Shown: piece after piece, positions 1 to 64,000 of the stretch
Layout of the letters: every line of letters starts with the position of its first letter
How positions within the stretch are numbered: the first letter of the stretch is position 1
Assembly (NCBI RefSeq): GCF_020521555.1
Contig: NZ_BPWA01000001.1
Location: forward strand, 1,302,001 to 1,366,000
DNA length: 64,000 bases
Reading direction: 5' to 3'
Source: Rodentibacter sp. JRC1
Lineage (GTDB): Bacteria > Pseudomonadota > Gammaproteobacteria > Enterobacterales > Pasteurellaceae
The notes under the pieces: generated by a model
Databases searched by the model: none
Told to the model about the DNA's origin: nothing
The model's input: the letters and a program-made list of their open reading frames with translations, nothing else
Translations under genes and position numbers: made by a program

Positions 1-67
1 GCATTTTCTTTACCTTAATTTCTGCAAATTTTCTAAAATAATATCCAAAGTTACGGGACTTGCCAAA

Positions 68-1084
68 CTAATTCTCTGATTTTAGGGATTTTTGTAATTG
101 GTCTTTTAAATTAGGCGGTAAACCTTTAATGGTTAACTCATCGGATAGCGGATCCCAAAGAATGCGCGTATTAAGCAAATCCGCATCAAAACTTAATGTA
201 ACGCCTTTACCCGAACCGGAGAATTTTGTGAGCGATTTCAATGCAGAACGTAGCGGTGGGATACTTTCTTCTAAACCGTAATCTTGTGCTTCTGTAAAGG
301 CGACAAAAGATTGCTCGTTTAGAGTGGGTAAGTTTGCCGAAAGTTCCGTTAATTCAATCTCTTCGCCGCCGCTAAGCTGCCCTTTGCAATACTCAAAAAC
401 CTGTTTTTTCACTGCTTGGGTTTGCTCTTTATTTAATTCGCCTTGCTCACAATAATCGCTCACCGCTTGTAATAAGCATTGATTCTGTACTTGCGGGTTC
501 AAACCTTCTTCCGCACCAAGGAAATCCATAAAGAAATCACTGATTTTGCGACCGACACGTCCTTTGATAAAAGTTAAATAGCGGTTGGAGTTCGCATTCA
601 CTTGCAAATCCGTTAAATTTACCCGTGCGGCAATGTCGAATTGTGTGATGTCGAGGTATTCCGTACGGCGAATATCCAAATGCTCATCTACCAGCATACT
701 GTGGCGGCTATCAAGTAGCGCAATAAATAAATAGTCGGTCGCTAAAAAATTATACTGGCAGAGAATGAGCGTGCCGCTATCGGCAAAATTGTATTTACTT
801 AATTCATTTGCGAGCAGTTTGGTGGAAGATTGGCTAAAACCTAAAAATTCAATTTCCTGTTCCAATAAGCGATTCAACTGTTGGGCAAAGATGGAATTTT
901 CTTGGAATATCCCAAAGGCTTTCGCTTTATTTTGATAACCTTGGTGTAATTGCAACATCATTTGTTCTACTTCCGGCGTGATTGATAGTAGTTCATCACG
1001 CAGAATGCTTTCCATTTTTGTATTTTCATCGTCAGTTTGCTTGATTAGCTGATGTAGTACGATTTGATTAACGCTAATGCTCAT
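68..1084 (-). CDS. yejK: Nucleoid-associated protein YejK (NdpA)
   Basis: A 338-residue protein matching the YejK/NdpA family, the 37-kDa nucleoid-associated protein of gammaproteobacteria, by length and overall sequence. It is soluble, with no signal peptide or membrane segment. Recognisable stretches include the N-terminal IVLHQLIK and the central [21 protein letters not shown]. Family members bind double-stranded DNA and are found on the nucleoid; their exact role is poorly defined. The gene is divergent from yejL-yejM, the arrangement also known in E. coli, which supports the call. About 90 bases separate it from yejL and contain one uptake signal near 1125. Confidence 0.93.
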
Positions 1085-1177
1085 TTTATTTTCCTTTATT
1101 CAAAAACGTTGCAAATTATAACCGCACTTTTTAATCAAGAAAAAAGAAATTATTTAGGATCTAGGAAATAATCGGGT

Positions 1178-1432
1178 ATGATAGAGCGACTTTTTTCTCT
1201 CATTTTGTATAAAATGGCTCAACATTCAAAGTATTCTGACGCGCAACTCGGCGCAATTGTAAATGATATGATAGCCGTGTTGGAAAAACATAAAGCTCCG
1301 GTCGATTTGTCTCTCATTGCGTTAGGCAATATGGCAAGCAATTTGCTTACCAGCAGTGTGCCGCAAACTCAACGTGAGGTTTTGGCGCAAGCCTTTTCCA
1401 ATGCTTTAATTAACGCGGTAAAAACGCACTAA
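1178..1432 (+). CDS. yejL: YejL, small DUF1414 protein
   Basis: An 84-residue protein of the YejL (DUF1414/UPF0352) family, recognised by its size, the MAQHSKYSDAQLG start region, the SLIALGNMASNLL core and its place between yejK and yejM. It is predicted to be soluble and mostly helical. The function of the family is unknown. Only one base separates its stop from the yejM start, so the two genes are probably co-transcribed and translationally coupled. Confidence 0.9.
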   Translation: MIERLFSLILYKMAQHSKYSDAQLGAIVNDMIAVLEKHKAPVDLSLIALGNMASNLLTSSVPQTQREVLAQAFSNALINAVKTH

Positions 1433-1433
1433 T

Positions 1434-3185
1434 ATGATGATGTGGTTTAAAAAAGGCACTTTCAGTGGAAAACAATATCGCGATGATACCTCCCGAAAAA
1501 TTTCGTGGGGGCATTGGTTTGCCTTTTTTAATATTATTATTTCGGTACTGATCGGCGCACGTTACGCTTTTCTCATTGATTGGCCCGATACGCTTGGCGG
1601 TAAACTTTATTTCTTTGTTAGCCTGCTCGGACATTTCAGCTTCTGCGTTTTTGCGATTTATTTATTGGTTATTTTTCCTCTCAGTTTTTTCGTTAAAAAT
1701 CACCGCACTTTCCGTGGTTTAACGGTGATACTTTCTACGGTTTGTACAACGCTATTATTATTTGATACGGAAGTATTTCATCGTTTTAATCTGCACTTAT
1801 CTTCTGTGGTATGGAATTTATTGGTGAATCCGGAAAACGGTGAGATGTCGCGAGACTGGCAAATTTTCTTTGCACCAATGCCGATTATTCTGTTGATTCA
1901 AATGCTGTTTTCCCGTTGGAGTTGGGAAAAGCTCCGTAGTCTTGAACGGCAAAAATGGCTAAAAGGAGTCGGTGTATTCTTCACGGCTGCTTTTATCGCT
2001 ACTCACCTTATTTATGCGTGGGCGGATGCTTATTTGTATCGTCCGATTACAATGCAACGTTCCAATTTTCCGCTTTCTTACCCGATGACAGCACGTTCTT
2101 TCTTGGAAAAACACGGGCTATTGGATGTTGAACAGTATACGAAAACTTTAGAGCAAGAAGGGCGATTAGATGCGCTGAAGATTGATTATCCAAAGCATAA
2201 ACTCACCTTCGCACCGCTTGAAAATAAGCCGAATCTTTTAGTGATCACGGTTTCAGGCTTGCGTTACGATGCGATCACCGGTGAGAAGATGCCGAGATTG
2301 GCAGAGTTTGCTACCGGTTCGACACAATTTGTCAATCATTATAGTAGCGGTAATACAAATAATGCCGGTTTAGTCGGTTTATTCTATGGTTTGAATGCAA
2401 ATTATACGGACAGTATTTTGAGCAATCACACACCGTCGGTATTGATTGAAAAACTCCGTTCGGAAAAATATCAATTGGGGTTATTTTCTGCAACAAACTT
2501 TAAAGATAGCTTGTTCCGTCAAGCCCTACTTAAGAACATCAAGCTGCCGCAAGGAAAATCCGGTAATGAAAGTGCGGTCAAAAGTTTTAATGAATTTATG
2601 TCGACAAGAACCGCTCAAGCCCCTTGGTTTGCTTATCTTGATCTTGATTTAACGGCAAAAAACAAAGCAGAATATGACCGCACTTTAACACGAATAGATG
2701 GGCTGATTGAGCAAGCATTAATGCGTGTGCCATTAGAAAATACCCTTGTGATTGTGACGGCAGAACATGGTTTTGCTTTTGATGCGATGAGTGAAAAAGA
2801 TCGCTCCAATTATTTTGGGCGTGATGAAATTCAAGTTCCGTTATTGGTCTATTGGAAAGATTTACCGGTGGGCATTGAAAAAAGGCTAAGCGGACATACT
2901 GACATATTGCCGGCGCTGATGACATCGGTGTTTAAGGTAAAAAACCCGTTGAGTGATTACTCGCAAGGGCGTAATTTGTTTGATTTGGATGGAGATAATT
3001 GGGTGCTTGCTTCAAATTACCGTTGGAATGTATTGATTCAACCGGACGGCACGCAATATCACATTGATCGTAAAGGAAACTACAAAAAATTTGACCGCAC
3101 TTATCAAGAACAATTTTCCGAACGTCCTCCATTGGGGCTGTTCTTGGAAATGTTTAAACGGGAAAATTCATTTTTTGAGAAATAA
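1434..3185 (+). CDS. yejM: YejM/PbgA/LapC inner-membrane sulfatase-fold protein
   Basis: A 583-residue inner-membrane protein with five hydrophobic segments in roughly the first 220 residues, followed by a periplasmic alkaline-phosphatase/sulfatase-fold domain (PNLLVITVSGLRYDA, VIVTAEHGFAFD). In E. coli the orthologue LapC/PbgA senses lipopolysaccharide and controls LpxC stability through LapB. The periplasmic domain there is not thought to act as a hydrolase. Three consecutive ATG codons begin the gene immediately after yejL; the first is used here but any could be the start. A hairpin terminator follows the stop. Confidence 0.93.
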   Translation: MMMWFKKGTFSGKQYRDDTSRKISWGHWFAFFNIIISVLIGARYAFLIDWPDTLGGKLYFFVSLLGHFSFCVFAIYLLVIFPLSFFVKNHRTFRGLTVILSTVCTTLLLFDTEVFHRFNLHLSSVVWNLLVNPENGEMSRDWQIFFAPMPIILLIQMLFSRWSWEKLRSLERQKWLKGVGVFFTAAFIATHLIYAWADAYLYRPITMQRSNFPLSYPMTARSFLEKHGLLDVEQYTKTLEQEGRLDALKIDYPKHKLTFAPLENKPNLLVITVSGLRYDAITGEKMPRLAEFATGSTQFVNHYSSGNTNNAGLVGLFYGLNANYTDSILSNHTPSVLIEKLRSEKYQLGLFSATNFKDSLFRQALLKNIKLPQGKSGNESAVKSFNEFMSTRTAQAPWFAYLDLDLTAKNKAEYDRTLTRIDGLIEQALMRVPLENTLVIVTAEHGFAFDAMSEKDRSNYFGRDEIQVPLLVYWKDLPVGIEKRLSGHTDILPALMTSVFKVKNPLSDYSQGRNLFDLDGDNWVLASNYRWNVLIQPDGTQYHIDRKGNYKKFDRTYQEQFSERPPLGLFLEMFKRENSFFEK

Positions 3186-3193
3186 TGTCAGTG

Positions 3194-3217
3194 AGGCGGT
3201 GTTTCCGCCTTTGTTTT
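3194..3217 (+). terminator. Rho-independent terminator after yejM
   Basis: Stem AGGCGG / CCGCCT with a TGTTT loop, followed by TTGTTTT, 8 bases past the yejM stop. It fits a simple intrinsic terminator for the yejL-yejM unit. The remaining ~195 bases up to the next gene show no clear gene or site. Confidence 0.7.
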
Positions 3218-3411
3218 ATCGTAAAAAATGAATGGCTTTTTGTGGTTCAACCCTTTATACTTGCGCCTCAGTTTAAGACTGAAAAGATGTTATTAATGAA
3301 AATCCGTGAGTTTTTCATAACATTATCACTATGCTTCTCGCCACGCTTGTCGTGCCTTTCAATTAATACGCTTCTCGTCTTTTTATCCTCATTCTTTTTT
3401 ATGGAGTTTGT

Positions 3412-4404
3412 ATGAAAAGCCACGTTCGTAGTTTTAAAACCTATATTCGCGATGAGATCATCAAAAAAGGCGGTTGGGTAAATGCCCACGCCCACGCCGA
3501 TCGCGCCTTTACGATGACGCCGGAAAAAATCGGTATTTATCATAGTAGCAATTTGCAACAAAAATGGGATTTGGTCGATGAAGTAAAACGCACTTCCAGT
3601 GTTGATGATTATTATGCACGATTTTGCCAGTCTATCGAGTTGATGATTTCCCAAGGTGTAACGGCTTTCGGCACCTTTGTCGATATTGATCCGATTTGTG
3701 AAGATCGGGCAATTATCGCCGCTCACAAAGCACGTGAAGTTTATAAACACGACATTATTTTAAAATTTGCCAATCAAACCTTAAAAGGCGTGATTGAACC
3801 TACCGCCCGTAAATGGTTCGATATCGGTTCAGAAATGGTGGATATGATAGGCGGTTTGCCATATCGCGATGAACTGGATTATGGGAGAGGTTTAGACGCG
3901 ATGGATATTTTGTTGGATAAGGCAAAATCTCTTGGCATTATGTGTCACGTGCATGTGGATCAGTTTAATAATCCAAGTGAAAAGGAAACCGAGCAATTAT
4001 GTGATAAAACCATTGAACATGGTATGGAAGGGCGTGTTGTCGGGATTCACGGGATTTCTATCGGATCTCATTCCAAAGAATATCGCTATCAACTTTATGA
4101 AAAAATGCGTAAAGCAAAAATGATGATGATTGCTTGTCCAATGGCATGGATTGATAGTAATCGAAAAGAAGATCTAATGCCGTTCCATAACGCTTTAACA
4201 CCAGCGGATGAAATGATTCCGGAAGGGATTACGGTGGCTTTAGGGACGGATAATATCTGCGATTATATGGTGCCGCTTTGCGAAGGTGATTTATGGCAGG
4301 AATTGAGCTTGCTTGCGGCAGGTTGTCGTTTTCCTCATTTAGATGCAATGGTGGATATTGCAAGTATTAATGGGCGTAAAGTATTAGGGTTAGAGCCGAT
4401 TTAA
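3412..4404 (+). CDS. Amidohydrolase-superfamily enzyme, cytosine-deaminase-like
   Basis: A 330-residue cytosolic amidohydrolase. Metal-ligand motifs of the superfamily are visible in order: HAHAD near residue 24, HVHVDQ near 180, HGISIGSH near 208 and the late aspartate in LGTDN near 280. This pattern resembles the cytosine deaminase/N-isopropylammelide branch, but the protein is shorter than typical cytosine deaminases (about 400 residues or more), so the substrate is not assigned. The gene stands alone between yejM and the tRNA array, with terminators on both sides, and is probably a single-gene transcript. Confidence 0.8.
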   Translation: MKSHVRSFKTYIRDEIIKKGGWVNAHAHADRAFTMTPEKIGIYHSSNLQQKWDLVDEVKRTSSVDDYYARFCQSIELMISQGVTAFGTFVDIDPICEDRAIIAAHKAREVYKHDIILKFANQTLKGVIEPTARKWFDIGSEMVDMIGGLPYRDELDYGRGLDAMDILLDKAKSLGIMCHVHVDQFNNPSEKETEQLCDKTIEHGMEGRVVGIHGISIGSHSKEYRYQLYEKMRKAKMMMIACPMAWIDSNRKEDLMPFHNALTPADEMIPEGITVALGTDNICDYMVPLCEGDLWQELSLLAAGCRFPHLDAMVDIASINGRKVLGLEPI

Positions 4405-4423
4405 CTAAAGTCCGTTAAAAAAG

Positions 4424-4462
4424 AGCGGTCATAAAATGAAATGTTTTATGATCGTTTTTTAT
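4424..4462 (+). terminator. Intrinsic terminator after the amidohydrolase gene
   Basis: Imperfect stem GCGGTCATAAAA / TTTTATGATCGT with a 7-base loop and a following T run. It lies 20 bases past the stop codon. It would also stop convergent read-through toward the tRNA array. Confidence 0.65.
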
Positions 4463-4501
4463 TGCCTAAAAATAAAACGTTTAAAAAGAGATTAGGTGAA
4501 G

Positions 4502-4577
4502 TGGTGGGCGATACCGGTTTCGAACCAGTGACCCCCTCCTTGTAAGGGAGGTGCTCTCCCAACTGAGCTAATCGCCC
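4502..4577 (-). tRNA. tRNA-Val(TAC), copy 4 in transcription order
   Basis: A 76-base cloverleaf including encoded CCA: acceptor GGGCGAT / ATCGCCC, anticodon loop CTTACAA with anticodon TAC (UAC), T arm GGTTCGAAACC. It is the last of four tandem copies and differs from the other three by one base in the T loop (TTCGAAA instead of TTCGAGA). Confidence 0.97.
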
Positions 4578-4631
4578 GATAATATTAAGACTAAATCTTA
4601 AATCCTCGGTTTATCTAAACACTTAATTAAG

Positions 4632-4707
4632 TGGTGGGCGATACCGGTCTCGAACCAGTGACCCCCTCCTTGTAAGGGAGGTGCTCTCCCAACTGAGCTA
4701 ATCGCCC
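4632..4707 (-). tRNA. tRNA-Val(TAC), copy 3
   Basis: 76 bases with encoded CCA, anticodon UAC, T loop TTCGAGA. Identical over its length to the copies at 4767 and 4881. The spacer to the next copy downstream is 54 bases. Probably processed from one precursor starting at the promoter near 5000. Confidence 0.97.
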
Positions 4708-4766
4708 ACTTAAGATAGCGTTTAAATAAAAGGGAAAGTTTGAGCGGAAAGAACACTTTAGAGAAG

Positions 4767-4842
4767 TGGTGGGCGATACCGGTCTCGAACCAGTGACCCC
4801 CTCCTTGTAAGGGAGGTGCTCTCCCAACTGAGCTAATCGCCC
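4767..4842 (-). tRNA. tRNA-Val(TAC), copy 2
   Basis: 76-base cloverleaf with encoded CCA and anticodon UAC, identical to its neighbours. Part of the four-gene valine tRNA array beside gltX; E. coli also has a valine tRNA cluster next to gltX. Confidence 0.97.
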
Positions 4843-4880
4843 GCTTGGTCAAACTTTACAACATTAAGTACCTTGGATAG

Positions 4881-4956
4881 TGGTGGGCGATACCGGTCTC
4901 GAACCAGTGACCCCCTCCTTGTAAGGGAGGTGCTCTCCCAACTGAGCTAATCGCCC
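4881..4956 (-). tRNA. tRNA-Val(TAC), copy 1 (promoter-proximal)
   Basis: 76-base cloverleaf with encoded CCA and anticodon UAC. It is the first copy transcribed, with a good sigma-70 promoter just upstream on the minus strand. Confidence 0.97.
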
Positions 4957-4974
4957 TTAATGTTGTGGGTTGGC

Positions 4975-5002
4975 ATTATAGGGATAATGCATTTTCAGTC
5001 AA
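4975..5002 (-). promoter_or_regulatory. Promoter of the tRNA-Val array
   Basis: Reading the minus strand: -35 TTGACT (4997-5002), a 16-base spacer, and -10 TATAAT (4975-4980), ending 18 bases before the first tRNA-Val. Near-consensus sigma-70 elements. No other promoter-like sequence is obvious between the tRNA copies. Confidence 0.75.
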
Positions 5003-5127
5003 TCATTTTTTATAAAAAAGCGATTAATTGTTGTAAAAATAAGCATAAAAAGCAGCTTTCTTATTTAGATGTGAATGCAGTCGTAGTAGAATAGCGGGCG
5101 ATATTTTGATTATAGATAGGTTAGAAA

Positions 5128-6570
5128 ATGAAATTAGCAGCTCCTTTTGATTTAGATCCGAATGTGAAAGTGCGTACCCGTTTTGCTCCTAGCCCTACCG
5201 GTTATTTACACGTAGGTGGAGCGCGCACTGCGCTTTATTCTTGGTTATTCGCAAAACATAATCACGGCGAATTTGTATTGCGCATTGAAGATACCGATTT
5301 GGAACGTTCTACGCCGGAAGCCACGGCTGCGATTTTAGAAGGAATGGAATGGTTAAACCTTGCTTGGGAGCACGGGCCTTATTACCAAACCGAACGTTTT
5401 GAGCGCTACAACCAAGTTATTGATGAAATGCTTGAACAAGGTTTGGCATATCGCTGTTACTGTTCTAAAGAACGTTTGGAAGCACTTCGTCATACACAAG
5501 AACAAAATAAAGAAAAACCACGTTATGATCGCCATTGTTTACACGATCATAGCCATTCACCGAATGAACCCCATGTCGTTCGCTTTAAAAATCCGACGGA
5601 AGGCTCGGTCGTATTTGATGATGCCGTGCGGGGACGCATTGAAATTAGCAACAGTGAATTGGATGATCTCATTATTCGCCGCACGGACGGTTCACCAACC
5701 TATAATTTCTGTGTCGTGGTGGATGACTGGGATATGGGTATTACTCATGTAGTACGCGGTGAAGATCATATTAATAATACGCCTCGTCAAATTAATATCC
5801 TAAAAGCCATCGGTGCGCCGATTCCGACTTATGCGCATGTTTCAATGATCAACGGTGATGACGGTCAAAAACTCTCAAAACGTCATGGCGCGGTGAGTGT
5901 GATGCAATATCGTGATGAAGGTTACTTGCCGGAAGCACTCGTTAATTACCTTGTGCGTTTAGGCTGGGGACATGGTGATCAGGAAATTTTTAGCCGTGAA
6001 GAGATGATTAAATATTTTGAGCTTGATCACGTAAGTAAATCGGCAAGTGCGTTTAATACCGATAAACTCTTGTGGTTAAACCATCACTATATTCGTGAAT
6101 TACCGCCGGAATATGTGGCGAAACACCTTGAATGGCATTATAAGGATCAAGGTATTGATACGAGCAACGGACCTGCGTTGACCGAAATCGTAACAATGCT
6201 TGCCGAACGTTGCAAAACCCTAAAAGAAATGGCAGCAGCAAGCCGTTATTTCTTTGAAGAATTTGATACTTTTGACGAAGCGGCCGTGAAAAAACATTTT
6301 AAAGGTGCAGCCGTTGAAGCCCTTGAAAAAGTAAAAGAAAAATTGACCGCACTTTCCGCTTGGGATTTACATTCTACTCACGAAGCGATTGAACAAGCTG
6401 CTGCCGAGCTTGAAGTAGGAATGGGGAAAGTCGGTATGCCGTTACGTGTGGCCGTTACCGGTTCGGGTCAGTCGCCGTCAATGGATGTGACTTTGGTCGG
6501 CATTGGTCGTGAACGTGTACTTGCCCGTATTCAACGTGCGATCGATTTTATTAAGTCGCAAAATGCTTAA
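5128..6570 (+). CDS. gltX: Glutamate--tRNA ligase
   Basis: A 480-residue class I aminoacyl-tRNA synthetase that charges tRNA-Glu with glutamate. The HIGH-type motif is [20 protein letters not shown] near residues 21-40. The KMSKS-type motif is KLSKRHG near residue 250. The catalytic-domain stretches [11 protein letters not shown] and [14 protein letters not shown] are also present. Length fits bacterial GluRS. It lies between the valine and alanine tRNA genes, an arrangement also seen in E. coli. Confidence 0.98.
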
Positions 6571-6606
6571 TATTTAATCGTCTGATCTTTTCAAGATAAT
6601 TTCATA

Positions 6607-6635
6607 TTGACAGCAGTAGCAGCAAAATTTAAGAT
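6607..6635 (+). promoter_or_regulatory. Promoter of tRNA-Ala
   Basis: -35 TTGACA (6607-6612), exactly 17 bases of spacer, -10 TAAGAT (6630-6635), then a GC-containing discriminator 12 bases before the tRNA. This is close to the sigma-70 consensus and is typical of a strongly expressed stable-RNA promoter. Confidence 0.8.
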
Positions 6636-6646
6636 AGCACCGCTTT

Positions 6647-6723
<77 letters not shown>

Positions 6724-6731
6724 ACAAATTT

Positions 6732-6762
6732 AAAACGCACTGTAAATACAGTGCGTTTTCCT
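6732..6762 (+). terminator. Bidirectional terminator between tRNA-Ala and psiE
   Basis: Near-perfect inverted repeat AAAACGCACTGTA / TACAGTGCGTTTT with a 2-base loop, flanked by A and T runs on both sides. It lies 8 bases after tRNA-Ala and 4 bases beyond the psiE stop, so it can serve both convergent transcripts. Confidence 0.8.
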
Positions 6763-6765
6763 TTT

Positions 6766-7182
6766 CTAGATGTTTCGTAATTTATCGGAATAAAGTATCA
6801 AGCAAAGCGCTATCACCATAATGAGGATTGCTCCGGCGAATAAAATCGTATCCAGCGCACTTTCGTGCATAACAATAATAAAGCGTAGCATTGCGGTGAT
6901 CCCTGAATAGATAAAGTAGCGCAAAGGAAAGTGATAGCCGCTTTTAAAATATTGTACAATTAAGCCGATGAATCCGAAGTATAAGAAAAACATCACAGCC
7001 TGTTCTGCTAAGGCATAAGGCACGACAGTCGAAGGATTTATCACCATCAAGGCAAGAGAATAAGTAATTTTTGCTAAAGCAATAATAAGTACAATTGCTA
7101 AAGCGATCAATGCGGTGCTGAGTACGATTTTAAGTATGTTTGTTACGATACTTGGAAATTTTTCCATTTGATTTTCTTCCAT
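6766..7182 (-). CDS. psiE: PsiE-family inner-membrane protein
   Basis: A 138-residue integral membrane protein with four hydrophobic helices and the PsiE-like stretch ITAMLRFIIVMHESALD. PsiE is named for induction by phosphate starvation in E. coli; its function is unknown. The start at 7182 is favoured by a good ribosome-binding site (GAAGGAGA, about 8 bases upstream). A second ATG five codons in is possible. Confidence 0.8.
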   Translation of the reverse strand: MEENQMEKFPSIVTNILKIVLSTALIALAIVLIIALAKITYSLALMVINPSTVVPYALAEQAVMFFLYFGFIGLIVQYFKSGYHFPLRYFIYSGITAMLRFIIVMHESALDTILFAGAILIMVIALCLILYSDKLRNI

Positions 7183-7211
7183 TGTTTATTCTCCTTCTGC
7201 TTATCTTCAAT

Positions 7212-7241
7212 AAAAAAATACCGATACGATCATCGGTATTT
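7212..7241 (-). terminator. Terminator downstream of queH
   Basis: On the minus strand, a stem AAATACCGAT / ATCGGTATTT with a short loop followed by a T run. It lies about 30 bases past the queH stop and would end the ispB-queH transcript before psiE. Confidence 0.75.
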
Positions 7242-7272
7242 CTTGGAAAGTGCGGTTATTTTTTACCGAGTT

Positions 7273-8004
7273 TTAATCCGGAGTATAATATAGTTTTCCT
7301 ATTTCAATTTTTTGACGACCGGTTTCTTCACGCCATTTGTTGCTATCACGTAATGAATAAACACAGCCGCAATATTCTTGTTGATAAAAACGTTCGCGCT
7401 TGCTGATTTCGATCATTCGTTGTGAACCGCCTTCTTTGCGCCAATTGTAATCCCAATAAATCACGTCATCATATTTTTCTGCTGCACGGTGTCCGCAGCC
7501 GTTGATTTGATTCATATCTTTCCAACGGGAGATGCCAAGACAACTTGTGAAAACCGGAAAGCCATGTTCGTGAGCATATTCTGCCGCTTTTTCAAAACGC
7601 ATATCGAAACACATCGTGCAACGAATGCCACGTTCCGGCTCCCATTCCATACCTTTCGCGCGATCGAACCAATTTTGTCGATCATAATCCGCATCAATAA
7701 AGGGAATGCCAAACTTTTGAGCGAAGCGAATGTTTTCTTCCTTACGAATTAAATATTCTTTTAACGGATGAATATTCGGATTGTAGAAATAAATAGTGAA
7801 GTTAATGCCGGAGGCAAGAATGGCTTCCATCACTTCACCGGAGCAAGGCGCACAGCAAGAGTGAAGAAGTAGTTTATTGTGTCCGTCGGGTAAGGTTAAT
7901 TTTTCACGAATAAAAGGTGCGTTAGGATCTTTACGCACTTTTTGCTTGCGTATTTTGGGCTGGAAATTGACCGCACTTTGCGTTGAGTTTTCGGTGTTAT
8001 TCAT
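7273..8004 (-). CDS. queH: Epoxyqueuosine reductase QueH
   Basis: A 243-residue soluble protein of the QueH (DUF208) family, which performs the last step of queuosine tRNA modification by reducing epoxyqueuosine in place of the unrelated QueG. Conserved cysteine motifs are all present: HSCCAPC near residue 48, CTMCFDMR near 130 and YCGC near 213, likely [4Fe-4S] and redox centres. A basic N-terminal extension of about 35 residues precedes the domain. It is downstream of ispB on the same strand. Confidence 0.92.
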
Positions 8005-8059
8005 AACGTTAATAATAATGGTGAAAGATTGTCCTAAAATGTGAATGTTGTATTAAAAG

Positions 8060-9049
8060 TTAATAGGTTCTATCTACGGATAAGTAAGCTAAAGAAATCA
8101 ATGCCTGTTTGTATTCGCTTTCCGGCAAAATAGCAATTGCATCAACGGCTTTTTGCGCTTCTTGTTTTGCCCGTGCCATAGAATAGTCCAACGATTTATG
8201 CTCTGCCATAATGGCAAGCACTTCATCAATCGCTTCTCGTTTACCGCCTTGTTCAATGGCTTCACGGATAAGTGTCGCTTGCTGCTCATTTCCATGGTGC
8301 ATTGCGTGCAATAAAGGAAGTGTCGGTTTTCCTTCCGCCAAATCATCGCCCACATTTTTTCCGAGTGCTTGGGCGTTTGCGCTATAATCCAATACATCGT
8401 CCACCAGTTGGAATGCGGTGCCGAGATAACGTCCGTAATCTTGTAAAGCTTTCTCTTGCGCTTCTGTTGCGCCGGCAACAATTGCCGCAGCTTGTCCTGC
8501 AACCTCAAATAAACGTGCGGTTTTGCTATAAATGACACGCATATAATTCGCTTCACTGGTTTCAGGATCATTGACGTTCATTAATTGTTGGACTTCACCT
8601 TCCGCCAATACATTGGTCGCATCCGCCATAATGCGTAGGATTTTTAAAGATTCCAATTGCGCAACCAACTGAAATGCCCGCGTATAAATAAAATCACCGA
8701 CTAATACGCTTGCAGCATTACCAAATTCAGCATTGGCGGTAGCACGGCCACGGCGCATATCGGATTCATCAACGACATCATCATGCAATAGAGATGCGGT
8801 GTGAATAAATTCGACAAAAGTTGCACAAGTGATCGTTTGCGATCCTTCAAACCCTAAGGATCGTGCGGCAAGTATTGCGATCAAAGGACGGATCCTTTTT
8901 CCGCCGCCTTGTACAATATAGAAACCGAGTTGGCTTATTAATGCTACATCGGAATTTAATTGAGTAAGAATATTTTGATTCACTTTCTGCATATCCGGAT
9001 CAACCAATTGCTGAATAGATTGCATATCCATTAAATCTTGTTTTTTCAT
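8060..9049 (-). CDS. ispB: Octaprenyl diphosphate synthase
   Basis: A 329-residue trans-polyprenyl diphosphate synthase. The first aspartate-rich motif is DDVVDESDMRRG near residue 90 and the second is DDVLDY near 217. These bind Mg-diphosphate and place it in the long-chain (octaprenyl) class that supplies the ubiquinone/menaquinone side chain. It is divergent from rplU-rpmA, the arrangement familiar in E. coli and H. influenzae. Length and motifs are complete. Confidence 0.94.
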   Translation of the reverse strand: MKKQDLMDMQSIQQLVDPDMQKVNQNILTQLNSDVALISQLGFYIVQGGGKRIRPLIAILAARSLGFEGSQTITCATFVEFIHTASLLHDDVVDESDMRRGRATANAEFGNAASVLVGDFIYTRAFQLVAQLESLKILRIMADATNVLAEGEVQQLMNVNDPETSEANYMRVIYSKTARLFEVAGQAAAIVAGATEAQEKALQDYGRYLGTAFQLVDDVLDYSANAQALGKNVGDDLAEGKPTLPLLHAMHHGNEQQATLIREAIEQGGKREAIDEVLAIMAEHKSLDYSMARAKQEAQKAVDAIAILPESEYKQALISLAYLSVDRTY

Positions 9050-9163
9050 CTCTTTTGATAGGCTTCTAAGGTAAAAGTGCGGTGCATTTTAACTGAATTT
9101 TCGGGCTTTCTGAAATCAAACTGCCGGAAAAGGGAATTTTTTTATTTTATTACAAATAAACCC

Positions 9164-9192
9164 TTGCTATGGGATCGTTTTTTCCGTAGAAT
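9164..9192 (+). promoter_or_regulatory. Likely promoter of rplU-rpmA
   Basis: -35 TTGCTA (9164-9169), a 17-base spacer and -10 TAGAAT (9187-9192), about 74 bases upstream of the rplU start. Good spacing and near-consensus hexamers. Confidence 0.6.
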
Positions 9193-9265
9193 TTGCGACC
9201 TATTTTATATGAATTTTGAAGTGCGGACTGCAAAGTGCAGAAAAGCACAGTTAAGCGGAGTATTT

Positions 9266-9577
9266 ATGTACGCAGTTTTCCAAAGTGGCGGTAAACAACA
9301 CCGTGTCAGCGAAGGACAAGTTGTTCGTTTAGAAAAACTTGAACTTGCAACTGGCTCAACAGTTGAGTTTGATTCAGTGTTGATGGTCGTTAATGGTGAA
9401 GATGTTAAAATTGGTGCGCCGGTAGTTGCCGGTGCGAAAGTAGTGGCTGAAGTGGTTGCACAAGGTCGTGGCGAGAAAGTAAAAATCGTTAAATTCCGTC
9501 GTCGTAAACACAGCCGTAAACAACAAGGTCATCGTCAGTGGTTCACAGAAGTGAAAATCACTGGGATTCAAGCATAA
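9266..9577 (+). CDS. rplU: 50S ribosomal protein L21
   Basis: The reading frame is open far upstream, but the true start is the ATG at 9266, preceded by AAGCGGAG. It gives the standard 103-residue L21 beginning [14 protein letters not shown]. The basic stretch [16 protein letters not shown] near the C-terminus is typical of this rRNA-binding protein of the large subunit. It is followed 20 bases later by rpmA, the usual pair. Confidence 0.98.
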
Positions 9578-9597
9578 TTTCAGAGGAGATCAAGTAG

Positions 9598-9855
9598 ATG
9601 GCAACTAAAAAAGCTGGTGGTTCAACTCGTAACGGTCGCGATTCTGAAGCTAAACGCCTTGGTGTTAAACGTTTCGGTGGCGAGTCTGTATTAGCTGGTA
9701 GCATTATTGTTCGTCAACGTGGTACTAAATTCCACGCTGGAAGCAATGTAGGTATGGGTAAAGATCACACCCTATTTGCAACGGCGGACGGTAAAGTTAA
9801 ATTTGAAGTAAAAGGTGAAAAAAGCCGTAAATACGTAAGTATTATTACTGAGTAA
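9598..9855 (+). CDS. rpmA: 50S ribosomal protein L27
   Basis: An 85-residue L27 starting [20 protein letters not shown], whose N-terminal tail reaches the peptidyl-transferase centre. Ribosome-binding site GAGGAG precedes the ATG. Co-transcribed with rplU and followed by a clear terminator. Confidence 0.98.
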
Positions 9856-9874
9856 TTTAAAACCTATTTGAGTG

Positions 9875-9913
9875 AAACGCCCTACAAATTTTGTGGGGCG
9901 TTTTATTTTTTTT
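9875..9913 (+). terminator. Intrinsic terminator after rpmA
   Basis: Stem AAACGCCC / GGGCGTTT with an inner A/T stem and a long following T run, 20 bases past the rpmA stop. Confidence 0.85.
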
Positions 9914-10011
9914 GGATCATTCTTGCGTTCTGCAGCTTTAGGATCTAATGTATAACCATTTGCAATTCGCATAAACTTATTGTGAATAGCAGCAAACACA
10001 AGGAAGAAAGT

Positions 10012-10935
10012 ATGAAACAGCAACCATTATTAGGCTTCATTTTTGCTTTAATTACCGTGATGGCATGGGGATCTTTGCCTTTAGCACTGAAACAGGTTCT
10101 TTCGGCGATGAGCGCACAGACTATTGTTTGGTATCGTTTTGTTGTTGCAACTCTTGCATTGTTGTTATTGCTTGCTTATAAAAAGAAATTGCCGGAATTA
10201 GCTAAAATCGGTCAATATGGCTGGCTGGTCATTATCGGTGTGCTAGGGCTTGCAGGAAATTTTTTATTATTTAGCAGTTCGCTTAATTATATCGATCCCT
10301 CGGTTGCACAAATTTTCATTCATTTGTCCTCCTTTGGAATGCTGGTTTGTGGTGTCTTTATTTTCAAAGAAAAACTAGGATTGCACCAAAAGATCGGGAT
10401 CTTGCTTTTATTAATCGGTTTAGGGCTGTTCTTTAATGATCGTTTCGATGTATTCAATGGGCTGAACCGATATTCCATCGGTGTAATATTAAGTGTCAGT
10501 GCGGCCTTAGTGTGGGTTGCATATGGTATGGCGCAAAAATTAATGTTACGCAAATTTAGCTCACAGCAAATCTTATTAATGATGTATTTCGGTTGCGCTA
10601 TCGTGTTCACTCCAATGGCTGAATTTTCACAAGTACAAGCATTAACCCCTTTTGCATTTGCCTGTTTTATTTATTGCTGCTTGAATACCCTAATTGGCTA
10701 TGGAGCTTATGCTGAAGCGTTGAATCGCTGGGATGTCTCAAAAGTGAGCGTGGTGGTAACACTTGTACCGCTTTTCACGATTTTATTTTCTCATCTTGCA
10801 CATTTTTTTAGCCCCGAGTATTTTGCCGTACCTGAATTAAATACTGTTAGCTATATTGGGGCGTTTATTGTAGTATGCGGGGCAATTTTATCCGCAATTG
10901 GACATAAATTATTATCATCGCGCAATGTGAAATAG
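10012..10935 (+). CDS. EamA/DMT-family transporter
   Basis: A 307-residue inner-membrane protein with about ten hydrophobic helices and two EamA repeats, of the drug/metabolite transporter superfamily. The ATG at 10012 is chosen because AGGAAG lies just upstream. An earlier in-frame start at 9982 would add ten polar residues. The substrate cannot be told from sequence. It sits between rpmA and obgE; in many proteobacteria an EamA gene occupies this slot. Confidence 0.85.
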   Translation: MKQQPLLGFIFALITVMAWGSLPLALKQVLSAMSAQTIVWYRFVVATLALLLLLAYKKKLPELAKIGQYGWLVIIGVLGLAGNFLLFSSSLNYIDPSVAQIFIHLSSFGMLVCGVFIFKEKLGLHQKIGILLLLIGLGLFFNDRFDVFNGLNRYSIGVILSVSAALVWVAYGMAQKLMLRKFSSQQILLMMYFGCAIVFTPMAEFSQVQALTPFAFACFIYCCLNTLIGYGAYAEALNRWDVSKVSVVVTLVPLFTILFSHLAHFFSPEYFAVPELNTVSYIGAFIVVCGAILSAIGHKLLSSRNVK

Positions 10936-12141
<1,206 letters not shown>

Positions 12142-12152
12142 TCCTTTCTAAC

Positions 12153-12196
12153 AAAAGTGCGGTCAGATTTTAGTATAAATCCGACCGCACTTTTTC
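12153..12196. terminator. Paired inverted uptake signals acting as bidirectional terminator
   Basis: Two head-to-head Hin-type uptake signals (AAAAGTGCGGTC and GACCGCACTTTTT) separated by a short A/T loop form a hairpin with T runs on both sides. It lies between the convergent stops of obgE and smpB. Inverted uptake-signal pairs are known to serve as terminators in Haemophilus. Confidence 0.85.
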
Positions 12197-12205
12197 TTCT
12201 TGGAA

Positions 12206-12688
12206 TTATCCACGACGTGCATTTTTCATAATGCGTTCTTTCGCCACTTTCCATTCACGATCTTTAATATCATCTCGTTTGTCGTGTTGTTTTTTACCTT
12301 TTGCCAAGCCCACTTTAATTTTTGCCCAAGCACCTTTCCAATAAAGCGCGAGCGCCACAATGGTAAAACCGTCTCGACTTGATTTGCCGAAAAGGGATTC
12401 TAATTCCCGCTTATTCAATAATAATTTACGGGTGCGGGTGGGATCGCACACAACGTGTGTTGAGGCTAAACTTAACGGTTGAATTGTTGCACCGAATAAA
12501 TAGGCTTCTCCGTTTTTAAAGATAATATAGCTATCACTAATATTGGTTTTGCCTGCACGCATAGATTTTACTTCCCAACCTTGCAGTTCAAGTCCCGCCT
12601 CTATTTCATCTTCAATAAAATAATCATGTCGGGCTCGTTTATTCAAAGCGATAGTGTTTGAACCCGGTTTGAGTTTTTTCTTTGTCAT
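12206..12688 (-). CDS. smpB: SsrA-binding protein SmpB
   Basis: A 160-residue SmpB, the partner of tmRNA in trans-translation. The start at 12688 ([19 protein letters not shown]) matches the family; the frame is open for 19 more codons upstream but these look unrelated. Typical sequences are [24 protein letters not shown] and the basic C-terminal tail ending [13 protein letters not shown]. Convergent with obgE. No ssrA gene is seen next to it. Confidence 0.96.
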
Positions 12689-12761
12689 AATTTTCTCTGT
12701 TTTTAAATTTTTGCCGATTTTACCGAATATGTGCTTTGATCGCAAAATTGAGGCAAATAAA

Positions 12762-12796
12762 GAAAAAATAAAGGGCCGGATATTCAGCCCTTTTAG
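12762..12796 (-). terminator. Terminator downstream of arcA
   Basis: On the minus strand, stem AAAGGGC / GCCCTTT with a 10-base loop followed by a T-rich run, about 20 bases past the arcA stop. Confidence 0.75.
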
Positions 12797-12812
12797 ATTT
12801 TATAGGATTTTT

Positions 12813-13529
12813 TTATGATTCCAGTTCACCGCAAAAACGATAACCTTCTCCGTGAACCGTTGCAATTATTTCCGGCGTGTTAGGATGATCTTCGAAATGT
12901 TTACGAATACGGCGAATGGTTACATCCACCGTGCGATCTTGCGGTTTTAGTTCACGACCGGTCATTCTTTTTAGTAATTCTTCACGGGTTTGTAATTTTC
13001 CCGGATTTTCACAGAAATGCACCATTGCACGAAATTCACTGCGCGGAAGTTTGAATTCTTCCCCCTCAGGAGTAATTAAATTATGGCTATTCAAATCTAG
13101 CGTCCAGCCGTTGAAACGATAAAAATCACGTTCGTGACCAATGTTTTCTTTTTCGTGTTGTAACATTGTGCGATGTAATAAATTGCGTGCGCGAATAGTT
13201 AATTCTCGAGGGTTAAACGGCTTGGTAAGGTAATCGTCCGCACCGATTTCTAAGCCTAAAATTTTATCAACTTCATTATCTCGTCCCGTTAGAAAAATAA
13301 GCGGTAGATTGGCATATTCACGTAATTCCCGCGCTAATAAAAGCCCATTTTTACCCGGAAGATTAATGTCCATTACGACAAGATTAACAGCATTATCGTT
13401 CAAAATTTGATGCATTTCCGTGCCGTCTTGCGCTTCAAGAACGGTATAGCCTTCCCCTTCAAAAATGCCTTTTAATATATTACGGGTAACGGCTTCATCT
13501 TCAACAATGAGAATTTGTGGTGCTGCCAT
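12813..13529 (-). CDS. arcA: Aerobic respiration control response regulator ArcA
   Basis: A 238-residue OmpR-family response regulator. The receiver domain holds the acidic pair (EDE), the phosphoacceptor Asp in [11 protein letters not shown] near residue 54, and Lys in YLTKPFNP. The C-terminal winged helix contains [18 protein letters not shown]. Sequence and length match ArcA, the regulator of the ArcB-ArcA redox system. ArcB is not in the window. A palindrome resembling an FNR site lies about 105 bases upstream of the start, consistent with FNR control known for E. coli arcA. Confidence 0.96.
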
Positions 13530-13633
13530 TTTCCAATCCTTTTACTTACTTCGGTAACAACGGATATTTTAGCTTTGTAACATAGTTGCAACAATGGAAA
13601 AGTATAATTATTTCCGAGATCTTTCCATTTTTT

Positions 13634-13647
13634 ATGATCTAAATCAT
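13634..13647. promoter_or_regulatory. Candidate FNR-type operator between arcA and dsbD
   Basis: The perfect palindrome ATGATCTAAATCAT contains TGAT-N4-ATCA, the core of the FNR consensus TTGAT-N4-ATCAA. It lies in the divergent promoter region of arcA and dsbD. It resembles an FNR/CRP-family half-site pair by inspection only; binding is inferred. Confidence 0.45.
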
Positions 13648-13710
13648 ACTTTTGGGTTTTTGATTTGCTTTGTGTTAAGATCCCACCACGAAAACTCATC
13701 TCCTTAATCT

Positions 13711-15450
13711 ATGAAAAATTATCTTCTTTTTTTTAGCCTCATATTGACCGCACTTTCTAGCCAAGCAGGGTTATTTGATAACAAATCTTCTTTTTTAAAC
13801 GTCGATGAAGCCTTTCCGCTTTCTGCTGAAATTTCTACCGATAAAACGCAGCTTCATATTCGTTGGGATACGGTAAAAGGTTATTATCTTTACCAAGATA
13901 AGATTGAGGCAAGAAAAGAGGGGGAATCTCAATTACTTTTCGTAAATTTCGGTCAGCAATCGGAGACTCATCAAGATCCTTATTTTGGTGAAGTAAAAGT
14001 ATTTACTCAACCTTTAGACGCTTATTTTTCCGGGAAGGAATTTGCTGCGGATCAGCATATAGAGATTTCTTACCAAGGCTGTACCGAGGGATTCTGCTAT
14101 CCTCCTGAAACGAAATTTCTGCGCGTTGCTGATTTACCGATTGCTGATTTTGAAGAAAAAATAGTGAAAAAAACAACCGCACTTCAGGCAGAACAAGATC
14201 GTTTGGCGGAAGGATTATTCAAAAGTAAATATGCGGTATTGGGCTTTTTCTTGTTGGGGTTAGGGCTTGCTTTCACACCTTGCGTGTTGCCAATGCTGCC
14301 ATTGCTCTCTGCGATTGTTATCGGGCAGCAAAATCGTCCGAATATGGTGCGTGCTTTTTCTTTAAGTTTCCTTTATGTGCAAGGTATGGCATTGACTTAC
14401 ACCTTACTGGGACTGGCTGTCGCCGCAATCGGTTTACCTTTTCAAATTGCGCTGCAACACCCTTATGTAATGATTGCGCTTTCTCTCTTATTTGCGCTTT
14501 TGGCGTTGTCGATGTTCGGCGTATTTACTTTACAACTTCCCGCTTCTTTGCAAACCAAATTAAATGCCTTAAGCCAAAAACAGAGCTCAGGTGCTTTCGG
14601 CGGGGCGTTTTTAATGGGAATGATTGCAGGACTCGTCGCTTCACCTTGTACTTCAGCCCCGCTTTCCGGTGCATTGTTATATGTAGCGCAAAGCGGCGAT
14701 TTGGTTACCGGTGCGCTCACCTTGTATTTACTCGCCTTAGGGATGGGGATTCCGTTAATGTTAATTACGTTATTCGGAAACAAAATTTTACCGAAATCAG
14801 GGGCGTGGATGAACACGGTTAAACAAAGTTTCGGTTTTGTTATGTTAGCTTTACCGGTATTCTTGCTTTCACGTATTTTGCCGGAAGTTTGGGAGCCACG
14901 CCTATGGGCATTATTAGCAACGGCTTTCTTCATCTGGTTCGCCTTACAAATGCCAAAAAGCGGTATGGGTTATGTGATGAAAATTTTCGCTTTTGGTTGT
15001 GCGATGATCGCCGTTCAACCGTTACAAAACTTCGTGTGGCAGAACCAATCCGGCGCACAAAGTGCGGTCAATAATACGGAAGTTTCGCAGGTTAAATTTC
15101 AGCGTATCCAAAATTTACAAGAATTAGATGAAGTGCTTTCACAGAATCCTCATTCGATTGCGATGTTAGATTTGTATGCAGATTGGTGCGTGGCCTGTAA
15201 AGAATTTGAAAAATACACTTTTAGTGATGAAAAGGTGCAAAATGCTTTCGGAAACCTTTTATTACTGCAAGTGGATATGACAAAAAATAGCACTGAAAAT
15301 AAAGCGATAATGGAACGTTATCAGGTTCTTGGTTTGCCAACGATTTTATTTTTAGATCGAATGGGAAATGAAATTTCAGGTAGTCGGGTTAGCGGTTTTA
15401 TGGATGCTGAAAACTTTTTAACTTGGATCAATAAATTAAACCTTAAATAA
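13711..15450 (+). CDS. dsbD: Thiol:disulfide interchange protein DsbD
   Basis: A 579-residue inner-membrane protein that carries electrons from cytoplasmic thioredoxin to periplasmic DsbC and cytochrome-maturation proteins. Visible parts: a signal peptide (residues 1-19), a periplasmic alpha domain with the cysteine pair in GCTEGFCYPPE near 117-123, eight membrane helices with FTPCVLPM and ASPCTSAP supplying the redox pair, and a C-terminal thioredoxin domain with DWCVACK near 491. All six expected cysteines are present. Divergent from arcA. Confidence 0.96.
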   Translation: MKNYLLFFSLILTALSSQAGLFDNKSSFLNVDEAFPLSAEISTDKTQLHIRWDTVKGYYLYQDKIEARKEGESQLLFVNFGQQSETHQDPYFGEVKVFTQPLDAYFSGKEFAADQHIEISYQGCTEGFCYPPETKFLRVADLPIADFEEKIVKKTTALQAEQDRLAEGLFKSKYAVLGFFLLGLGLAFTPCVLPMLPLLSAIVIGQQNRPNMVRAFSLSFLYVQGMALTYTLLGLAVAAIGLPFQIALQHPYVMIALSLLFALLALSMFGVFTLQLPASLQTKLNALSQKQSSGAFGGAFLMGMIAGLVASPCTSAPLSGALLYVAQSGDLVTGALTLYLLALGMGIPLMLITLFGNKILPKSGAWMNTVKQSFGFVMLALPVFLLSRILPEVWEPRLWALLATAFFIWFALQMPKSGMGYVMKIFAFGCAMIAVQPLQNFVWQNQSGAQSAVNNTEVSQVKFQRIQNLQELDEVLSQNPHSIAMLDLYADWCVACKEFEKYTFSDEKVQNAFGNLLLLQVDMTKNSTENKAIMERYQVLGLPTILFLDRMGNEISGSRVSGFMDAENFLTWINKLNLK

Positions 15451-15511
15451 TGATTTTCAACGCAAAGTAGAAAGTCTTTTTCAAATATTGTTATTGTTTA
15501 ACCAAATGTTA

Positions 15512-15525
15512 AGGATTATGATCAA
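15512..15525. promoter_or_regulatory. Weak FNR/CRP-like half-palindrome upstream of the DoxX gene
   Basis: AGGATTATGATCAA matches 8 of 10 informative positions of TTGAT-N4-ATCAA, about 38 bases before the DoxX start. Suggestive only. Confidence 0.2.
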
Positions 15526-15562
15526 TGCGTTTTTTTAACTCTTCTTTTAAAAGGAAAGCATT

Positions 15563-15964
15563 ATGAACAATCTTGAAAAATTTCGTCCTTATGGTTTAGC
15601 TTTATTGCGTATCGTTGCCGCTTATATGTTTATCTTACACGGCACGGCAAAGTTTTGGGAGTTTCCTATTTCGATGACCGGCGGTAATGGTGCGGTAGAT
15701 GCGCCTTTGATGATTGTCGGTGGAATCGTTGAAATCGTAGGTGGTATTTTGGTTCTTTTAGGCTTATTTACCCGTCCGGCGGCATTTCTCTTATCCGGTC
15801 AAATGGCATACGCTTATTTCTTTATGCATGCAGCGCAAGGGAATTTATTCTTCCCTCTCGCCAATGGAGGGGAGCTTGCGTTACTTTACTCCGTTGTATT
15901 CTTCTATTTTGTTTTTGCGGGCGCAGGGGCCTTTGCATTGGATAACAAATTTAAGAAAAACTAA
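15563..15964 (+). CDS. DoxX-family membrane protein
   Basis: A 133-residue integral membrane protein with four hydrophobic helices, a DoxX/DUF417-like pattern ([43 protein letters not shown]). Members are small quinol-oxidase-associated or redox-related membrane proteins whose function is mostly unknown. A good ribosome-binding site (AAAAGGAAAG) precedes the ATG. Located between dsbD and purH. Confidence 0.85.
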
Positions 15965-16032
15965 TTTGGTAAAATTTACAATCTTATCGCCCACTTTGAG
16001 TGGGCTTTTCTTTTTCAATCTTTTCTATATTT

Positions 16033-16048
16033 ACGCAACCGTTTGCGT
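16033..16048. promoter_or_regulatory. PurR operator at the purH promoter
   Basis: ACGCAACCGTTTGCGT is a close match to the PurR box (ACGCAAACGTTTTCGT type). It directly abuts a -10 element TATAAT at 16049-16054, 40 bases before the purH ATG, so bound repressor would block the promoter. This is the classical purine-repression arrangement. Confidence 0.85.
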
Positions 16049-16094
16049 TATAATGCGCCCGCTTATTTTAATTATTAATCAAGGAAAAAATTTA

Positions 16095-17693
16095 ATGACA
16101 GATCGTCCTATTCGTCAGGCTTTATTAAGCGTTTCAGATAAAACAGGAATTGTAGAATTTGCCCAAGGGTTGGTTCAAAGAGGGGTGAAATTACTTTCTA
16201 CCGGCGGTACGGCAAAACTCTTAGAACAAAACGGTTTACCGGTTACTGAAGTGTCTGATTATACCGGTTTCCCTGAAATGATGGACGGTCGTGTAAAAAC
16301 CTTACATCCTAAAGTTCATGGTGGTATTTTAGGTCGCCGTGGTACGGATGATGCCGTTATGCAACAACACGGCATTGACGGTATTGATATGGTGGTAGTG
16401 AATTTATATCCTTTTGCCGCAACCGTGGCTAAACCCAATTGCACATTAGAAGATGCGGTGGAAAATATTGATATTGGCGGTCCGACAATGGTGCGTTCTG
16501 CGGCGAAAAACCATAAAGATGTTGCGATTGTGGTAAATAATAATGATTTCAACGCAATTCTTGCTGAAATGGATCAACACCAAAATAGTCTTACTTTAGA
16601 AACCCGCTTTGATCTTGCTATTAAAGCCTTTGAACATACTGCTCAATATGATTCAATGATCGCCAATTATTTCGGTAAGCTCGTGAAGCCTTATTATACG
16701 GCTGACGAAGAAGATGCAAATGCGAAGTGCGGTCAATTTCCACGGACTTTTAATCTTAACTTTATTCGTAAACAAACGATGCGTTACGGTGAAAATGCTC
16801 ACCAAAATGCAGCATTTTATGTTGAACAAAATGTACAAGAAGCTTGCGTTTCCACGGCTAAACAATTACAAGGTAAAGCCCTTTCTTATAATAATATCGC
16901 CGACACTGATGCCGCCCTTGAATGCGTAAAAGAATTTAGCGAACCTGCTTGCGTGATCGTCAAGCACGCTAATCCGTGCGGTGTAGCACTGGGTAAAGAT
17001 ATTTTAGAAGCCTATAACCGTGCTTATCAAACCGATCCAACCTCTGCCTTTGGTGGCATTATTGCCTTTAATCGTGAGTTAGACGAACAAACCGCAAATG
17101 AAATTGTAGAACGCCAATTTGTCGAAGTGATTATCGCTCCGAAAGTCAGTAAACAAGCCGCTAATGTGATTGCGAAAAAGAAAAATGTTCGCTTACTTGA
17201 ATGCGGCGAATGGCAACAACGTACTCAACGTTTAGATTTTAAACGTGTGAACGGTGGCTTGTTGGTCCAAGATGCGGATTTAGGCATGGTGGATTTGGGG
17301 GACTTAAAAGTTGTCAGCAAACGCCAGCCGACGGAACAGGAATTACAAGACTTATTATTTTGTTGGAAAGTGGCAAAATTTGTGAAATCTAACGCTATTG
17401 TTTATGCCAAAAATAATCAAACTATCGGCATTGGAGCAGGGCAAATGAGCCGTGTTTATTCCGCTAAAATTGCAGGGATTAAAGCTCAAGACGAAGGCTT
17501 AGAAGTGGCTGGCTGTGTAATGGCATCTGATGCGTTTTTCCCATTCCGCGATGGCATTGATGCAGCAGCGAAGGTCGGTATCCAATGTGTGATTCACCCG
17601 GGTGGTTCAATGCGTGATCAAGAAGTGATCGACGCTGCCGATGAGCATAATATGGTAATGGTATTAACGGGAATGCGTCATTTCCGTCATTAA
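16095..17693 (+). CDS. purH: Bifunctional AICAR transformylase / IMP cyclohydrolase
   Basis: A 532-residue PurH catalysing the last two steps of IMP synthesis. The start at 16095 ([18 protein letters not shown]) follows AAGGAAAAAA. An upstream in-frame extension overlaps the DoxX gene and is rejected. The MGS-like cyclohydrolase domain ([28 protein letters not shown]) is followed by the transformylase domain ([21 protein letters not shown]). Under PurR control; purD follows after one intervening gene. Confidence 0.97.
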
Positions 17694-17706
17694 TTGGTAT
17701 AATCAT

Positions 17707-17733
17707 GGGGCAGCATATCTGCCCCTCATTTAT
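17707..17733 (+). terminator. Hairpin after purH
   Basis: GGGGCAG / CTGCCCC stem with a CATAT loop and a moderately T-rich tail, 13 bases past the purH stop. It may terminate or attenuate purH transcription before the inserted transferase gene. Confidence 0.6.
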
Positions 17734-17782
17734 TCTCTTTATCTTAAAATTTATTACCAATTATTTATTTTAGAGGAATCCA

Positions 17783-19369
17783 ATGTTTAAGAATGTTTTA
17801 AATAGGATTTTTTATCCATTAATATTTTCTTTGATTTTATTTTGTACAGAAATCTTATATCGCAAGATTTTTAATACTGCTGACTTAGATAAGTATGTTG
17901 AAACCTATTTCTTTATTTTAGCCATTGTTAGTATTTTTTATTTTTCAAAATATAAACTCACAAAGTTCTTAATTGCCACTTTTTTCACTTTGAGTATTAT
18001 GGGGAATTCAGTTCATTATCAGGTATACCAAAGTTGGTTAAATGGTGTGAATATGTTCCTTTTCCTAAAGGAATTTACTGAAGTAAAAAATGCAGGAATA
18101 TCAATGATTCAAGATATTCTTCCTCATTTTTTGTTTAGTTTCCTTGAAATTTTAATATTTCTTTCAATTTTATTTTTTAATAAACATAAAAAATCACCTA
18201 CAGCCGATTTCTTATTTTTCTCTTTAATTATTTATATTTCTGTACGGGCTTTTCGTACAAGTACATTAGAACACTATATTTCTCCTAATCCTGGTTATTC
18301 TAGAGTGAAAGTTGGCTACTTATCTACAGGATATTTTCTAGGAAGAGTTTTACCCTATGAAATATTTTCACTAAGCGATATTCCGCTATATCATAAAGAT
18401 AAACCGGAAATTGTAAGCGTACCTGAAATTGATAATATTATTTTAATTGTTGGAGAAAGTGTTGCAGCAAGCCATTTAAATGTATTAGGATATGAACGAG
18501 AGACAACACCTTATCTAAATAAAATAAAAGATCAAGTTCTTATTAAACCTACTTATTCTTCAGGATTATTCACAGCCGTTGCATTGCCTAGCTTTTTTAA
18601 CGCAATTCCTTATCCAAATGGACTGGAACAAATATTAAAAGGTAATACAAATTTATTTCGTTTAGCAAAAGAGCGGAGATATAAAACCTACTTTTATTCA
18701 GCTCAGCCGGAAGATGAAATGGCAATGATGAATTTTTTAGGTCAGGCTTGGATTGATGAACAAAAATTTCCTACTCAATTAGGCTATAAAAAGAAAGAGG
18801 GAATGGCTGATGAAAAATTATTAGATTTTTTACCGCACTTTGATTTAACAAATAATAAAAATTTTATTGTTTTACATCACAGAGGTTCCCACCTTCCCTA
18901 TGGTTATTATTTAGATGAAAATGATAAACCATTTGGTGAAAAAACAACAATTGATAAATATGATAATACGATTTTAAAATTTGATCAGTTTTATCAAACT
19001 GTATTTGAATATTTGAAAAAACAAACTAATCAAGGAAATTATCTCTTAATTTATATTTCAGATCATGGACAAAAAGTATTGCCAGATGGTAATCGTCCAG
19101 GAACATTTGATGAGGATAATTATATTGTTCCATTAGTAGTTTATTCAAATAATCCTAAGCTACATCAGAAAATTATTAATGAGTTTAATAAGTGTGAAAT
19201 TTCTTCACATAATCAGATTGCCACTTTTTTGATTCAAACAATGGGTTATAAAATGGATATACAATCCTGCTATAATGCGGTTGTAAATAGTAATGTTTTG
19301 ACTGGGGACGCAGGTTATTTAAAAATAAATAATGGAATAAAACAATTTATTCTTCCAAATCAAAAGTAA
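17783..19369 (+). CDS. Phosphoethanolamine transferase-like membrane enzyme
   Basis: A 528-residue protein with about five N-terminal membrane helices (to residue ~165) and a periplasmic sulfatase-fold domain. Motifs match the EptA/Lpt family that moves phosphoethanolamine from phosphatidylethanolamine to lipopolysaccharide: VGESVAASHLNVLGYERET (Glu 225), the probable nucleophile Thr 264 in FTAVALPSFF, HHRGSHLP and ISDHGQ. The target position (lipid A, inner core or other glycan) is unknown. The DNA is visibly A/T-richer than purH and purD, although it carries one uptake signal near 18831. It separates purH from purD, which I recall as neighbours in H. influenzae, so it looks like an insertion. 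Confidence 0.8.
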   Translation: MFKNVLNRIFYPLIFSLILFCTEILYRKIFNTADLDKYVETYFFILAIVSIFYFSKYKLTKFLIATFFTLSIMGNSVHYQVYQSWLNGVNMFLFLKEFTEVKNAGISMIQDILPHFLFSFLEILIFLSILFFNKHKKSPTADFLFFSLIIYISVRAFRTSTLEHYISPNPGYSRVKVGYLSTGYFLGRVLPYEIFSLSDIPLYHKDKPEIVSVPEIDNIILIVGESVAASHLNVLGYERETTPYLNKIKDQVLIKPTYSSGLFTAVALPSFFNAIPYPNGLEQILKGNTNLFRLAKERRYKTYFYSAQPEDEMAMMNFLGQAWIDEQKFPTQLGYKKKEGMADEKLLDFLPHFDLTNNKNFIVLHHRGSHLPYGYYLDENDKPFGEKTTIDKYDNTILKFDQFYQTVFEYLKKQTNQGNYLLIYISDHGQKVLPDGNRPGTFDEDNYIVPLVVYSNNPKLHQKIINEFNKCEISSHNQIATFLIQTMGYKMDIQSCYNAVVNSNVLTGDAGYLKINNGIKQFILPNQK

Positions 19370-19386
19370 TAATTTAGGAAATAACA

Positions 19387-20688
19387 ATGAACATTTTAAT
19401 TATTGGAAACGGCGGACGTGAACACGCCTTGGCCTGGAAAGCCGCTCAATCACCATTAGCCGATAAAGTTTTTGTTGCTCCCGGCAATGCAGGTACGGCA
19501 TTAGAGGCTAAAGTAGAAAATGTGGCTATTTCAGCAACAGATGTTTCAGCTTTAGTTAAATTTGCTCAAGAGAATCAAATCGGTTTAACCATTGTCGGCC
19601 CTGAAGCACCTTTAGTCATTGGTGTGGTCGATGCTTTCCGTGCGGCAGGACTTAAAATTTTTGGCCCGACTCAAGCGGCCGCTCAACTTGAAGGTTCTAA
19701 AGCCTTTACCAAAGATTTCTTAGCTCGTCATCAAATTCCTACGGCTGAATATCAAAACTTTACAGAAATCGAACCAGCACTAGCTTATCTGCGTGAAAAA
19801 GGTGCACCAATTGTGGTGAAAGCCGACGGATTGGCGGCAGGAAAAGGCGTTATTGTTGCGATGACATTACAAGAGGCGGAAGAAGCCGTACGTGATATGC
19901 TATCAGGCAATGCCTTTGGCGAAGCAGGGAGCCGTGTTGTGATTGAAGAATTTTTAGACGGTGAAGAAGCCAGTTTTATCGTGATGGTGGATGGCAAAAA
20001 TGTTGAGCCAATGGCAACCAGCCAAGATCATAAACGTGTGGGCGAAAATGACACGGGCTTAAATACAGGGGGAATGGGAGCTTATTCCCCCGCTCCTGTG
20101 GTAACACCCGATATTCATCGACGCATAATGCAAGAAGTGATTTATCCAACCGTCAATGGAATGGCCGCAGAAGGAAACACTTACACAGGTTTTCTCTATG
20201 CAGGTTTAATGATTATGCCAAACGGTCAGCCGAAAGTGATCGAATTTAACTGCCGTTTTGGCGATCCTGAAACTCAGCCGATTATGATGCGTTTACAATC
20301 TGATCTAGTGGAACTCTGCCTTGCCGCTTGTGATGGCAAATTAGATAGCAAAAAATCTCAATGGTGCGAACAAGCTGCATTAGGTATCGTATTAGCAGCG
20401 GAAGGCTATCCTGCCGATTATCGTAAAGGCGATGAAATCACAGGAATTCCAACAGAAAGTGCGGTCAAAAATCAAAAAGTTTTTTTAGCCGGTGTTGAAC
20501 ACAAAGAGGGGAAATTACTCACTAACGGTGGACGTGTCCTTTGTGCCACGGCACTAGGAAATTCCGTATTTGAGGCACAACAGCAAGCCTTTGCCCTCGC
20601 TGAACAAATCCAATGGAAAGGTAGATTTTACCGTCGAGATATTGGTTATCGTGCCGTTGTACGTGAGCAACAAAATAACCGAAAATGA
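19387..20688 (+). CDS. purD: Phosphoribosylamine--glycine ligase
   Basis: A 433-residue GARS, the second step of purine synthesis. The N-terminal MNILIIGNGGREHALAWK, the ATP-grasp loop KADGLAAGKGV, DHKRVGENDTGLNTGGMGAY and EFNCRFGDPETQ are all diagnostic. Only 17 bases separate it from the preceding transferase gene, so it may rely on read-through from purH through the insertion. A long A/T hairpin follows the stop. Confidence 0.97.
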   Translation: MNILIIGNGGREHALAWKAAQSPLADKVFVAPGNAGTALEAKVENVAISATDVSALVKFAQENQIGLTIVGPEAPLVIGVVDAFRAAGLKIFGPTQAAAQLEGSKAFTKDFLARHQIPTAEYQNFTEIEPALAYLREKGAPIVVKADGLAAGKGVIVAMTLQEAEEAVRDMLSGNAFGEAGSRVVIEEFLDGEEASFIVMVDGKNVEPMATSQDHKRVGENDTGLNTGGMGAYSPAPVVTPDIHRRIMQEVIYPTVNGMAAEGNTYTGFLYAGLMIMPNGQPKVIEFNCRFGDPETQPIMMRLQSDLVELCLAACDGKLDSKKSQWCEQAALGIVLAAEGYPADYRKGDEITGIPTESAVKNQKVFLAGVEHKEGKLLTNGGRVLCATALGNSVFEAQQQAFALAEQIQWKGRFYRRDIGYRAVVREQQNNRK

Positions 20689-20707
20689 TATTGATTCGAT
20701 AATAATG

Positions 20708-20750
20708 AATTAAGTTCATAATTAAAATGAAAATTATGAACTTAATTTTG
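20708..20750. terminator. 16-bp perfect inverted repeat between purD and glyA
   Basis: AATTAAGTTCATAATT and its exact complement are separated by 8 bases and followed by a short T-rich tract, 19 bases past purD. Probably the purD terminator, though unusually A/T-rich for one. A regulator site is an alternative. Confidence 0.5.
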
Positions 20751-20814
20751 ATTAAACTTTAATCCATAAACGGGTAAACTGCCCACCTACAGATCACATT
20801 AACAGGAGAACACG

Positions 20815-22080
20815 ATGTTTAGTAAAAAAATGACGATTGCCGATTATGATCCGGTATTATGGCAGGCGATTTTAGATGAAAATTGCCGCCAAGAAGAACA
20901 TATTGAATTAATTGCTTCTGAAAACTATGCCAGTCCACGTGTGATGGAAGCGCAAGGTTCACAATTTACCAATAAATATGCGGAAGGCTATCCGGGTAAG
21001 CGTTATTACGGCGGTTGTGAGTATGCGGACATTGTGGAGCAGCTTGCGATTGATCGTGCAAAAGAATTGTTTGGAGCGGATTACGCAAACGTGCAACCGC
21101 ATTCGGGTTCACAGGCGAACGCAGCGGTGTACGGTGCGTTAATTAATGCCGGCGATACGATCTTAGGAATGGATTTGGCACACGGTGGGCATTTAACTCA
21201 CGGTGCGAAAGTGAGCTTCTCCGGTAAAATTTATAATTCTGTGTTATACGGTATCACAGCTGATGGTTTAATTGATTATGAAGATGTTCGTCAAAAAGCA
21301 TTAGAATGCAAACCCAAAATGATCGTGGCAGGTTTCTCTGCTTATTCACAAGTGGTAGATTGGGCTAAAATGCGTGAAATTGCGGATGAAGTGGGTGCAT
21401 ATTTATTCGTAGATATGGCACACGTGGCAGGGTTGATCGCAGCAGGGCTATATCCAAATCCGTTACCACATGCACACGTGGTAACCACAACTACACATAA
21501 AACCTTAGGCGGGCCTCGTGGTGGTTTAATCCTTTCCTCTTGTGGTGATGAGGAAATTTACAAAAAACTTCAATCTTCCGTGTTCCCGGCAAATCAAGGT
21601 GGTCCGTTAGTTCACATTATTGCAGCGAAAGCCGTTTGCTTTAAAGAAGCATTAGAGCCTGAATATAAAGTTTATCAAGCCAATGTGATTAAGAATGCGA
21701 AAGCGATGGTGGAGGTGTTCAAACAACGTGGTTTTGATGTTGTGTCAAACGGTACTGAAAACCACTTGTTCTTAGTTAGTTTTATCAAACAAGGTCTGAC
21801 CGGTAAAGCGGCAGATGCGGCATTAGGCAAAGCGAATATCACGGTGAATAAAAACTCCGTACCGAATGATCCGCAAAAACCATTTGTGACTTCCGGTATT
21901 CGTGTAGGCACACCTTCGGTAACGCGCCGCGGATTTACCGAGCAAGATTGCCGTGAACTAGCAGGCTGGATGTGTGATGTATTAGATGCGCTTGGTAAAG
22001 AAAATGAAGAACAAGTGATCGCAACAACCAAAGAAAAAGTCTTAGCGATTTGTAAACGCCTTCCTGTTTACTCCGCATGA
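20815..22080 (+). CDS. glyA: Serine hydroxymethyltransferase
   Basis: A 421-residue PLP enzyme interconverting serine and glycine with transfer of a one-carbon unit to tetrahydrofolate. Typical motifs are [34 protein letters not shown] and the PLP lysine in [16 protein letters not shown] near residue 229. Ribosome-binding site CAGGAGA precedes the ATG. Its placement after purD joins glycine and one-carbon supply to purine synthesis. The stop overlaps the next gene by four bases. Confidence 0.97.
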
Positions 22081-22364
22081 TAATTTTTTGGGTATTAATG
22101 ATATGGTTAGCGGCGGTGAATATCGCCGCTTATTTTTTGGTATGGAAAGATAAAATGCTCGCCATACGGCATAAGTGGCGTATTTCGGAAAATACCTTTT
22201 TCCTCTTGATTTTTCTTGGTGGGTTTATGGGGGCGCATTGTGCTATGCAGCGATTTCGTCATAAAACGAAACATTTCACCTTTAAATTCGCCGTCGTCGC
22301 CTGCGCATTCCTTTGGGTGGTGGGATTACCTTATTTACTGCTTTATTGGTATAAAGTGCGGTAG
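22077..22364 (+). CDS. DUF1294 membrane protein
   Basis: A 95-residue protein with three hydrophobic helices and DUF1294 features ([39 protein letters not shown]). Function unknown. Its ATG overlaps the glyA stop (ATGA), implying translational coupling and a shared transcript. Ends with an uptake signal at the 3' end. Confidence 0.8.
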
Positions 22365-22397
22365 GTTTTCTCATTATTTGTAGCTGCACATCATAGA

Positions 22398-22483
22398 TAG
22401 GGTGACGTTAGGCGAAGCCGTAACGCACCATTAACAATGGTTTAATAATAAAATGGTGCGTTAAGTAAGCTTACGCACCCTAC
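22398..22483. repeat. Paired palindromic repeat, GGTGCGTT family
   Basis: Two imperfect hairpins (22398-22430 and 22454-22483), each of form GGTGCGTTA...TAACGCACC, face each other. Further copies occur at 36737-36805, 42839-42912 and, degenerate, at 61256-61289. They look like an intergenic REP-type family. Confidence 0.75.
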
Positions 22484-22514
22484 CCAAAATACATTTAGAC
22501 TTAATAATTAATTT

Positions 22515-22922
22515 TCATTTTACCCAACGTAAGCGTAAGTGGTCATATACCCAGTTAAATACCAAAGCATAGAACGTAATTAATAATGTTAATGCAATAT
22601 CTGCCATAAAAGCTTGCCATAAAGTTAAATCCAGCAAATAAGCGATGGCGGGGATAGTGAAAATTAAAAGACCGCCTTCAAAAGCCAAGGTATGAGCAAC
22701 ACGCAAACCAAAGCTACGTTCTTCTCGCTTGCCGGTAAAAATTTTATCGAAAAAATAATTAAAGACGAAATTCCACAACATTGCCATAATAGCCATTACG
22801 GCTCCCGTACCTACCGCTGCACCAACTTTTACATCACTAAAAAGTAATACGGCTAACGTGCTAATAGCTATTGCCCCTAGTTCAAATAAAATAGAATGAA
22901 AAACTCGTTCCAATAAACTCAT
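22515..22922 (-). CDS. PACE-family efflux transporter
   Basis: A 135-residue protein of four membrane helices in two tandem repeats of the bacterial transmembrane pair type (RVFHSILFELGAI, RVAHTLAFEGGLL). This matches the PACE family, whose founder AceI exports chlorhexidine and short diamines. Ribosome-binding site GGAGAG precedes the ATG. Convergent with the glyA unit across the palindromic repeats; substrate not known here. Confidence 0.82.
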   Translation of the reverse strand: MSLLERVFHSILFELGAIAISTLAVLLFSDVKVGAAVGTGAVMAIMAMLWNFVFNYFFDKIFTGKREERSFGLRVAHTLAFEGGLLIFTIPAIAYLLDLTLWQAFMADIALTLLITFYALVFNWVYDHLRLRWVK

Positions 22923-23261
22923 AATGCTCTCCAGATAAAAAAGAAAGGGCGCTATTGTAAATCAAATCAAAAAATGTGCAATATTGGGTATTTTGAAAGC
23001 TATAATGTTTGATATTTTATTTAACTAACTTAAGGGTTATCGAAATTAATCCCAACATACTCCAAACAATTTGGGTGAACACTCAAGACGGATATATCTT
23101 CTTAATTGATAAAAGTGCGGTCAGTTTTTGGTTTATTTTTCGATATTATGCAGCCGCAGTACAAGATGTGATTTTGAATAAACATAGGGACGCTAAGCAT
23201 AGTGTCCCTTGTATGTTAAAATAAGTACAATGCAATAAAGCCGAAATACGATGAAATCGCT
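22923..23261. other. Intergenic region before the biosynthetic cluster
   Basis: 339 bases without a convincing gene. It contains one Hin-type uptake signal (23113-23121) and a small hairpin AGGGAC / GTCCCT near 23187-23210 just beyond the end of the cluster. A 71-codon open frame here has no ribosome-binding site or family-like features. Confidence 0.6.
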
Positions 23262-25532
23262 TTACTCTTGAACATAATAAAATGTCATAAACAAGGTGAG
23301 TACGATACCTATCCCTACACTTAACCCAAAGGCCGATACGGCAGGTGTTGTGCTAAGTCCGAGCAAAATAAACGAAATAAGCGTGGTACAACAGGCCAAT
23401 AGAATAGAAACTTTTTTATCTTTTATCGGTTCTTTTGCCGTTTGCATATAAGCGGTGTAATCTATACCGATAGCAGAAACCAGTAGTAAACCAAACATTA
23501 CAAACAGACTTATTGGTAAGTTAAACCAGCCGAAAATTGCCACCGTCATGATGATTGCAGAAAACGGAATCAGTAACATTTTTGCGCTTTTCTTCAATCC
23601 GAAATATTTCCACAGTAATAAACCTGCGAATAAAAAAGAGAGTAATTTCAACCAAGCGGCTTGATTGCGAGTTTCCTGAAACGAGAGATTTAAAGAGGCG
23701 CGTTTATCCTGTAAAAAAATATGTTGATTGTCCGCCAATTCGGTAAGTGCGGTGATATTTTGAGGATTTGTTATTTTTACTATACCGCCAATGTGATGCT
23801 TCCCTAAATCGCCTAAATACAGAGATTGCCAAGCTTGACCGAACTGAGTTTTTAAGGCTTGTTGTAAGTTTATAAGCGGTTTATTTGCCAAATCTTTTAG
23901 TGAGTTTTCCACTGCACCAAGCGGTATGCCGATTTCTTCCAAAATAGCATAATCCTCCGAGTTAATTTTTTGGCTAACTTCTGCAATAAAATTTTTTTGC
24001 TCATCCTCGGATAATAACCATTGGCTTAATGATTGATGTGCGATTTGTCGGCTTTCTAATTGCCGGCTCAACCGGCGGGATTGTTCTAGCAATGCGTTAT
24101 CATCTTCCGCTACGACCAAAAAATATTGACTGCCGAAATCTATTCCTGTCAGTTTTGCAATTTGTTGTAATTGCGCTACCAGCTGTGGTGGCATTGCTAT
24201 CCATTGGCGAATATCATCTTGCCATTTACTTTTACTCAATCCGATACCAACAAAAATTAACAATGCGACAAACAAACAGATTTTCGTTTTTTTGTTCAAT
24301 GTAACTTGAAAAATTTCAAAAGGGTTTGATCGCTTGTTGTGACGGTAATTCTTAAATAACGGCGGTAAATAAAGCAAAGTCGCACAAATTGCGCCAATTA
24401 AAGCAAAAGCGGAGAAAAGTGCGGTCTGTTTTAACACCGGTAATGGAGTAAAACCAAGCAGGCCGTACCCCAGCAATGTAACGAAAAGGCTAATAAAGAA
24501 CGTGAAACGTAAACGGTTCATTGCTTGTTGCGGCTGCCAATTTAAATTAAAGAGTGATGAGGAAAGCCAATGTAGCGGAAAATCAATGAGTACGCCGACA
24601 AGACTTGTGCCGACTACCAGCGTTAAAATATGTATTTGCCCGAAAAACAACAGGGTTGCCACTACACCAAATAACATTCCTACCACAATAGGCAAAAACA
24701 ACCAAAGTACGCGTAGTGTCCGAAATACGCTAACCAATAACAATAGTGTTAAACCAATTCCAAGCGTACTCATCAGAATGCTTTCTTGCTCTGCTTGTTG
24801 CTTGGCATATGCGGAAAAAAGAGAGGTGGATGCCAGTAAGAGCTCACCTTGTTGCACTTCAATAAATTGCCTATTTTGTTCCGTGAATTTCAATAACGAC
24901 TGACTTGGCGTAAAAAAATCCTTTTGATTCAGCTCCGCTCTTAGCAAAACCCAAGTGTATTTATCTGCGGGGATAAAGACCATTCCATTTTCCGCATTCC
25001 ATTGAATATTCGGTGAAAGCCGATTTTGATTGATAAAACGCCCAAAGCCAAGCCAATCCCGTTCGATTGTTATCAAACCGGTTTGCGCAAAAGGGTTCAC
25101 TATTTGTTCGGCATATTGCTGAAAATATCCTTTTGCATTCGTGAGTAACTGATTACGCTGATTTTCCGGCAGACCCGCAACACTTAACGAATCAATCTCT
25201 TGTTGAAGTTGACTGATGTTCGGCTGAAATTTGCTGTCGATTCGAGTGAATAGATGGCTTTGTTGCCACTGTTTACTCAGCTGTTCTGTGAGAGTAAAGG
25301 CTTTAGCACGATTAGAATGCCCGATTAAAGCGATGAATTGGCGGTTAAGCTGCTGTTCTTGAATCTGATCGGCTTTAGATTGCACCGCTGACCAATGTTG
25401 TTCTTGGGGTAACAAGGCTTTGAGATCGGTTTCAAGCAGATGATTTTTCTGTATTTGGAGGCCTAAAAATAGCACGGCTCCAATAATCATCAGAGCATAA
25501 AGCGCTCGACAAGCGGTGAGATAACGAGACAT
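23262..25532 (-). CDS. MMPL/RND-type exporter of the aryl polyene cluster
   Basis: A 756-residue inner-membrane exporter with about twelve helices in two halves, each with one helix followed by a large periplasmic domain and then a bundle of five helices. Typical RND/MMPL stretches are VGTSLVGVLIDFPLHWL and VSAIGIDYTAYMQTA. It corresponds in role to ApeM of E. coli and Xenorhabdus aryl polyene clusters, thought to move the lipid-linked polyene outward with the LolA-like partner encoded just upstream. It is the last gene of the cluster. It carries both Hin- and Actinobacillus-type uptake signals. Confidence 0.85.
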   Translation of the reverse strand: MSRYLTACRALYALMIIGAVLFLGLQIQKNHLLETDLKALLPQEQHWSAVQSKADQIQEQQLNRQFIALIGHSNRAKAFTLTEQLSKQWQQSHLFTRIDSKFQPNISQLQQEIDSLSVAGLPENQRNQLLTNAKGYFQQYAEQIVNPFAQTGLITIERDWLGFGRFINQNRLSPNIQWNAENGMVFIPADKYTWVLLRAELNQKDFFTPSQSLLKFTEQNRQFIEVQQGELLLASTSLFSAYAKQQAEQESILMSTLGIGLTLLLLVSVFRTLRVLWLFLPIVVGMLFGVVATLLFFGQIHILTLVVGTSLVGVLIDFPLHWLSSSLFNLNWQPQQAMNRLRFTFFISLFVTLLGYGLLGFTPLPVLKQTALFSAFALIGAICATLLYLPPLFKNYRHNKRSNPFEIFQVTLNKKTKICLFVALLIFVGIGLSKSKWQDDIRQWIAMPPQLVAQLQQIAKLTGIDFGSQYFLVVAEDDNALLEQSRRLSRQLESRQIAHQSLSQWLLSEDEQKNFIAEVSQKINSEDYAILEEIGIPLGAVENSLKDLANKPLINLQQALKTQFGQAWQSLYLGDLGKHHIGGIVKITNPQNITALTELADNQHIFLQDKRASLNLSFQETRNQAAWLKLLSFLFAGLLLWKYFGLKKSAKMLLIPFSAIIMTVAIFGWFNLPISLFVMFGLLLVSAIGIDYTAYMQTAKEPIKDKKVSILLACCTTLISFILLGLSTTPAVSAFGLSVGIGIVLTLFMTFYYVQE

Positions 25533-25544
25533 TTTACAAAGGAT

Positions 25545-26129
25545 CTAATTTAATGCCGATTGTGCCAAAGCCGATAACGGCTGATTTAATCGTATATTTT
25601 CAAATTGAATAAGGGTGCGATCGCCTTGTTTTTCTTTCAGCTCGATCGAATTAACCACAATATCGCCCTCAATGGTAATTTGATCAAAAATTTGTTTCAT
25701 TAATAAACTGTTTGGTTTTAACAATAATTGCCAATTTGAAGCAGACCCCGTCAGGCTAAACTCAAATTGGCTTGATAATGCGGATATATCGCCACTAAGT
25801 AATCCTAAAAACAATTGGATTTGTTCCGCTTGCCCCATACTGGAATTAGTCACCCAGTTTGAACCATTCCACTGAAAAATCCCCTGAGCAGTCACTTTCA
25901 TTTGGCTCGCAAACGGTTTTTCCATTTGCCATAGTAGCCCTTTTTTTGCCACTAAAGTAAATTTTCCGGTGGCAACAATCGGCTTTACTAACGATTTTAA
26001 AAAACGTTGCTGACTAAAATCACCTTGTACGGATTGCGGTTTTTGTAATTGTTGAATCAGCTCGGCTTGAGAAAATCCCCATGAAAGCGGACTAAAAAAA
26101 AGTAAAAATAAAAACAGATATTTTTTCAT
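25545..26129 (-). CDS. LolA-like outer-membrane carrier of the aryl polyene cluster
   Basis: A 194-residue periplasmic protein with an N-terminal signal peptide (about residues 1-18). The LolA-like pattern includes VQGDFSQQRFLKSL, KGLLWQMEKPFASQM and LLSGDISAL. Corresponds in role to ApeL. Expected to shuttle a lipidated polyene from the exporter to the outer membrane, by analogy with LolA and lipoproteins. It shares one base with the upstream thioesterase stop and lies 12 bases before the exporter gene. Confidence 0.85.
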   Translation of the reverse strand: MKKYLFLFLLFFSPLSWGFSQAELIQQLQKPQSVQGDFSQQRFLKSLVKPIVATGKFTLVAKKGLLWQMEKPFASQMKVTAQGIFQWNGSNWVTNSSMGQAEQIQLFLGLLSGDISALSSQFEFSLTGSASNWQLLLKPNSLLMKQIFDQITIEGDIVVNSIELKEKQGDRTLIQFENIRLNQPLSALAQSALN

Positions 26130-26584
26130 TAGCGTTCCCCTACAAGCGGTCGAAAACCCTTAAAATTTTGCACCGCATTTCTCCACGATAATGGCGTTTC
26201 AAATTGTGTTTCTCGGCTTACAATTTCAATTGCCATTTGGGTCGTCGAGCCTTTAGTTAGCTTTTCACCGGTTATCACATCAACAATAACATAATCAAAT
26301 CGGATACAGCTTTCATATTCGACCAATGCCAGTTCCACGCAAATTTTTTGGCGAAAAAGTGCCGGTTTGACATATTTCAAATCAAGCGCCACGATCGGAT
26401 ACGCAAAACCCTGTTCACGCATGACATCATAGGTATAACCAATTTCGTCCAAAAAGGCACAGCGCGCCATTTCTAGGTATTTTACATAATGCCCATGCCA
26501 CATAATGTTCATTGAATCCACATCAAAGAACTGAACCTCATACTCAGATTGATGTTTGCAATAAATATGTTTTTTCATTCTCAT
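26129..26584 (-). CDS. Hotdog acyl thioesterase (YbgC/4HBT-like)
   Basis: A ~151-residue hotdog thioesterase. The catalytic region EVQFFDVDSMNIMWHGHYVKYLE carries the conserved Asp of the 4-hydroxybenzoyl-CoA thioesterase/YbgC class. Corresponds in role to ApeK, proposed to hydrolyse or edit acyl-ACP intermediates. The start is uncertain: TTG at 26593, ATG at 26584 and ATG at 26578 are all in frame and none has a strong ribosome-binding site. A Hin-type uptake signal lies just upstream (26595-26603). Confidence 0.82.
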   Translation of the reverse strand: MRMKKHIYCKHQSEYEVQFFDVDSMNIMWHGHYVKYLEMARCAFLDEIGYTYDVMREQGFAYPIVALDLKYVKPALFRQKICVELALVEYESCIRFDYVIVDVITGEKLTKGSTTQMAIEIVSRETQFETPLSWRNAVQNFKGFRPLVGER

Positions 26585-26628
26585 AGTGATCAAAAAGTGC
26601 GGTCAATTTGCCGCACATTTTACGAAAT

Positions 26629-27054
26629 TTATTTTACAATGTCGCCTTTTAGCGCTACGCCTGCAATACTTCGCCCTGCATGACATTCGTACTGAGAGGT
26701 ACTTCTATATTCTTTTTTCTTATAGTAACTCACTAAGTTGGAGACTTTGGTTGCCCCTTCTTTCTTAGCACGCTCTTGGAATTTTTTCACGGCAGATAAA
26801 AACACCCATTGGCAAGCTTCTAAATCACTTTTATTCAGTGCATTGGTTTTCGGATTGGTTGTTATGCCCTTGCGAATAACTTTACCGGGTGCCGCTTTAC
26901 CAAAGTAGAGTTTCACACTCGGATCGAGAATTTCTTTTGCTTGTGATGAATTTAACGCTTCTTGAATAGAATAGTAATGTGTCGTATCTCGCGGGGCACA
27001 AGCTGCCATAATAAGCGCTGCGGTGACTACACCTGCTGTTTTAACTAATTTCAT
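26629..27054 (-). CDS. Putative lipoprotein of unknown function within the cluster
   Basis: A 141-residue protein with a lipoprotein-type signal ending in IMAAC near residue 19. The mature part has scattered cysteines and the motifs KSDLEACQWVFLSAVKKFQERA and YECHAGRSIAGVALKGD. The alternation of a helix followed by GATKVSNLVSYYK faintly recalls the YbjQ fold, but I do not recognise a defined function. It stands between the acyltransferase and thioesterase genes with spacers on both sides (about 45 bases to the thioesterase), so it may have its own promoter. Confidence 0.7.
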   Translation of the reverse strand: MKLVKTAGVVTAALIMAACAPRDTTHYYSIQEALNSSQAKEILDPSVKLYFGKAAPGKVIRKGITTNPKTNALNKSDLEACQWVFLSAVKKFQERAKKEGATKVSNLVSYYKKKEYRSTSQYECHAGRSIAGVALKGDIVK

Positions 27055-27108
27055 ATTGTTCTCCTATCTAAAACCATATTGTACACACCATAGTGAATTA
27101 AATTCACT

Positions 27109-28035
27109 TTATTTTTGTTGCCAAAAATCATAAAAATTAAACCATAAATGTGGATTTTTTGCACATTCTTTTGCAAGTAAATCGGCATACTGTTGCATTA
27201 CGTGGTGAATATGTTGTTCACGTACTTTACCACGTCCCGTGATACCGCTAGAGAAATGCCGCAGTTTTAAACGATATTTGCCGTTTTCTTTTAAGCTGAA
27301 AATGGTATTAATCGGTGCTTTAAGGAGAGCCGCCAACAGCCAAGCGCCTTCGGGAAATTCAGCCGCTTTGCCTAAAAAATTAATCGCATAGGTTTTATCG
27401 CCTCGTAGCGGAATGCGATCAGCGGCAATGGCAATCCATTCGCCTTGTTCTATTTTTTCAGATAATGCCAGCATTTTTTGTGCATCCAGTTCTTCCACCT
27501 GAATAAGCGGTAATTCATCTGCGCCGGCTTCAACTAAGGCGTGATTAAAAGCTTCAGCGTGTTTACTATGAACCAAAGCATTTAACTTAAAATTTGGGTG
27601 ATGTCCGTTATTCAGCAAGGCACGACAAATTTCAATATTGCCGAAGTGGGAACAGATTAATATTTGCCCTCGACCGCCGGCATCAATTTCGGCATAGAGA
27701 TTTTCGCTGTCGTCAATCACTAAATCCGCATAATGAATTTGATGTTGCCATACGGCAAAACGGTCGGTAATCGCCTCGCCAAAGGCGAGAAACTGACGAA
27801 AAACCGCCGCTTTTTTTAACCGCACTTGGGGGAAACAAGCGGTCAGATTTTGTTGATATTCTGCAATATAATGCCGTGCTTTGCGTGAAGTGAGGTAAAA
27901 ATATAACACAACCCAGAAAGTACAAAAGCGAATCAGCCAAAGTGGGCAATATCGCACAATCCATTGGGTTAGTTTCAGAAAAAAGGCCGTTCCCCGTTCT
28001 TGTTGCTGCGCCCAATGTTTTGGGTTTTCCGTCAT
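27109..28035 (-). CDS. LpxL/HtrB-type acyltransferase of the aryl polyene cluster
   Basis: A 308-residue inner-membrane acyltransferase resembling lipid A late acyltransferases, with an N-terminal anchor and the HX4E motif in CSHFGNIEICRALL. It likely attaches an acyl group to the polyene-bearing glycolipid. The ATG at 28035 is preferred because it overlaps the glycosyltransferase stop (ATGA) and has GGGAA upstream; ATG 28041 is the alternative. In other clusters the glycosyltransferase and acyltransferase may be one protein (ApeJ); here they are separate, coupled genes. Confidence 0.82.
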   Translation of the reverse strand: MTENPKHWAQQQERGTAFFLKLTQWIVRYCPLWLIRFCTFWVVLYFYLTSRKARHYIAEYQQNLTACFPQVRLKKAAVFRQFLAFGEAITDRFAVWQHQIHYADLVIDDSENLYAEIDAGGRGQILICSHFGNIEICRALLNNGHHPNFKLNALVHSKHAEAFNHALVEAGADELPLIQVEELDAQKMLALSEKIEQGEWIAIAADRIPLRGDKTYAINFLGKAAEFPEGAWLLAALLKAPINTIFSLKENGKYRLKLRHFSSGITGRGKVREQHIHHVMQQYADLLAKECAKNPHLWFNFYDFWQQK

Positions 28036-28757
28036 GACCATTTCCCTGTTAATAAGCGCATTAACATTGTAAAAAACAGCCGTGCGTGCATTTTGCTAAT
28101 CAACCAATTATCCGCCAAACCTCGAAAATGCGAAACTCCGCCTTCATCATATTTTACCGGTGTTTCTACCCAAATCATGGGGATTTTCCGCCATTGGCAA
28201 CGCACCAAAATTTCAATATCGAAATCCATACGATCACCTAGCTTCTCTTGAGTAACAATAGGGACAACTGCGGCTAACGGATACAAACGAAAACCACACA
28301 TACCGTCTTCAATTTGAGTCGATAAGGTATTTACCGCTATCCAAAAGTTGGTAATTTTACGCCCATACAAACGGGCTTTAGGGGCATCCTCTCCATAAAT
28401 CGGTTTACCACAAATAAGTGCGGTCGGATTTTTATGCGATTTTTCTAAAAATGTCGCAATATCCGCCAAGTTATGCTGGCCGTCCGCATCCACTTGAATC
28501 GCGTGAGTAAAACCTCGTTTAAAGGCTTCCGCCAAACCGATTTTCACCGCTGCACCTTTGCCGCCGTTTTGTGGATTATACACAATAGAAACCGATTCAT
28601 TTTCGAAGGTTGCCAACGCTTTTTTATGCTCTTCACTTGAGCCGTCATCCACCACCAACACGGCTAAATCAAAAGCCTGTAGCTGCTCGATCACCCGACC
28701 GATTGTGTCGGAATGATTATAGTGCGGAATAACGGCAACGGGGTTAAAGTTGTTCAT
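28032..28757 (-). CDS. Family 2 glycosyltransferase
   Basis: A 241-residue GT-A glycosyltransferase with N-terminal IPHYNHSDTIGRVIEQL, LVVDDGSSEEHK and the metal-binding VDADGQHN. Similar to the dolichyl-phosphate-mannose/polyprenyl-phosphate class. It probably adds a sugar to the polyene lipid or builds its anchor. Overlaps the downstream acyltransferase start by four bases. Confidence 0.85.
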   Translation of the reverse strand: MNNFNPVAVIPHYNHSDTIGRVIEQLQAFDLAVLVVDDGSSEEHKKALATFENESVSIVYNPQNGGKGAAVKIGLAEAFKRGFTHAIQVDADGQHNLADIATFLEKSHKNPTALICGKPIYGEDAPKARLYGRKITNFWIAVNTLSTQIEDGMCGFRLYPLAAVVPIVTQEKLGDRMDFDIEILVRCQWRKIPMIWVETPVKYDEGGVSHFRGLADNWLISKMHARLFFTMLMRLLTGKWS

Positions 28758-28769
28758 TTTTAATCCGAA

Positions 28770-30068
28770 TTAATGTGCTTTGCATATTTGTTCAAAATCC
28801 TGTCGCAAAATCTTTGACTGGCTATTGCGCGGTAATTTATCGGTAAACCGCCAATAGCGTGGTAAAGCAAAGCGTTCCTGTTTGGTTAATAAATGCTGGC
28901 GCAACGTCCGAATCAGCGCTTTACGCCCCTGTTTTTGATATTCTGCCATTCCTTCATCGGATAACGCCACCCACGCTAATGGACGATGTTTATGATCAAT
29001 ATGCGGCGCAATAAAGCAATCGGCAACCCAATGGTGCTGTATTAAATCCTGTTCAATACGAATCAGTGAAATCCGTTTATCGCCCAGCTTAGCAATGCGG
29101 TCAATGCGCCCTAACAACAAAAAGCCTTGCGGATAAAACTCTACCGCATCGGCAGTTTGCTCTCGCTGCGGCACGCGATGAGATTCGACCCATAGTGCTC
29201 CCTCCTCATTAACGCCGACTGTCACGTCCGGCACGGTTGTCCAGTATTCCGTGCCTTGCCGAATAGCAATCACGCCGGTTTCCGTGCTGCCGTAGCCTTC
29301 AATTAGCGACACATTTAATTTTTGTGCAATTCTCATTGCCTCGACTTCCGCCAATGCACCGCCCGAGGTGACGATACCGCAAAGATTATCGTAATGAATA
29401 TCTTTGCGGTTAATATCCAAACCGGTGAGAAAAGTCGGGCTGGTAATCCAAAGCGCTTTGCCGAAATGACGGCTGTGTTGTAAAAAACTATCAGGGAAAG
29501 TATGTTGTAGACGGTCAATCACCCAACCGCGCAACAACGGTAACATCACACGATAAGTTAGCCCATAAAAATGCTGCACACTGACACTGCTCACCAAATG
29601 CACCTGTTGTTCGGTGGCAAAGGGTAAAATTTGTGCGACGATTTCCGCTTCCTGCCAAAGTTGCTCGGCTGTTTTTACGACGATTTTGGCATTGCCGCTG
29701 CTGCCGGAGGTTTTTAACCAGACTTCGGTCTGATTGCCTTGCCCAACAAGCGGTCTGTTTGAGATAATTTTTTGCGAAATGCCATAATCGGCAAAACCGG
29801 CATCATTAAAGAGTAGGTCGGCATTTTCATCAACCCATTGTTGATTATCGCCAACGAGATTTGGCGGCAACAGTACCCGCACTTTAGCATTTAGGCAGGC
29901 AAGTAAAACGCAGGCAAAATAAGTGGCATCATCAAACCATAATGCCACCGCTTGAATATTATCTTGCTGTAACTGCGCAGAAATTTGATGGGCGCGGTAA
30001 TAAAAATCCGCCCGAGACCATTCCGGATTCAGTGCGATAGGAAGAGAAGATGAAGTGATCGTTTTCAT
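28770..30068 (-). CDS. Aryl/acyl AMP ligase, stand-alone copy
   Basis: A 432-residue ANL-superfamily adenylating enzyme. The phosphate loop KTSGSSGNAKIVVK, the GYGSTETG motif and the catalytic lysine region LPRNSQSKI near the C-terminus are intact. It is a clear paralogue of the ligase at 30777-32441 but lacks the C-terminal hotdog domain. Its role may be to activate a second carboxylic acid, such as a different aryl starter; ApeH in other clusters loads 4-hydroxybenzoate. Separated by 146 bases from the membrane-protein gene before it. Confidence 0.82.
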   Translation of the reverse strand: MKTITSSSLPIALNPEWSRADFYYRAHQISAQLQQDNIQAVALWFDDATYFACVLLACLNAKVRVLLPPNLVGDNQQWVDENADLLFNDAGFADYGISQKIISNRPLVGQGNQTEVWLKTSGSSGNAKIVVKTAEQLWQEAEIVAQILPFATEQQVHLVSSVSVQHFYGLTYRVMLPLLRGWVIDRLQHTFPDSFLQHSRHFGKALWITSPTFLTGLDINRKDIHYDNLCGIVTSGGALAEVEAMRIAQKLNVSLIEGYGSTETGVIAIRQGTEYWTTVPDVTVGVNEEGALWVESHRVPQREQTADAVEFYPQGFLLLGRIDRIAKLGDKRISLIRIEQDLIQHHWVADCFIAPHIDHKHRPLAWVALSDEGMAEYQKQGRKALIRTLRQHLLTKQERFALPRYWRFTDKLPRNSQSKILRQDFEQICKAH

Positions 30069-30214
30069 TGTATTTATACCTAATTTAACAGCACATTTCG
30101 TCGCACTTTTGTCGAATCTGTTGATGTTCGTTTTTTGTGCGACACTCTACTGTTTCGTCTATTTTATTTTCGATTATTGTTATTTGGTTAAGCACCCCGT
30201 GCCGACACCTTATA

Positions 30215-30766
30215 TTATTTATCTTGAACATATCGCCTCACAAGCCATTCTCCCACAAATAATACGCCCATCAGCACATAAGCAATCACACCGCTATAAA
30301 TCGCCCAATAATGATATTGTTCCAGCAAAATTAACCCGGCAGTCACGGCAATGTTAAAAACAAAAAAGCCGCACCAGACTAGGGTCACATTGCGTGTATA
30401 ACGAATTGCCGCAGGGGGAAGATCAGGCGTTTGTAACCGAGCCAGCCGTTCAATAAAGGATTGGGCACTAAATAGGCTGGCAGTAAAAATAACAAGCATT
30501 ACAAGGCTAATGATAACAGGATACCAATACATTGTTTGCAAGGTTCGGGTAAAGGCGACAATCAGTAGAAAAGCTGTCATAAGCAGCGCAAAAACACGTT
30601 GAAAACCGACCGCACTTATTGCCTTTATACCCCAGAGTAAGGCGAGCAGGCAAGGCAAAATGGATAGAAGGTGACTATTTGATTGCCATAGCCAAATTAA
30701 AGGATAGGCAACGGCGGTAATACCTAATAGCAGATTGATTAAAGGGGAAAACCACGCTATTGCCAT
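30215..30766 (-). CDS. COG4648-type membrane protein of the aryl polyene cluster
   Basis: A ~183-residue protein with six or more hydrophobic helices and the short soluble segment RLARLQTPDLPPAAIRYTRN. Corresponds in position and type to ApeG, a membrane protein of unknown function present in aryl polyene clusters. Two adjacent ATG codons (30769 and 30766) could start it. It overlaps nothing but lies only about 10 bases after the ligase-dehydratase gene. Confidence 0.75.
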   Translation of the reverse strand: MAIAWFSPLINLLLGITAVAYPLIWLWQSNSHLLSILPCLLALLWGIKAISAVGFQRVFALLMTAFLLIVAFTRTLQTMYWYPVIISLVMLVIFTASLFSAQSFIERLARLQTPDLPPAAIRYTRNVTLVWCGFFVFNIAVTAGLILLEQYHYWAIYSGVIAYVLMGVLFVGEWLVRRYVQDK

Positions 30767-30776
30767 CATCGTTACC

Positions 30777-32441
30777 TTAAGCCAATATCACCAAACCGCT
30801 GGAGCAAGGCTCGCCATCGGTTTTTAATTGGAATTTCATTCGTTGTTTAGGCGCTTCCCAATCCAATGTTAATTCCATTTCATCATTCGGGCGCAGAAAT
30901 TTCTGGAATTTGAGGTTATCAATTCGTGTAATCGTTTGGGAATGCTGAAAAAATTCATTAATTTTGTCGCTAATCCATTGCAATTCCACTACACCAGGCA
31001 CCAATGGAAAATTGGCGAAATGTCCTTTGAAATAAACCAAATCAAGAGGGACTTTACCCTGAAATACCTGTAGGTTTTCAGATTTTTCTTGGTTATGCCA
31101 AATTGGATCCCGTTGTTCTTGCCGGCAAGTTGCTTCAAACGCCAAACGGCTAATTTTAGATTGGCTATTACGTGGTAGTGTATCGCTAAATCGCCAAAAG
31201 CGTGGAATTGCCGTTTTCTCCTGATTTTTCGCCAAATGCGTTTTTAATGCTTCGATCACCGCTTTTCGCCCTTGCTCACGAAACAGTTCGATACCTTGTT
31301 CAGACAAGGCCAACCAGCAGGCAAGCCGTTGCTTTTCGGGGTGTTGTCCGATATAGCAATCGCACACCAATGGATTGGTCATTAAACCTTGTTCAATACC
31401 GGCAAGGGAAAGGCGTTTGTCGCCTAATTTAATAATTCGGTCCGCACGCCCTAACATTTCAAAGCAGTTTTCCGACAATTTGATGATATCTTCCGATTGT
31501 TCACGCCCGCTCACCCAATCCGCCTCAATCCATAAGGCAGAGCGTTCATCAACACCAATCGTTGCGGTTGGCATAGCTTGCCATAGGGTTGAACCCCGTC
31601 GGTAAGCAATAGCACCTGCCTCGGTTGAACCGTAAAAATCCGTAACGGGGAAACCCAGTGTCGTGTTGATTGCTTGCGCAATTTGACCGGAAAGCAAACC
31701 GCCGGCGGAAACAATGCCTTGTAAATTCGGAAAAGCCAAACGTTGCCAATCAATACTCGCCAGCATTGTCGGGCTACTAATCAGCACGGATTTTTTCGCA
31801 CGCTTGCACGCCAATGCCACATCTTCCGGATAGAACTGCTGTTTGCGCTCAATCTGCCAGCCCAGCACGAGCGGCATCATAATTTGGCAAATTAAGCCAT
31901 AAAGATGTTGAATACTGACGGTGCAAACCGAACGGACTTGATTGCCGGATTTAAAACCAAAGGTATCGGCACAAATTTGAGCGTTCCGCCACAGCTGCGC
32001 GGCGGTTTTTACAATCGTTTTTGGCGTGCCTGTGCTACCGGACGTTTTAAGCAAAAACGCACTATCCGACGAGAATTGATCGAGAGGGCGGTTTGGCAGA
32101 GTATATTGCCCATTCAAGGCAAATTCATCGAAAAAACAGACCGCACTTTTAATACCGCTTGAGACAATGTTAATTGGTGTATCAGTAAGCCATAACTCCG
32201 CTTGTCCTGCGGTCCATAGGATACTTTCTGAGGTGAAATTGGGTAATAACAAGGTGCGAACATTGGCGTGCCAGCAGGCAAGTAGCGTGCAAGCCAGTTT
32301 TGCGCCATCTTCAAACCATAGCGCAACAGCTTGGATTTCTCGACGTTGTAATTCGTTGACAATCTGCCAGACTCGTTGCTCAAAATCGGCAAAAGCCCAA
32401 TCGGGTGATTGAGCAATTAAATCGGTAGGTAAATAATTCAT
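30777..32441 (-). CDS. Fused AMP ligase and hotdog dehydratase
   Basis: A 554-residue two-domain protein. Residues ~1-440 form an ANL adenylating domain with KTSGSTGTPKTIVK (132-145), FYGSTEAG and LPRNSQSKI. Residues ~455-554 form a FabA/FabZ-like hotdog with GHFANFPLVPG (from 473). In E. coli and Xenorhabdus these roles are separate (ApeH ligase, ApeI dehydratase). Here one chain would both load the aryl starter on ACP and dehydrate 3-hydroxyacyl intermediates. It follows the ACP pair directly, fitting that partnership. Confidence 0.88.
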   Translation of the reverse strand: MNYLPTDLIAQSPDWAFADFEQRVWQIVNELQRREIQAVALWFEDGAKLACTLLACWHANVRTLLLPNFTSESILWTAGQAELWLTDTPINIVSSGIKSAVCFFDEFALNGQYTLPNRPLDQFSSDSAFLLKTSGSTGTPKTIVKTAAQLWRNAQICADTFGFKSGNQVRSVCTVSIQHLYGLICQIMMPLVLGWQIERKQQFYPEDVALACKRAKKSVLISSPTMLASIDWQRLAFPNLQGIVSAGGLLSGQIAQAINTTLGFPVTDFYGSTEAGAIAYRRGSTLWQAMPTATIGVDERSALWIEADWVSGREQSEDIIKLSENCFEMLGRADRIIKLGDKRLSLAGIEQGLMTNPLVCDCYIGQHPEKQRLACWLALSEQGIELFREQGRKAVIEALKTHLAKNQEKTAIPRFWRFSDTLPRNSQSKISRLAFEATCRQEQRDPIWHNQEKSENLQVFQGKVPLDLVYFKGHFANFPLVPGVVELQWISDKINEFFQHSQTITRIDNLKFQKFLRPNDEMELTLDWEAPKQRMKFQLKTDGEPCSSGLVILA

Positions 32442-32456
32442 TGGGCGATCAGTAAT

Positions 32457-32711
32457 TTACTCTGTCTGCGTTTGACTGATTTTTGCCACAGCTTGCACCA
32501 CATCGGCAACGGTGCGCACATTACGGAAATCTTCCGCTTGTAATTTATGCCCGGTTTCACGTTTGATATGATCGATTAAATCAATCGCATCAATGCTGTC
32601 GATCTCTAAATCTTCATACAAGTTGGTCTCCGGCGTAATACTTTTGGGATCGACTTCAAACAGGGTTTCCAGTGCGTTCACTAACAGGGTTTGGATTTCT
32701 TGTTCAGTCAT
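32457..32711 (-). CDS. Acyl carrier protein 2 of the aryl polyene cluster
   Basis: An 84-residue ACP with the phosphopantetheine serine in EIDSIDAIDLIDHIKRETG. The start at 32711 (MTEQEIQTLLVNALETLF) is chosen over a longer open frame because of the family length and the AAGGA ribosome-binding site. Stop and start to the preceding ACP are four bases apart. Corresponds to the ApeE/ApeF pair. Confidence 0.92.
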   Translation of the reverse strand: MTEQEIQTLLVNALETLFEVDPKSITPETNLYEDLEIDSIDAIDLIDHIKRETGHKLQAEDFRNVRTVADVVQAVAKISQTQTE

Positions 32712-32715
32712 AGGA

Positions 32716-32973
32716 TTATTCCTTAGTGGCACGAATAAATGCGGCAAGGGTTGCAACACTTTCAAAGTGGTCACGCAAATTTTGTTTTTCACTGTCTAAT
32801 TGCAAACCAAAGGTTTTTTGTACGGCCAACCCCAATTCAAGGGCATCCACTGAATCTAAACCTAAGCCCTCATCACCAAATAAAGCGGCTTCGGTATCAA
32901 TGTCCTCCACACTCATATCTTCCAGCCCAAGACTATCAATAATTAACTGTTTTAATTGTTGTTCGAGTTCCAT
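32716..32973 (-). CDS. Acyl carrier protein 1 of the aryl polyene cluster
   Basis: An 85-residue ACP. The modification site serine is in GLGLDSVDALELGLAVQ near residue 41, where 4'-phosphopantetheine would carry the growing polyene. No phosphopantetheinyl transferase is visible in the window, so the host enzyme must act. It lies tightly between the acyltransferase and second ACP genes. Confidence 0.92.
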   Translation of the reverse strand: MELEQQLKQLIIDSLGLEDMSVEDIDTEAALFGDEGLGLDSVDALELGLAVQKTFGLQLDSEKQNLRDHFESVATLAAFIRATKE

Positions 32974-32982
32974 TTTTTGTCC

Positions 32983-33747
32983 TTATATTGATTGGGTATG
33001 TGAATTAAATAACTGTTCTAATTGCTTTTTCAAACGGCGTGATGCAATAGGTAATGAGGCCTCCCTTAACAAAGTTTGCGGATCAATATCATCGCAAACC
33101 GTTAAATCGTAAGTAATTTTTTTCACGGGTATTTTATACCAAGGCTGCCCTTTTTTAAAATTCGGCGGTGACATTTTTATCACCACCGGCGTAATCACGT
33201 TGGCACTACGCAATCCGATAGAAACCGCCCCACGATGTAAATTTACCACGCCGTCCCAGCCTGTTCTTGTGCCTTCGGGGAAAAGCAATAAGGCTTCATT
33301 TTGCAAAATGTGATGGCTTTTTTCCAACACTTCTTCGCTTTCGGTATTTGGCAAAAAACCGCTGGCAAGGATTGGCGCGACCAAAATCGGGTTATTGAGT
33401 AAATCTTGTTTAACAATACAATTTAATCGGCTTTCTTTTGCAATAATTAACACTACATCTAATAATGACGGGTGGTTGGCAATAATTAATTGCCCTGTTC
33501 TACCTAATTTTTCAAAGCCGTGATAATTGACTTCCAATACACCGGACCATTGGGCGTAACGAACAAAGTATCCCCAAATTATTCCAACCCAACGTCGTGC
33601 TTTTAATTGGGTTTCAAGATCGTTTTGTTGTGGATTACATGTGTAAGGCAGCAAAACAATGCGAAAAATAACGCCGGCAAAGGCAAATAAGACAAAGCCA
33701 AACATCGTACCGAAAAAACGGCGTAATCGGTTTAATTTTTCTGCCAT
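32983..33747 (-). CDS. 1-acylglycerol-3-phosphate-type acyltransferase
   Basis: A 254-residue PlsC-like acyltransferase with one N-terminal membrane helix, the catalytic HX4D motif in NHPSLLDVV and the substrate motif FPEGTRTG. Corresponds in role to ApeD. It could transfer the polyene or a fatty acid to a lipid acceptor. Start 33747 is favoured by AAGGTG seven bases upstream; it overlaps the preceding stop by 16 bases. Confidence 0.87.
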   Translation of the reverse strand: MAEKLNRLRRFFGTMFGFVLFAFAGVIFRIVLLPYTCNPQQNDLETQLKARRWVGIIWGYFVRYAQWSGVLEVNYHGFEKLGRTGQLIIANHPSLLDVVLIIAKESRLNCIVKQDLLNNPILVAPILASGFLPNTESEEVLEKSHHILQNEALLLFPEGTRTGWDGVVNLHRGAVSIGLRSANVITPVVIKMSPPNFKKGQPWYKIPVKKITYDLTVCDDIDPQTLLREASLPIASRRLKKQLEQLFNSHTQSI

Positions 33748-34484
33748 TGCCACACCTTATCATTTGCGCTGCCGGTTTGCCATTTTTCGCTTTGCAGATA
33801 ATGCTGCCGAACCCATGCCAACGCATTATCTTTTGCCAAAAGTGCGGTCGAATTCTCTGCATTTTTTGCCACTAAGCTCAACTGATATTGTTCACCCTTC
33901 GTCACTACTAACGCTAATGCATAAGCAAAAGGCTGACGAAAAACCGGCTTAGCATTATAGCTTTCCAATAACGGACTTTCCGCCACCACAACCAACACTT
34001 TTTGATGACTCTCATTCAAGAGCAAGTAGGCTTCCAGCAATGCCGCTTCTAAATTGTCACGTTGTGCCGTAATGGAGACGGTTTCTGTCGTTACCTGGCG
34101 AAACTCAGACCACTGCCCAACCAGCGCATTATGTACCGATAAACTAAATGACGTCGGCGAAACATCCCCTTCCTGCAATAGTGTATGCCACAGCCCGAAA
34201 CTACGATTAATTTCGCTATTACTAGAAGCATACACCACTGGAATATTTGCCTGTTCAGGCGGAAGCAACTCCCACGCCGCTTCCAAAAAAAGCCGAGCCG
34301 AATCACTTAAACGACGACGTTTCATCGGTGGCAGAAAAGTTAGTTTCGGGGAAAAATCCTGCCAATTTTTAGCATTTTCCTCCCAATACTGTTCTCCTTG
34401 CTGCCAATCAGCAATGGAAAGCTGTTTATTTGTTACAACCTTCCAAGCCTGAACATTAAATGTAAATTTACAATGTGTTGTCAT
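33732..34484 (-). CDS. Chain-length-factor-like ketosynthase subunit
   Basis: A 250-residue protein of the beta-ketoacyl synthase N-terminal-like family (Ketoacyl-synt_2 type). The position of the active-site cysteine reads SITAQRDNLEAALL, with Gln/Arg instead of Cys, a hallmark of chain-length factors. Corresponds to ApeC, reported to pair with the ketosynthase ApeO. It is only a half-length KS. It ends by overlapping the acyltransferase start. Confidence 0.8.
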   Translation of the reverse strand: MTTHCKFTFNVQAWKVVTNKQLSIADWQQGEQYWEENAKNWQDFSPKLTFLPPMKRRRLSDSARLFLEAAWELLPPEQANIPVVYASSNSEINRSFGLWHTLLQEGDVSPTSFSLSVHNALVGQWSEFRQVTTETVSITAQRDNLEAALLEAYLLLNESHQKVLVVVAESPLLESYNAKPVFRQPFAYALALVVTKGEQYQLSLVAKNAENSTALLAKDNALAWVRQHYLQSEKWQTGSANDKVWQWQKN

Positions 34485-34493
34485 AGTAAATTA

Positions 34494-34937
34494 TTAGTAG
34501 TTCTTGAATAACTCTGCAATCATTTTATCAAACTGACCTTGAATACCGACTTGTTTTGCGATCGCTTTTTCATCACCACGATAACGATAAGAAATTTCGC
34601 CAATCGTATTTAGTGTTTCATCTGAACGCTCACGTAGCACTAAATGACCACGAACGATAAGTTCTTTATTCCCTTTTAGCGCACTCACAAGTACATACTT
34701 ACAATTTTCAGGAATTTTAACCCCTTCATAAGTAACCGTTTTTATACCTTTTTTTGCCAGGCTTTTTTCTATCAATCCAGCAATTTCTTTCGGGGTAAAA
34801 TTAAGAGAAGTGCGTTGTTCACGAACACAAACAGAAGTTAAATCAGCCCGTTTTTCCGCTGGACTACTCCCCGTTAAACCCGATGCACACCCGGCTAAAA
34901 TTGCACTTGTAAGTAAGGTAAAAATTAACTTTCTCAT
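34494..34937 (-). CDS. Sbal_3080-like lipoprotein
   Basis: A 147-residue protein with a lipoprotein signal (LLTSAILAGC near residue 17) and a mature domain with KIPENCKYVLVSALKGNKE and LVLRERSDETLNTIGEISYRY. It resembles the small Sbal_3080-type lipoprotein family of unknown function. It sits 9 bases before the chain-length-factor gene but is separated by about 75 bases from the gene upstream, so a promoter may lie there. Confidence 0.7.
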   Translation of the reverse strand: MRKLIFTLLTSAILAGCASGLTGSSPAEKRADLTSVCVREQRTSLNFTPKEIAGLIEKSLAKKGIKTVTYEGVKIPENCKYVLVSALKGNKELIVRGHLVLRERSDETLNTIGEISYRYRGDEKAIAKQVGIQGQFDKMIAELFKNY

Positions 34938-35013
34938 AATGAACTCTCCATCTAATTAAAATGCGTATTAGTTTACACGAAATTTAACTATCAACCAATA
35001 TAACCGAAGGGGC

Positions 35014-35496
35014 TTATTCGCTCTTTACAACCCACCAAATACTTTCATCCTGCTGATTCTGTCGATAGCCTTCAAATACCCAACCGATAAGCGCCGTTTG
35101 ATCAGGTGCCAAATCTAATTCGGCAAGTTCAAACAGTTTTGTCAATTGTTTTTTTTCCATTGCTAGAAAAACGCTGACACCTTGTAAATGCAAGGTTTGA
35201 GCAATGTGAAATACCGCCGCATTATTGATATTTGCCATAAAATCCAACGGACTAGGTAACTGTTGTTGCATTAAATGATCAAACATCTTTTGAAATTTGG
35301 TCGGTGAATTAAAACTTGAGCCTAAATAGACCGCACTTTCTTCATTAACATAGTCCTTCAAACTCAATGCGCCAAGCAATGCCAGTTGAGTAAAACGGCT
35401 TAAGCGACGAGCTTCGACCCCTTGCGTTTTTAATCGACTGCGAAGGGCTTTATCATCCAGCCATTCTTTTAATTGAAATTCTGCGATTACTTCCAT
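35014..35496 (-). CDS. Ketosynthase-like fragment protein without active-site cysteine
   Basis: A 160-residue protein resembling the N-terminal half of a ketosynthase: AVYLGSSFNSPTKFQKMF and PSPLDFMANINNAAVFHIAQ match the region ahead of the active site. No cysteine-containing nucleophile elbow is present. It could be a second chain-length-factor-like partner for the ketosynthase whose stop it overlaps by ten bases. ATG 35496 is used; GTG 35508 is an alternative. Function inferred from similarity and coupling only. Confidence 0.65.
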   Translation of the reverse strand: MEVIAEFQLKEWLDDKALRSRLKTQGVEARRLSRFTQLALLGALSLKDYVNEESAVYLGSSFNSPTKFQKMFDHLMQQQLPSPLDFMANINNAAVFHIAQTLHLQGVSVFLAMEKKQLTKLFELAELDLAPDQTALIGWVFEGYRQNQQDESIWWVVKSE

Positions 35497-36446
35497 TGCA
35501 ACACCCACCCGACATTACTGCCGCCGAAGCCGAGAAAATAATTCAACACGACAAGCGGTCGATTTTCAGCATTATTTTGCAATTGTTCCAATAGCCATGC
35601 GGTTTCCAATGCACCGCTTGCCCCTAGCGTATGCCCAAGCACTTTTTTCGGCAAAAAGTGCGGCCGATTTGGGAACTGTTTTTGTAATAATGTCTGTTCG
35701 ACCTCATCGAAATCGCCGCCAACAAAATGCGGTTTAATGGCAGAAATCTCACTTGGTAAGCGGTCGGATTTTTGTAAAATTTTGCAAATCAAGTGCTCCA
35801 ATGCCGCTTCACTATTATTTGTCAAACTAGCGTGATCGGTCAGGCTTGCCACGCCTAAAATCCGACAATCGGACGGCTGCTTACTCAACGCCACACACCC
35901 CATTCCTTCACCTAAAATAATGCCTTTTTCCGCCGGATGTTGAGCAAGCAATCCCATTGCCTGAAAATGCTCAAAAGTGAGACGGTTAAACATCTCAAAG
36001 CCTAAAACCAGCGCCTTATCACATTTTCCTTGCGCAAGCATTTTTACCGCATAACCCATCGCTTGTGCGGAAGAAGTGCAAGAAGTGGCAAAATTAAATA
36101 CTTTAGTACCGTATTTTTGCTGAAGATAATTGCCAATCACTGCGATATTAGGTTCGCTTGGTAAAAGCTGCCGGTGTACAAAGTGATACTCGCAATCGGC
36201 AATCGTATAAGCGGTCGAGCCAAGCAAAATCGGCATTTCCGCCAATTCAGACAGATGCCAACCGGCCTGTAATAGACACTGCTCAATTTGTTGTTCAATC
36301 AAACTATAGAGCTGTGTCAAACTCAACAACGGCTGTTCAAACGCCGAAAAATAAGGCAATTCAACCGATTGCCCTAATTGAAGTTCGGTGCGATTTCGGC
36401 AAGTTTTTGCAGAAAGATGACCGCTTGCATTGAGATAAACCGCCAT
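35487..36446 (-). CDS. Ketosynthase of the resorcinol/flexirubin-like module
   Basis: A 319-residue, short beta-ketoacyl synthase. It retains the nucleophile Cys in FATSCTSSAQAMG, a His in IKPHFVGGDFDEVE where the usual HGTGT loop is altered, and Lys/His in KKVLGHTLGASGALE, so the Cys-His-His triad appears present. It shares one base with the preceding ACP gene and overlaps the KS-like gene after it. In flexirubin-type clusters an ACP and KS accompany DarA/DarB; it may make the acyl chain used for the resorcinol. Confidence 0.8.
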   Translation of the reverse strand: MAVYLNASGHLSAKTCRNRTELQLGQSVELPYFSAFEQPLLSLTQLYSLIEQQIEQCLLQAGWHLSELAEMPILLGSTAYTIADCEYHFVHRQLLPSEPNIAVIGNYLQQKYGTKVFNFATSCTSSAQAMGYAVKMLAQGKCDKALVLGFEMFNRLTFEHFQAMGLLAQHPAEKGIILGEGMGCVALSKQPSDCRILGVASLTDHASLTNNSEAALEHLICKILQKSDRLPSEISAIKPHFVGGDFDEVEQTLLQKQFPNRPHFLPKKVLGHTLGASGALETAWLLEQLQNNAENRPLVVLNYFLGFGGSNVGWVLQWK

Positions 36447-36730
36447 TATTGATGTTCCGCTCGAATAAATTTCGCCAAATCCGCTACATTCATCATATGC
36501 TTCCGCACCATCCGGTCGCCTTGTAAACGAACCTTAAAATGCGCCTGCAACGCCACCGCAATTTGCAACGCATCCAGTGAATCCAACTGAATCCGGCTCT
36601 GATCACCGAATAATGGTTCTGTATCGCTAATTTCATCAGGCTCGAAATCCTCTTTTTCCGATTCCTGCACAATGAGTTTTTTAAGTTCTAATTCAAGTAA
36701 TTGAGGTTCTAAGGTAAATTGATAGTTCAT
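36446..36730 (-). CDS. Acyl carrier protein 3 (resorcinol module)
   Basis: A 94-residue ACP with phosphopantetheine serine in IQLDSLDALQIAVALQ near residue 53. It is separate from the ACP pair at 32.5-33.0 kb and immediately precedes the 319-residue ketosynthase, suggesting a dedicated carrier for a second acyl chain. A pair of palindromic repeats lies between it and the ABC permease. Confidence 0.88.
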   Translation of the reverse strand: MNYQFTLEPQLLELELKKLIVQESEKEDFEPDEISDTEPLFGDQSRIQLDSLDALQIAVALQAHFKVRLQGDRMVRKHMMNVADLAKFIRAEHQ

Positions 36731-36736
36731 TATATG

Positions 36737-36805
36737 TAGGGTGCGTTTGCTAACGCACCGTTTTCCTTCTCTATGTTGAAATGGTGCGTTGGTAAACGCA
36801 CCCTA
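36737..36805. repeat. Paired palindromic repeat, GGTGCGTT family
   Basis: Two inverted units, TAGGGTGCGTTTGCTAACG and its mirror, at 36737-36759 and 36783-36805. They fill the gap between the ABC permease stop and the ACP stop/start region. The same family flanks PACE (22.4 kb) and darA/darB (42.9 kb). Confidence 0.8.
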
Positions 36806-36807
36806 CG

Positions 36808-38052
36808 TTAAAATCGCACTTGTTTTTTGAGTTGCTGCTGATAAACCACTGCGGCAAGTCCAATCATTAACACACCAAAAGCGGTCAATTTTGCCAAATA
36901 ATTTGCAATTTGTGATAAATCGTACTGGTTAAGGAGCAAATTTTGGAAACCGTTCAACGCCCAGCCCATCGGTGAAAATTCGGCAATCGCTTGCATTATT
37001 TCAGGCATCACATAAGTCGGCACCATAATGCCACCAATTGCCGCCATAATAATAATGCCTCCACCGCCCAACACCACTGCGTGTTCGGTGGTACGAGCAA
37101 TCACGCTCACCAATAAACCGTAACCCAATGCCGAAAGGCTGACTGCCATTGCTAATACGCCATAATGCCACTCTGTTCCCGTAAGCGAAAATGCCGGCAT
37201 TTCAAGACGAGGAAGCACAAAATAACCTAACGCAACCATACCGATAAATTGTAACTGATTGATCAAAAAATAAGGTATCAACTTTGCCACAATCAGCTTA
37301 AATGCAGAGGCTCTCGCCATTCTCAAACGGGTAATGGTGTTGGTTTGTCGCTCCATCGCCATCACATTCGAGAGCGGAATCATAATAAAAAACATCCCGA
37401 AGATCAGCCACGCCGGCACGCTATGTTGCACCGAGTTCGGTTTTTCCACTTCTTTGCCCTGACGATTAAGATAGATCTCCTGCCATAAATCTTTGGCTAA
37501 ATAGGCGTTAATCTTATCAAATTTTTTATCTAAATCTTGATTAACTTTTTTCTCTATCTGTTTGATTGGTTTGTGCTTATTGTTCTCAAGCCGGATATGA
37601 CTATCAGCAAGATAGCGTTCAATTCGCTCACGGCTATAGTGCTTTTGCAAAATACCTTTCACACCTAACAACCAGCTGCGATCTGCGCTCGGATTAAGCC
37701 AGAGTTGTAACGGTTTTTCCGCCGAAAGTGCGGTCGTTTTTTCATTAAAATTTGCAATAAGCAACTCAAATTTGCCCGCTTGTAATTCGGTTTGATAATG
37801 AGAAAGCTCGGCAATATCCGCCTGTCTCACCGCCAGATTTTCATTTTTTAATGCGTGAAAAAATGCACTGTTGAGCGGATTTTCTGCCTCACCCAACAGC
37901 ACAATCTCCGCTTTATGGCTAAGCTCGTTATCATTACTCAATGCCGCTGACATAATCAACATAAATAAAATCGGCATAATAAACAGCACCGCCACCCCGT
38001 GTAGATCGCGGCTTAATAAGCGGAGTTCTTTGAAGATTGAAGCAATTAGCAC
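36808..38052 (-). CDS. ABC-2 type exporter permease
   Basis: A 414-residue permease with one N-terminal helix, a periplasmic domain of about 180 residues and a C-terminal bundle of about five helices, the ABC2_membrane_3-like layout. It overlaps the ATPase gene by seven bases. ABC permease-ATPase pairs of this type occur in flexirubin-type clusters, where they are taken to export pigment or precursor. The cargo here is inferred. Confidence 0.85.
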   Translation of the reverse strand: MLIASIFKELRLLSRDLHGVAVLFIMPILFMLIMSAALSNDNELSHKAEIVLLGEAENPLNSAFFHALKNENLAVRQADIAELSHYQTELQAGKFELLIANFNEKTTALSAEKPLQLWLNPSADRSWLLGVKGILQKHYSRERIERYLADSHIRLENNKHKPIKQIEKKVNQDLDKKFDKINAYLAKDLWQEIYLNRQGKEVEKPNSVQHSVPAWLIFGMFFIMIPLSNVMAMERQTNTITRLRMARASAFKLIVAKLIPYFLINQLQFIGMVALGYFVLPRLEMPAFSLTGTEWHYGVLAMAVSLSALGYGLLVSVIARTTEHAVVLGGGGIIIMAAIGGIMVPTYVMPEIMQAIAEFSPMGWALNGFQNLLLNQYDLSQIANYLAKLTAFGVLMIGLAAVVYQQQLKKQVRF

Positions 38053-38768
38053 GAATTTCCTACCTGTTTATCCAAAAAATCTAAGTAAAATTTCTCAAGC
38101 GGTTGGTTTCCGATAATTTCTTGCAAATCGCCCTGATAAATCAACTTTCCTTCATTTAACAGCACTAATTGCGAACAAAGTTGCTCGATTTCTTGCAAAT
38201 AATGCGAAGTATAAATCACTGTCACGCCTTGCTTCGTCAGCTCCGCTACACTGTTTAAAATAAACTGGCGAGATTGCGGATCAATCCCTACAGTAATTTC
38301 ATCAAGGAAAATCACTTTCGGGCGGTTAATCAACCCAATCGCAAAATTTAAACGACGTTTTAAACCGCCCGACAAATGCTTGGCAAGTTTACTTTTATGA
38401 GAGGTCAGCCCTGTCTTTTCCAGCAATTCCAACAACCAATTTTTATCCGCAATATCATAAAGTGCGGCGAAAAATTTCAGATTTTCCCACACCGTTAAAA
38501 GCGGATAAAAGGCAAAATCCTGTGGAACTAGCGAAATTTGATGGCGTTGTTGCTTAGTCAATGTATCAAACGGCACACCCTCAAATAAAATCTCGCCTTG
38601 CTGCACCGATTGCAACCCGGTCAAAAGCGACATCAACGTCGTTTTCCCCGCACCGTTAGGACCGAGTAGGCCTACGGCGGAGCCTTGCGTAATATGCAAG
38701 TTGATATTTTGCAAAGCAGATGTTTGAGCGTTGGGGTAGCGGTGGTTTAGGTTTGTTATTTTAATCAT
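38046..38768 (-). CDS. ABC exporter ATP-binding protein
   Basis: A 240-residue ABC ATPase with Walker A GPNGAGKTT near residue 38, signature LSGGLKRRL, Walker B VIFLDEITVGID and switch His in YTSHYLQEIE. ATG 38768 is used, with GGAAG upstream; a TTG one codon earlier is less likely. The start overlaps the end of the degraded REP-associated transposase reading frame, so that remnant sits in its leader. Confidence 0.9.
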   Translation of the reverse strand: MIKITNLNHRYPNAQTSALQNINLHITQGSAVGLLGPNGAGKTTLMSLLTGLQSVQQGEILFEGVPFDTLTKQQRHQISLVPQDFAFYPLLTVWENLKFFAALYDIADKNWLLELLEKTGLTSHKSKLAKHLSGGLKRRLNFAIGLINRPKVIFLDEITVGIDPQSRQFILNSVAELTKQGVTVIYTSHYLQEIEQLCSQLVLLNEGKLIYQGDLQEIIGNQPLEKFYLDFLDKQVGNSC

Positions 38769-39263
38769 CAATCTTCCGTAGGGGCGGGTCCTGTGCCCGC
38801 CTGAAATGGTTCTGCTATATACAATTTATCTAACGCCCAATTTATTGGATTAGTTTCTATATATTCCGCAATCATTAAATAATCTTTTTCATCACGAACA
38901 ATATGTTCATAATAACTCCGTTGCCATAATTTCTTGTTAAATGGTTGCCAATTATTTTGTTTTACATTTCTAATATATTCAACATTCGTTCGAGATTTAA
39001 AGTGTTGAATGATATCGAATAATGAATGGCGAATTAAGTGAGATTCATTTTCAAACTGAAGAATAAAATGGATATGATTAGGCATAATGACATAATCCAA
39101 ATATTTTACCCGCAGCGTTTAATTCCATTTTCTCATTTGAAATGTGACCAAATAAACATAAGCGATCTTGCACACAAATAGTAATGAAATATAACCCATT
39201 TTCGGAATAATCGTAGTGTTGTAAACGGATTATTTTGCGTTGTGGTAAATGTTGTTTATTCAT
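38768..39263 (-). pseudogene. Frameshifted REP-associated tyrosine transposase (RAYT)
   Basis: Two frames on the minus strand together resemble a Y1/HUH transposase of the REP-associated class. The 5' frame gives NGLYFITICVQDRLCLFG and MELNAAGK, then runs into a stop. The other frame resumes at DYVIMPNHIHFILQ, with the metal-binding HIH, and SYYEHIVRDEKDYLMIAEYIETNP. About 20 expected codons between AGK and DYVIMPNHIH are missing with a frame change, so it should be inactive. Inverted GGGGCGGG palindromes lie at both ends (38778-38801 and 39284-39309). The last codons (PFQAGTGPAPTED) are encoded by the palindrome itself. Confidence 0.85.
38778..38801. repeat. REP palindrome, GGGGCGGG family, 3' end of the transposase remnant
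   Basis: GTAGGGGCGGGTCCTGTG then CCCGCC forms a small GC-rich hairpin (GGCGGG / CCCGCC). It overlaps the transposase C-terminus and the leader of the ABC ATPase gene. Its partner at 39284 is in opposite orientation. Confidence 0.8.
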
Positions 39264-39283
39264 ATCTGTTTCGGCAATCATTT

Positions 39284-39309
39284 CGGGCGGGTACAGAACC
39301 CGCCCCTAC
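39284..39309. repeat. REP palindrome, GGGGCGGG family, 5' end of the transposase remnant
   Basis: CGGGCGGGTACAGAACCCGC then CCCTAC, the inverted partner of the copy at 38778. It lies between the BtrH_N gene stop (39312) and the transposase start (39263). Confidence 0.8.
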
Positions 39310-39311
39310 AT

Positions 39312-40298
39312 TTATTTCAACATTCTCCATAATTTTTCTTCCCTCTCCGCAATCCCCCGCAAAAACTCTGCTACTTCATAGTAACCTTCCCTCGTTGGCT
39401 TTCGGCATTGCTTTACGCACAGCGTTGCAAACTGTCGCCATTGATCGCCGATTTCGGTCATTTGCTCGGAGGCTTGTTTGAATTTGGGTTCTTGGCAAAT
39501 TTCTGCAGCTTGTTCGAGGAAATAAGCGTAAAGATAACGAAAACCGGCACCGCCCGTGCCGATTTCTTCTTGCATTCGCACAATATGCCCGAGATACAAG
39601 CGGTTATATTTTTCGCCTTTTTTGCAAGCGGTCAGATTTTCGATCGATTTCGCTACGGTGCGAATGCCTTTCACGCCGACAAAAAACAATGGAGCAAGCA
39701 TCTGTTTTGCCTGCTTACGAATCGCTTTGCGAACCAAAATTGGCAGGTCAATTTGAGAAAAATCGGGCGTTTGCTCAAAATAATACATCAATCCTTTTGC
39801 CGCTAATGCGCCTTTGGCAAAACGGGCTTTTTGTAGGTCTTGGGTGGCACAGCGTTGCACCGTTTCAAACACAGGATCGCTGATTAAATAATCATTTTGA
39901 TCCTTGCCATACACCAGCAAATTGTGCGCATTAAAATGAAAACGCATTTCAGGTGGAAAATAAGGTAACCAGAAAACCGATGTTTGTAAGCCGACTAACT
40001 TACCTTCATTCAACGCTTTATCCAATGCCTGCATTCCTTCAGTTTCTGAGCGAAATTTCTGCATTTTTAACCGCACTTTTAGCATTTTCGACACATTTTT
40101 GATAATGCTTTTTGGTGGCATACGGTAGGAAATCAGCGGCATTCCACTCACTTTAATCAGCGGCAGATAAACAAAAGTCAACGCAGAAGCCAAACCAAAG
40201 ACCATCGCTTCGTTCAGTTCAATGCCCTGTGATTTTAATAAGGTTGATATCACACCGCTTTCACAATGGGCGGTGTGTTGGTGGGTAAAATTATTCAT
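39312..40298 (-). CDS. BtrH_N/DUF4872 protein, candidate acyltransferase
   Basis: A 328-residue soluble protein with the BtrH N-terminal pattern: Cys 12 in HTAHCESGVISTLL, a His in FNAHNLLVYGKD and an Asp in LISDPVF, the triad of the papain-like BtrH fold. A C-terminal helical domain resembles DUF4872. In butirosin biosynthesis BtrH moves an acyl group from an ACP to an amine. BtrH_N proteins also occur in flexirubin-type clusters. Here it may join an ACP-bound acyl or polyene chain to a resorcinol hydroxyl, which is inference. ATG 40298 is used; TTG 40304 is also in frame. Confidence 0.78.
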   Translation of the reverse strand: MNNFTHQHTAHCESGVISTLLKSQGIELNEAMVFGLASALTFVYLPLIKVSGMPLISYRMPPKSIIKNVSKMLKVRLKMQKFRSETEGMQALDKALNEGKLVGLQTSVFWLPYFPPEMRFHFNAHNLLVYGKDQNDYLISDPVFETVQRCATQDLQKARFAKGALAAKGLMYYFEQTPDFSQIDLPILVRKAIRKQAKQMLAPLFFVGVKGIRTVAKSIENLTACKKGEKYNRLYLGHIVRMQEEIGTGGAGFRYLYAYFLEQAAEICQEPKFKQASEQMTEIGDQWRQFATLCVKQCRKPTREGYYEVAEFLRGIAEREEKLWRMLK

Positions 40299-40326
40299 TT
40301 GCAAAATTTTTGTAAAAAGTGATCCC

Positions 40327-41319
40327 TTATTTCTTCAATTTTAAAAGTTGTTCTATATAAATTTCGCCTTCTTTTTCCTTTTCTAGACGGCGTTGTTGAT
40401 TAAATTTATCATATTCCAATAAGGCTTTTTCATCAGCCTGCTTTTTGCTTATTGCCCCCTGATTTTTTAACACGCTTCTTTCGTTAAATTCAAGGAAACC
40501 ATCTAATTTTTCTTCCCAATCTTTTAAGAAAAATTGCTTTTTCCGGCTGGCTTGATCCTCAGCAAAATCCAACCACATCGACACAATCCGATTCAATGCC
40601 GTAATTTCTTGTTCATTTAAATAATTTTTTGCAACCGTAACATCTTTTCTTGCCACATCCAGTCCACGAAAATTTGTTAATCCCATATTCGGCAGCTCTG
40701 CATTAGCTCGCTGAAAAATAAGTTCTGCTGCGGTTTTGCCTGTACAGGCGAAATGTAATTTGTTCTGGATTTTTTGAAAAAATTGCGTGGTTTCCTTAAA
40801 ACTAGGCTGATAGTCTGCGGCAAGGGTAAAAATTTCTCGCACCCGCAAATACATCCGGCGTTCACTGGCTCGAATATCCCGGATTTTTTCTAATAAAAGA
40901 TCGAAATAATCGTCTGCTTGATTTGCACCAATCGGCGGATTTTTTAGCCGCACTTCATCTAACACAAAACCTTTTTGGATATACTCCCCAAGAGTACGTG
41001 TTGCCCATTGACGGAATTGTGTGCCACGGGTTGAACGCACACGGTAACCAATGGCTAAAATCATTGGTAATGCATAAATTTGCGTATTGTAATTTTTACC
41101 ATCAGCCGCAGTTGTCAACTGAAAGTTGACAACTGAATTTTCACTCAATTCATTTTCTGTCAAGATCGCTTTGATATGTTTACTAATATTTTGCTTGGTG
41201 GTTTGATAAAGCTCGGCAATTTCTAACTGGCTTAGCCACAGCTGAGCCCCTAATTCACGGAGAGTGAATTGAGATAAGCCGTCTTCGCTGGTGTAAATGA
41301 TAATATCGTTGTCTGCCAT
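40327..41319 (-). CDS. RhuM-family protein
   Basis: A 330-residue protein of the RhuM (virulence RhuM) family. The N-terminus holds a winged-helix-like element (LSQLEIAELYQTTKQNISKHIKAIL), followed by QIYALPMILAIGYRVRSTRGTQFRQWATRTL. The family is common on mobile islands and near restriction systems. Its biochemical role is not established. Only one base separates it from the 124-residue gene upstream, and 22 bases from the BtrH_N gene, so it is embedded in the operon although it has no evident biosynthetic role. Confidence 0.85.
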   Translation of the reverse strand: MADNDIIIYTSEDGLSQFTLRELGAQLWLSQLEIAELYQTTKQNISKHIKAILTENELSENSVVNFQLTTAADGKNYNTQIYALPMILAIGYRVRSTRGTQFRQWATRTLGEYIQKGFVLDEVRLKNPPIGANQADDYFDLLLEKIRDIRASERRMYLRVREIFTLAADYQPSFKETTQFFQKIQNKLHFACTGKTAAELIFQRANAELPNMGLTNFRGLDVARKDVTVAKNYLNEQEITALNRIVSMWLDFAEDQASRKKQFFLKDWEEKLDGFLEFNERSVLKNQGAISKKQADEKALLEYDKFNQQRRLEKEKEGEIYIEQLLKLKK

Positions 41320-41320
41320 T

Positions 41321-41695
41321 TTATATCTCTAATCCCCCAAACGCCTCCCGATACTTCGCCAACTTCTTCTCCCCCAACTTCGCAAAAATCTCCGGTCTAA
41401 AATGCCGTTTGATTTGCCATTGCCAGAAGCCTGTGGCTTGGGCGAGGCTTTGGAGGTCGTAGCGGTTTTTGTACATGAGGTAGTAAATGACTGATTTTTC
41501 GCCGTTTTTGATCGCTTGTAGGGCTTGTTCGGTGAGTTGGTTGAGTTCGTCCACCGCCTGTTCGGTGGCAAATTCTTCTGATTGCCAACCTGTGGTGGTG
41601 CCTGCTTCAAATTTGCCGTTGCGGGTGGCGTAGATGACCTTTTTCTGCCCTTGGAAAATTTTGCTGTCGTCTTGGGGGATTTCATCAATTTCCAT
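41321..41695 (-). CDS. Small conserved-looking protein coupled to darB, unknown
   Basis: A 124-residue soluble, mostly helical protein starting MEIDEIPQDDSKIFQGQK. A short beta-like N-terminus (KKVIYATRNGKFEAGTTTGWQSEEF) is followed by helices rich in charged residues. The ATG at 41695 has an ideal ribosome-binding site (GGAGG, six bases upstream) inside the 3' end of darB, overlapping by 11 bases. A much longer frame upstream is a shadow of darB. I do not recognise the family. Translational coupling to darB suggests a role in the resorcinol branch. Confidence 0.75.
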   Translation of the reverse strand: MEIDEIPQDDSKIFQGQKKVIYATRNGKFEAGTTTGWQSEEFATEQAVDELNQLTEQALQAIKNGEKSVIYYLMYKNRYDLQSLAQATGFWQWQIKRHFRPEIFAKLGEKKLAKYREAFGGLEI

Positions 41696-42827
41696 TGATA
41701 ACCTCCAACAACATAAAACAACTTGAAAAACGTCCGCTCTCCGGCACATAACATAGCACTTTTTGCCCTGATTTGAGCGGGAAAGTGCGGGCAAATTCTT
41801 CCAAAATAATGTAAATCGATGCCGACCCCGTGTTGCCACAATAGGTAAGGTTGGTGAACCATTTTTCTTGCGGAATTTCAAAATCAATGTTGCGTAAGCC
41901 ATCCAACAAACGATCTCGGAAGAAACCTGACGAATAGTGCGGTAAGAAATAATCGATATTTTTCGCTTGCAAATTATATTTAGCAATCAACTGCTTGAGG
42001 GCATTTTCCACAGTGCAACGCACGATATTTTCATTCAGCAATTTCACATCTTGCTTAACTGCCATAAAACTTTGCGTATCACGCTCCGCTTGCAAAACCG
42101 ATTTCCAACTGACGAATTGCCCGTCTTTCACATCACCGCCCGCATACATACACACCGGCATTTCATTGGCAAAAGAAACCAACTCAATCCAATCAATTTT
42201 AAAGCTCACGCCTGTTTGATTCGGCTGATTGGAAAGTGCGACCGCTCCGGCACCATCCGACAACATCCAACGCAGAAAATCTTTTTCAAACCCGATTTCA
42301 GGTTTAGCATCCGCCAATAATTTGCTGTCCGCTTCCGCTTTGAAATTTTCGCTGCGCATAATTGCCGAAGCACATTCCGACGCTACCGCCACCGCACACT
42401 GATGTTCCCCAGTGCGAACCGCATTAAAAGCGTGTTTCATCGCCGCCATACCCGCCGCACACACGCCCGACATCGACATCACTTCCATTGGCGGAGCATT
42501 CTCCAACGAGCCGTGCACCATCACGCCCTGCCCCGGCAAAATCTGATCCGGATAAGAAGTCCCTACAGCCAAACTGGTAAATGAATTTGCAGAAACGCCT
42601 AATTTTTTGACCGCTTGCACGGCAAGTTCCGTGCTGGTATGGGTAGCTTGGCGAGTTTTGGGATCAACGGCATAATAACGTTGCTGAATACCGTTAGAAC
42701 GTAAAATCATCTTACGCACACGGGAAGGTGTTTCCCCCACCATGCCGAGTACAGCCTCCATTTCATCGTTCGAAATGGGTTCATTAGGTAAGAAAGCAGA
42801 AATTTTGTTGATATAGACGTTTTGCAT
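41685..42827 (-). CDS. darB: DarB-like ketosynthase III of dialkylresorcinol biosynthesis
   Basis: A 380-residue FabH-like ketosynthase with Cys about residue 123 in MSGVCAAGMAAMKHAF, His in FLPHYSSG and Asn in YCGNTGSAS, a complete KSIII Cys-His-Asn triad. DarB proteins work with DarA to condense acyl chains into 2,5-dialkylcyclohexane-1,3-diones, later dialkylresorcinols. ATG 42827 is preferred over 42839: the latter has its start inside the palindromic repeat and no ribosome-binding site, whereas GGA lies suitably before 42827. Follows darA after the repeat pair. Confidence 0.86.
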   Translation of the reverse strand: MQNVYINKISAFLPNEPISNDEMEAVLGMVGETPSRVRKMILRSNGIQQRYYAVDPKTRQATHTSTELAVQAVKKLGVSANSFTSLAVGTSYPDQILPGQGVMVHGSLENAPPMEVMSMSGVCAAGMAAMKHAFNAVRTGEHQCAVAVASECASAIMRSENFKAEADSKLLADAKPEIGFEKDFLRWMLSDGAGAVALSNQPNQTGVSFKIDWIELVSFANEMPVCMYAGGDVKDGQFVSWKSVLQAERDTQSFMAVKQDVKLLNENIVRCTVENALKQLIAKYNLQAKNIDYFLPHYSSGFFRDRLLDGLRNIDFEIPQEKWFTNLTYCGNTGSASIYIILEEFARTFPLKSGQKVLCYVPESGRFSSCFMLLEVINGN

Positions 42828-42838
42828 TTTATATTCCA

Positions 42839-42912
42839 TAGGGTGCGTTTGCTAACGCACCATTTTTATTATTGGTTGTGTCGTTATCGGTGCGTTAACA
42901 AACGCACCCTAC
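42839..42912. repeat. Paired palindromic repeat between darA and darB
   Basis: TAGGGTGCGTTTGCTAACG (42839-42861) and an inverted mate (42889-42912) of the GGTGCGTT family. The distal unit reaches into the last codons and stop of darA (42909). It may form a strong hairpin in the darA-darB message. Confidence 0.8.
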
Positions 42913-43820
42913 TCACCCGAAGGCTCGGCAAAATAACGTTTTTGCTCATCCAATTTTTTCTGTATCAGCGGTTTTAGCAGGCGTTTGATTACGGCTGAAA
43001 TTGGCACAACGGTTAAAATCATTGCGACTAGAAATACGATATAGAAATATAAGACAAATTTACGAAAAATCGGCGAAATTTGACCGCACTTTATCAGTAG
43101 TTTGCCCCAAATATGGAAACTTCTTGCGCCGACCTTTTCGCTCATCATCAATTTTTCATCGATTTTTACCGCGCCCATTCCTTGAAAAAGCTTGCAATCA
43201 AGCAGTCGATTTTGCTGAAAAATTTGCAAAAGTTTTTCACCAAAGCGGGCTGCATCTTGGATTTCACTTTCCGCAATGCCTGCGCTCGGTAAATTACCGA
43301 CCTTTTTCTTGCCTGTTAGCATCCAAAGTGGTGTGGTGATGAAACTCGCCCAGTCGTTCGATTGATCCACTTTCACCACGTTGCCAATCAAGTTCGCTCC
43401 ACAATCGGCAAGCAATTTTTTCATTTTTTCTTGGGCTTGCAGCCACATATTCCGGCAACCAATAAGCGTGATAACCGGTGTGTCTTTGAGTACGGCTTTC
43501 GCCTGTGGAGATTGTAAGAAAGCGGTTATCGGCTGGCTTGGCGATAAAAACCATACCGTATAGGCAATAATGACCAAATCGTATTTTTTACTGCGTAATT
43601 CGGGCGTTTGAATAGGGCTTGGCTGCAAATGCACCGTTTCCGGAAAGGTGTTAAAAAACGACAGAAACCGCCACGGGAAAGCGTAGGCGGTTTGCGGTTG
43701 AAGTTGACAATGCTCGACAGAAATATCCGTTTGCCCAAGCAATGGTTGAACGAAATGTTCAGCCAAGCGGTTGAGTTGCCCTGTTTGCGAATAACTGACT
43801 AACAGAATCTTTTTGGTCAT
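42909..43820 (-). CDS. darA: DarA-like dialkylresorcinol condensing enzyme
   Basis: A 303-residue protein matching the dialkylresorcinol condensing enzyme DarA: a flavodoxin-like N-terminus (LLVSYSQTGQLNRLAEHFV), VIIAYTVWFLSPSQPITAFL, a central GCRNMWLQAQEKM and a hydrophobic C-terminal helix (FVLYFYIVFLVAMILTVV). DarA condenses two acyl units to the cyclohexanedione precursor of dialkylresorcinols together with DarB. No DarC-type aromatase is recognisable in the window. It follows the KS at 43839 after 18 bases and precedes darB. Confidence 0.85.
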   Translation of the reverse strand: MTKKILLVSYSQTGQLNRLAEHFVQPLLGQTDISVEHCQLQPQTAYAFPWRFLSFFNTFPETVHLQPSPIQTPELRSKKYDLVIIAYTVWFLSPSQPITAFLQSPQAKAVLKDTPVITLIGCRNMWLQAQEKMKKLLADCGANLIGNVVKVDQSNDWASFITTPLWMLTGKKKVGNLPSAGIAESEIQDAARFGEKLLQIFQQNRLLDCKLFQGMGAVKIDEKLMMSEKVGARSFHIWGKLLIKCGQISPIFRKFVLYFYIVFLVAMILTVVPISAVIKRLLKPLIQKKLDEQKRYFAEPSGE

Positions 43821-43838
43821 TATTGCCGTTTCCTGTAC

Positions 43839-45089
43839 TTATTTTCCTTGCCAACGTTTAAAAATTAATGAGGTATTCACACCACCGAATGCAAAATTGT
43901 TGTTCATTACATAATCGGTTTGGATAAACTTGCCGTCACCTTGAATATAATTAAGTTCGCCGCAGCGTTCGTCCACATTTTCAAGATTGAGCGTCGGCGC
44001 AAACCAACCGTCACGCATCATTTCAATAGAAAACCAACTTTCTAATGCACCGCAAGCACCGAGCGTATGCCCCAAATAACTTTTTTGCGAGCTGATCGGC
44101 ATTCTTGCGCCAAATACAGCGGAAGTTGCTTGAGTTTCAGCGATGTCGCCTTTTTCCGTTGCCGTACCGTGTCCGTTCACATAGCCGATTTGTTCAGGCA
44201 AAATCCCTGCATCTTTTAAGGCAATTTCCATACAACGTTGCATGGTGGATGCTTGCGGTTGGGTTACGTGGCTGCCATCACTGTTAGCCCCATAACCGAC
44301 CACTTCGGCGATAATGTTTGCGCCACGGGCTAAGGCGTGCTCCAACTCTTCCAACACGAAAATACCCGCTCCCTCACCGATCACTAAACCGTCTCGGTTT
44401 TTATCATAAGGGCGCGGTGTGCCTTTCGGGTTATCGTTGTTGCGACTTGCCGCATAAAGGCTATCGAAAACATAAACTTCGGAAGGGCAAAACTCTTCGC
44501 CGCCGCCCGCTAACATCATTGGGATCATACCGTATTTAATCGCTTCATAAGCATAACCAATCCCTTGCGAGCCCGATGAACAAGCACTGGAAGTCGGGAT
44601 AATTCGCCCCTGTAAGCCAAAGAAAATGCCGATATTCGCTGCAGTGGTGTGCGGCATTGCTCGCACATAGGTGGAGGCATTAAAGGTGTCCGATTTGCCC
44701 GTCATTAAAAGTTCTGCCATATCGCGCACATCAGCAGTGGAGCCGGTGCTTGAACCGCTTGCTACCCCCATATTGCCGTTCAATACAAGCGGTGAAATTT
44801 CGCCATTTTTTAGCAAGCCCGCATTCGTTAAGGCTTGCTCTGCTGCATCCACACAGAGTTGAGATACACGTCCCATGCTGCGAAGTTGTTTTCTTGTCCA
44901 GTGGCTTGGTGGGGTATAATTTCCAATCGGCGCGCCAAGTTGAGCCTCTAACTCCGGATATTTATCCAGCCAGCCCATATTTTGCACGGCATTTTCTTTA
45001 CGTTCAAAGGCGGATTTCACTTCCGTCCAGCTACGTCCGAAAGCAGTTACCGCACCAATACCGGTTACTACAACTCGTTTTGTATTCAT
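43839..45089 (-). CDS. FabF-type ketosynthase of the aryl polyene cluster
   Basis: A 416-residue full-length ketosynthase with Cys in TSSACSSGSQGIGYA, His in NGHGTATEKGD and His in YLGHTLGACGALE, a complete KAS II triad. Corresponds by position after the ketoreductase to ApeR. Likely makes or elongates chains for the polyene pathway. Carries an Actinobacillus-type uptake signal at 44785. A palindromic REP pair separates it from the ketoreductase gene. Confidence 0.87.
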   Translation of the reverse strand: MNTKRVVVTGIGAVTAFGRSWTEVKSAFERKENAVQNMGWLDKYPELEAQLGAPIGNYTPPSHWTRKQLRSMGRVSQLCVDAAEQALTNAGLLKNGEISPLVLNGNMGVASGSSTGSTADVRDMAELLMTGKSDTFNASTYVRAMPHTTAANIGIFFGLQGRIIPTSSACSSGSQGIGYAYEAIKYGMIPMMLAGGGEEFCPSEVYVFDSLYAASRNNDNPKGTPRPYDKNRDGLVIGEGAGIFVLEELEHALARGANIIAEVVGYGANSDGSHVTQPQASTMQRCMEIALKDAGILPEQIGYVNGHGTATEKGDIAETQATSAVFGARMPISSQKSYLGHTLGACGALESWFSIEMMRDGWFAPTLNLENVDERCGELNYIQGDGKFIQTDYVMNNNFAFGGVNTSLIFKRWQGK

Positions 45090-45111
45090 TATTATCTCTG
45101 TATTTTATTTT

Positions 45112-45181
45112 GTAGGGGCGGGTCCTGTGCCTGCCCGTAAACTTTCACTGATATTCGGGCGGGCACAGGACCCGCCCCTAC
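45112..45181. repeat. REP pair (BIME-like), GGGGCGGG family
   Basis: Two inverted units, 45112-45137 (GTAGGGGCGGGTCCTGTG...) and 45156-45181 (its near-exact complement), separated by 18 bases, between the ketoreductase and ketosynthase genes. Each unit also has internal dyad symmetry. Same family as the palindromes flanking the transposase remnant at 38.8-39.3 kb. Confidence 0.85.
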
Positions 45182-45191
45182 AAATTATTAA

Positions 45192-45920
45192 TTAACACAA
45201 CCCACCATTCACTCCAATCACTTGACGGGTGATATAAGACGCTTTTTCGTCCATTAAGAAATCCACTGCATGAGCCACTTCATCAGGATTTCCCATTCGT
45301 TCCATTGGAATGGCCTTTAAAATTTGTTCAAGCGGTAGGTTTTCACCCAAAATTTCCGTGTCGATTAAACCCGGAGCTACGCAATTTACGGTGATTTTAC
45401 GTTTAGCAAGCTCAACGGCCAATGCTTTTGCTGCACCGATTAAACCGGCTTTCGAGGCACTATAGTTTACTTGTCCGCGGTTACCGATAATACCGGAAAC
45501 CGAAGTAATACAGACGATTCGCCCTGCTTTACGGCGGCGAATCATCGGCATCATGATGGGGTGTAATACATTGTAAAAACCATCCAAATTTGTTCGCAAT
45601 ACCGAATCCCAATCTTCATCGCTCAGTGCCGGAAAAGCATTATCACGGGTTAAGCCTGCATTTAACACCACACCGTAATAGGCACCGTTTGCTTCTACAT
45701 CTGCTTCTAAAACCGCTTTAGCTTGCTCACGATTACTTACATCAAATTGCAACACGCGCACATTTTTGCCTAAATTTTTGACCGCACTTGCAACCTCTTC
45801 AGCATCTTCAACACGACTGCGGCAATGCACCACAATGTCAAAGCCCGAATGAGCAAGTTTCAACGCAATTGCTTTGCCGATACCTCGGCTGGAGCCGGTG
45901 ATTAATACGGTATTTGTCAT
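45192..45920 (-). CDS. 3-oxoacyl-ACP reductase of the aryl polyene cluster
   Basis: A 242-residue short-chain dehydrogenase of FabG type: NAD(P) motif TGSSRGIGKAIA, NAG in VLNAGLTRDN, the catalytic YSASK preceded by Ser in CITSVSGIIG, and GLIDTE. Corresponds to ApeQ, which reduces beta-ketoacyl-ACPs during polyene extension. Its ATG overlaps the stop of the AlbA_2-type gene upstream (ATGA). Confidence 0.9.
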   Translation of the reverse strand: MTNTVLITGSSRGIGKAIALKLAHSGFDIVVHCRSRVEDAEEVASAVKNLGKNVRVLQFDVSNREQAKAVLEADVEANGAYYGVVLNAGLTRDNAFPALSDEDWDSVLRTNLDGFYNVLHPIMMPMIRRRKAGRIVCITSVSGIIGNRGQVNYSASKAGLIGAAKALAVELAKRKITVNCVAPGLIDTEILGENLPLEQILKAIPMERMGNPDEVAHAVDFLMDEKASYITRQVIGVNGGLC

Positions 45921-47848
45921 AATTGTCCTACTGTTTTATATGCCTGTTTCGGATGATTCTTAGCCGTTGGATAGGCTAGTTCTAACTTATTCTCTTTGAC
46001 TAATTGATTGAGATAACTTTTCCGTAATGTATCCGCTTTTTTATTGAGTAAAAGTGCAAGATCAGAAAGACTGATATAACCGGATTGGCAAAGTTGCAAA
46101 ATACCATCTACAAATTTTTCTTTACCTATATTTCGGACATCACCTTGTAGCTTGCTTGCGATCAGTTTTAACTGTTGCCATTGCTGGCTGGTTTCAGTAT
46201 CTAGATCTAACTCCGGATTTTCCGGACCTAACTCCGGATTTTCTGAAGCTAACTCCGGATTTTCTGAAGCTAACTCCGGATTTTTGATAAAACTTTTTGC
46301 GAGAATTTTTCCCACCTGATTATCTGGTGTTGGCATCTCTATTTCAGGACGGTGGTAAATTTTATTCTTTTGCTTACCGCTTGCAGAGATCATTTTTAAT
46401 TTTTCTAGCTTTACTAAAGCTAATGTAACATCACGGGAATGCCCTGAAATATGTAAACAAATTTCTTTATGAGTTAGTGCTTCATTAGTATAAATTTCAA
46501 TAACAATCGTTCGCTCTAGCTCAGAAAGCTCTAGGAACTTCTTACCATATTGTTTAGTCAGCGTATCAAAAATTTCCTGTGGATATAAAGAGACAGTTTT
46601 TAATTCTAAAACAGTCTGCTCATTTGGCTCTCTCACTTCTCTTAGTAAAGGCATCCGCCAATGTTGTGTCTTCCAGCCACTTAATATTCTCGGTAACCCT
46701 GAACCTGCTTGGTCACCAAAACGAATATAACGAAACATTTGCGCAAGAAGACGATTACGACAATCTGCATCTCCCCCTTTTAATGCGATTTCAATGGGAA
46801 TTCTCATTAAACCGGGATTACGAAAATAAAAAGAATTAGGCTTTTTAATAATCTGGATGGAGGCTTTATCACTATAATCTGCGTGAATAATTGTATTTGC
46901 TAATGCTTCTCTTAATGCAATATGAACAGGAGTATCTTCTTGTCGTAGTCCATTTTCTATTCTGAAAGGTACCTTAATATTTTCAACTAATTTACGATAA
47001 ACACGTTGAGAAAAATCATACAAATTCCCAGACCATTTCCCATCTAAGGTCACTCTATCAATCCAACGTTCATCAGGGTTACTTGAATGCTCTTGATAAT
47101 CTAGCATATAAAATGGGAATTGATCTTGAATGGCAGTATGAGTTCCAAACATCAATAACCCTGCTGCGGTTAGCCCTTTACGACCTGTTTCACGTTCAGT
47201 TTTATACGCTTTTATTTTTTCTAAAAATACTAAATCAGACAATTCATTCCAAGGGTGGCTAGGATCTAAATTAGCATAGCGTTGGCGATAGTTTCGCACT
47301 GATTCCATATCTAAATCAGCAAGCTGAAAATGCTCAAGCACAATAGAATCTCTAGAATCTTGCGATTGTTCTGCAAGCATTCTTTTTACCTGTTCTTCGC
47401 TTAAACGTTGATCAGATTCATTACACCGTTGGTAACTATTTCCCAATGGATTTCCGTTAAGATAAACTGGTCGTTCTGTTCGCTTAGCTCTGGGAACATA
47501 AACGACTAACAATGATTTTTCGTCACCCAAAGGTAATTCTTTAACAAATGAATTTGTTAACAAGTTAATATTAACTTTCTGTGGGTTATTCACCAGATCA
47601 AAGATCTGTTTTTTAACTTGTGCGACTCTTGTAATGCCTTTAGGAATGTACTTATCTTTCTTTTCTTGCATTCCTAACACAATATATCCACCATCAGTAT
47701 TGGCAAAAGCGCTATAAGTTTCCCACATATCAAAAGGAACTTCACCGAGCCCATCTTTTCCTTGAGCAAGTTTGCACTCTAATTCGGAAGATTCACCTAA
47801 TAGAATCAGATCATCAATACTGTCTAAATGGTCAAAAATATCTTTCAT
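45917..47848 (-). CDS. AlbA_2/Schlafen-like ATP-binding protein
   Basis: A 643-residue protein with an N-terminal AlbA_2 (divergent AAA/Schlafen-like) domain (ESSELECKLA, SAFANTDGGYIVLGMQE), a GHKL-type ATPase segment (REALANTIIHADYSDKASIQI, FRNPGLMRIP) near residues 330-400, winged-helix segments and a heptapeptide repeat NPELASE near 540-565. Such proteins are often annotated as RecG-like regulators and are frequent on mobile islands. It shares one base with the dehydratase stop (TAATG) and overlaps the ketoreductase start (ATGA), so it is inserted with operon-like precision. No biosynthetic role is apparent. Confidence 0.85.
   Translation of the reverse strand: MKDIFDHLDSIDDLILLGESSELECKLAQGKDGLGEVPFDMWETYSAFANTDGGYIVLGMQEKKDKYIPKGITRVAQVKKQIFDLVNNPQKVNINLLTNSFVKELPLGDEKSLLVVYVPRAKRTERPVYLNGNPLGNSYQRCNESDQRLSEEQVKRMLAEQSQDSRDSIVLEHFQLADLDMESVRNYRQRYANLDPSHPWNELSDLVFLEKIKAYKTERETGRKGLTAAGLLMFGTHTAIQDQFPFYMLDYQEHSSNPDERWIDRVTLDGKWSGNLYDFSQRVYRKLVENIKVPFRIENGLRQEDTPVHIALREALANTIIHADYSDKASIQIIKKPNSFYFRNPGLMRIPIEIALKGGDADCRNRLLAQMFRYIRFGDQAGSGLPRILSGWKTQHWRMPLLREVREPNEQTVLELKTVSLYPQEIFDTLTKQYGKKFLELSELERTIVIEIYTNEALTHKEICLHISGHSRDVTLALVKLEKLKMISASGKQKNKIYHRPEIEMPTPDNQVGKILAKSFIKNPELASENPELASENPELGPENPELDLDTETSQQWQQLKLIASKLQGDVRNIGKEKFVDGILQLCQSGYISLSDLALLLNKKADTLRKSYLNQLVKENKLELAYPTAKNHPKQAYKTVGQL
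46207..46284. repeat. 21-bp tandem repeat in the AlbA_2-like gene
   Basis: Three full 21-base units and a partial fourth of CTAACTCCGGATTTTCTGAAG (unit one has variant bases), encoding the heptapeptide NPELASE/NPELGPE. The unit is a multiple of three, so copy-number change would alter length but not frame. Confidence 0.9.
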
Positions 47849-48315
47849 TACTTGCTCACATCCTTTTGAATTTTGCCGTCTTTAGGGCTGAATACATTGA
47901 GCGAACCTTCTAATAACAGGGTTTGAGTGTGATGATCAATGAGTTTACAGTCAAACACCCCGAAACCGGTTACATCTTGAATCGACATTTTTATCTCAAT
48001 GTTTAGTCTGCTACCAATCGGGATCTCGGTTTGATAAATATGCAGTTTGCGTGTGCCAAGTAGATAGCCCAAACGTACTGGTTCATCTTTTTGGCGAGCC
48101 TGAATACCTGCCCACGCCGCAACGCCTTGAGCCATGATTTCAATGCCGGAAAAAGTGGCTAGTTTTCCTGCCTTGAGTAAAATATGATCTGGACGAATTT
48201 CGCTTTCTGCGTGTAAAAAATCCTCACCAAATGAGGTGATACGATCGAGCAAGACCATTTCACCGCTTTGCGGTACAAAGGGAGCAACATTTTTAATGGG
48301 TAAATTTAAACTCAT
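47848..48315 (-). CDS. Hotdog 3-hydroxyacyl-ACP dehydratase (ApeP-like)
   Basis: A 155-residue FabA/FabZ-like hotdog protein (APFVPQSGEMVLLDRI, FSGIEIMAQGVAAWAGIQAR). Corresponds in role to ApeP, reported to act with ApeI in dehydration; here the ApeI-like domain is fused to the ligase at 30.8 kb. The start at 48315 is supported by TAATG overlap with the ketosynthase stop and a GGGGAAAG ribosome-binding site. The longer frame upstream is spurious. Confidence 0.85.
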   Translation of the reverse strand: MSLNLPIKNVAPFVPQSGEMVLLDRITSFGEDFLHAESEIRPDHILLKAGKLATFSGIEIMAQGVAAWAGIQARQKDEPVRLGYLLGTRKLHIYQTEIPIGSRLNIEIKMSIQDVTGFGVFDCKLIDHHTQTLLLEGSLNVFSPKDGKIQKDVSK

Positions 48316-49535
48316 TAGATACTTTCCCCTAAAATTAAAACGGCATTGTTGCCACCGAAGGCGAAAGAGCTGCTTGCGCCGATACGTCTGCCTTCTGCCC
48401 AACGACTGTGCTCGTCCGCAATCATAATTTTGGGGAGACGATCATCTCGAACTCCGTCCCAAAGCTGCGGCGGTAAAATGCCTTGCGGATTATGTTTTCG
48501 GCTAATAATAGACCATAAAATCGCCGCTTCCAATGCACCGGCAGCACCCAATGTATGCCCGGTATACGGTTTAGTGGTTGTGCAAAGGGTTTGATTTCCA
48601 AAAACTTTTGCAACCGCAATGGTTTCCATTTGATCATTATGTATCGTGCCTGTGCCATGCAGGTTAATCCACCCTATTTGATTTGGTGAAAGTGCGGCTG
48701 ATTTTAAGGCATTTTCAAAAGCGGAAATTGCCCCTAAACCTTCAGGATGCGGACTAGACATATGATAAGCATCGCTGCTTGCACCGTAGCCCAGTAGTTG
48801 TAAGCTATCATTATCTAATGGCATTTTGGTCATCACGAAAGCGGCTGCGCCTTCACCAATGTTAATGCCGTTACGATTTACCGAGAGTGGATTCGTTCGT
48901 TGTTCGGAAAGCACTTCTAACGAGCCAAAACCGCTTATCGTCAATGGCGATAAGGTATCCACACCACCGCAAATTACCGCATCACACAAGCCGGCTTTTA
49001 GTAAACGGGCTGCGGAAATCAACGCTCTCGCACCTGAGGTACAAGCTGTTGAAATACCGTAACCCGCATTTTGAATACCGTATTGGTAGGAAACAAAATC
49101 TGCCGGTGCGGAAAAATATTGTTGTGGCTGATTAAAATCTTTACCTGACCAATCATTATGCGCTGCGGCATATTTAAATACAGGGATATTTTCATCTACA
49201 CCGGTTGTGGATGTTCCCATTACTACGCCCACACGTTCTTTACCAAATCGACCGATGACCTGTGCAATTTGCTCTTCAATCTGTGCAAGGGCGTGCCATA
49301 ATAACTGATTATTGCGGCTGCGATATTCCATTGGTAAATCGGCAGGAAAAGGGCGGAGTTCAAGATTTACTTCGCCAAACACGCCCGCTTTACCACTGAT
49401 ACCGTTTTCTCTAAATGCTTTATCGGAAAGATGAAGTGGAGACGGTTTGCTGTTAAGCAAGCAATCTAAATGCGCTCCCACACCCTCACCAATAGCGCTG
49501 ATGATCGCCGGTTTAGTTAAAAAAAATGCAGCCAC
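48315..49535 (-). CDS. Beta-ketoacyl synthase of the aryl polyene cluster
   Basis: A 406-residue full-length ketosynthase with Cys in GISTACTSGARALI, His in NLHGTGTIHND and His in YTGHTLGAAGALEA. Corresponds by position to ApeO, the catalytic partner of the chain-length-factor-like ApeC. It likely extends the aryl starter with malonyl units. Coupled to the dehydratase by a one-base overlap. Confidence 0.88.
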   Translation of the reverse strand: MAAFFLTKPAIISAIGEGVGAHLDCLLNSKPSPLHLSDKAFRENGISGKAGVFGEVNLELRPFPADLPMEYRSRNNQLLWHALAQIEEQIAQVIGRFGKERVGVVMGTSTTGVDENIPVFKYAAAHNDWSGKDFNQPQQYFSAPADFVSYQYGIQNAGYGISTACTSGARALISAARLLKAGLCDAVICGGVDTLSPLTISGFGSLEVLSEQRTNPLSVNRNGINIGEGAAAFVMTKMPLDNDSLQLLGYGASSDAYHMSSPHPEGLGAISAFENALKSAALSPNQIGWINLHGTGTIHNDQMETIAVAKVFGNQTLCTTTKPYTGHTLGAAGALEAAILWSIISRKHNPQGILPPQLWDGVRDDRLPKIMIADEHSRWAEGRRIGASSSFAFGGNNAVLILGESI

Positions 49536-49565
49536 GTATCCCTCTACCTTTAAATTTATTATGCC

Positions 49566-50045
49566 TTATTGCATTAACTCTTCAATTTTCCAACGGCTGC
49601 CATCAGCAAGATTAATATCTATGATTGGCTGCTTGTGATGGATTTTCCATACAAATTTATGATTTATTTGATAAACCTGACCACTTGCCGTTTGTTCAAT
49701 AGCACTAAATTCAAATAATGGTGTTGAGCTAAAAGCCGTTGCCAAGGCTGAAAAAAGCTGCTTTGCCTGATTATTCGGCATCACAAAACCATCATTTTGC
49801 CAACCTTGTTCGGATAAAATTAATCGTGCCAACGGCGCACCAAGGGGATCGGTTTGTACCCAACGCCATTGGGTTTCATTAAATTGCACCGAAAGCAAAC
49901 TTGCTTGCTGTACTCGGTTTTGTTCATCAAGTTGCTCAACTTTAAATAAACGACTTTCTACAGATTGTGCCGGAAGCGACTTAATTATAAGGCTAGAACA
50001 AGCAGCAACAGCAAACATTATCAGAATAATAAGTGCCTTTTTCAT
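49566..50045 (-). CDS. DUF3261 lipoprotein, first gene of the aryl polyene cluster
   Basis: A 159-residue protein with a lipoprotein signal (IMFAVAACSS, cysteine near residue 16). Corresponds to ApeN, a DUF3261 lipoprotein of aryl polyene clusters, probably outer-membrane-associated and needed for transport or display. It precedes the ketosynthase by 30 bases. The ~115-base gap to ftsN upstream contains a Hin-type uptake signal near 50143 and likely the operon promoter. Confidence 0.8.
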   Translation of the reverse strand: MKKALIILIMFAVAACSSLIIKSLPAQSVESRLFKVEQLDEQNRVQQASLLSVQFNETQWRWVQTDPLGAPLARLILSEQGWQNDGFVMPNNQAKQLFSALATAFSSTPLFEFSAIEQTASGQVYQINHKFVWKIHHKQPIIDINLADGSRWKIEELMQ

Positions 50046-50161
50046 AAAATTATTTCTTTACCAATACCTTGGTTTTAAATAAAGGGCAGCGAAATTAGGT
50101 CTGTGCATCTATGATAAATATCGTTATTTTTAACCGCACTTTCAAAATTTCACTGTTTAAT

Positions 50162-50932
50162 TTACATACCGATAATCACACAGCCGGCAACAGATTTCGC
50201 TTTATTTTGGGTTTGTACTGCGCTATCACGACTAGAGAATGGACCTACACGCACACGATTCCATTCACCGGCAACCACCACTTGCGCATTCACGCCGGAC
50301 ATTACTAAACGTCCTTGTAAATTCTCAGCTTGCGCACGATTTTTAAATGCACCGCATTGCAATCCAAAACGTTTACCACCGACTGTAGTCGTTTCCGTAG
50401 GTTTTGTTTCTACTTTGAGAATTTCAGGTTTTTTCTGTGGCTCGGCTTTTTTCGCTGGGACAGGAGGCTTTTTCACCTCTTGTTTTATCGCTTCAGCTTT
50501 AGCAACGTCTAAAGATTGCTGTTGAGCTTTGGCTGCCTCTTCCGCCTTACGTTGCTCTGCCAATTTTCGAGCCTCTTCCGCAGTTTTTTGTTCTTTTTCC
50601 ATTTGAACTAAAACTTGGCGTTGTTCTTCCGTTAAACGCATATTTTTTTCAACACTGGAAGGTTTATCATCCACCGGTACCGTACGGGTTTCCAACGCTT
50701 TAATGTAGCTCCACACTTCTTCCGGACGATTCGGTAACACACTTTTGGGCTGCGGTTTTTCCGTTTGAACGGGGGCAGGGATCGGCTTTGGCGTTTTGTT
50801 TTTTAAAAAATAAAGCCCCACGCCAAAGGCAAGTAACACTGCCAATGCGATGCCAATTAGTACATTCTTATTGGCATTTTTCTTTTTTTTCTTATTTGAA
50901 CCGCTGCGTGCGGCAAAATCTCGATGAGCCAC
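50162..50932 (-). CDS. ftsN: Cell division protein FtsN
   Basis: A 256-residue single-pass inner-membrane protein: short basic cytoplasmic tail (GSNKKKKKNANK), one helix (NVLIGIALAVLLAFGVGLYFL), a lysine/glutamate-rich coiled linker and a C-terminal SPOR domain (LQCGAFKNRAQAENLQGRL) that binds denuded septal peptidoglycan. Length and layout fit FtsN, the late trigger of septation. It follows priA on the same strand after about 77 bases. Confidence 0.9.
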   Translation of the reverse strand: MAHRDFAARSGSNKKKKKNANKNVLIGIALAVLLAFGVGLYFLKNKTPKPIPAPVQTEKPQPKSVLPNRPEEVWSYIKALETRTVPVDDKPSSVEKNMRLTEEQRQVLVQMEKEQKTAEEARKLAEQRKAEEAAKAQQQSLDVAKAEAIKQEVKKPPVPAKKAEPQKKPEILKVETKPTETTTVGGKRFGLQCGAFKNRAQAENLQGRLVMSGVNAQVVVAGEWNRVRVGPFSSRDSAVQTQNKAKSVAGCVIIGM

Positions 50933-51009
50933 GATAAAATCCTAAACTTTAATGCGTTTCTAAAATTTTTGTAAAACTTGTCAATTCTACTGAAAAATAC
51001 TGTGGTTTT

Positions 51010-53202
51010 CTAGCTTAAATCCAGTGGGTCAACGTCCAAAATCAACCGCACTTGACTGTTTTTTTCTAAATTTGCTTGTTGATAATCCCGTAATGCTTTT
51101 TGCAATATCGTTCGCACGGAATGCTGTAAAAGTAATTGCCAACGGAATTGTCCCGCTTTTTTACTAAAGGGGGCGGGCATAGGACCCAATATTTGTAATC
51201 CTTCTATTCCTTTTCTTTGGAAAAAATCGGCAATTTGTTCCAAACATTGTTCCGCTAATTCCGAACGGCGTGCCTGCGCCTTAAATAAAGCTTGAAAACT
51301 AAAGGGCGGCAATCCCATAGAATGGCGCAAACGCAAGTTTTCTTCGGCAAAGGCGGAATATCCTTTCGCAAGCAATGTATTCAATAAGGGATGATCCGGA
51401 TAATGCGTTTGCAACACAACTTCCCCTTGTTTTTCCGCACGTCCGGCTCGCCCTGCCACTTGCACATAAAGCTGTGCAAGCCGTTCTTCAGCGCGAAAAT
51501 CTAAGGAAAACAACGCACTATCTACATTCACCAGTGCCACCAAAGTAACATTAGGGAAGTGATGCCCTTTCGCCAGCATTTGCGTACCGATAAGAATCTG
51601 GCTTTTCCCTTGTTGAATATCGTCCAAATAGCCTTCCAACTTGCCTTTGCGGGCAGTCGTGTCGCGATCAATGCGGGCGATGGAATAAGTCGGAAATTGT
51701 GCCTTTAAGGTTTCTTCTAATTGCTCGGTACCAAGCCCTGTCGTTACCAAATGGGTAGAACCGCAATTCCCGCACTGACGTGGAATCGTTTTTTGCGATC
51801 CGCAATGATGACAGCGCAAGGCCCGTTGATGTTGATGATAAGTGTAAGGTTTTTCACACTTCGGACATTGTGCAATCCAGCCGCACTCGTGACACAGAAG
51901 AACCGGTGCAAAACCACGGCGATTTAAGAAAAGTAATACTTGATTACCTTTTTCAAGGTGATTCCTAATTCGTTCCAACAGAAGTTGCGATAAGCCGTTT
52001 TGCACATATTGGTTCTTCAAATCGATAACGAAATGACGAAGTGCGGTCGAATTTCCCGCTCTTTTTGATAGCATCAAATGCTTGTATTTACCGTTTTGCA
52101 CATTATTAAGGCTTTCCAAACTGGGGGTTGCCGATCCCATCAACACGGGAATGGCCAATTTCTGCGCCAGTACAATCGCTAAATCTCTCGTATGATAACG
52201 CCAACCGTCTTGCTGTTTGAAAGAAGCATCCTGTTCTTCATCTAAAATGATTGCACCCAAGTTTGAAAACGGCGTGAACAATGCCGAACGTGTACCTATT
52301 ACCATCGCACTTTGCCCTAACCGAGCACGATTCCACACATTCAGCCGTTGTACATCCGTTAAATTGGAGTGATGAACATCAATTTCTACATTAAAACGCG
52401 CCTTAAAACGTTGTACCGTTTGCGGCGTTAAACCGATTTCCGGCACGAGCACCAATACCTGTTTGCCGGATTTTAAAATCTCCTCAATATATTGTAGGTA
52501 GATCTCCGTCTTTCCGGACCCCGTCACCCCCTCCAGCAGCCACACATTAAAATCACGTTGAAACATCAGCTGACTAAACGCCAAAGCCTGTTGTTTATTC
52601 AGCGTTAAACGATTATCCGAATTTACCATCGGTTTATCGCCCAAAGTTTGCAGCCAGCTTTTAGGCTCCGTTTGAACAAGGACTTCACTCACACATTCTT
52701 TGCTTTTTAAGGCAGACCAAATTGCCGCACTAAACCCGTTATTGCCTTTTTCGAGATCTTGTTCAAGCAAACATTGCAACGCTTCCGCTTGTTTTTTGGA
52801 ACGTTTGAATTTGCCCTGTGCCAAGGCATCTTTTCCTACCTCATTTATTCGCCAAAAAGTGCGGTCGTTTTTCAGCGCATTTTCACCGTTACGCAATTTC
52901 ACCGGCAAGGCTTGAAATAACACCTCCCCCAACGCAGCTTGATAATAATTTGCAGCCCAATGAAGCCAATCCCAATATAGCGGCGTGAAAAGGGATTTCG
53001 TATCAAACGAAGTAATAATTTCTTTAAGCTTATCGGTTGACATTTCCGCTTTTTCAGGCAATTCCGTCACAATTGCTACACGCTTTTGTGAAGCAAAAGG
53101 CACAAGAACACGCCCACCCACTACCAATGACATTTCATCAGGAGCGAGATAATCAAATAATCGGGGAAGCGGCACTGCAAGTGCCACGCGCGCAATTTTC
53201 AT
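51010..53202 (-). CDS. priA: Primosomal protein N' (PriA helicase)
   Basis: A 730-residue replication-restart helicase. Walker A GVTGSGKTE near residue 227, DEEQD box, the zinc-binding cysteines (CHECGWIAQCPKC, CHHCGSQ, CGNCGS) and helicase motifs GTQMLAKGHHFP and QVAGRAGRA are all visible. Length is typical. Divergent from trmB and upstream of ftsN, as I recall in H. influenzae. Confidence 0.97.
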   Translation of the reverse strand: MKIARVALAVPLPRLFDYLAPDEMSLVVGGRVLVPFASQKRVAIVTELPEKAEMSTDKLKEIITSFDTKSLFTPLYWDWLHWAANYYQAALGEVLFQALPVKLRNGENALKNDRTFWRINEVGKDALAQGKFKRSKKQAEALQCLLEQDLEKGNNGFSAAIWSALKSKECVSEVLVQTEPKSWLQTLGDKPMVNSDNRLTLNKQQALAFSQLMFQRDFNVWLLEGVTGSGKTEIYLQYIEEILKSGKQVLVLVPEIGLTPQTVQRFKARFNVEIDVHHSNLTDVQRLNVWNRARLGQSAMVIGTRSALFTPFSNLGAIILDEEQDASFKQQDGWRYHTRDLAIVLAQKLAIPVLMGSATPSLESLNNVQNGKYKHLMLSKRAGNSTALRHFVIDLKNQYVQNGLSQLLLERIRNHLEKGNQVLLFLNRRGFAPVLLCHECGWIAQCPKCEKPYTYHQHQRALRCHHCGSQKTIPRQCGNCGSTHLVTTGLGTEQLEETLKAQFPTYSIARIDRDTTARKGKLEGYLDDIQQGKSQILIGTQMLAKGHHFPNVTLVALVNVDSALFSLDFRAEERLAQLYVQVAGRAGRAEKQGEVVLQTHYPDHPLLNTLLAKGYSAFAEENLRLRHSMGLPPFSFQALFKAQARRSELAEQCLEQIADFFQRKGIEGLQILGPMPAPFSKKAGQFRWQLLLQHSVRTILQKALRDYQQANLEKNSQVRLILDVDPLDLS

Positions 53203-53298
53203 AGAAATCCTTGGAAAAAATTTGCCCCATTATACGGGAAAAGCAGGGATTTCGTGTATAATCGCCGCCAATTTTTCAGAACCTAATAAAACAGATTT

Positions 53299-54039
53299 AT
53301 GACACAAACTTTTGCCGATCAAAAACGTAAAACCGTTGAAACTGCCGAATTTACCGAAGACGGACGTTATAAACGCAAAGTGCGTAGTTTTGTCTTGCGT
53401 ACCGGTCGCTTAAGCGAATTTCAAAAAAATATGATGAACGCTCACTGGGGAGCGCTTGGGTTGGATTATCAAACCGAACCCTTTAATTTTTCTTACATTT
53501 ACGGCAATGATAATCCTGTCGTATTAGAAATCGGTTTCGGTATGGGGAAATCTTTAGTGGATATGGCGGCGGCGAACCCCGATAAAAACTATCTCGGTAT
53601 TGAAGTCCACACACCGGGTGTCGGTGCGTGTATTGCTTATGCAGTGGAAAAAAACGTGAGAAACTTACGAGTGATTTGCCATGATGCCACTGAAATTCTC
53701 CGAGATAGCATTGCAGACGGTGCCTTAGGCGGATTACAACTTTTCTTCCCCGATCCTTGGCATAAAGCAAAACATCACAAACGCCGCATTGTTCAACCGC
53801 ACTTTGTCGAGCAGGTAGTGCGAAAACTGGGGGAAAAAGGCTTTATCCATATGGCAACGGATTGGGAAAACTATGCGGAACAAATGTTAGAAGTGCTAAG
53901 TGCCAATACCGATTTAGAGAATACGGCGGAAAGCGGAAATTATATTCCCCGCCCTGATTTTCGCCCTCTCACGAAATTTGAGGCCCGCGGTCATCGCTTA
54001 GGACACGGCGTGTGGGATTTGTATTTCGTTAAGAGATAG
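53299..54039 (+). CDS. trmB: tRNA (guanine-46-N7)-methyltransferase
   Basis: A 246-residue Rossmann-fold SAM methyltransferase that makes m7G46 in tRNA. Motifs are [25 protein letters not shown] and the family signature [16 protein letters not shown]. Divergent from priA. Confidence 0.96.
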
Positions 54040-54424
54040 TTTTTTCTTTCTCAGAATTTAATTCGCTATAGCCCACCCCGTCTCTTTCTACTTCCTTAAA
54101 AGAAGAAAAGCAAAGAAGAGCGGTTAATTTTTTGAGTATTTTTTTATAATGCGCCATTAAAATGCCCCATATAAATCGCCTGAATGGAAATGAAATTTTT
54201 AGAAAAATAACGCCGAGCGAGAGCGTAGCGAACATCAGGCTTATTTTTCGTAAAAAAATTTCATTGGAATGAGGAACTGCGATTTAACTAGGGATGTGTT
54301 TCTTTTACCCACTTTGCTTTGCACGAACAAAGAAAAGTAGGTCGCCAATCCGGCGAAAAACGATGTTAAAATGTTACAATTAATATAAAATACCCAACCA
54401 ACTCAAACAACGGAGAAACCTAAA
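54040..54424. other. Intergenic region with two long hairpins between trmB and yggL
   Basis: 385 bases with no convincing gene. One imperfect inverted repeat has arms 54185-54210 and 54241-54269 (A/T-rich) around a 30-base GC-rich loop. A second, tighter hairpin at 54308-54341 pairs CCACTTTGCTTTG with CAAAGAAAAGTAGG, a sequence of a type I have seen repeated in many bacterial genomes. A third small stem TCGCC / GGCGA follows. Function unknown. Confidence 0.6.
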
Positions 54425-54769
54425 ATGTCCAAATCCTACAACCAACGCCAACGTAAAAAGCTCCATCTTGCGGAATTCCAAGAGCTTGGTTTTCTTGTAA
54501 ACTTCCAATTTGCAGAAGGTACGGCGATTGAAACCGTAGATGAAATCGTTGATCGTTTTATCAATGAAGTTATCCAACCGAACGGTTTAGCTTATGAAGG
54601 CAGCGGATACTTACATTGGGAAGGTTTAGTTTGCTTGGAAAAAATCGGCAAATGTGACGAAAGCCACCGTGAAACCGTGAAAAAATGGCTTGAAGCGAAC
54701 GGTTTACAACAAATTGAAATCAGTGAATTATTCGATATTTGGTGGGAATATCCGGCAAACAACGCATAA
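54425..54769 (+). CDS. yggL: YggL-family protein (DUF469)
   Basis: A 114-residue soluble protein of the YggL family, reported to associate with the 50S ribosomal subunit. Typical stretches are YNQRQRKKLHLAEFQELGF and YEGSGYLHWEGLVC. Follows trmB as in many gammaproteobacteria, although here a 385-base repeat region separates them. A terminator follows. Confidence 0.92.
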   Translation: MSKSYNQRQRKKLHLAEFQELGFLVNFQFAEGTAIETVDEIVDRFINEVIQPNGLAYEGSGYLHWEGLVCLEKIGKCDESHRETVKKWLEANGLQQIEISELFDIWWEYPANNA

Positions 54770-54788
54770 TTTATCCCAATAAAAAAAT

Positions 54789-54826
54789 AGCGTGAGAAAG
54801 CAATTTTCCACGCTGTTTTTGTTTTC
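54789..54826 (+). terminator. Intrinsic terminator after yggL
   Basis: AGCGTG / CACGCT stem extended by GAAA / TTTTC pairing, followed by GTTTTTGTTTT, about 20 bases past the stop. Confidence 0.75.
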
Positions 54827-54861
54827 AAGAACTCACTCAAAATCGACCGCACTTCATTTCC

Positions 54862-54875
54862 TTGATCTATCACAA
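54862..54875. promoter_or_regulatory. Candidate FNR site upstream of napF
   Basis: TTGATCTATCACAA matches 8 of 10 informative positions of TTGAT-N4-ATCAA, about 115 bases before napF. FNR and NarP control nap in related bacteria. An inverted CTACC...GGTAG at 54899-54915 may be the NarP site, though its spacing departs from the 7-2-7 consensus. Inferred by eye. Confidence 0.4.
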
Positions 54876-54989
54876 TAAAAGTTCAAATTTCTGCCAATCT
54901 ACCCATTTTTGGTAGTTCCTATCTCTTGCGGGCAACCGCATAATTTGCAGCCTGAAAAGGTATTAAGAGCAATTCCAAAGGCAAATGAG

Positions 54990-55517
54990 ATGACAGTTGA
55001 AAACTTACCGCGCAGACAATTTTTACGGGGTAAATTTTTAGCGTCATTGCATACCAAAAATGAGCAGATTCAAGGTTTTGAAGGGATTCGTCCCCCTTGG
55101 GCGGTGTCGAATAAAGAATTTGTTGAACAATGCACCCGTTGTCGGGATTGTATTGAGATTTGCGAAACTCAGATTTTAATCGAAGGCGATGGCGGTTTTC
55201 CTGAAGTACGGTTCGATAAAGGCGAATGTACCTTTTGCAGAAAATGCGTTGAAGTATGCCGGCAGCCGATTTTTCGCCCGTTAGAAGAATTGCCTTGGAC
55301 ACATAAAATCAACATCGGTGCAAATTGCTTGGCACGGCAGCATATTGAATGTCGTTCTTGTCAGGATAATTGTTCAATGAATGCTATTCGTTTTCGCTTA
55401 CAAATAGGTGGTGTTGCACGGCCTACTGTGAATTTGGAAAGTTGTAACGGCTGTGGTGCTTGCATTCAAAGTTGCCCGGTAAATGCGATAGAAATAAGTA
55501 ATTTTAAAGCAGAATGA
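54990..55517 (+). CDS. napF: NapF ferredoxin-type protein
   Basis: A 175-residue cytoplasmic iron-sulfur protein with three clusters of 4Fe-4S cysteines (CTRCRDCIEIC, CTFCRKCVEVC, CNGCGACIQSCP) and an extra CRSCQDNC. NapF helps mature the catalytic subunit NapA. The start at 54990 is family-like (MTVENLPRRQFLRGKF); the frame is open further upstream across the putative regulatory region. First gene of the nap operon; its stop overlaps napD by four bases. Confidence 0.95.
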   Translation: MTVENLPRRQFLRGKFLASLHTKNEQIQGFEGIRPPWAVSNKEFVEQCTRCRDCIEICETQILIEGDGGFPEVRFDKGECTFCRKCVEVCRQPIFRPLEELPWTHKINIGANCLARQHIECRSCQDNCSMNAIRFRLQIGGVARPTVNLESCNGCGACIQSCPVNAIEISNFKAE

Positions 55518-55792
55518 ATAAAACGAGTTTAACATCGGAAAACGCAAAAGATTGGCACGTAGTGGGGCTTGTCGTACAAGGGAAGCCTGAAAAAATGGCG
55601 GCGATTCAGACCGCACTTTTAGCAATCGAACATACCGAAATCCCTACTTTCGATGAAAAGATGGGCAAAATGGTTGTTGTGATGCAATCCGATGATCAAC
55701 ATCTTCTCCTCGATAATATGGAGAGTGTGAAAGAGATTGAAGGTGTCATTAACGTGTCATTGGTGTATCACGAGCAGGATGAAAATAAATAG
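55514..55792 (+). CDS. napD: NapD, NapA signal-peptide chaperone
   Basis: A 92-residue protein with a ferredoxin-like fold pattern (DWHVVGLVVQGKPEKMAAIQ, VVVMQSDDQHLLLDNMESV). NapD binds the twin-arginine signal of NapA during cofactor insertion. Overlaps napF by ATGA and precedes napA by 57 bases. Confidence 0.93.
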   Translation: MNKTSLTSENAKDWHVVGLVVQGKPEKMAAIQTALLAIEHTEIPTFDEKMGKMVVVMQSDDQHLLLDNMESVKEIEGVINVSLVYHEQDENK

Positions 55793-55849
55793 TTTTTCTA
55801 TAAACATTCAATGTATCTAAAAATCAGTATTTAACGTGGGGGAAATGCA

Positions 55850-58333
55850 ATGAAGGTAAGTCGCCGAGACTTTATGAAAGCCAATGCGGCAATGGCTGCT
55901 GCAACGGCTGCGGGATTAACCATCCCTATTAAAAATGTGGTTGCGGCAGAATCCGAAATAAAATGGGATAAAGCGGTTTGCCGTTTCTGTGGTACGGGTT
56001 GTGCCGTTTTAGTCGGTACGAAAGACGGACGTGTGGTGGCATCGCAAGGTGATCCTGATGCAGAAGTTAATCGTGGTTTGAACTGTATTAAAGGTTACTT
56101 CTTACCGAAAATTATGTACGGCAAAGATCGTCTCACTCAACCGATGTTACGTATGACAAACGGTAAATTCGACAAGAACGGAGATTTTGCGCCGGTTTCT
56201 TGGGATGTCGCTTTCAAAACTATGGCGGAAAAATTCAAAGAAGCCTTTAAAAAGAACGGTCAAAATGCTGTGGGTATGTTTAGTTCCGGTCAATCCACCA
56301 TTTGGGAAGGTTATGCGAAGAACAAACTTTGGAAAGCCGGCTTCCGTTCTAATAATGTTGACCCGAATGCCCGTCACTGTATGGCGTCTGCCGCAGTAGC
56401 CTTTATGCGTACTTTCGGTATGGATGAACCTATGGGTTGCTATGATGATATTGAGCAGGCTGAAGCCTTTGTGCTTTGGGGTTCAAATATGGCGGAAATG
56501 CACCCGATTTTATGGTCGCGCATTACCGATCGCCGTATTTCTAATCCTGATGTAAAAGTTGCCGTACTTTCTACTTTTGAACATCGTAGTTTTGAACTTG
56601 CCGACTACGGTTTAGTGTTTACACCGCAAACCGACTTAGCAATTATGAACTACATCATCAATTACCTCATTCAAAATGATGCGATAAATTGGGATTTCGT
56701 CAATAAACACACGAAATTCAAACGTGGTGAAACCAATATCGGTTACGGTTTACGTCCTGAAAATCCGTTGGAAAAAGAGACGAATCGTAAAACTGCGGGC
56801 AAAATGTATGATTCGACTTTTGAAGAATTAAAGCAACTCGTCTCCGAATACACATTGGATAAGGCCCACGAATTATCGGGTGTGCCGAAAGATCAACTGG
56901 AACATTTAGCCAAACTTTATGCCGATCCGAAGAAAAAAGTAGTGTCATTTTGGACGATGGGCTTTAATCAACACACCCGTGGCGTGTGGGCGAACCACTT
57001 AATTTATAACATTCACTTGTTAACCGGCAAAATCTCTATTCCGGGTTGTGGACCGTTCTCATTAACCGGTCAACCGTCCGCTTGCGGTACGGCACGTGAA
57101 GTGGGTTCTTTCCCACACCGTTTACCGGCTGATTTAGTCGTTACCAATCCGAAACATCGTGAAACGGCAGAACGTATTTGGAAATTACCGGCAGGAACTA
57201 TCTCTGAAAAAGTTGGCTTGGACACGATTGCACAAGACCGTGCAATGCACGATGGCAAAATGAATGTGCTGTGGCAAATGTGTAACAACAATATGCAAGC
57301 AGGTCCTAATATCAACGCAGATCGTTTACCGGGTTGGCGTAAAGAAGGCAACTTCGTCATCGTTTCTGACCCATATCCGACAGTTTCTGCATTGTCCGCC
57401 GATTTAATTTTGCCAACCGCAATGTGGGTGGAAAAAGAAGGGGCATACGGTAACGCAGAACGCCGCACACAATTTTGGCGTCAACAAGTGAAAGCTCCGG
57501 GCGAGGCAAAATCCGACTTGTGGCAATTAATGGAGTTTGCAAAATACTTCACCACCGATGAAATGTGGTCGGAAGAATTACTTGCCCAAATGCCGGAATA
57601 CCGTGGAAAAACCCTGTATGAAGTGTTATTTAAAAACGGACAAGTGGATAAATTCCCGCTTAGCGAACTTGCCGAAGGTCAATTAAATGACGAATCGGAA
57701 CATTTCGGTTACTACGTTCATAAAGGCTTATTTGAAGAGTATGCCTCATTTGGTCGTGGTCATGGCCATGATCTGGCACCGTTTGAGATGTATCACAAAG
57801 CCCGTGGTTTACGTTGGCCGGTGGTAGATGGCAAAGAAACCCTATGGCGTTATCGCGAAGGCTTTGATCCTTATGTGAAAGAAGGTGAAGGCGTGGCGTT
57901 CTATGGTTATCCGGATAAAAAAGCAATCATTCTTGCCGTGCCTTATGAGCCGGCGGCGGAATCACCTGATGCGGAATACGACCTATGGCTATCAACCGGT
58001 CGTGTTCTTGAACACTGGCATACCGGCACAATGACACGTCGTGTACCGGAATTACACCGTGCATTCCCAAATAATCTGGTGTGGATGCACCCATTAGATG
58101 CCGAAGCCCGTGGTTTACGCCATGGCGATAAAATCAAGATTTCATCACGTCGCGGTGAAATGATTTCTTATCTTGATACACGCGGACGCAATAAACCGCC
58201 TCGCGGTTTGGTTTATACCACCTTCTTTGATGCCGGTCAGCTTGCAAATGCCTTAACGTTAGATGCAACCGATCCGATTTCAAAAGAAACGGACTTTAAA
58301 AAATGCGCCGTGAAAGTGGAAAAAGCAGCGTAA
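55850..58333 (+). CDS. napA: Periplasmic nitrate reductase catalytic subunit
   Basis: An 827-residue molybdopterin enzyme. A twin-arginine signal ([15 protein letters not shown]) targets the folded protein to the periplasm. The [4Fe-4S] ligands are Cys 44, 47, 51 and 79 (CRFCGTGC ... GLNC). The molybdenum ligand is Cys 177 in NARHCMAS. It reduces nitrate to nitrite with electrons from NapB. Length and all motifs are intact. Followed by an inverted uptake-signal hairpin before napG. Confidence 0.98.
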
Positions 58334-58349
58334 AAACAAGGTAAAAATC

Positions 58350-58387
58350 AACCGCACTTTATCGGTATGGAATAAAAAAGTGCGGTT
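58350..58387. terminator. Inverted uptake-signal hairpin between napA and napG
   Basis: AACCGCACTTT (58350-58360) and AAAGTGCGGTT (58377-58387) form an 11-bp perfect stem around 16 bases. Elsewhere in this window such a pair ends convergent genes; here it lies within an operon, so it may act as a partial terminator or simply stabilise the message. Confidence 0.6.
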
Positions 58388-58403
58388 AAAAATCAAAAAG
58401 AAA

Positions 58404-59207
58404 ATGAAAAAGCCTATTCTTAATCCTGAACGCAGACGCTTTTTAAAAGAAACCACCCGCACTGCGGGTGGTCTTGTCGGCGTGGGGATTTTGTTGGGAT
58501 TACAGCAAAAACAAAGCCTTGCCCGTGAAGGCGTACCCTTGCGCCCTCCCTTTGCATTGCAAGAGGCGAAAGCCTTTTCTGCAGCCTGTATTCGTTGCGG
58601 TCAGTGTGTACAAGCCTGCCCATACGATATGTTGCATTTGGCTTCACTATTATCACCTATGGAAGCGGGAACGCCGTATTTTATCGCACGTGATAAACCT
58701 TGTGAGATGTGTCCGGATATTCCGTGCGCCCATGCCTGCCCAAGTGGGGCATTGGATCGCAATGCGACCGACATTAATGAATCACGAATGGGGTTATCGG
58801 TGTTATTGGATCACGAAACCTGCTTAAACTGGCAAGGATTACGTTGTGATGTGTGTTATCGCGTTTGTCCGTTAATCGACAAAGCCATCACATTGGAAAA
58901 ACAACATAATCCACGTTCGGACAAACACGCCTTGTTTATACCAACGGTTCATTCCGATGCTTGTACAGGTTGTGGAAAATGTGAACAAGCCTGTGTATTG
59001 GAAGAAGCGGCGATTAAGGTTCTGCCAATAGAACTGGCGAAAGGTATGCTTGGTAAACATTATCGTTTGGGTTGGGAAGAAAAAGCGAAAGCCGGTCATT
59101 CCCTTGCGCCGAGCGATATGATTTCGCTACCGACACGCACACCCGAAGCGGTAATAGCCGAACCGGCAGAACCGATTTTGGCACCGGTATTAGGAGGCGG
59201 AAAATAA
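58404..59207 (+). CDS. napG: NapG quinol-side ferredoxin
   Basis: A 267-residue twin-arginine-exported iron-sulfur protein ([14 protein letters not shown]) with four 4Fe-4S binding groups ([46 protein letters not shown]). With membrane NapH it passes electrons from quinol toward NapC/NapB. ATG 58404 is used; a GTG at 58380 lies inside the uptake signal and is unlikely. Overlaps napH by one base (TAATG). Confidence 0.95.
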
Positions 59208-60070
59208 TGGCAAATGCACCTAAATATGCCGGGAAAGAATCCCGTGAAAAGTGGGGTTGGTGGTATGCAAATCGCTTTTTATTTTGGCGTCGATTAAGCC
59301 AACTTAGCATTATCGCGATGTTCTTAAGCGGTCCTTACTTAGGCATATGGATTTTAAAAGGCAATTATAGCGGCAGCTTACTATTGGATACGATTCCCTT
59401 AAGTGATCCTTTAATTACCTTTGAAAGTCTTGCCGCCGGGCATCTGCCTGATACGCTCACCTTAATAGGTGCAGCCATTATCGTGCTTTGCTACGCAGTC
59501 CTTGGTAGCAAAATATTTTGCGGTTGGGTTTGCCCGCTGAATATGATAACTGATACGGCAGCATGGTTACGCCGCAAACTGGGGATTCGCCAAACGGCAA
59601 AACTTTCACGCAGCTTACGTTACGGCATTCTGGTAATGATTTTACTGGGTAGTGCGGTAAGCGGTATGTTGTTATGGGAATGGATTAACCCTGTTGCGGC
59701 GTTAGGTCGTGCCTTCGTATTCGGTTTAGGTGCAACGGCGTGGCTGGTACTGGTGATTTTTCTTTTTGATTTATTGATTGCAGAACACGGCTGGTGCGGG
59801 CATCTTTGCCCCATTGGTGCTGCTTATGGGCTAATCGGAGCAAAAAGTTTAATCCGAATTAAAGTGATTGACCGAGCCAAATGCGATAATTGTATGGATT
59901 GTTACAATGTCTGCCCGGAAGCCCAAGTATTACGTTCACCTTTACACGGAAAAAAAGACGAAAGCCTCCTTGTGCTTTCGAAAGATTGTATTAGTTGCGG
60001 GCGTTGCATTGACGTTTGCGCTGAAAAAGTTTTCAAATTTTCGACTAGATTCGATCATTCAGGGGAGTGA
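59207..60070 (+). CDS. napH: NapH membrane quinol oxidase subunit
   Basis: A 287-residue inner-membrane protein with four helices, the NapH cysteine motifs CGWVCPLNM and CGHLCPIGA, and two C-terminal 4Fe-4S groups (CDNCMDCYNVCP, CISCGRCIDVC). Works with NapG in quinol oxidation. Start at 59207 with AGGAGG ribosome-binding site; a longer frame upstream lies in napG and is rejected. Confidence 0.95.
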   Translation: MANAPKYAGKESREKWGWWYANRFLFWRRLSQLSIIAMFLSGPYLGIWILKGNYSGSLLLDTIPLSDPLITFESLAAGHLPDTLTLIGAAIIVLCYAVLGSKIFCGWVCPLNMITDTAAWLRRKLGIRQTAKLSRSLRYGILVMILLGSAVSGMLLWEWINPVAALGRAFVFGLGATAWLVLVIFLFDLLIAEHGWCGHLCPIGAAYGLIGAKSLIRIKVIDRAKCDNCMDCYNVCPEAQVLRSPLHGKKDESLLVLSKDCISCGRCIDVCAEKVFKFSTRFDHSGE

Positions 60071-60075
60071 TTAAT

Positions 60076-60519
60076 ATGACTAAACAGGTATCTAAAATTT
60101 TAGCGGGATTTATGACCGCACTTTTTGCCGGTTCGTTAATGGCAGCGGATGTGCAACCGATCGGGAAAGATTTAACCCAATCACCGGAAAATATAGCACC
60201 GGCTTTTCACCATGCACCACGTCAAAGTGAATTACCCGCATTAAATTATGTAAATCAGCCGCCTATGGTGCCACATAGTGTAGCCAATTACCAAGTCACA
60301 AAAAATGTGAACCAGTGTCTAAACTGTCACAGCCCGGAAAATGCCCGTTTAAGCGGTGCTACCCGAATCAGCCCGACACACTTTATGGATCGTGACGGTA
60401 ACGTAGGTTCCACTTCCTCACCGCGTCGCTATTTCTGTTTACAATGCCACGTTTCTCAATCAAATGTGGATCCTATCGTACCGAACGAATTCAAACCGTT
60501 GAAAGGTTACGGCAACTAA
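60076..60519 (+). CDS. napB: NapB dihaem cytochrome c subunit
   Basis: A 147-residue periplasmic cytochrome with a signal peptide (to about residue 24) and two haem motifs, CLNCH and CLQCH. It passes electrons to NapA. ATG 60076 is chosen with GGGAG upstream; an in-frame GTG at 60067 overlaps napH and is less likely. Confidence 0.94.
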   Translation: MTKQVSKILAGFMTALFAGSLMAADVQPIGKDLTQSPENIAPAFHHAPRQSELPALNYVNQPPMVPHSVANYQVTKNVNQCLNCHSPENARLSGATRISPTHFMDRDGNVGSTSSPRRYFCLQCHVSQSNVDPIVPNEFKPLKGYGN

Positions 60520-60533
60520 ATTAAGGAAGGGCT

Positions 60534-61151
60534 ATGTCAGCGAAAAAACCAAACTTTATCGTGCGTTTTTGGCATTGGTTTCGTAAACCAAGCCGTTTAG
60601 CGGTCGGAACAATTATCAGCCTCGCATTTATCGGCGGTATTTTATCTTGGGTCGGCTTTAATTACGGTTTAGAGCAAACCAACACCGAGCAATTCTGTGC
60701 AAGTTGCCACACCCAAGATGCTTATCCGGAATACTTACACAGTGTGCATTATCAAACCCGTACCGGTGTAGGTGCAAGCTGTCCTGATTGCCATGTACCA
60801 CACGAGTTTTTGCCGAAGATGAAACGAAAAATCATCGCAGCAAAAGAAGTATATGCCTATTACACCGGCAAAGTGGATACGCTTGAAAAATTCAATCAAC
60901 ACCGCTTAGCGATGGCAGAAAATGAATGGGCGAGAATGAAAGCCAACGATTCACAAGAATGTCGCAACTGTCATAAGGTTGAGCGTATGAATTTTAATGA
61001 TCAACGTTCCGTTGCCGCACGTATGCACCAAAAAATGAAAACGGAAGGTAAAACCTGTATTGATTGCCACAAAGGTATTGCCCACCAATTACCGGATATG
61101 AGCGGAGTGGAATCTGGTTTTAAAGACGAATCGAAAGAAGTGAAAAAATAA
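60534..61151 (+). CDS. napC: NapC tetrahaem cytochrome c
   Basis: A 205-residue NapC/NirT cytochrome anchored by one N-terminal helix, with four haem motifs: CASCH, CPDCH, CRNCH and CIDCH. It oxidises quinol and reduces NapB. Last gene of napFDAGHBC, followed by a strong terminator. Confidence 0.95.
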   Translation: MSAKKPNFIVRFWHWFRKPSRLAVGTIISLAFIGGILSWVGFNYGLEQTNTEQFCASCHTQDAYPEYLHSVHYQTRTGVGASCPDCHVPHEFLPKMKRKIIAAKEVYAYYTGKVDTLEKFNQHRLAMAENEWARMKANDSQECRNCHKVERMNFNDQRSVAARMHQKMKTEGKTCIDCHKGIAHQLPDMSGVESGFKDESKEVKK

Positions 61152-61181
61152 TCCGGATTTTGACCGCACTTTGGTAACCTT

Positions 61182-61211
61182 GTCGGCACTTTGTTGTGCC
61201 GATTTTTGTTT
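61182..61211 (+). terminator. Intrinsic terminator of the nap operon
   Basis: TCGGCAC / GTGCCGA stem with a TTTGTT loop, followed by a long T-rich run (TTTTTGTTTTT), about 30 bases past napC. Confidence 0.85.
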
Positions 61212-61255
61212 TTGGTAAGGGGCGTTGAACTTTGCGTAACCCCATTTCATCTATT

Positions 61256-61289
61256 GTTGCGTTACGGCTTCGGCTAACGGCACTCTACA
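61256..61289. repeat. Degenerate GGTGCGTT-family palindrome after nap
   Basis: GTTGCGTTACGGCTTCGGCT then AACGGCACTCTACA is a diverged copy of the palindromic family found at 22.4, 36.7 and 42.9 kb. A weaker GGTAAGGGGCGTTG...GCGTAACCCC unit lies just upstream near 61214-61243. Confidence 0.55.
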
Positions 61290-61335
61290 ATAATTTGTGT
61301 AACGGCTACATAATACGCCAAATTAAGATTTGGAT

Positions 61336-61764
61336 TTATACATAACGTTTTAAATGAATATGGGTTTCCGAAGTATGAATCGCTTTAATGGAACGAATTC
61401 GTTCAAGTGCTTGCCCGAGTTCTTCCAAGGAAGGGGCGATGAGTTCAACAAGAATGTCCCAACGTCCATTCGTATCATAAATCGCACTGATACAAGGCTC
61501 TCCACGTAGCGTTTGAACGACTTCAGCGGTTGCACCGCCATCAACGATCACCGTTGTCCAAGCCTTGATGCCATTACACTCTCCCTTTGGGTGAAGTTCT
61601 ACCCTATAGCCTAAAATAATTCCCGCTTTTTCAAGCCGTGCAATACGATTCGTTACGGTTGCCCGAGAAACTTTTAATTTTTGGGCCAAAAAGGCGATAG
61701 AATATCTCGCATTTTCTCGTAATAAGCTCAATAATTCCTGATCGGTTTTATCTAAAATTGACAT
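61336..61764 (-). CDS. Lrp/AsnC-family transcriptional regulator
   Basis: A 142-residue regulator with an N-terminal helix-turn-helix (LKVSRATVTNRIARLEKAGII) and a C-terminal AsnC/RAM ligand-binding domain. The ATG at 61764 has AGGGGG upstream; a TTG seven codons earlier is less likely. Divergent from the ornithine cyclodeaminase gene, so it probably regulates that gene and itself in response to an amino acid. A near-palindrome TAACAATTCGTTA (61865-61877) is a candidate operator. Confidence 0.88.
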   Translation of the reverse strand: MSILDKTDQELLSLLRENARYSIAFLAQKLKVSRATVTNRIARLEKAGIILGYRVELHPKGECNGIKAWTTVIVDGGATAEVVQTLRGEPCISAIYDTNGRWDILVELIAPSLEELGQALERIRSIKAIHTSETHIHLKRYV

Positions 61765-61864
61765 AATGCAAGCCCCCTCTGACAAAATGACTAAAATTCT
61801 CTCAAAACATTAGCACATTTCGCTATTTTAATTAACAGAAAAATCTTGCAAACTAAAGGTGTTG

Positions 61865-61877
61865 TAACAATTCGTTA
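61865..61877. promoter_or_regulatory. Candidate operator for the AsnC-type regulator
   Basis: TAACAATTCGTTA is almost perfectly symmetric and A/T-rich, as Lrp/AsnC sites tend to be, in the divergent promoter region about 30 bases upstream of the cyclodeaminase ribosome-binding site. Confidence 0.3.
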
Positions 61878-61906
61878 ACATTCCATTAATTCACCGGAGG
61901 AAAGTT

Positions 61907-62965
61907 ATGTCATACCCATCAACCATCACAGGAAGTTTGCCAACCATTATCATTAGCCCGCAAGATGTTGCAAATATCATTAAACGTCAGGGTATTGAAG
62001 AAACCCTAAAAGGGATGAGAGATTATATTTTAGAGGATTATCTTAACTGGGATTCCTTTGACAAAAGCCCTCGTGTTTCCAATCATGTTCCTGATGGCGT
62101 ATTAGAATTAATGCCTATTGCGAATCAGCAACAATATAGTTTTAAATATGTAAATTGTCACCCTAAAAACCCAAATGAAGGGCTTTCAACCATTTTAGCC
62201 TTCGGAGCATTAATCAGTAATGACACGGGGCAGCCTGATGTGATTAGTGAATTTACTCTCAGCACCGCATTACGCACCGCTGCCACCTCAGTACTTGCAG
62301 CGCAATATCTCGCCCGTCCTAACAGTAAACGAATGGCCATCATCGGCAATGGTTGCCAGAGTGAGTTTCAAGCCTTAGCATTTTATTATTTGTTAGGTAT
62401 TGAAGAACTCGCTTTATTTGATATTGATCGTAAAGCCGGTGAAAAATTGGCTCGCAATTTAGCAAACACCTCATTAAAAATTGAAATCTTCGACACTGTT
62501 GCACAAGCGGTTAAGAATGCGGATATTATTACCACCGTAACGGCAGAATATTCAAAAGCTAACATTATTACGCCGGAAATGATCGAACCGGGTATGCATA
62601 TCAATGCGGTAGGCGGCGATAATATCAATAAAACGGAATTACATGTGGAAGTGGTTAAAAACGCCCGTGTATTTGTGGAATTTGAACCTCAAACCCGTAT
62701 TGAAGGAGAACTACAAAATATGCCTGCCGATTTTCCTGTTACGCCGTTATTTGAAATTTTCCAGCAAGGTAAATCAGCCCGTCAGTCAGAGAAAGAAGTA
62801 ACGTTGTTTGATTCCGTAGGTTTTGCGATTGAAGATTTTTCGGCGATTCGCTATATGAAAGATGCTGCGATCAAGTTGGATTTGGCTCGTCCGGTATCCC
62901 TTACTCCTGATTTAAAAGATCCAAAAGATTTATTCAGTTACCTTTACGATTACGCCAGTATCTAA
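61907..62965 (+). CDS. Ornithine cyclodeaminase
   Basis: A 352-residue member of the ornithine cyclodeaminase/mu-crystallin family, which converts ornithine to proline and ammonia using NAD. Typical stretches are FKYVNCHPKNP, STALRTAATSVLAA, the Rossmann loop IIGNGCQSEFQALAF and INAVGGD. Strong ribosome-binding site CCGGAGG. Length fits the true cyclodeaminase branch, though other substrates in the family cannot be excluded. It contains one exact ACAAGCGGT sequence at 62513, here probably coincidental coding sequence. Confidence 0.87.
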   Translation: MSYPSTITGSLPTIIISPQDVANIIKRQGIEETLKGMRDYILEDYLNWDSFDKSPRVSNHVPDGVLELMPIANQQQYSFKYVNCHPKNPNEGLSTILAFGALISNDTGQPDVISEFTLSTALRTAATSVLAAQYLARPNSKRMAIIGNGCQSEFQALAFYYLLGIEELALFDIDRKAGEKLARNLANTSLKIEIFDTVAQAVKNADIITTVTAEYSKANIITPEMIEPGMHINAVGGDNINKTELHVEVVKNARVFVEFEPQTRIEGELQNMPADFPVTPLFEIFQQGKSARQSEKEVTLFDSVGFAIEDFSAIRYMKDAAIKLDLARPVSLTPDLKDPKDLFSYLYDYASI

Positions 62966-63037
62966 TCACTTAAAACATCAGTTAAATCATTAAGGATATA
63001 TGCCACTATGCATTAATCATATTTTTCATCAAATCAC

Positions 63038-63067
63038 GTACGATTCTCTCGGCAGAATCGTACTTTT
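63038..63067 (+). terminator. Terminator/attenuator hairpin between the cyclodeaminase and nhaC-like gene
   Basis: A perfect 10-bp stem GTACGATTCT / AGAATCGTAC with a CTCGGC loop and TTTT, ending only 15 bases before the next ATG. Its T run is followed at once by the GGAGGAG ribosome-binding site, so it could attenuate the downstream gene. Confidence 0.65.
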
Positions 63068-63082
63068 CAGGAGGAGAACTGT

Positions 63083-64000
63083 ATGCAAAATACAAAATCT
63101 CAAACAGCAACCCAACAAATCAATATCCCTTTCCTGTATGCCTTACTGCCGGTGCTCGTTATGATTGCGACAATGGCGGTATCCATCATTAAATTTGAAG
63201 CCTCGCCACACGTTCCGCTTATCATTGGAGCGATCACGGCAACACTGGTCGCAATGAAATTCGGCTATCGTTGGAGCACCATTGAACAAGGTATTTACAA
63301 CGGTATTAAAATGGCACTACCCGCCATTGTGATCATCATTATGATCGGGCTGACTATTGGCGCTTGGTTAGGCGGTGGGATTGTCGCAACAATGATTTAC
63401 TACGGTTTGAAGCTCATTTCCCCTTCCTTATTTCTCTTTACGATTTGTATTATTTGCGGATTAGTCACACTTTCTATAGGCAGTTCTTGGTCAACTATGG
63501 GAACGATTGGTGTCGCTGCAATCGGTATCGGTTTAAGCATTGGGATTCCCACACCAATCGTTGCCGGTGCAGTGATTTCAGGAGCTTACTTTGGTGATAA
63601 AATGTCACCGCTGTCAGATACCACGAATCTAGCCTCCGGCATCACAGGTACCGATTTATTTGATCATATTAAACATATGTTCACCACCACCTTGCCTGCC
63701 TATCTTATTGCATTGGTTTTTTATTTATATATGGGAATGCAATTTGATTCCTCACATTCCAATCTTTCCCACATACAGGGCGTAATGGAAAGTATTGCCA
63801 AAAATTTTGTTATCAGCCCTTGGCTATTACTTGTACCGGTGATCGTCGTATTACTCGTGATGAAAAAAGTCTCCGCCATTCCTGCACTAACTATTGGCAT
63901 ACTCCTCGGCTCGCTTTGCCACATTTTTGTGCAAGGTAGTGAGATAGGTACAGCGGTTAAAACACTACACGATGGCTTTAAGATTCAAAGTGGACACGAA
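63083..64000 (+). CDS. NhaC-family Na+/H+ antiporter, 5' part (cut by window end)
   Basis: An open frame of 306 codons starts at ATG 63083 (MQNTKSQTATQQINIPFLYA) after an excellent ribosome-binding site (AGGAGGAG) and continues in frame to the last base. It encodes a polytopic membrane protein; GSSWSTMGTIGVAAIGIG and SGAYFGDKMSPLSDTTNLAS are characteristic of NhaC-type antiporters. NhaC members exchange Na+ for H+, and some relatives exchange amino-acid-related solutes. Context with ornithine cyclodeaminase and an AsnC regulator leaves an amino-acid-linked substrate possible. Confidence 0.9.
   Translation, partial: MQNTKSQTATQQINIPFLYALLPVLVMIATMAVSIIKFEASPHVPLIIGAITATLVAMKFGYRWSTIEQGIYNGIKMALPAIVIIIMIGLTIGAWLGGGIVATMIYYGLKLISPSLFLFTICIICGLVTLSIGSSWSTMGTIGVAAIGIGLSIGIPTPIVAGAVISGAYFGDKMSPLSDTTNLASGITGTDLFDHIKHMFTTTLPAYLIALVFYLYMGMQFDSSHSNLSHIQGVMESIAKNFVISPWLLLVPVIVVLLVMKKVSAIPALTIGILLGSLCHIFVQGSEIGTAVKTLHDGFKIQSGHE

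Follow-up and report, generated by a model that had tools for sequence, protein, structure and literature searches.

A likely aryl polyene-dialkylresorcinol pigment gene cluster of the arcuflavin kind in Rodentibacter sp. JRC1

Results and discussion

Rodentibacter sp. JRC1 carries a gene cluster that is likely to encode a hybrid pigment of the arcuflavin kind, for which we propose an aryl polyene (APE) joined by an ester to a dialkylresorcinol (DAR). The cluster occupies positions 23262-50045 of the window (the whole 64,000-nucleotide stretch of DNA that was analysed) on the minus strand and is a single tightly packed run of 28 APE and DAR genes. With three intruding genes there are 31 genes on one strand, with a largest gap of 211 bp and no internal stops, and the same gene set recurs in the same order in relatives, so we do not regard the cluster as a chance arrangement. 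We observed the gene content and order, the motifs, the predicted fold of DarA and the co-occurrence with APE genes in the family. All 28 core frames are open and the active-site motifs were present wherever we checked them. The cluster is real, and it is a further member of an already known type of polyene-resorcinol pigment cluster and not a new system. The coordinates, strand and most functions given in the original prediction were borne out, with profile matches over curated cut-offs for a number of genes, and its hybrid reading is well supported by homology, gene order and co-occurrence.

Aryl polyene genes

The aryl polyene ketosynthase (KS) and chain-length factor (CLF), ketoreductase (KR), two dehydratases, acyl carrier proteins (ACPs) and ligase are all present, as judged by profile and PDB sequence matches.

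48315..49535, minus: ApeR-type ketosynthase (PRK09185, 429 bits, cut-off 407; TACTS, HGT and GHTLG motifs)
47848..48315, minus: ApeP-type dehydratase (PF22817, 58.5 bits, cut-off 27; start picked by eye)
45192..45920, minus: ketoreductase, FabG2 type (FabG PRK05653.1-5, NF004200, 400 bits, cut-off 273)
43839..45089, minus: ApeO-type elongating ketosynthase (PRK09116, 696 bits, cut-off 470; PDB 4ewg 502 bits, 7f27 467 bits)
33732..34484, minus: chain-length-factor-like protein, ApeC type (PF13723, Ketoacyl-synt_2, 179 bits; PDB 6qsp_B 72.5 bits, 7f28 54 bits)
32983..33753, minus: PlsC-type acyltransferase (PF01553, 46 bits; Hx4D motif)
32716..32973, minus: acyl carrier protein (PRK09184, 82 bits, cut-off 70)
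32457..32711, minus: acyl carrier protein (PRK05350, 109 bits, cut-off 65; start picked by eye)
30777..32441, minus: AMP-dependent aryl/acyl ligase fused to an ApeI-type dehydratase (PF00501 and PF22818; PDB 6qsr 37 bits, dehydratase part)
28770..30068, minus: second AMP-dependent ligase (PF00501, 50 bits; duplicate also in relatives)
28032..28757, minus: family 2 glycosyltransferase, GT2 (PF00535, 62 bits)
27109..28041, minus: LpxL-type acyltransferase (PF03279, 53 bits)
26129..26593, minus: hotdog thioesterase, 4HBT (PF13279, 38 bits)

The families over curated cut-offs and the matches to the solved sequences 6qsp_B, 7f27, 5gk0 (StlD) and 6qsr support the hybrid reading.

Dialkylresorcinol module

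ApeO, the elongating KS, and the chain-length factor that partners it are set apart by a DAR module of ~9 kb. This module had been placed between an ApeR-like KS and the CLF; its position before the CLF held, but the KS on the other side is ApeO-like (PRK09116). It contains DarA, DarB, DarD, a BtrH-like acyltransferase, an ABC ATPase and permease, an ACP and a KS pair.

42909..43820, minus: DarA, predicted flavin-dependent dialkylresorcinol aromatase (named homologues and predicted fold)
41685..42839, minus: DarB, ketosynthase predicted to condense and cyclise two acyl units (PRK06816, StlD/DarB, 555 bits, cut-off 450; PDB StlD 5gk0 419 bits)
41321..41695, minus: DarD of Azoarcus, the DarG family of NCBIfam (NF053536, DarG_fam, 162 bits, cut-off 70)
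39312..40304, minus: BtrH-like acyltransferase, darE of Azoarcus and DarH of NCBIfam (NF053550, 515 bits, cut-off 300; BtrH_N, DUF4872)
38046..38771, minus: ABC transporter ATPase, darF (PF00005, ABC_tran, 112 bits)
36808..38052, minus: ABC-2 permease, darI (PF12698, 90 bits)
36446..36730, minus: acyl carrier protein, darC (PF00550, 23 bits, cut-off 20.8; DSL serine motif)
35487..36446, minus: DAR-module ketosynthase, darJ (ketosynthase N- and C-terminal domains)
35014..35508, minus: ketosynthase-N-like partner, darK (weak Ketoacyl-synt_2, 20.3 bits, cut-off 25; position after darJ conserved)

Profile matches had been expected for both DarA and DarB. DarB has one, although it scored 453 bits, under the cut-off of 550, with the narrower resorcinol_DarB "exception" model. 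DarA matched nothing in Pfam or NCBIfam at E<=1e-3 and was identified through named homologues: it has 3660, and among the 120 listed several at 69-87% identity are named dialkylresorcinol ("dialkylrecorsinol") condensing enzyme. Its predicted structure has a flavodoxin/WrbA fold. The model of DarD has a pLDDT of 75 and gave no confident fold match. The original prediction did not recognise a "DarC aromatase", which was a matter of labels; PMC3949708 tabulates darC as the ACP and darA as the DAR-aromatase, and the cluster has both.

We considered whether DarJ could be a KS-like ester-forming enzyme without its catalytic His, and rejected this because the His is present once the sequences are aligned. 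The Cys-His-His triad is kept here and in 14/14 aligned DarJ relatives (the L111 row, which is an ApeR-like paralogue, was left out).

Envelope, export and lipoprotein genes

49566..50045, minus: lipoprotein "lipoC", first cluster gene (lipobox by eye; position beside apeR conserved in relatives)
34494..34937, minus: lipoprotein "lipoB" (lipobox by eye)
30215..30769, minus: membrane protein (without a Pfam match over cut-off; found between the two ligases in relatives as well)
26629..27054, minus: lipoprotein "lipoA" (lipobox by eye; in many relatives)
25545..26129, minus: LolA-like periplasmic carrier (PF03548, 44 bits)
23262..25532, minus: large membrane protein and presumed exporter of the pigment (last gene of the cluster in relatives too, next to lolA)

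Pfam gave no lipoprotein or exporter families. The first and last of these genes had been called a DUF3261 lipoprotein and an MMPL exporter, and neither label stood: there was no DUF3261 match for 49566-50045, which has a lipobox N-terminus by eye, and no MMPL match for 23262-25532, in a Pfam search at E<=5 in which the HMMER filters discard most matches above ~0.1. Against PDB, the exporter candidate found a single unrelated sequence (E 0.6), and we presume its role from its position.

Comparison with known clusters

The DAR operon of Azoarcus sp. BH72 has the order darA-B-D-E-F-I-C-J-K (Table 1 of PMC3949708), which is shared with the window as a collinearity of assigned families, the Azoarcus proteins themselves not having been aligned. 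The product of that strain, arcuflavin, is described as a xanthomonadin-dialkylresorcinol hybrid (PMC3949708). Because the gene order matches the Azoarcus DAR operon, our product is best read as an APE-DAR ester of the arcuflavin/flexirubin type. It had been called flexirubin-like; the polyene and DAR hybrid in that label holds, and arcuflavin-like is more exact. The Azoarcus pigment has no alkali colour shift in the account of PMC3949708, so a KOH colour test would not discriminate.

Azoarcus, like the window, has a polyene ligase, KS, KS-N-like protein, KR, DH, LolA, GT and acyltransferases (PMC3949708). The layouts differ: its polyene loci are unlinked (genes 3910-3921 and 0253-0264), with the DAR operon (0283-0293) some 20 genes from the second, whereas the window has one contiguous run. 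Accessory genes inside the DAR operon are a shared feature, although the Azoarcus pair, Phd/PilT, is missing from the window order. The Azoarcus polyene loci include genes for a chorismatase of the XanB2 type, a methyltransferase and a halogenase, while the window has ApeO/ApeR-type genes, two AMP ligases and no recognised starter enzyme (PMC3949708 for Azoarcus).

The flexirubin clusters of Chitinophaga and Flavobacterium also combine a polyene part and DarA/DarB with LolA, GT, acyltransferase and exporter, and that of Chitinophaga holds a tyrosine ammonia-lyase, FlxA (PMC3992019); no member of that family was found in our genome. The flexirubin-specific NCBIfam models were all under cut-off here: FlxB with the ketoreductase (273 bits, cut-off 340), LolA2_flexi with the LolA-like carrier (77 and 125) and flexirubin_DarG with DarD (120 and 170). 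We know of no DAR module in the APE clusters of Escherichia, Xenorhabdus or Frischella perrara. Compared with such plain APE clusters, the window has ApeO split from the CLF by the ~9 kb DAR module and a duplicated AMP ligase. What they share with it is ApeO, CLF, KR, ApeP, ApeI, ACPs, ligase, thioesterase, LolA, GT2 and acyltransferases.

Hybrid or DAR clusters in other Pasteurellaceae, Neisseriaceae, Orbaceae and Pseudomonas have the same DAR gene set in other arrangements. In Aggregatibacter, Avibacterium and several Rodentibacter the module adjoins the APE genes on the opposite strand, in Pseudomonas and Orbaceae it is split into two opposed arms, and in several Neisseria it is mixed into the APE genes. 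APE clusters in Aggregatibacter have been reported, with a resorcinol class counted (PMC11278768). The supplementary table of PMC3949708 covers 39 genomes, and the main text of the paper has no mention of Pasteurell-, Haemophilus, Aggregatibacter or Actinobacillus. We found no published description of an APE-DAR hybrid in Pasteurellaceae in the open-licence literature, which is weak evidence of absence.

Proposed biosynthesis

The reactions, the ester link, the linking enzyme and the transport route that we propose are all inferred from the genes. An AMP ligase would load an aromatic acid onto an ACP, and this starter would be lengthened into a conjugated aryl polyene acid by the ApeO/ApeC-like KS pair together with the ketoreductase and both dehydratases. 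DarB, meanwhile, would join two acyl units to give a cyclohexanedione, and oxidation of this by DarA, which is flavodoxin-like, would yield the 2,5-dialkylresorcinol. The polyene would then be esterified to the resorcinol by an acyltransferase, for which the BtrH-like protein is the most plausible candidate, and the LolA-like, ABC and membrane proteins may bring the product to the outer envelope. From its sequence, the cluster looks intact in Rodentibacter sp. JRC1 and predicts a yellow, membrane-located product.

It had been noted that the cluster has no tyrosine ammonia lyase or chorismate lyase, with the starter made elsewhere. The absence was confirmed and extends to the whole genome, which has no match to the tyrosine/aromatic ammonia-lyase family (PF00221; 5/14 control genomes matched) and no member of the UbiC family, and for this reason a starter made elsewhere is not supported. 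PF21168, which we assume covers the XanB2-type chorismatase, did not match our genome, but it did not match the control genomes either. No gene of the genome was recognised as encoding an aryl starter enzyme.

Distribution

DAR genes were found in 36/140 Pasteurellaceae genomes, a count that leaves out G055 with its weak 48-residue DarA remnant. The original prediction considered the combination striking for the family, but the module is common there. ApeP is present in 36/36 of these genomes and in 51 overall, 15 of them without DAR, so in the family, taking ApeP as a proxy, DAR is retained only alongside APE. BtrH-like genes number 35 in the family, two of them with stops (G017, G032). Degraded DAR-positive relatives are G032, G094 and G017, and in Bibersteinia trehalosi (L111) we found a partial darF and no darA, darB, darI, darC, darJ or darK. 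A pigment mostly considered in the context of Bacteroidetes and environmental proteobacteria would thus have its genes in roughly one in four of the sampled species of a family of animal-host bacteria. The predicted role of such an outer-membrane pigment is antioxidant, which single gene deletions in Pasteurellaceae could test.

In a class-level sample of 274 genomes, counted after omitting rows under curated cut-offs (DarB from 258 to 16, BtrH-like from 16 to 13, ApeP from 36 to 28), ApeP occurs in 12 of the 16 DarB genomes, against 28/274 overall, which favours the hybrid; four DarB genomes lack it. The BtrH-like protein was not supported as a strict marker of polyene-resorcinol joining: nine of its 13 carriers have ApeP and four do not, and the three DarB-positive genomes without it all have ApeP. 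That it does not track DAR and APE together in this sample counts against the joint product, as do the four DarB genomes without ApeP, the degraded relatives, the lack of a UbiC or ammonia-lyase match in the genome and the exporter and lipoproteins without a family match.

Inserted genes

The original prediction overlooked three genes inside the run.

45917..47848, minus: Schlafen AlbA_2 / RecG-C-like insert, outside the pathway (PF04326, PF13749)
40327..41319, minus: RhuM family insert, candidate phage-defence gene, outside the pathway (PF13310, 349 bits; PADLOC PDC-S05, 483 bits)
38768..39310, minus: broken Y1 (IS200-like/RAYT-type) transposase (PF01797 positions 46-120 only)

The junction of the Schlafen-type gene holds an insert in 7/36 cases, five of them Schlafen-type. 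The transposase has a G+C-rich repeat on both sides (by eye), and its junction holds related ORFs of 156-175 aa in six relatives and of 129 aa in G118.

A docking site for defence genes specific to the DAR cluster was rejected, as inserts are still more frequent in the his operon of these genomes. Inserts of >=350 bp were found at 53/257 DAR junctions, at 99/213 his junctions and at 18/412 APE junctions. The APE count takes in G040, G055 and G107, none of which has DAR, and five of its 18 inserts are the tail of a dehydratase fused to the ligase downstream and not cargo. In 20 genomes, with 7 junctions each, no such insert was found in the ATP synthase operon (table read by eye). We tentatively suggest that dispensable biosynthetic operons of naturally competent Pasteurellaceae (pigment and his among them) might serve as docking frames, in which genes of phage-defence or toxin-antitoxin type are swapped between operon genes, mostly co-directionally and with the operon unbroken, probably by transformation on conserved neighbours. 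We liken this to the "minimal mobile elements" of Neisseria. If so, the RhuM (PDC-S05) and Schlafen-type genes here would be working defence cargo under the pigment promoter. Finding accessory genes inside dispensable operons, some of them from phage-defence families, would be relevant to how operons are annotated and how defence genes are discovered.

Alternative readings

The two modules could be neighbours that are not chemically joined: one would yield an APE lipid like that of Escherichia and Xenorhabdus, the other a dialkylresorcinol that is free or has its own anchor. The 15 ApeP genomes without DAR fit this, as do the plain APE made by Frischella perrara (PMC10104596), the separate DAR and APE loci of G138 and G080 (they are 17 kb apart in G018), and the fact that the linking enzyme of the hybrid is a candidate. 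We nevertheless consider two products unlikely, as 0/140 Pasteurellaceae have DAR without ApeP, the module lies here within one co-directional run, and Azoarcus had no detected free DAR, its DAR being found in the hybrid pigment (PMC3949708).

The broken transposase and foreign genes, and clearly degraded relatives such as Bibersteinia trehalosi, would fit a decaying cluster whose operon has been cut and whose pigment is no longer made. This seems very improbable to us given the 28 open core frames and the motifs; the two intact intruders are co-directional and tightly spaced (-1, -4, 1 and 22 bp), and core identity to the closest relative, G118, is 75-100% except for lipoC (63%), though darK there carries an insert. 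Such packing, and the RhuM-type ORFs beside darD in 11 regions including the window (one of them between two darD matches), could also suggest that the RhuM and Schlafen-type genes belong to the pathway or its regulation. We give this almost no credence: the module-bearing G009, G020 and G056 have no RhuM or Schlafen match, unrelated genes fill the same slots, and the his operon of these genomes is rich in inserts as well. An APE-DAR hybrid made by an intact cluster is the reading we prefer.

DNA-uptake sequences

We also considered a recent transfer of the cluster, using AAGTGCGGT and ACAAGCGGT, two dialects of the DNA-uptake sequence. The cluster has 13 AAGTGCGGT and 7 ACAAGCGGT, and the flanks 31 and 2 (Fisher p 0.019). 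This argument for a transfer was rejected: in the his and atp regions of the same genome the mix is similar, with 13 and 6, so the contrast is without meaning.

Layout of the cluster

The window covers G000:C1:1302001-1366000 of a 2.39-Mb Pasteurellaceae genome in two contigs (G000, Rodentibacter sp. JRC1). It holds 44 copies of AAGTGCGGT, which we take to be the Haemophilus-type DNA uptake sequence, where 0.44 would be expected. The gene cluster originally predicted at 23262-50045 is real and the majority of its annotations hold. From 50045 down to 23262 on the minus strand there is a run of 31 genes with a maximum gap of 211 bp and with 21 of the 30 gaps no longer than 25 bp. Twenty-eight of them are aryl polyene (APE) or dialkylresorcinol (DAR) genes that are also present in relatives, and the other three are intruders:

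45917..47848, minus strand, Schlafen AlbA_2/RecG-C-like gene
40327..41319, minus strand, RhuM gene
38768..39310, minus strand, broken Y1 transposase

The DAR module sits between ApeO and the lipoprotein gene lipoB with the chain-length factor (CLF). In G055, a relative without DAR genes, ApeO and CLF are separated by 397 bp, and a DarA remnant is reported nearby.

The gene table of the Azoarcus arcuflavin paper (PMC3949708) gives the DAR operon as darA (DAR-aromatase), darB (DAR-cyclase), darD, darE (BtrH-like), darF (ABC ATPase), darG/darH (Phd and PilT), darI (permease), darC (ACP), darJ (ketosynthase, KS) and darK. The gene order in the window is identical, except that Azoarcus has Phd/PilT whereas the window lacks them and has its own intruders. 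It follows from this match that the window does have DarC, which is the ACP, and that the aromatase is DarA, so the earlier statement that no DarC aromatase could be recognised has to be withdrawn. The same paper also reports that the colour of the yellow Azoarcus compound is unchanged by alkali, and that DAR genes occur in 16 of the 39 polyene genomes, nine of which have them inside or adjoining the polyene cluster (PMC3949708). Hybrid clusters are therefore already well known as a type, and the embedding of the module is by itself nothing new. The original prediction of a flexirubin-like hybrid was right in kind, as this is an APE-DAR hybrid and one that is widespread in Pasteurellaceae, but the shared gene order puts it nearer to arcuflavin than to flexirubin.

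Proposed pathway

What the analysis itself shows is limited to gene content, motifs, the predicted fold of DarA and co-occurrence; the reactions are taken over from Azoarcus, flexirubin and APE work, and the following route is the most likely. An aryl acid would be loaded by a ligase, and KS-CLF, a ketoreductase and two dehydratases would extend it to a polyene acid. DarB would condense and cyclise two acyl units, DarA would oxidise the product to the resorcinol, and ester formation and then export would follow. Expression of darA and darB in E. coli has been reported for Azoarcus. Candidates for the linking enzyme are the BtrH-like acyltransferase, the second AMP ligase and either of the two lipid-type acyltransferases. 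For flexirubin a ligase-like protein, FlxW, was proposed (PMC3992019). Our co-occurrence test across 274 class-level genomes picked out no single candidate.

The aryl starter may be an aromatic acid taken up from the host, or it may be made by an enzyme that goes unrecognised. The whole G000 genome gave no match to chorismate lyase (PF04345; the E. coli control matched) or to the aromatic ammonia-lyases (PF00221; matched in five controls). The chorismatase N-domain (PF21168) matched neither G000 nor any control genome.

There are two AMP ligases in the window cluster, as in most of the DAR relatives read and in G055; only one was seen in each of G040 and G107, which also have no DAR genes. The two in the window are at 28770-30068 and 30777-32441. 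In the window the upstream ligase carries the fused ApeI dehydratase; in three relatives (G009, G006 and G131; proteins P0146, P0145 and P0136) the downstream ligase does, as it probably does in G007 and G044 too.

Distribution and DarA tree

Among 140 Pasteurellaceae genomes, ApeP was found in 51, DarA in 35 (plus one remnant) and the BtrH-like DarE/DarH in 35, spread over 15 of 43 genera and with stop codons in two (G017 and G032). All 36 genomes with either DAR gene have ApeP, and 15 have ApeP without DAR (Fisher p 9e-22, phylogeny not corrected for). In the class-level sample (n=274), DarB was above the cut-off in 16 genomes and 12 of these have ApeP. The best 80 of 200 relatives, which are the loci we could name, include Actinobacillus, Rodentibacter, Conservatibacter, Bibersteinia, Aggregatibacter and Avibacterium, as well as Neisseria, Eikenella, Gilliamella, Frischella and Pseudomonas.

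In a DarA tree of 68 rows, all 41 Pasteurellaceae rows, some of which are the same protein twice, form one clade with one Neisseria sequence (support 100/100). The simplest reading of this clade is a single origin of DarA in Pasteurellaceae, with one later transfer to Neisseria. The Neisseria protein (P0039, from Neisseria sp. ZJ106) is 76% identical to the window's DarA and is nested within the Pasteurellaceae clade, a likely between-family transfer. Nine genomes in the tree have darA clearly placed after apeO and surrounded by APE genes (G118, G007, G006, G009, G056, G048, G039, G131 and G049). All nine fall in the window's half of the clade, a half with weak support (83/33) that also contains genomes whose module adjoins the APE genes (G116, G117, G126 and G127).

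Genes inserted in the operon

The two intact intruders are tightly fitted. The Schlafen-type gene shares 1 bp with apeP and 4 bp with fabG, and the RhuM gene lies 1 bp downstream of darD and 22 bp upstream of the BtrH-like gene. RhuM matches the PADLOC candidate PDC-S05 at 483 bits; the PADLOC matches of the Schlafen-type protein, to models related to pAgo, are all weak and do not exceed 48 bits. The broken transposase is in the darE/darF gap, flanked by G+C-rich repeats, and eight Y1-related ORFs, counting the window's, occur at that junction.

In relatives, the junctions of the window's intruders are occupied by other genes. Insert ORFs with a minimum length of 88 aa formed 47 clusters, of which 30 were scanned against Pfam through a representative each, and RhuM and Y1 through the window. 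Matches included SduA, AAA_21 with DUF4276, AAA_21 with PIN, TacA1 with GNAT, Phd with PIN, Fic, YhcG and reverse transcriptase, along with families without a defence link, such as ankyrin, helix-turn-helix and DUF535. For eight of the representatives no family was matched at E<=0.01. PADLOC, applied to 10 chosen proteins, named HEC-01A/B, SduA, PtuA-like, Drt8, ThsB and PDC-S05, and gave no name for two. Inserts of defence or toxin-antitoxin type (PDC-S05 RhuM, Schlafen AlbA_2, HEC-01, Shedu, Drt8, ThsB, TacA-GNAT, Phd-PIN and Fic) occur between APE-DAR operon genes in the window and in various relatives (L071, L075, L049, L080, L062, L043 and L076).

At darD/darE and darE/darF there are 55 ORFs with a length of 70 aa or more, chosen longest first; 54 are co-directional with the operon, and one sits between two darD matches. 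At darF/darI, 11 of 16 run against it. Single genes or pairs without a Pfam family (E<=0.01) occupy darD/darE at L025:14934-16266, L027:16100-17257, L049:3503-4120, L060:18186-19028, L062:3558-4556, L069:17526-18278 and L082:18892-19788. The genes around them make these possible members of accessory families that have yet to be described, perhaps with a role in defence.

Such inserts might have been peculiar to the APE-DAR cluster, and the his operon rules this out. With a minimum insert length of 350 bp, 99 of 213 his junctions have an insert (33 of the 36 DAR genomes; G020, G072 and G084 had no hisD match) against 53 of 257 DAR junctions and 18 of 412 APE junctions, five of the last being cases where the tail of a dehydratase is joined to the ligase that follows. 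In 20 genomes the ATP synthase operon was free of inserts. The named loci gave 31 of 130 DAR junctions in Pasteurellaceae (19 loci, overlapping the genomes of the main count), 11 of 89 in Neisseriaceae with Cardiobacteriaceae (14 loci; 0 of 13 at darD/darE), 0 of 21 in Orbaceae (3 loci) and 1 of 241 in Pseudomonas-like loci (44 loci), the last two groups having no darE/darF junction. Inserts thus characterise two or more dispensable operons of Pasteurellaceae, and to a smaller extent of Neisseriaceae, and are not confined to the APE-DAR cluster. Exchange of inserts driven by transformation is our guess.

In G000 the his operon (L184:1247-12527) carries DJ-1/PfpI, DUF559, UDG-like, Bro-N, isochorismatase and DUF2726 genes, and in the 33 Pasteurellaceae genomes examined (L184 and L185-L216) unrelated accessory genes are found throughout it, between its own genes.

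Other differences among relatives

Thirteen relatives, one of them without DAR, have an FAD oxidoreductase/tryptophan-halogenase-like gene between the exporter and the lipoprotein gene lipoC (L036:7436-8668 and 12 other regions). It is absent from the window cluster and is a tailoring difference. The closest relative, G118, has a 2.5-kb insert at darK (L026:3136-5494) carrying a UvrA-like ATPase gene, after which the 3' part of darK is repeated.
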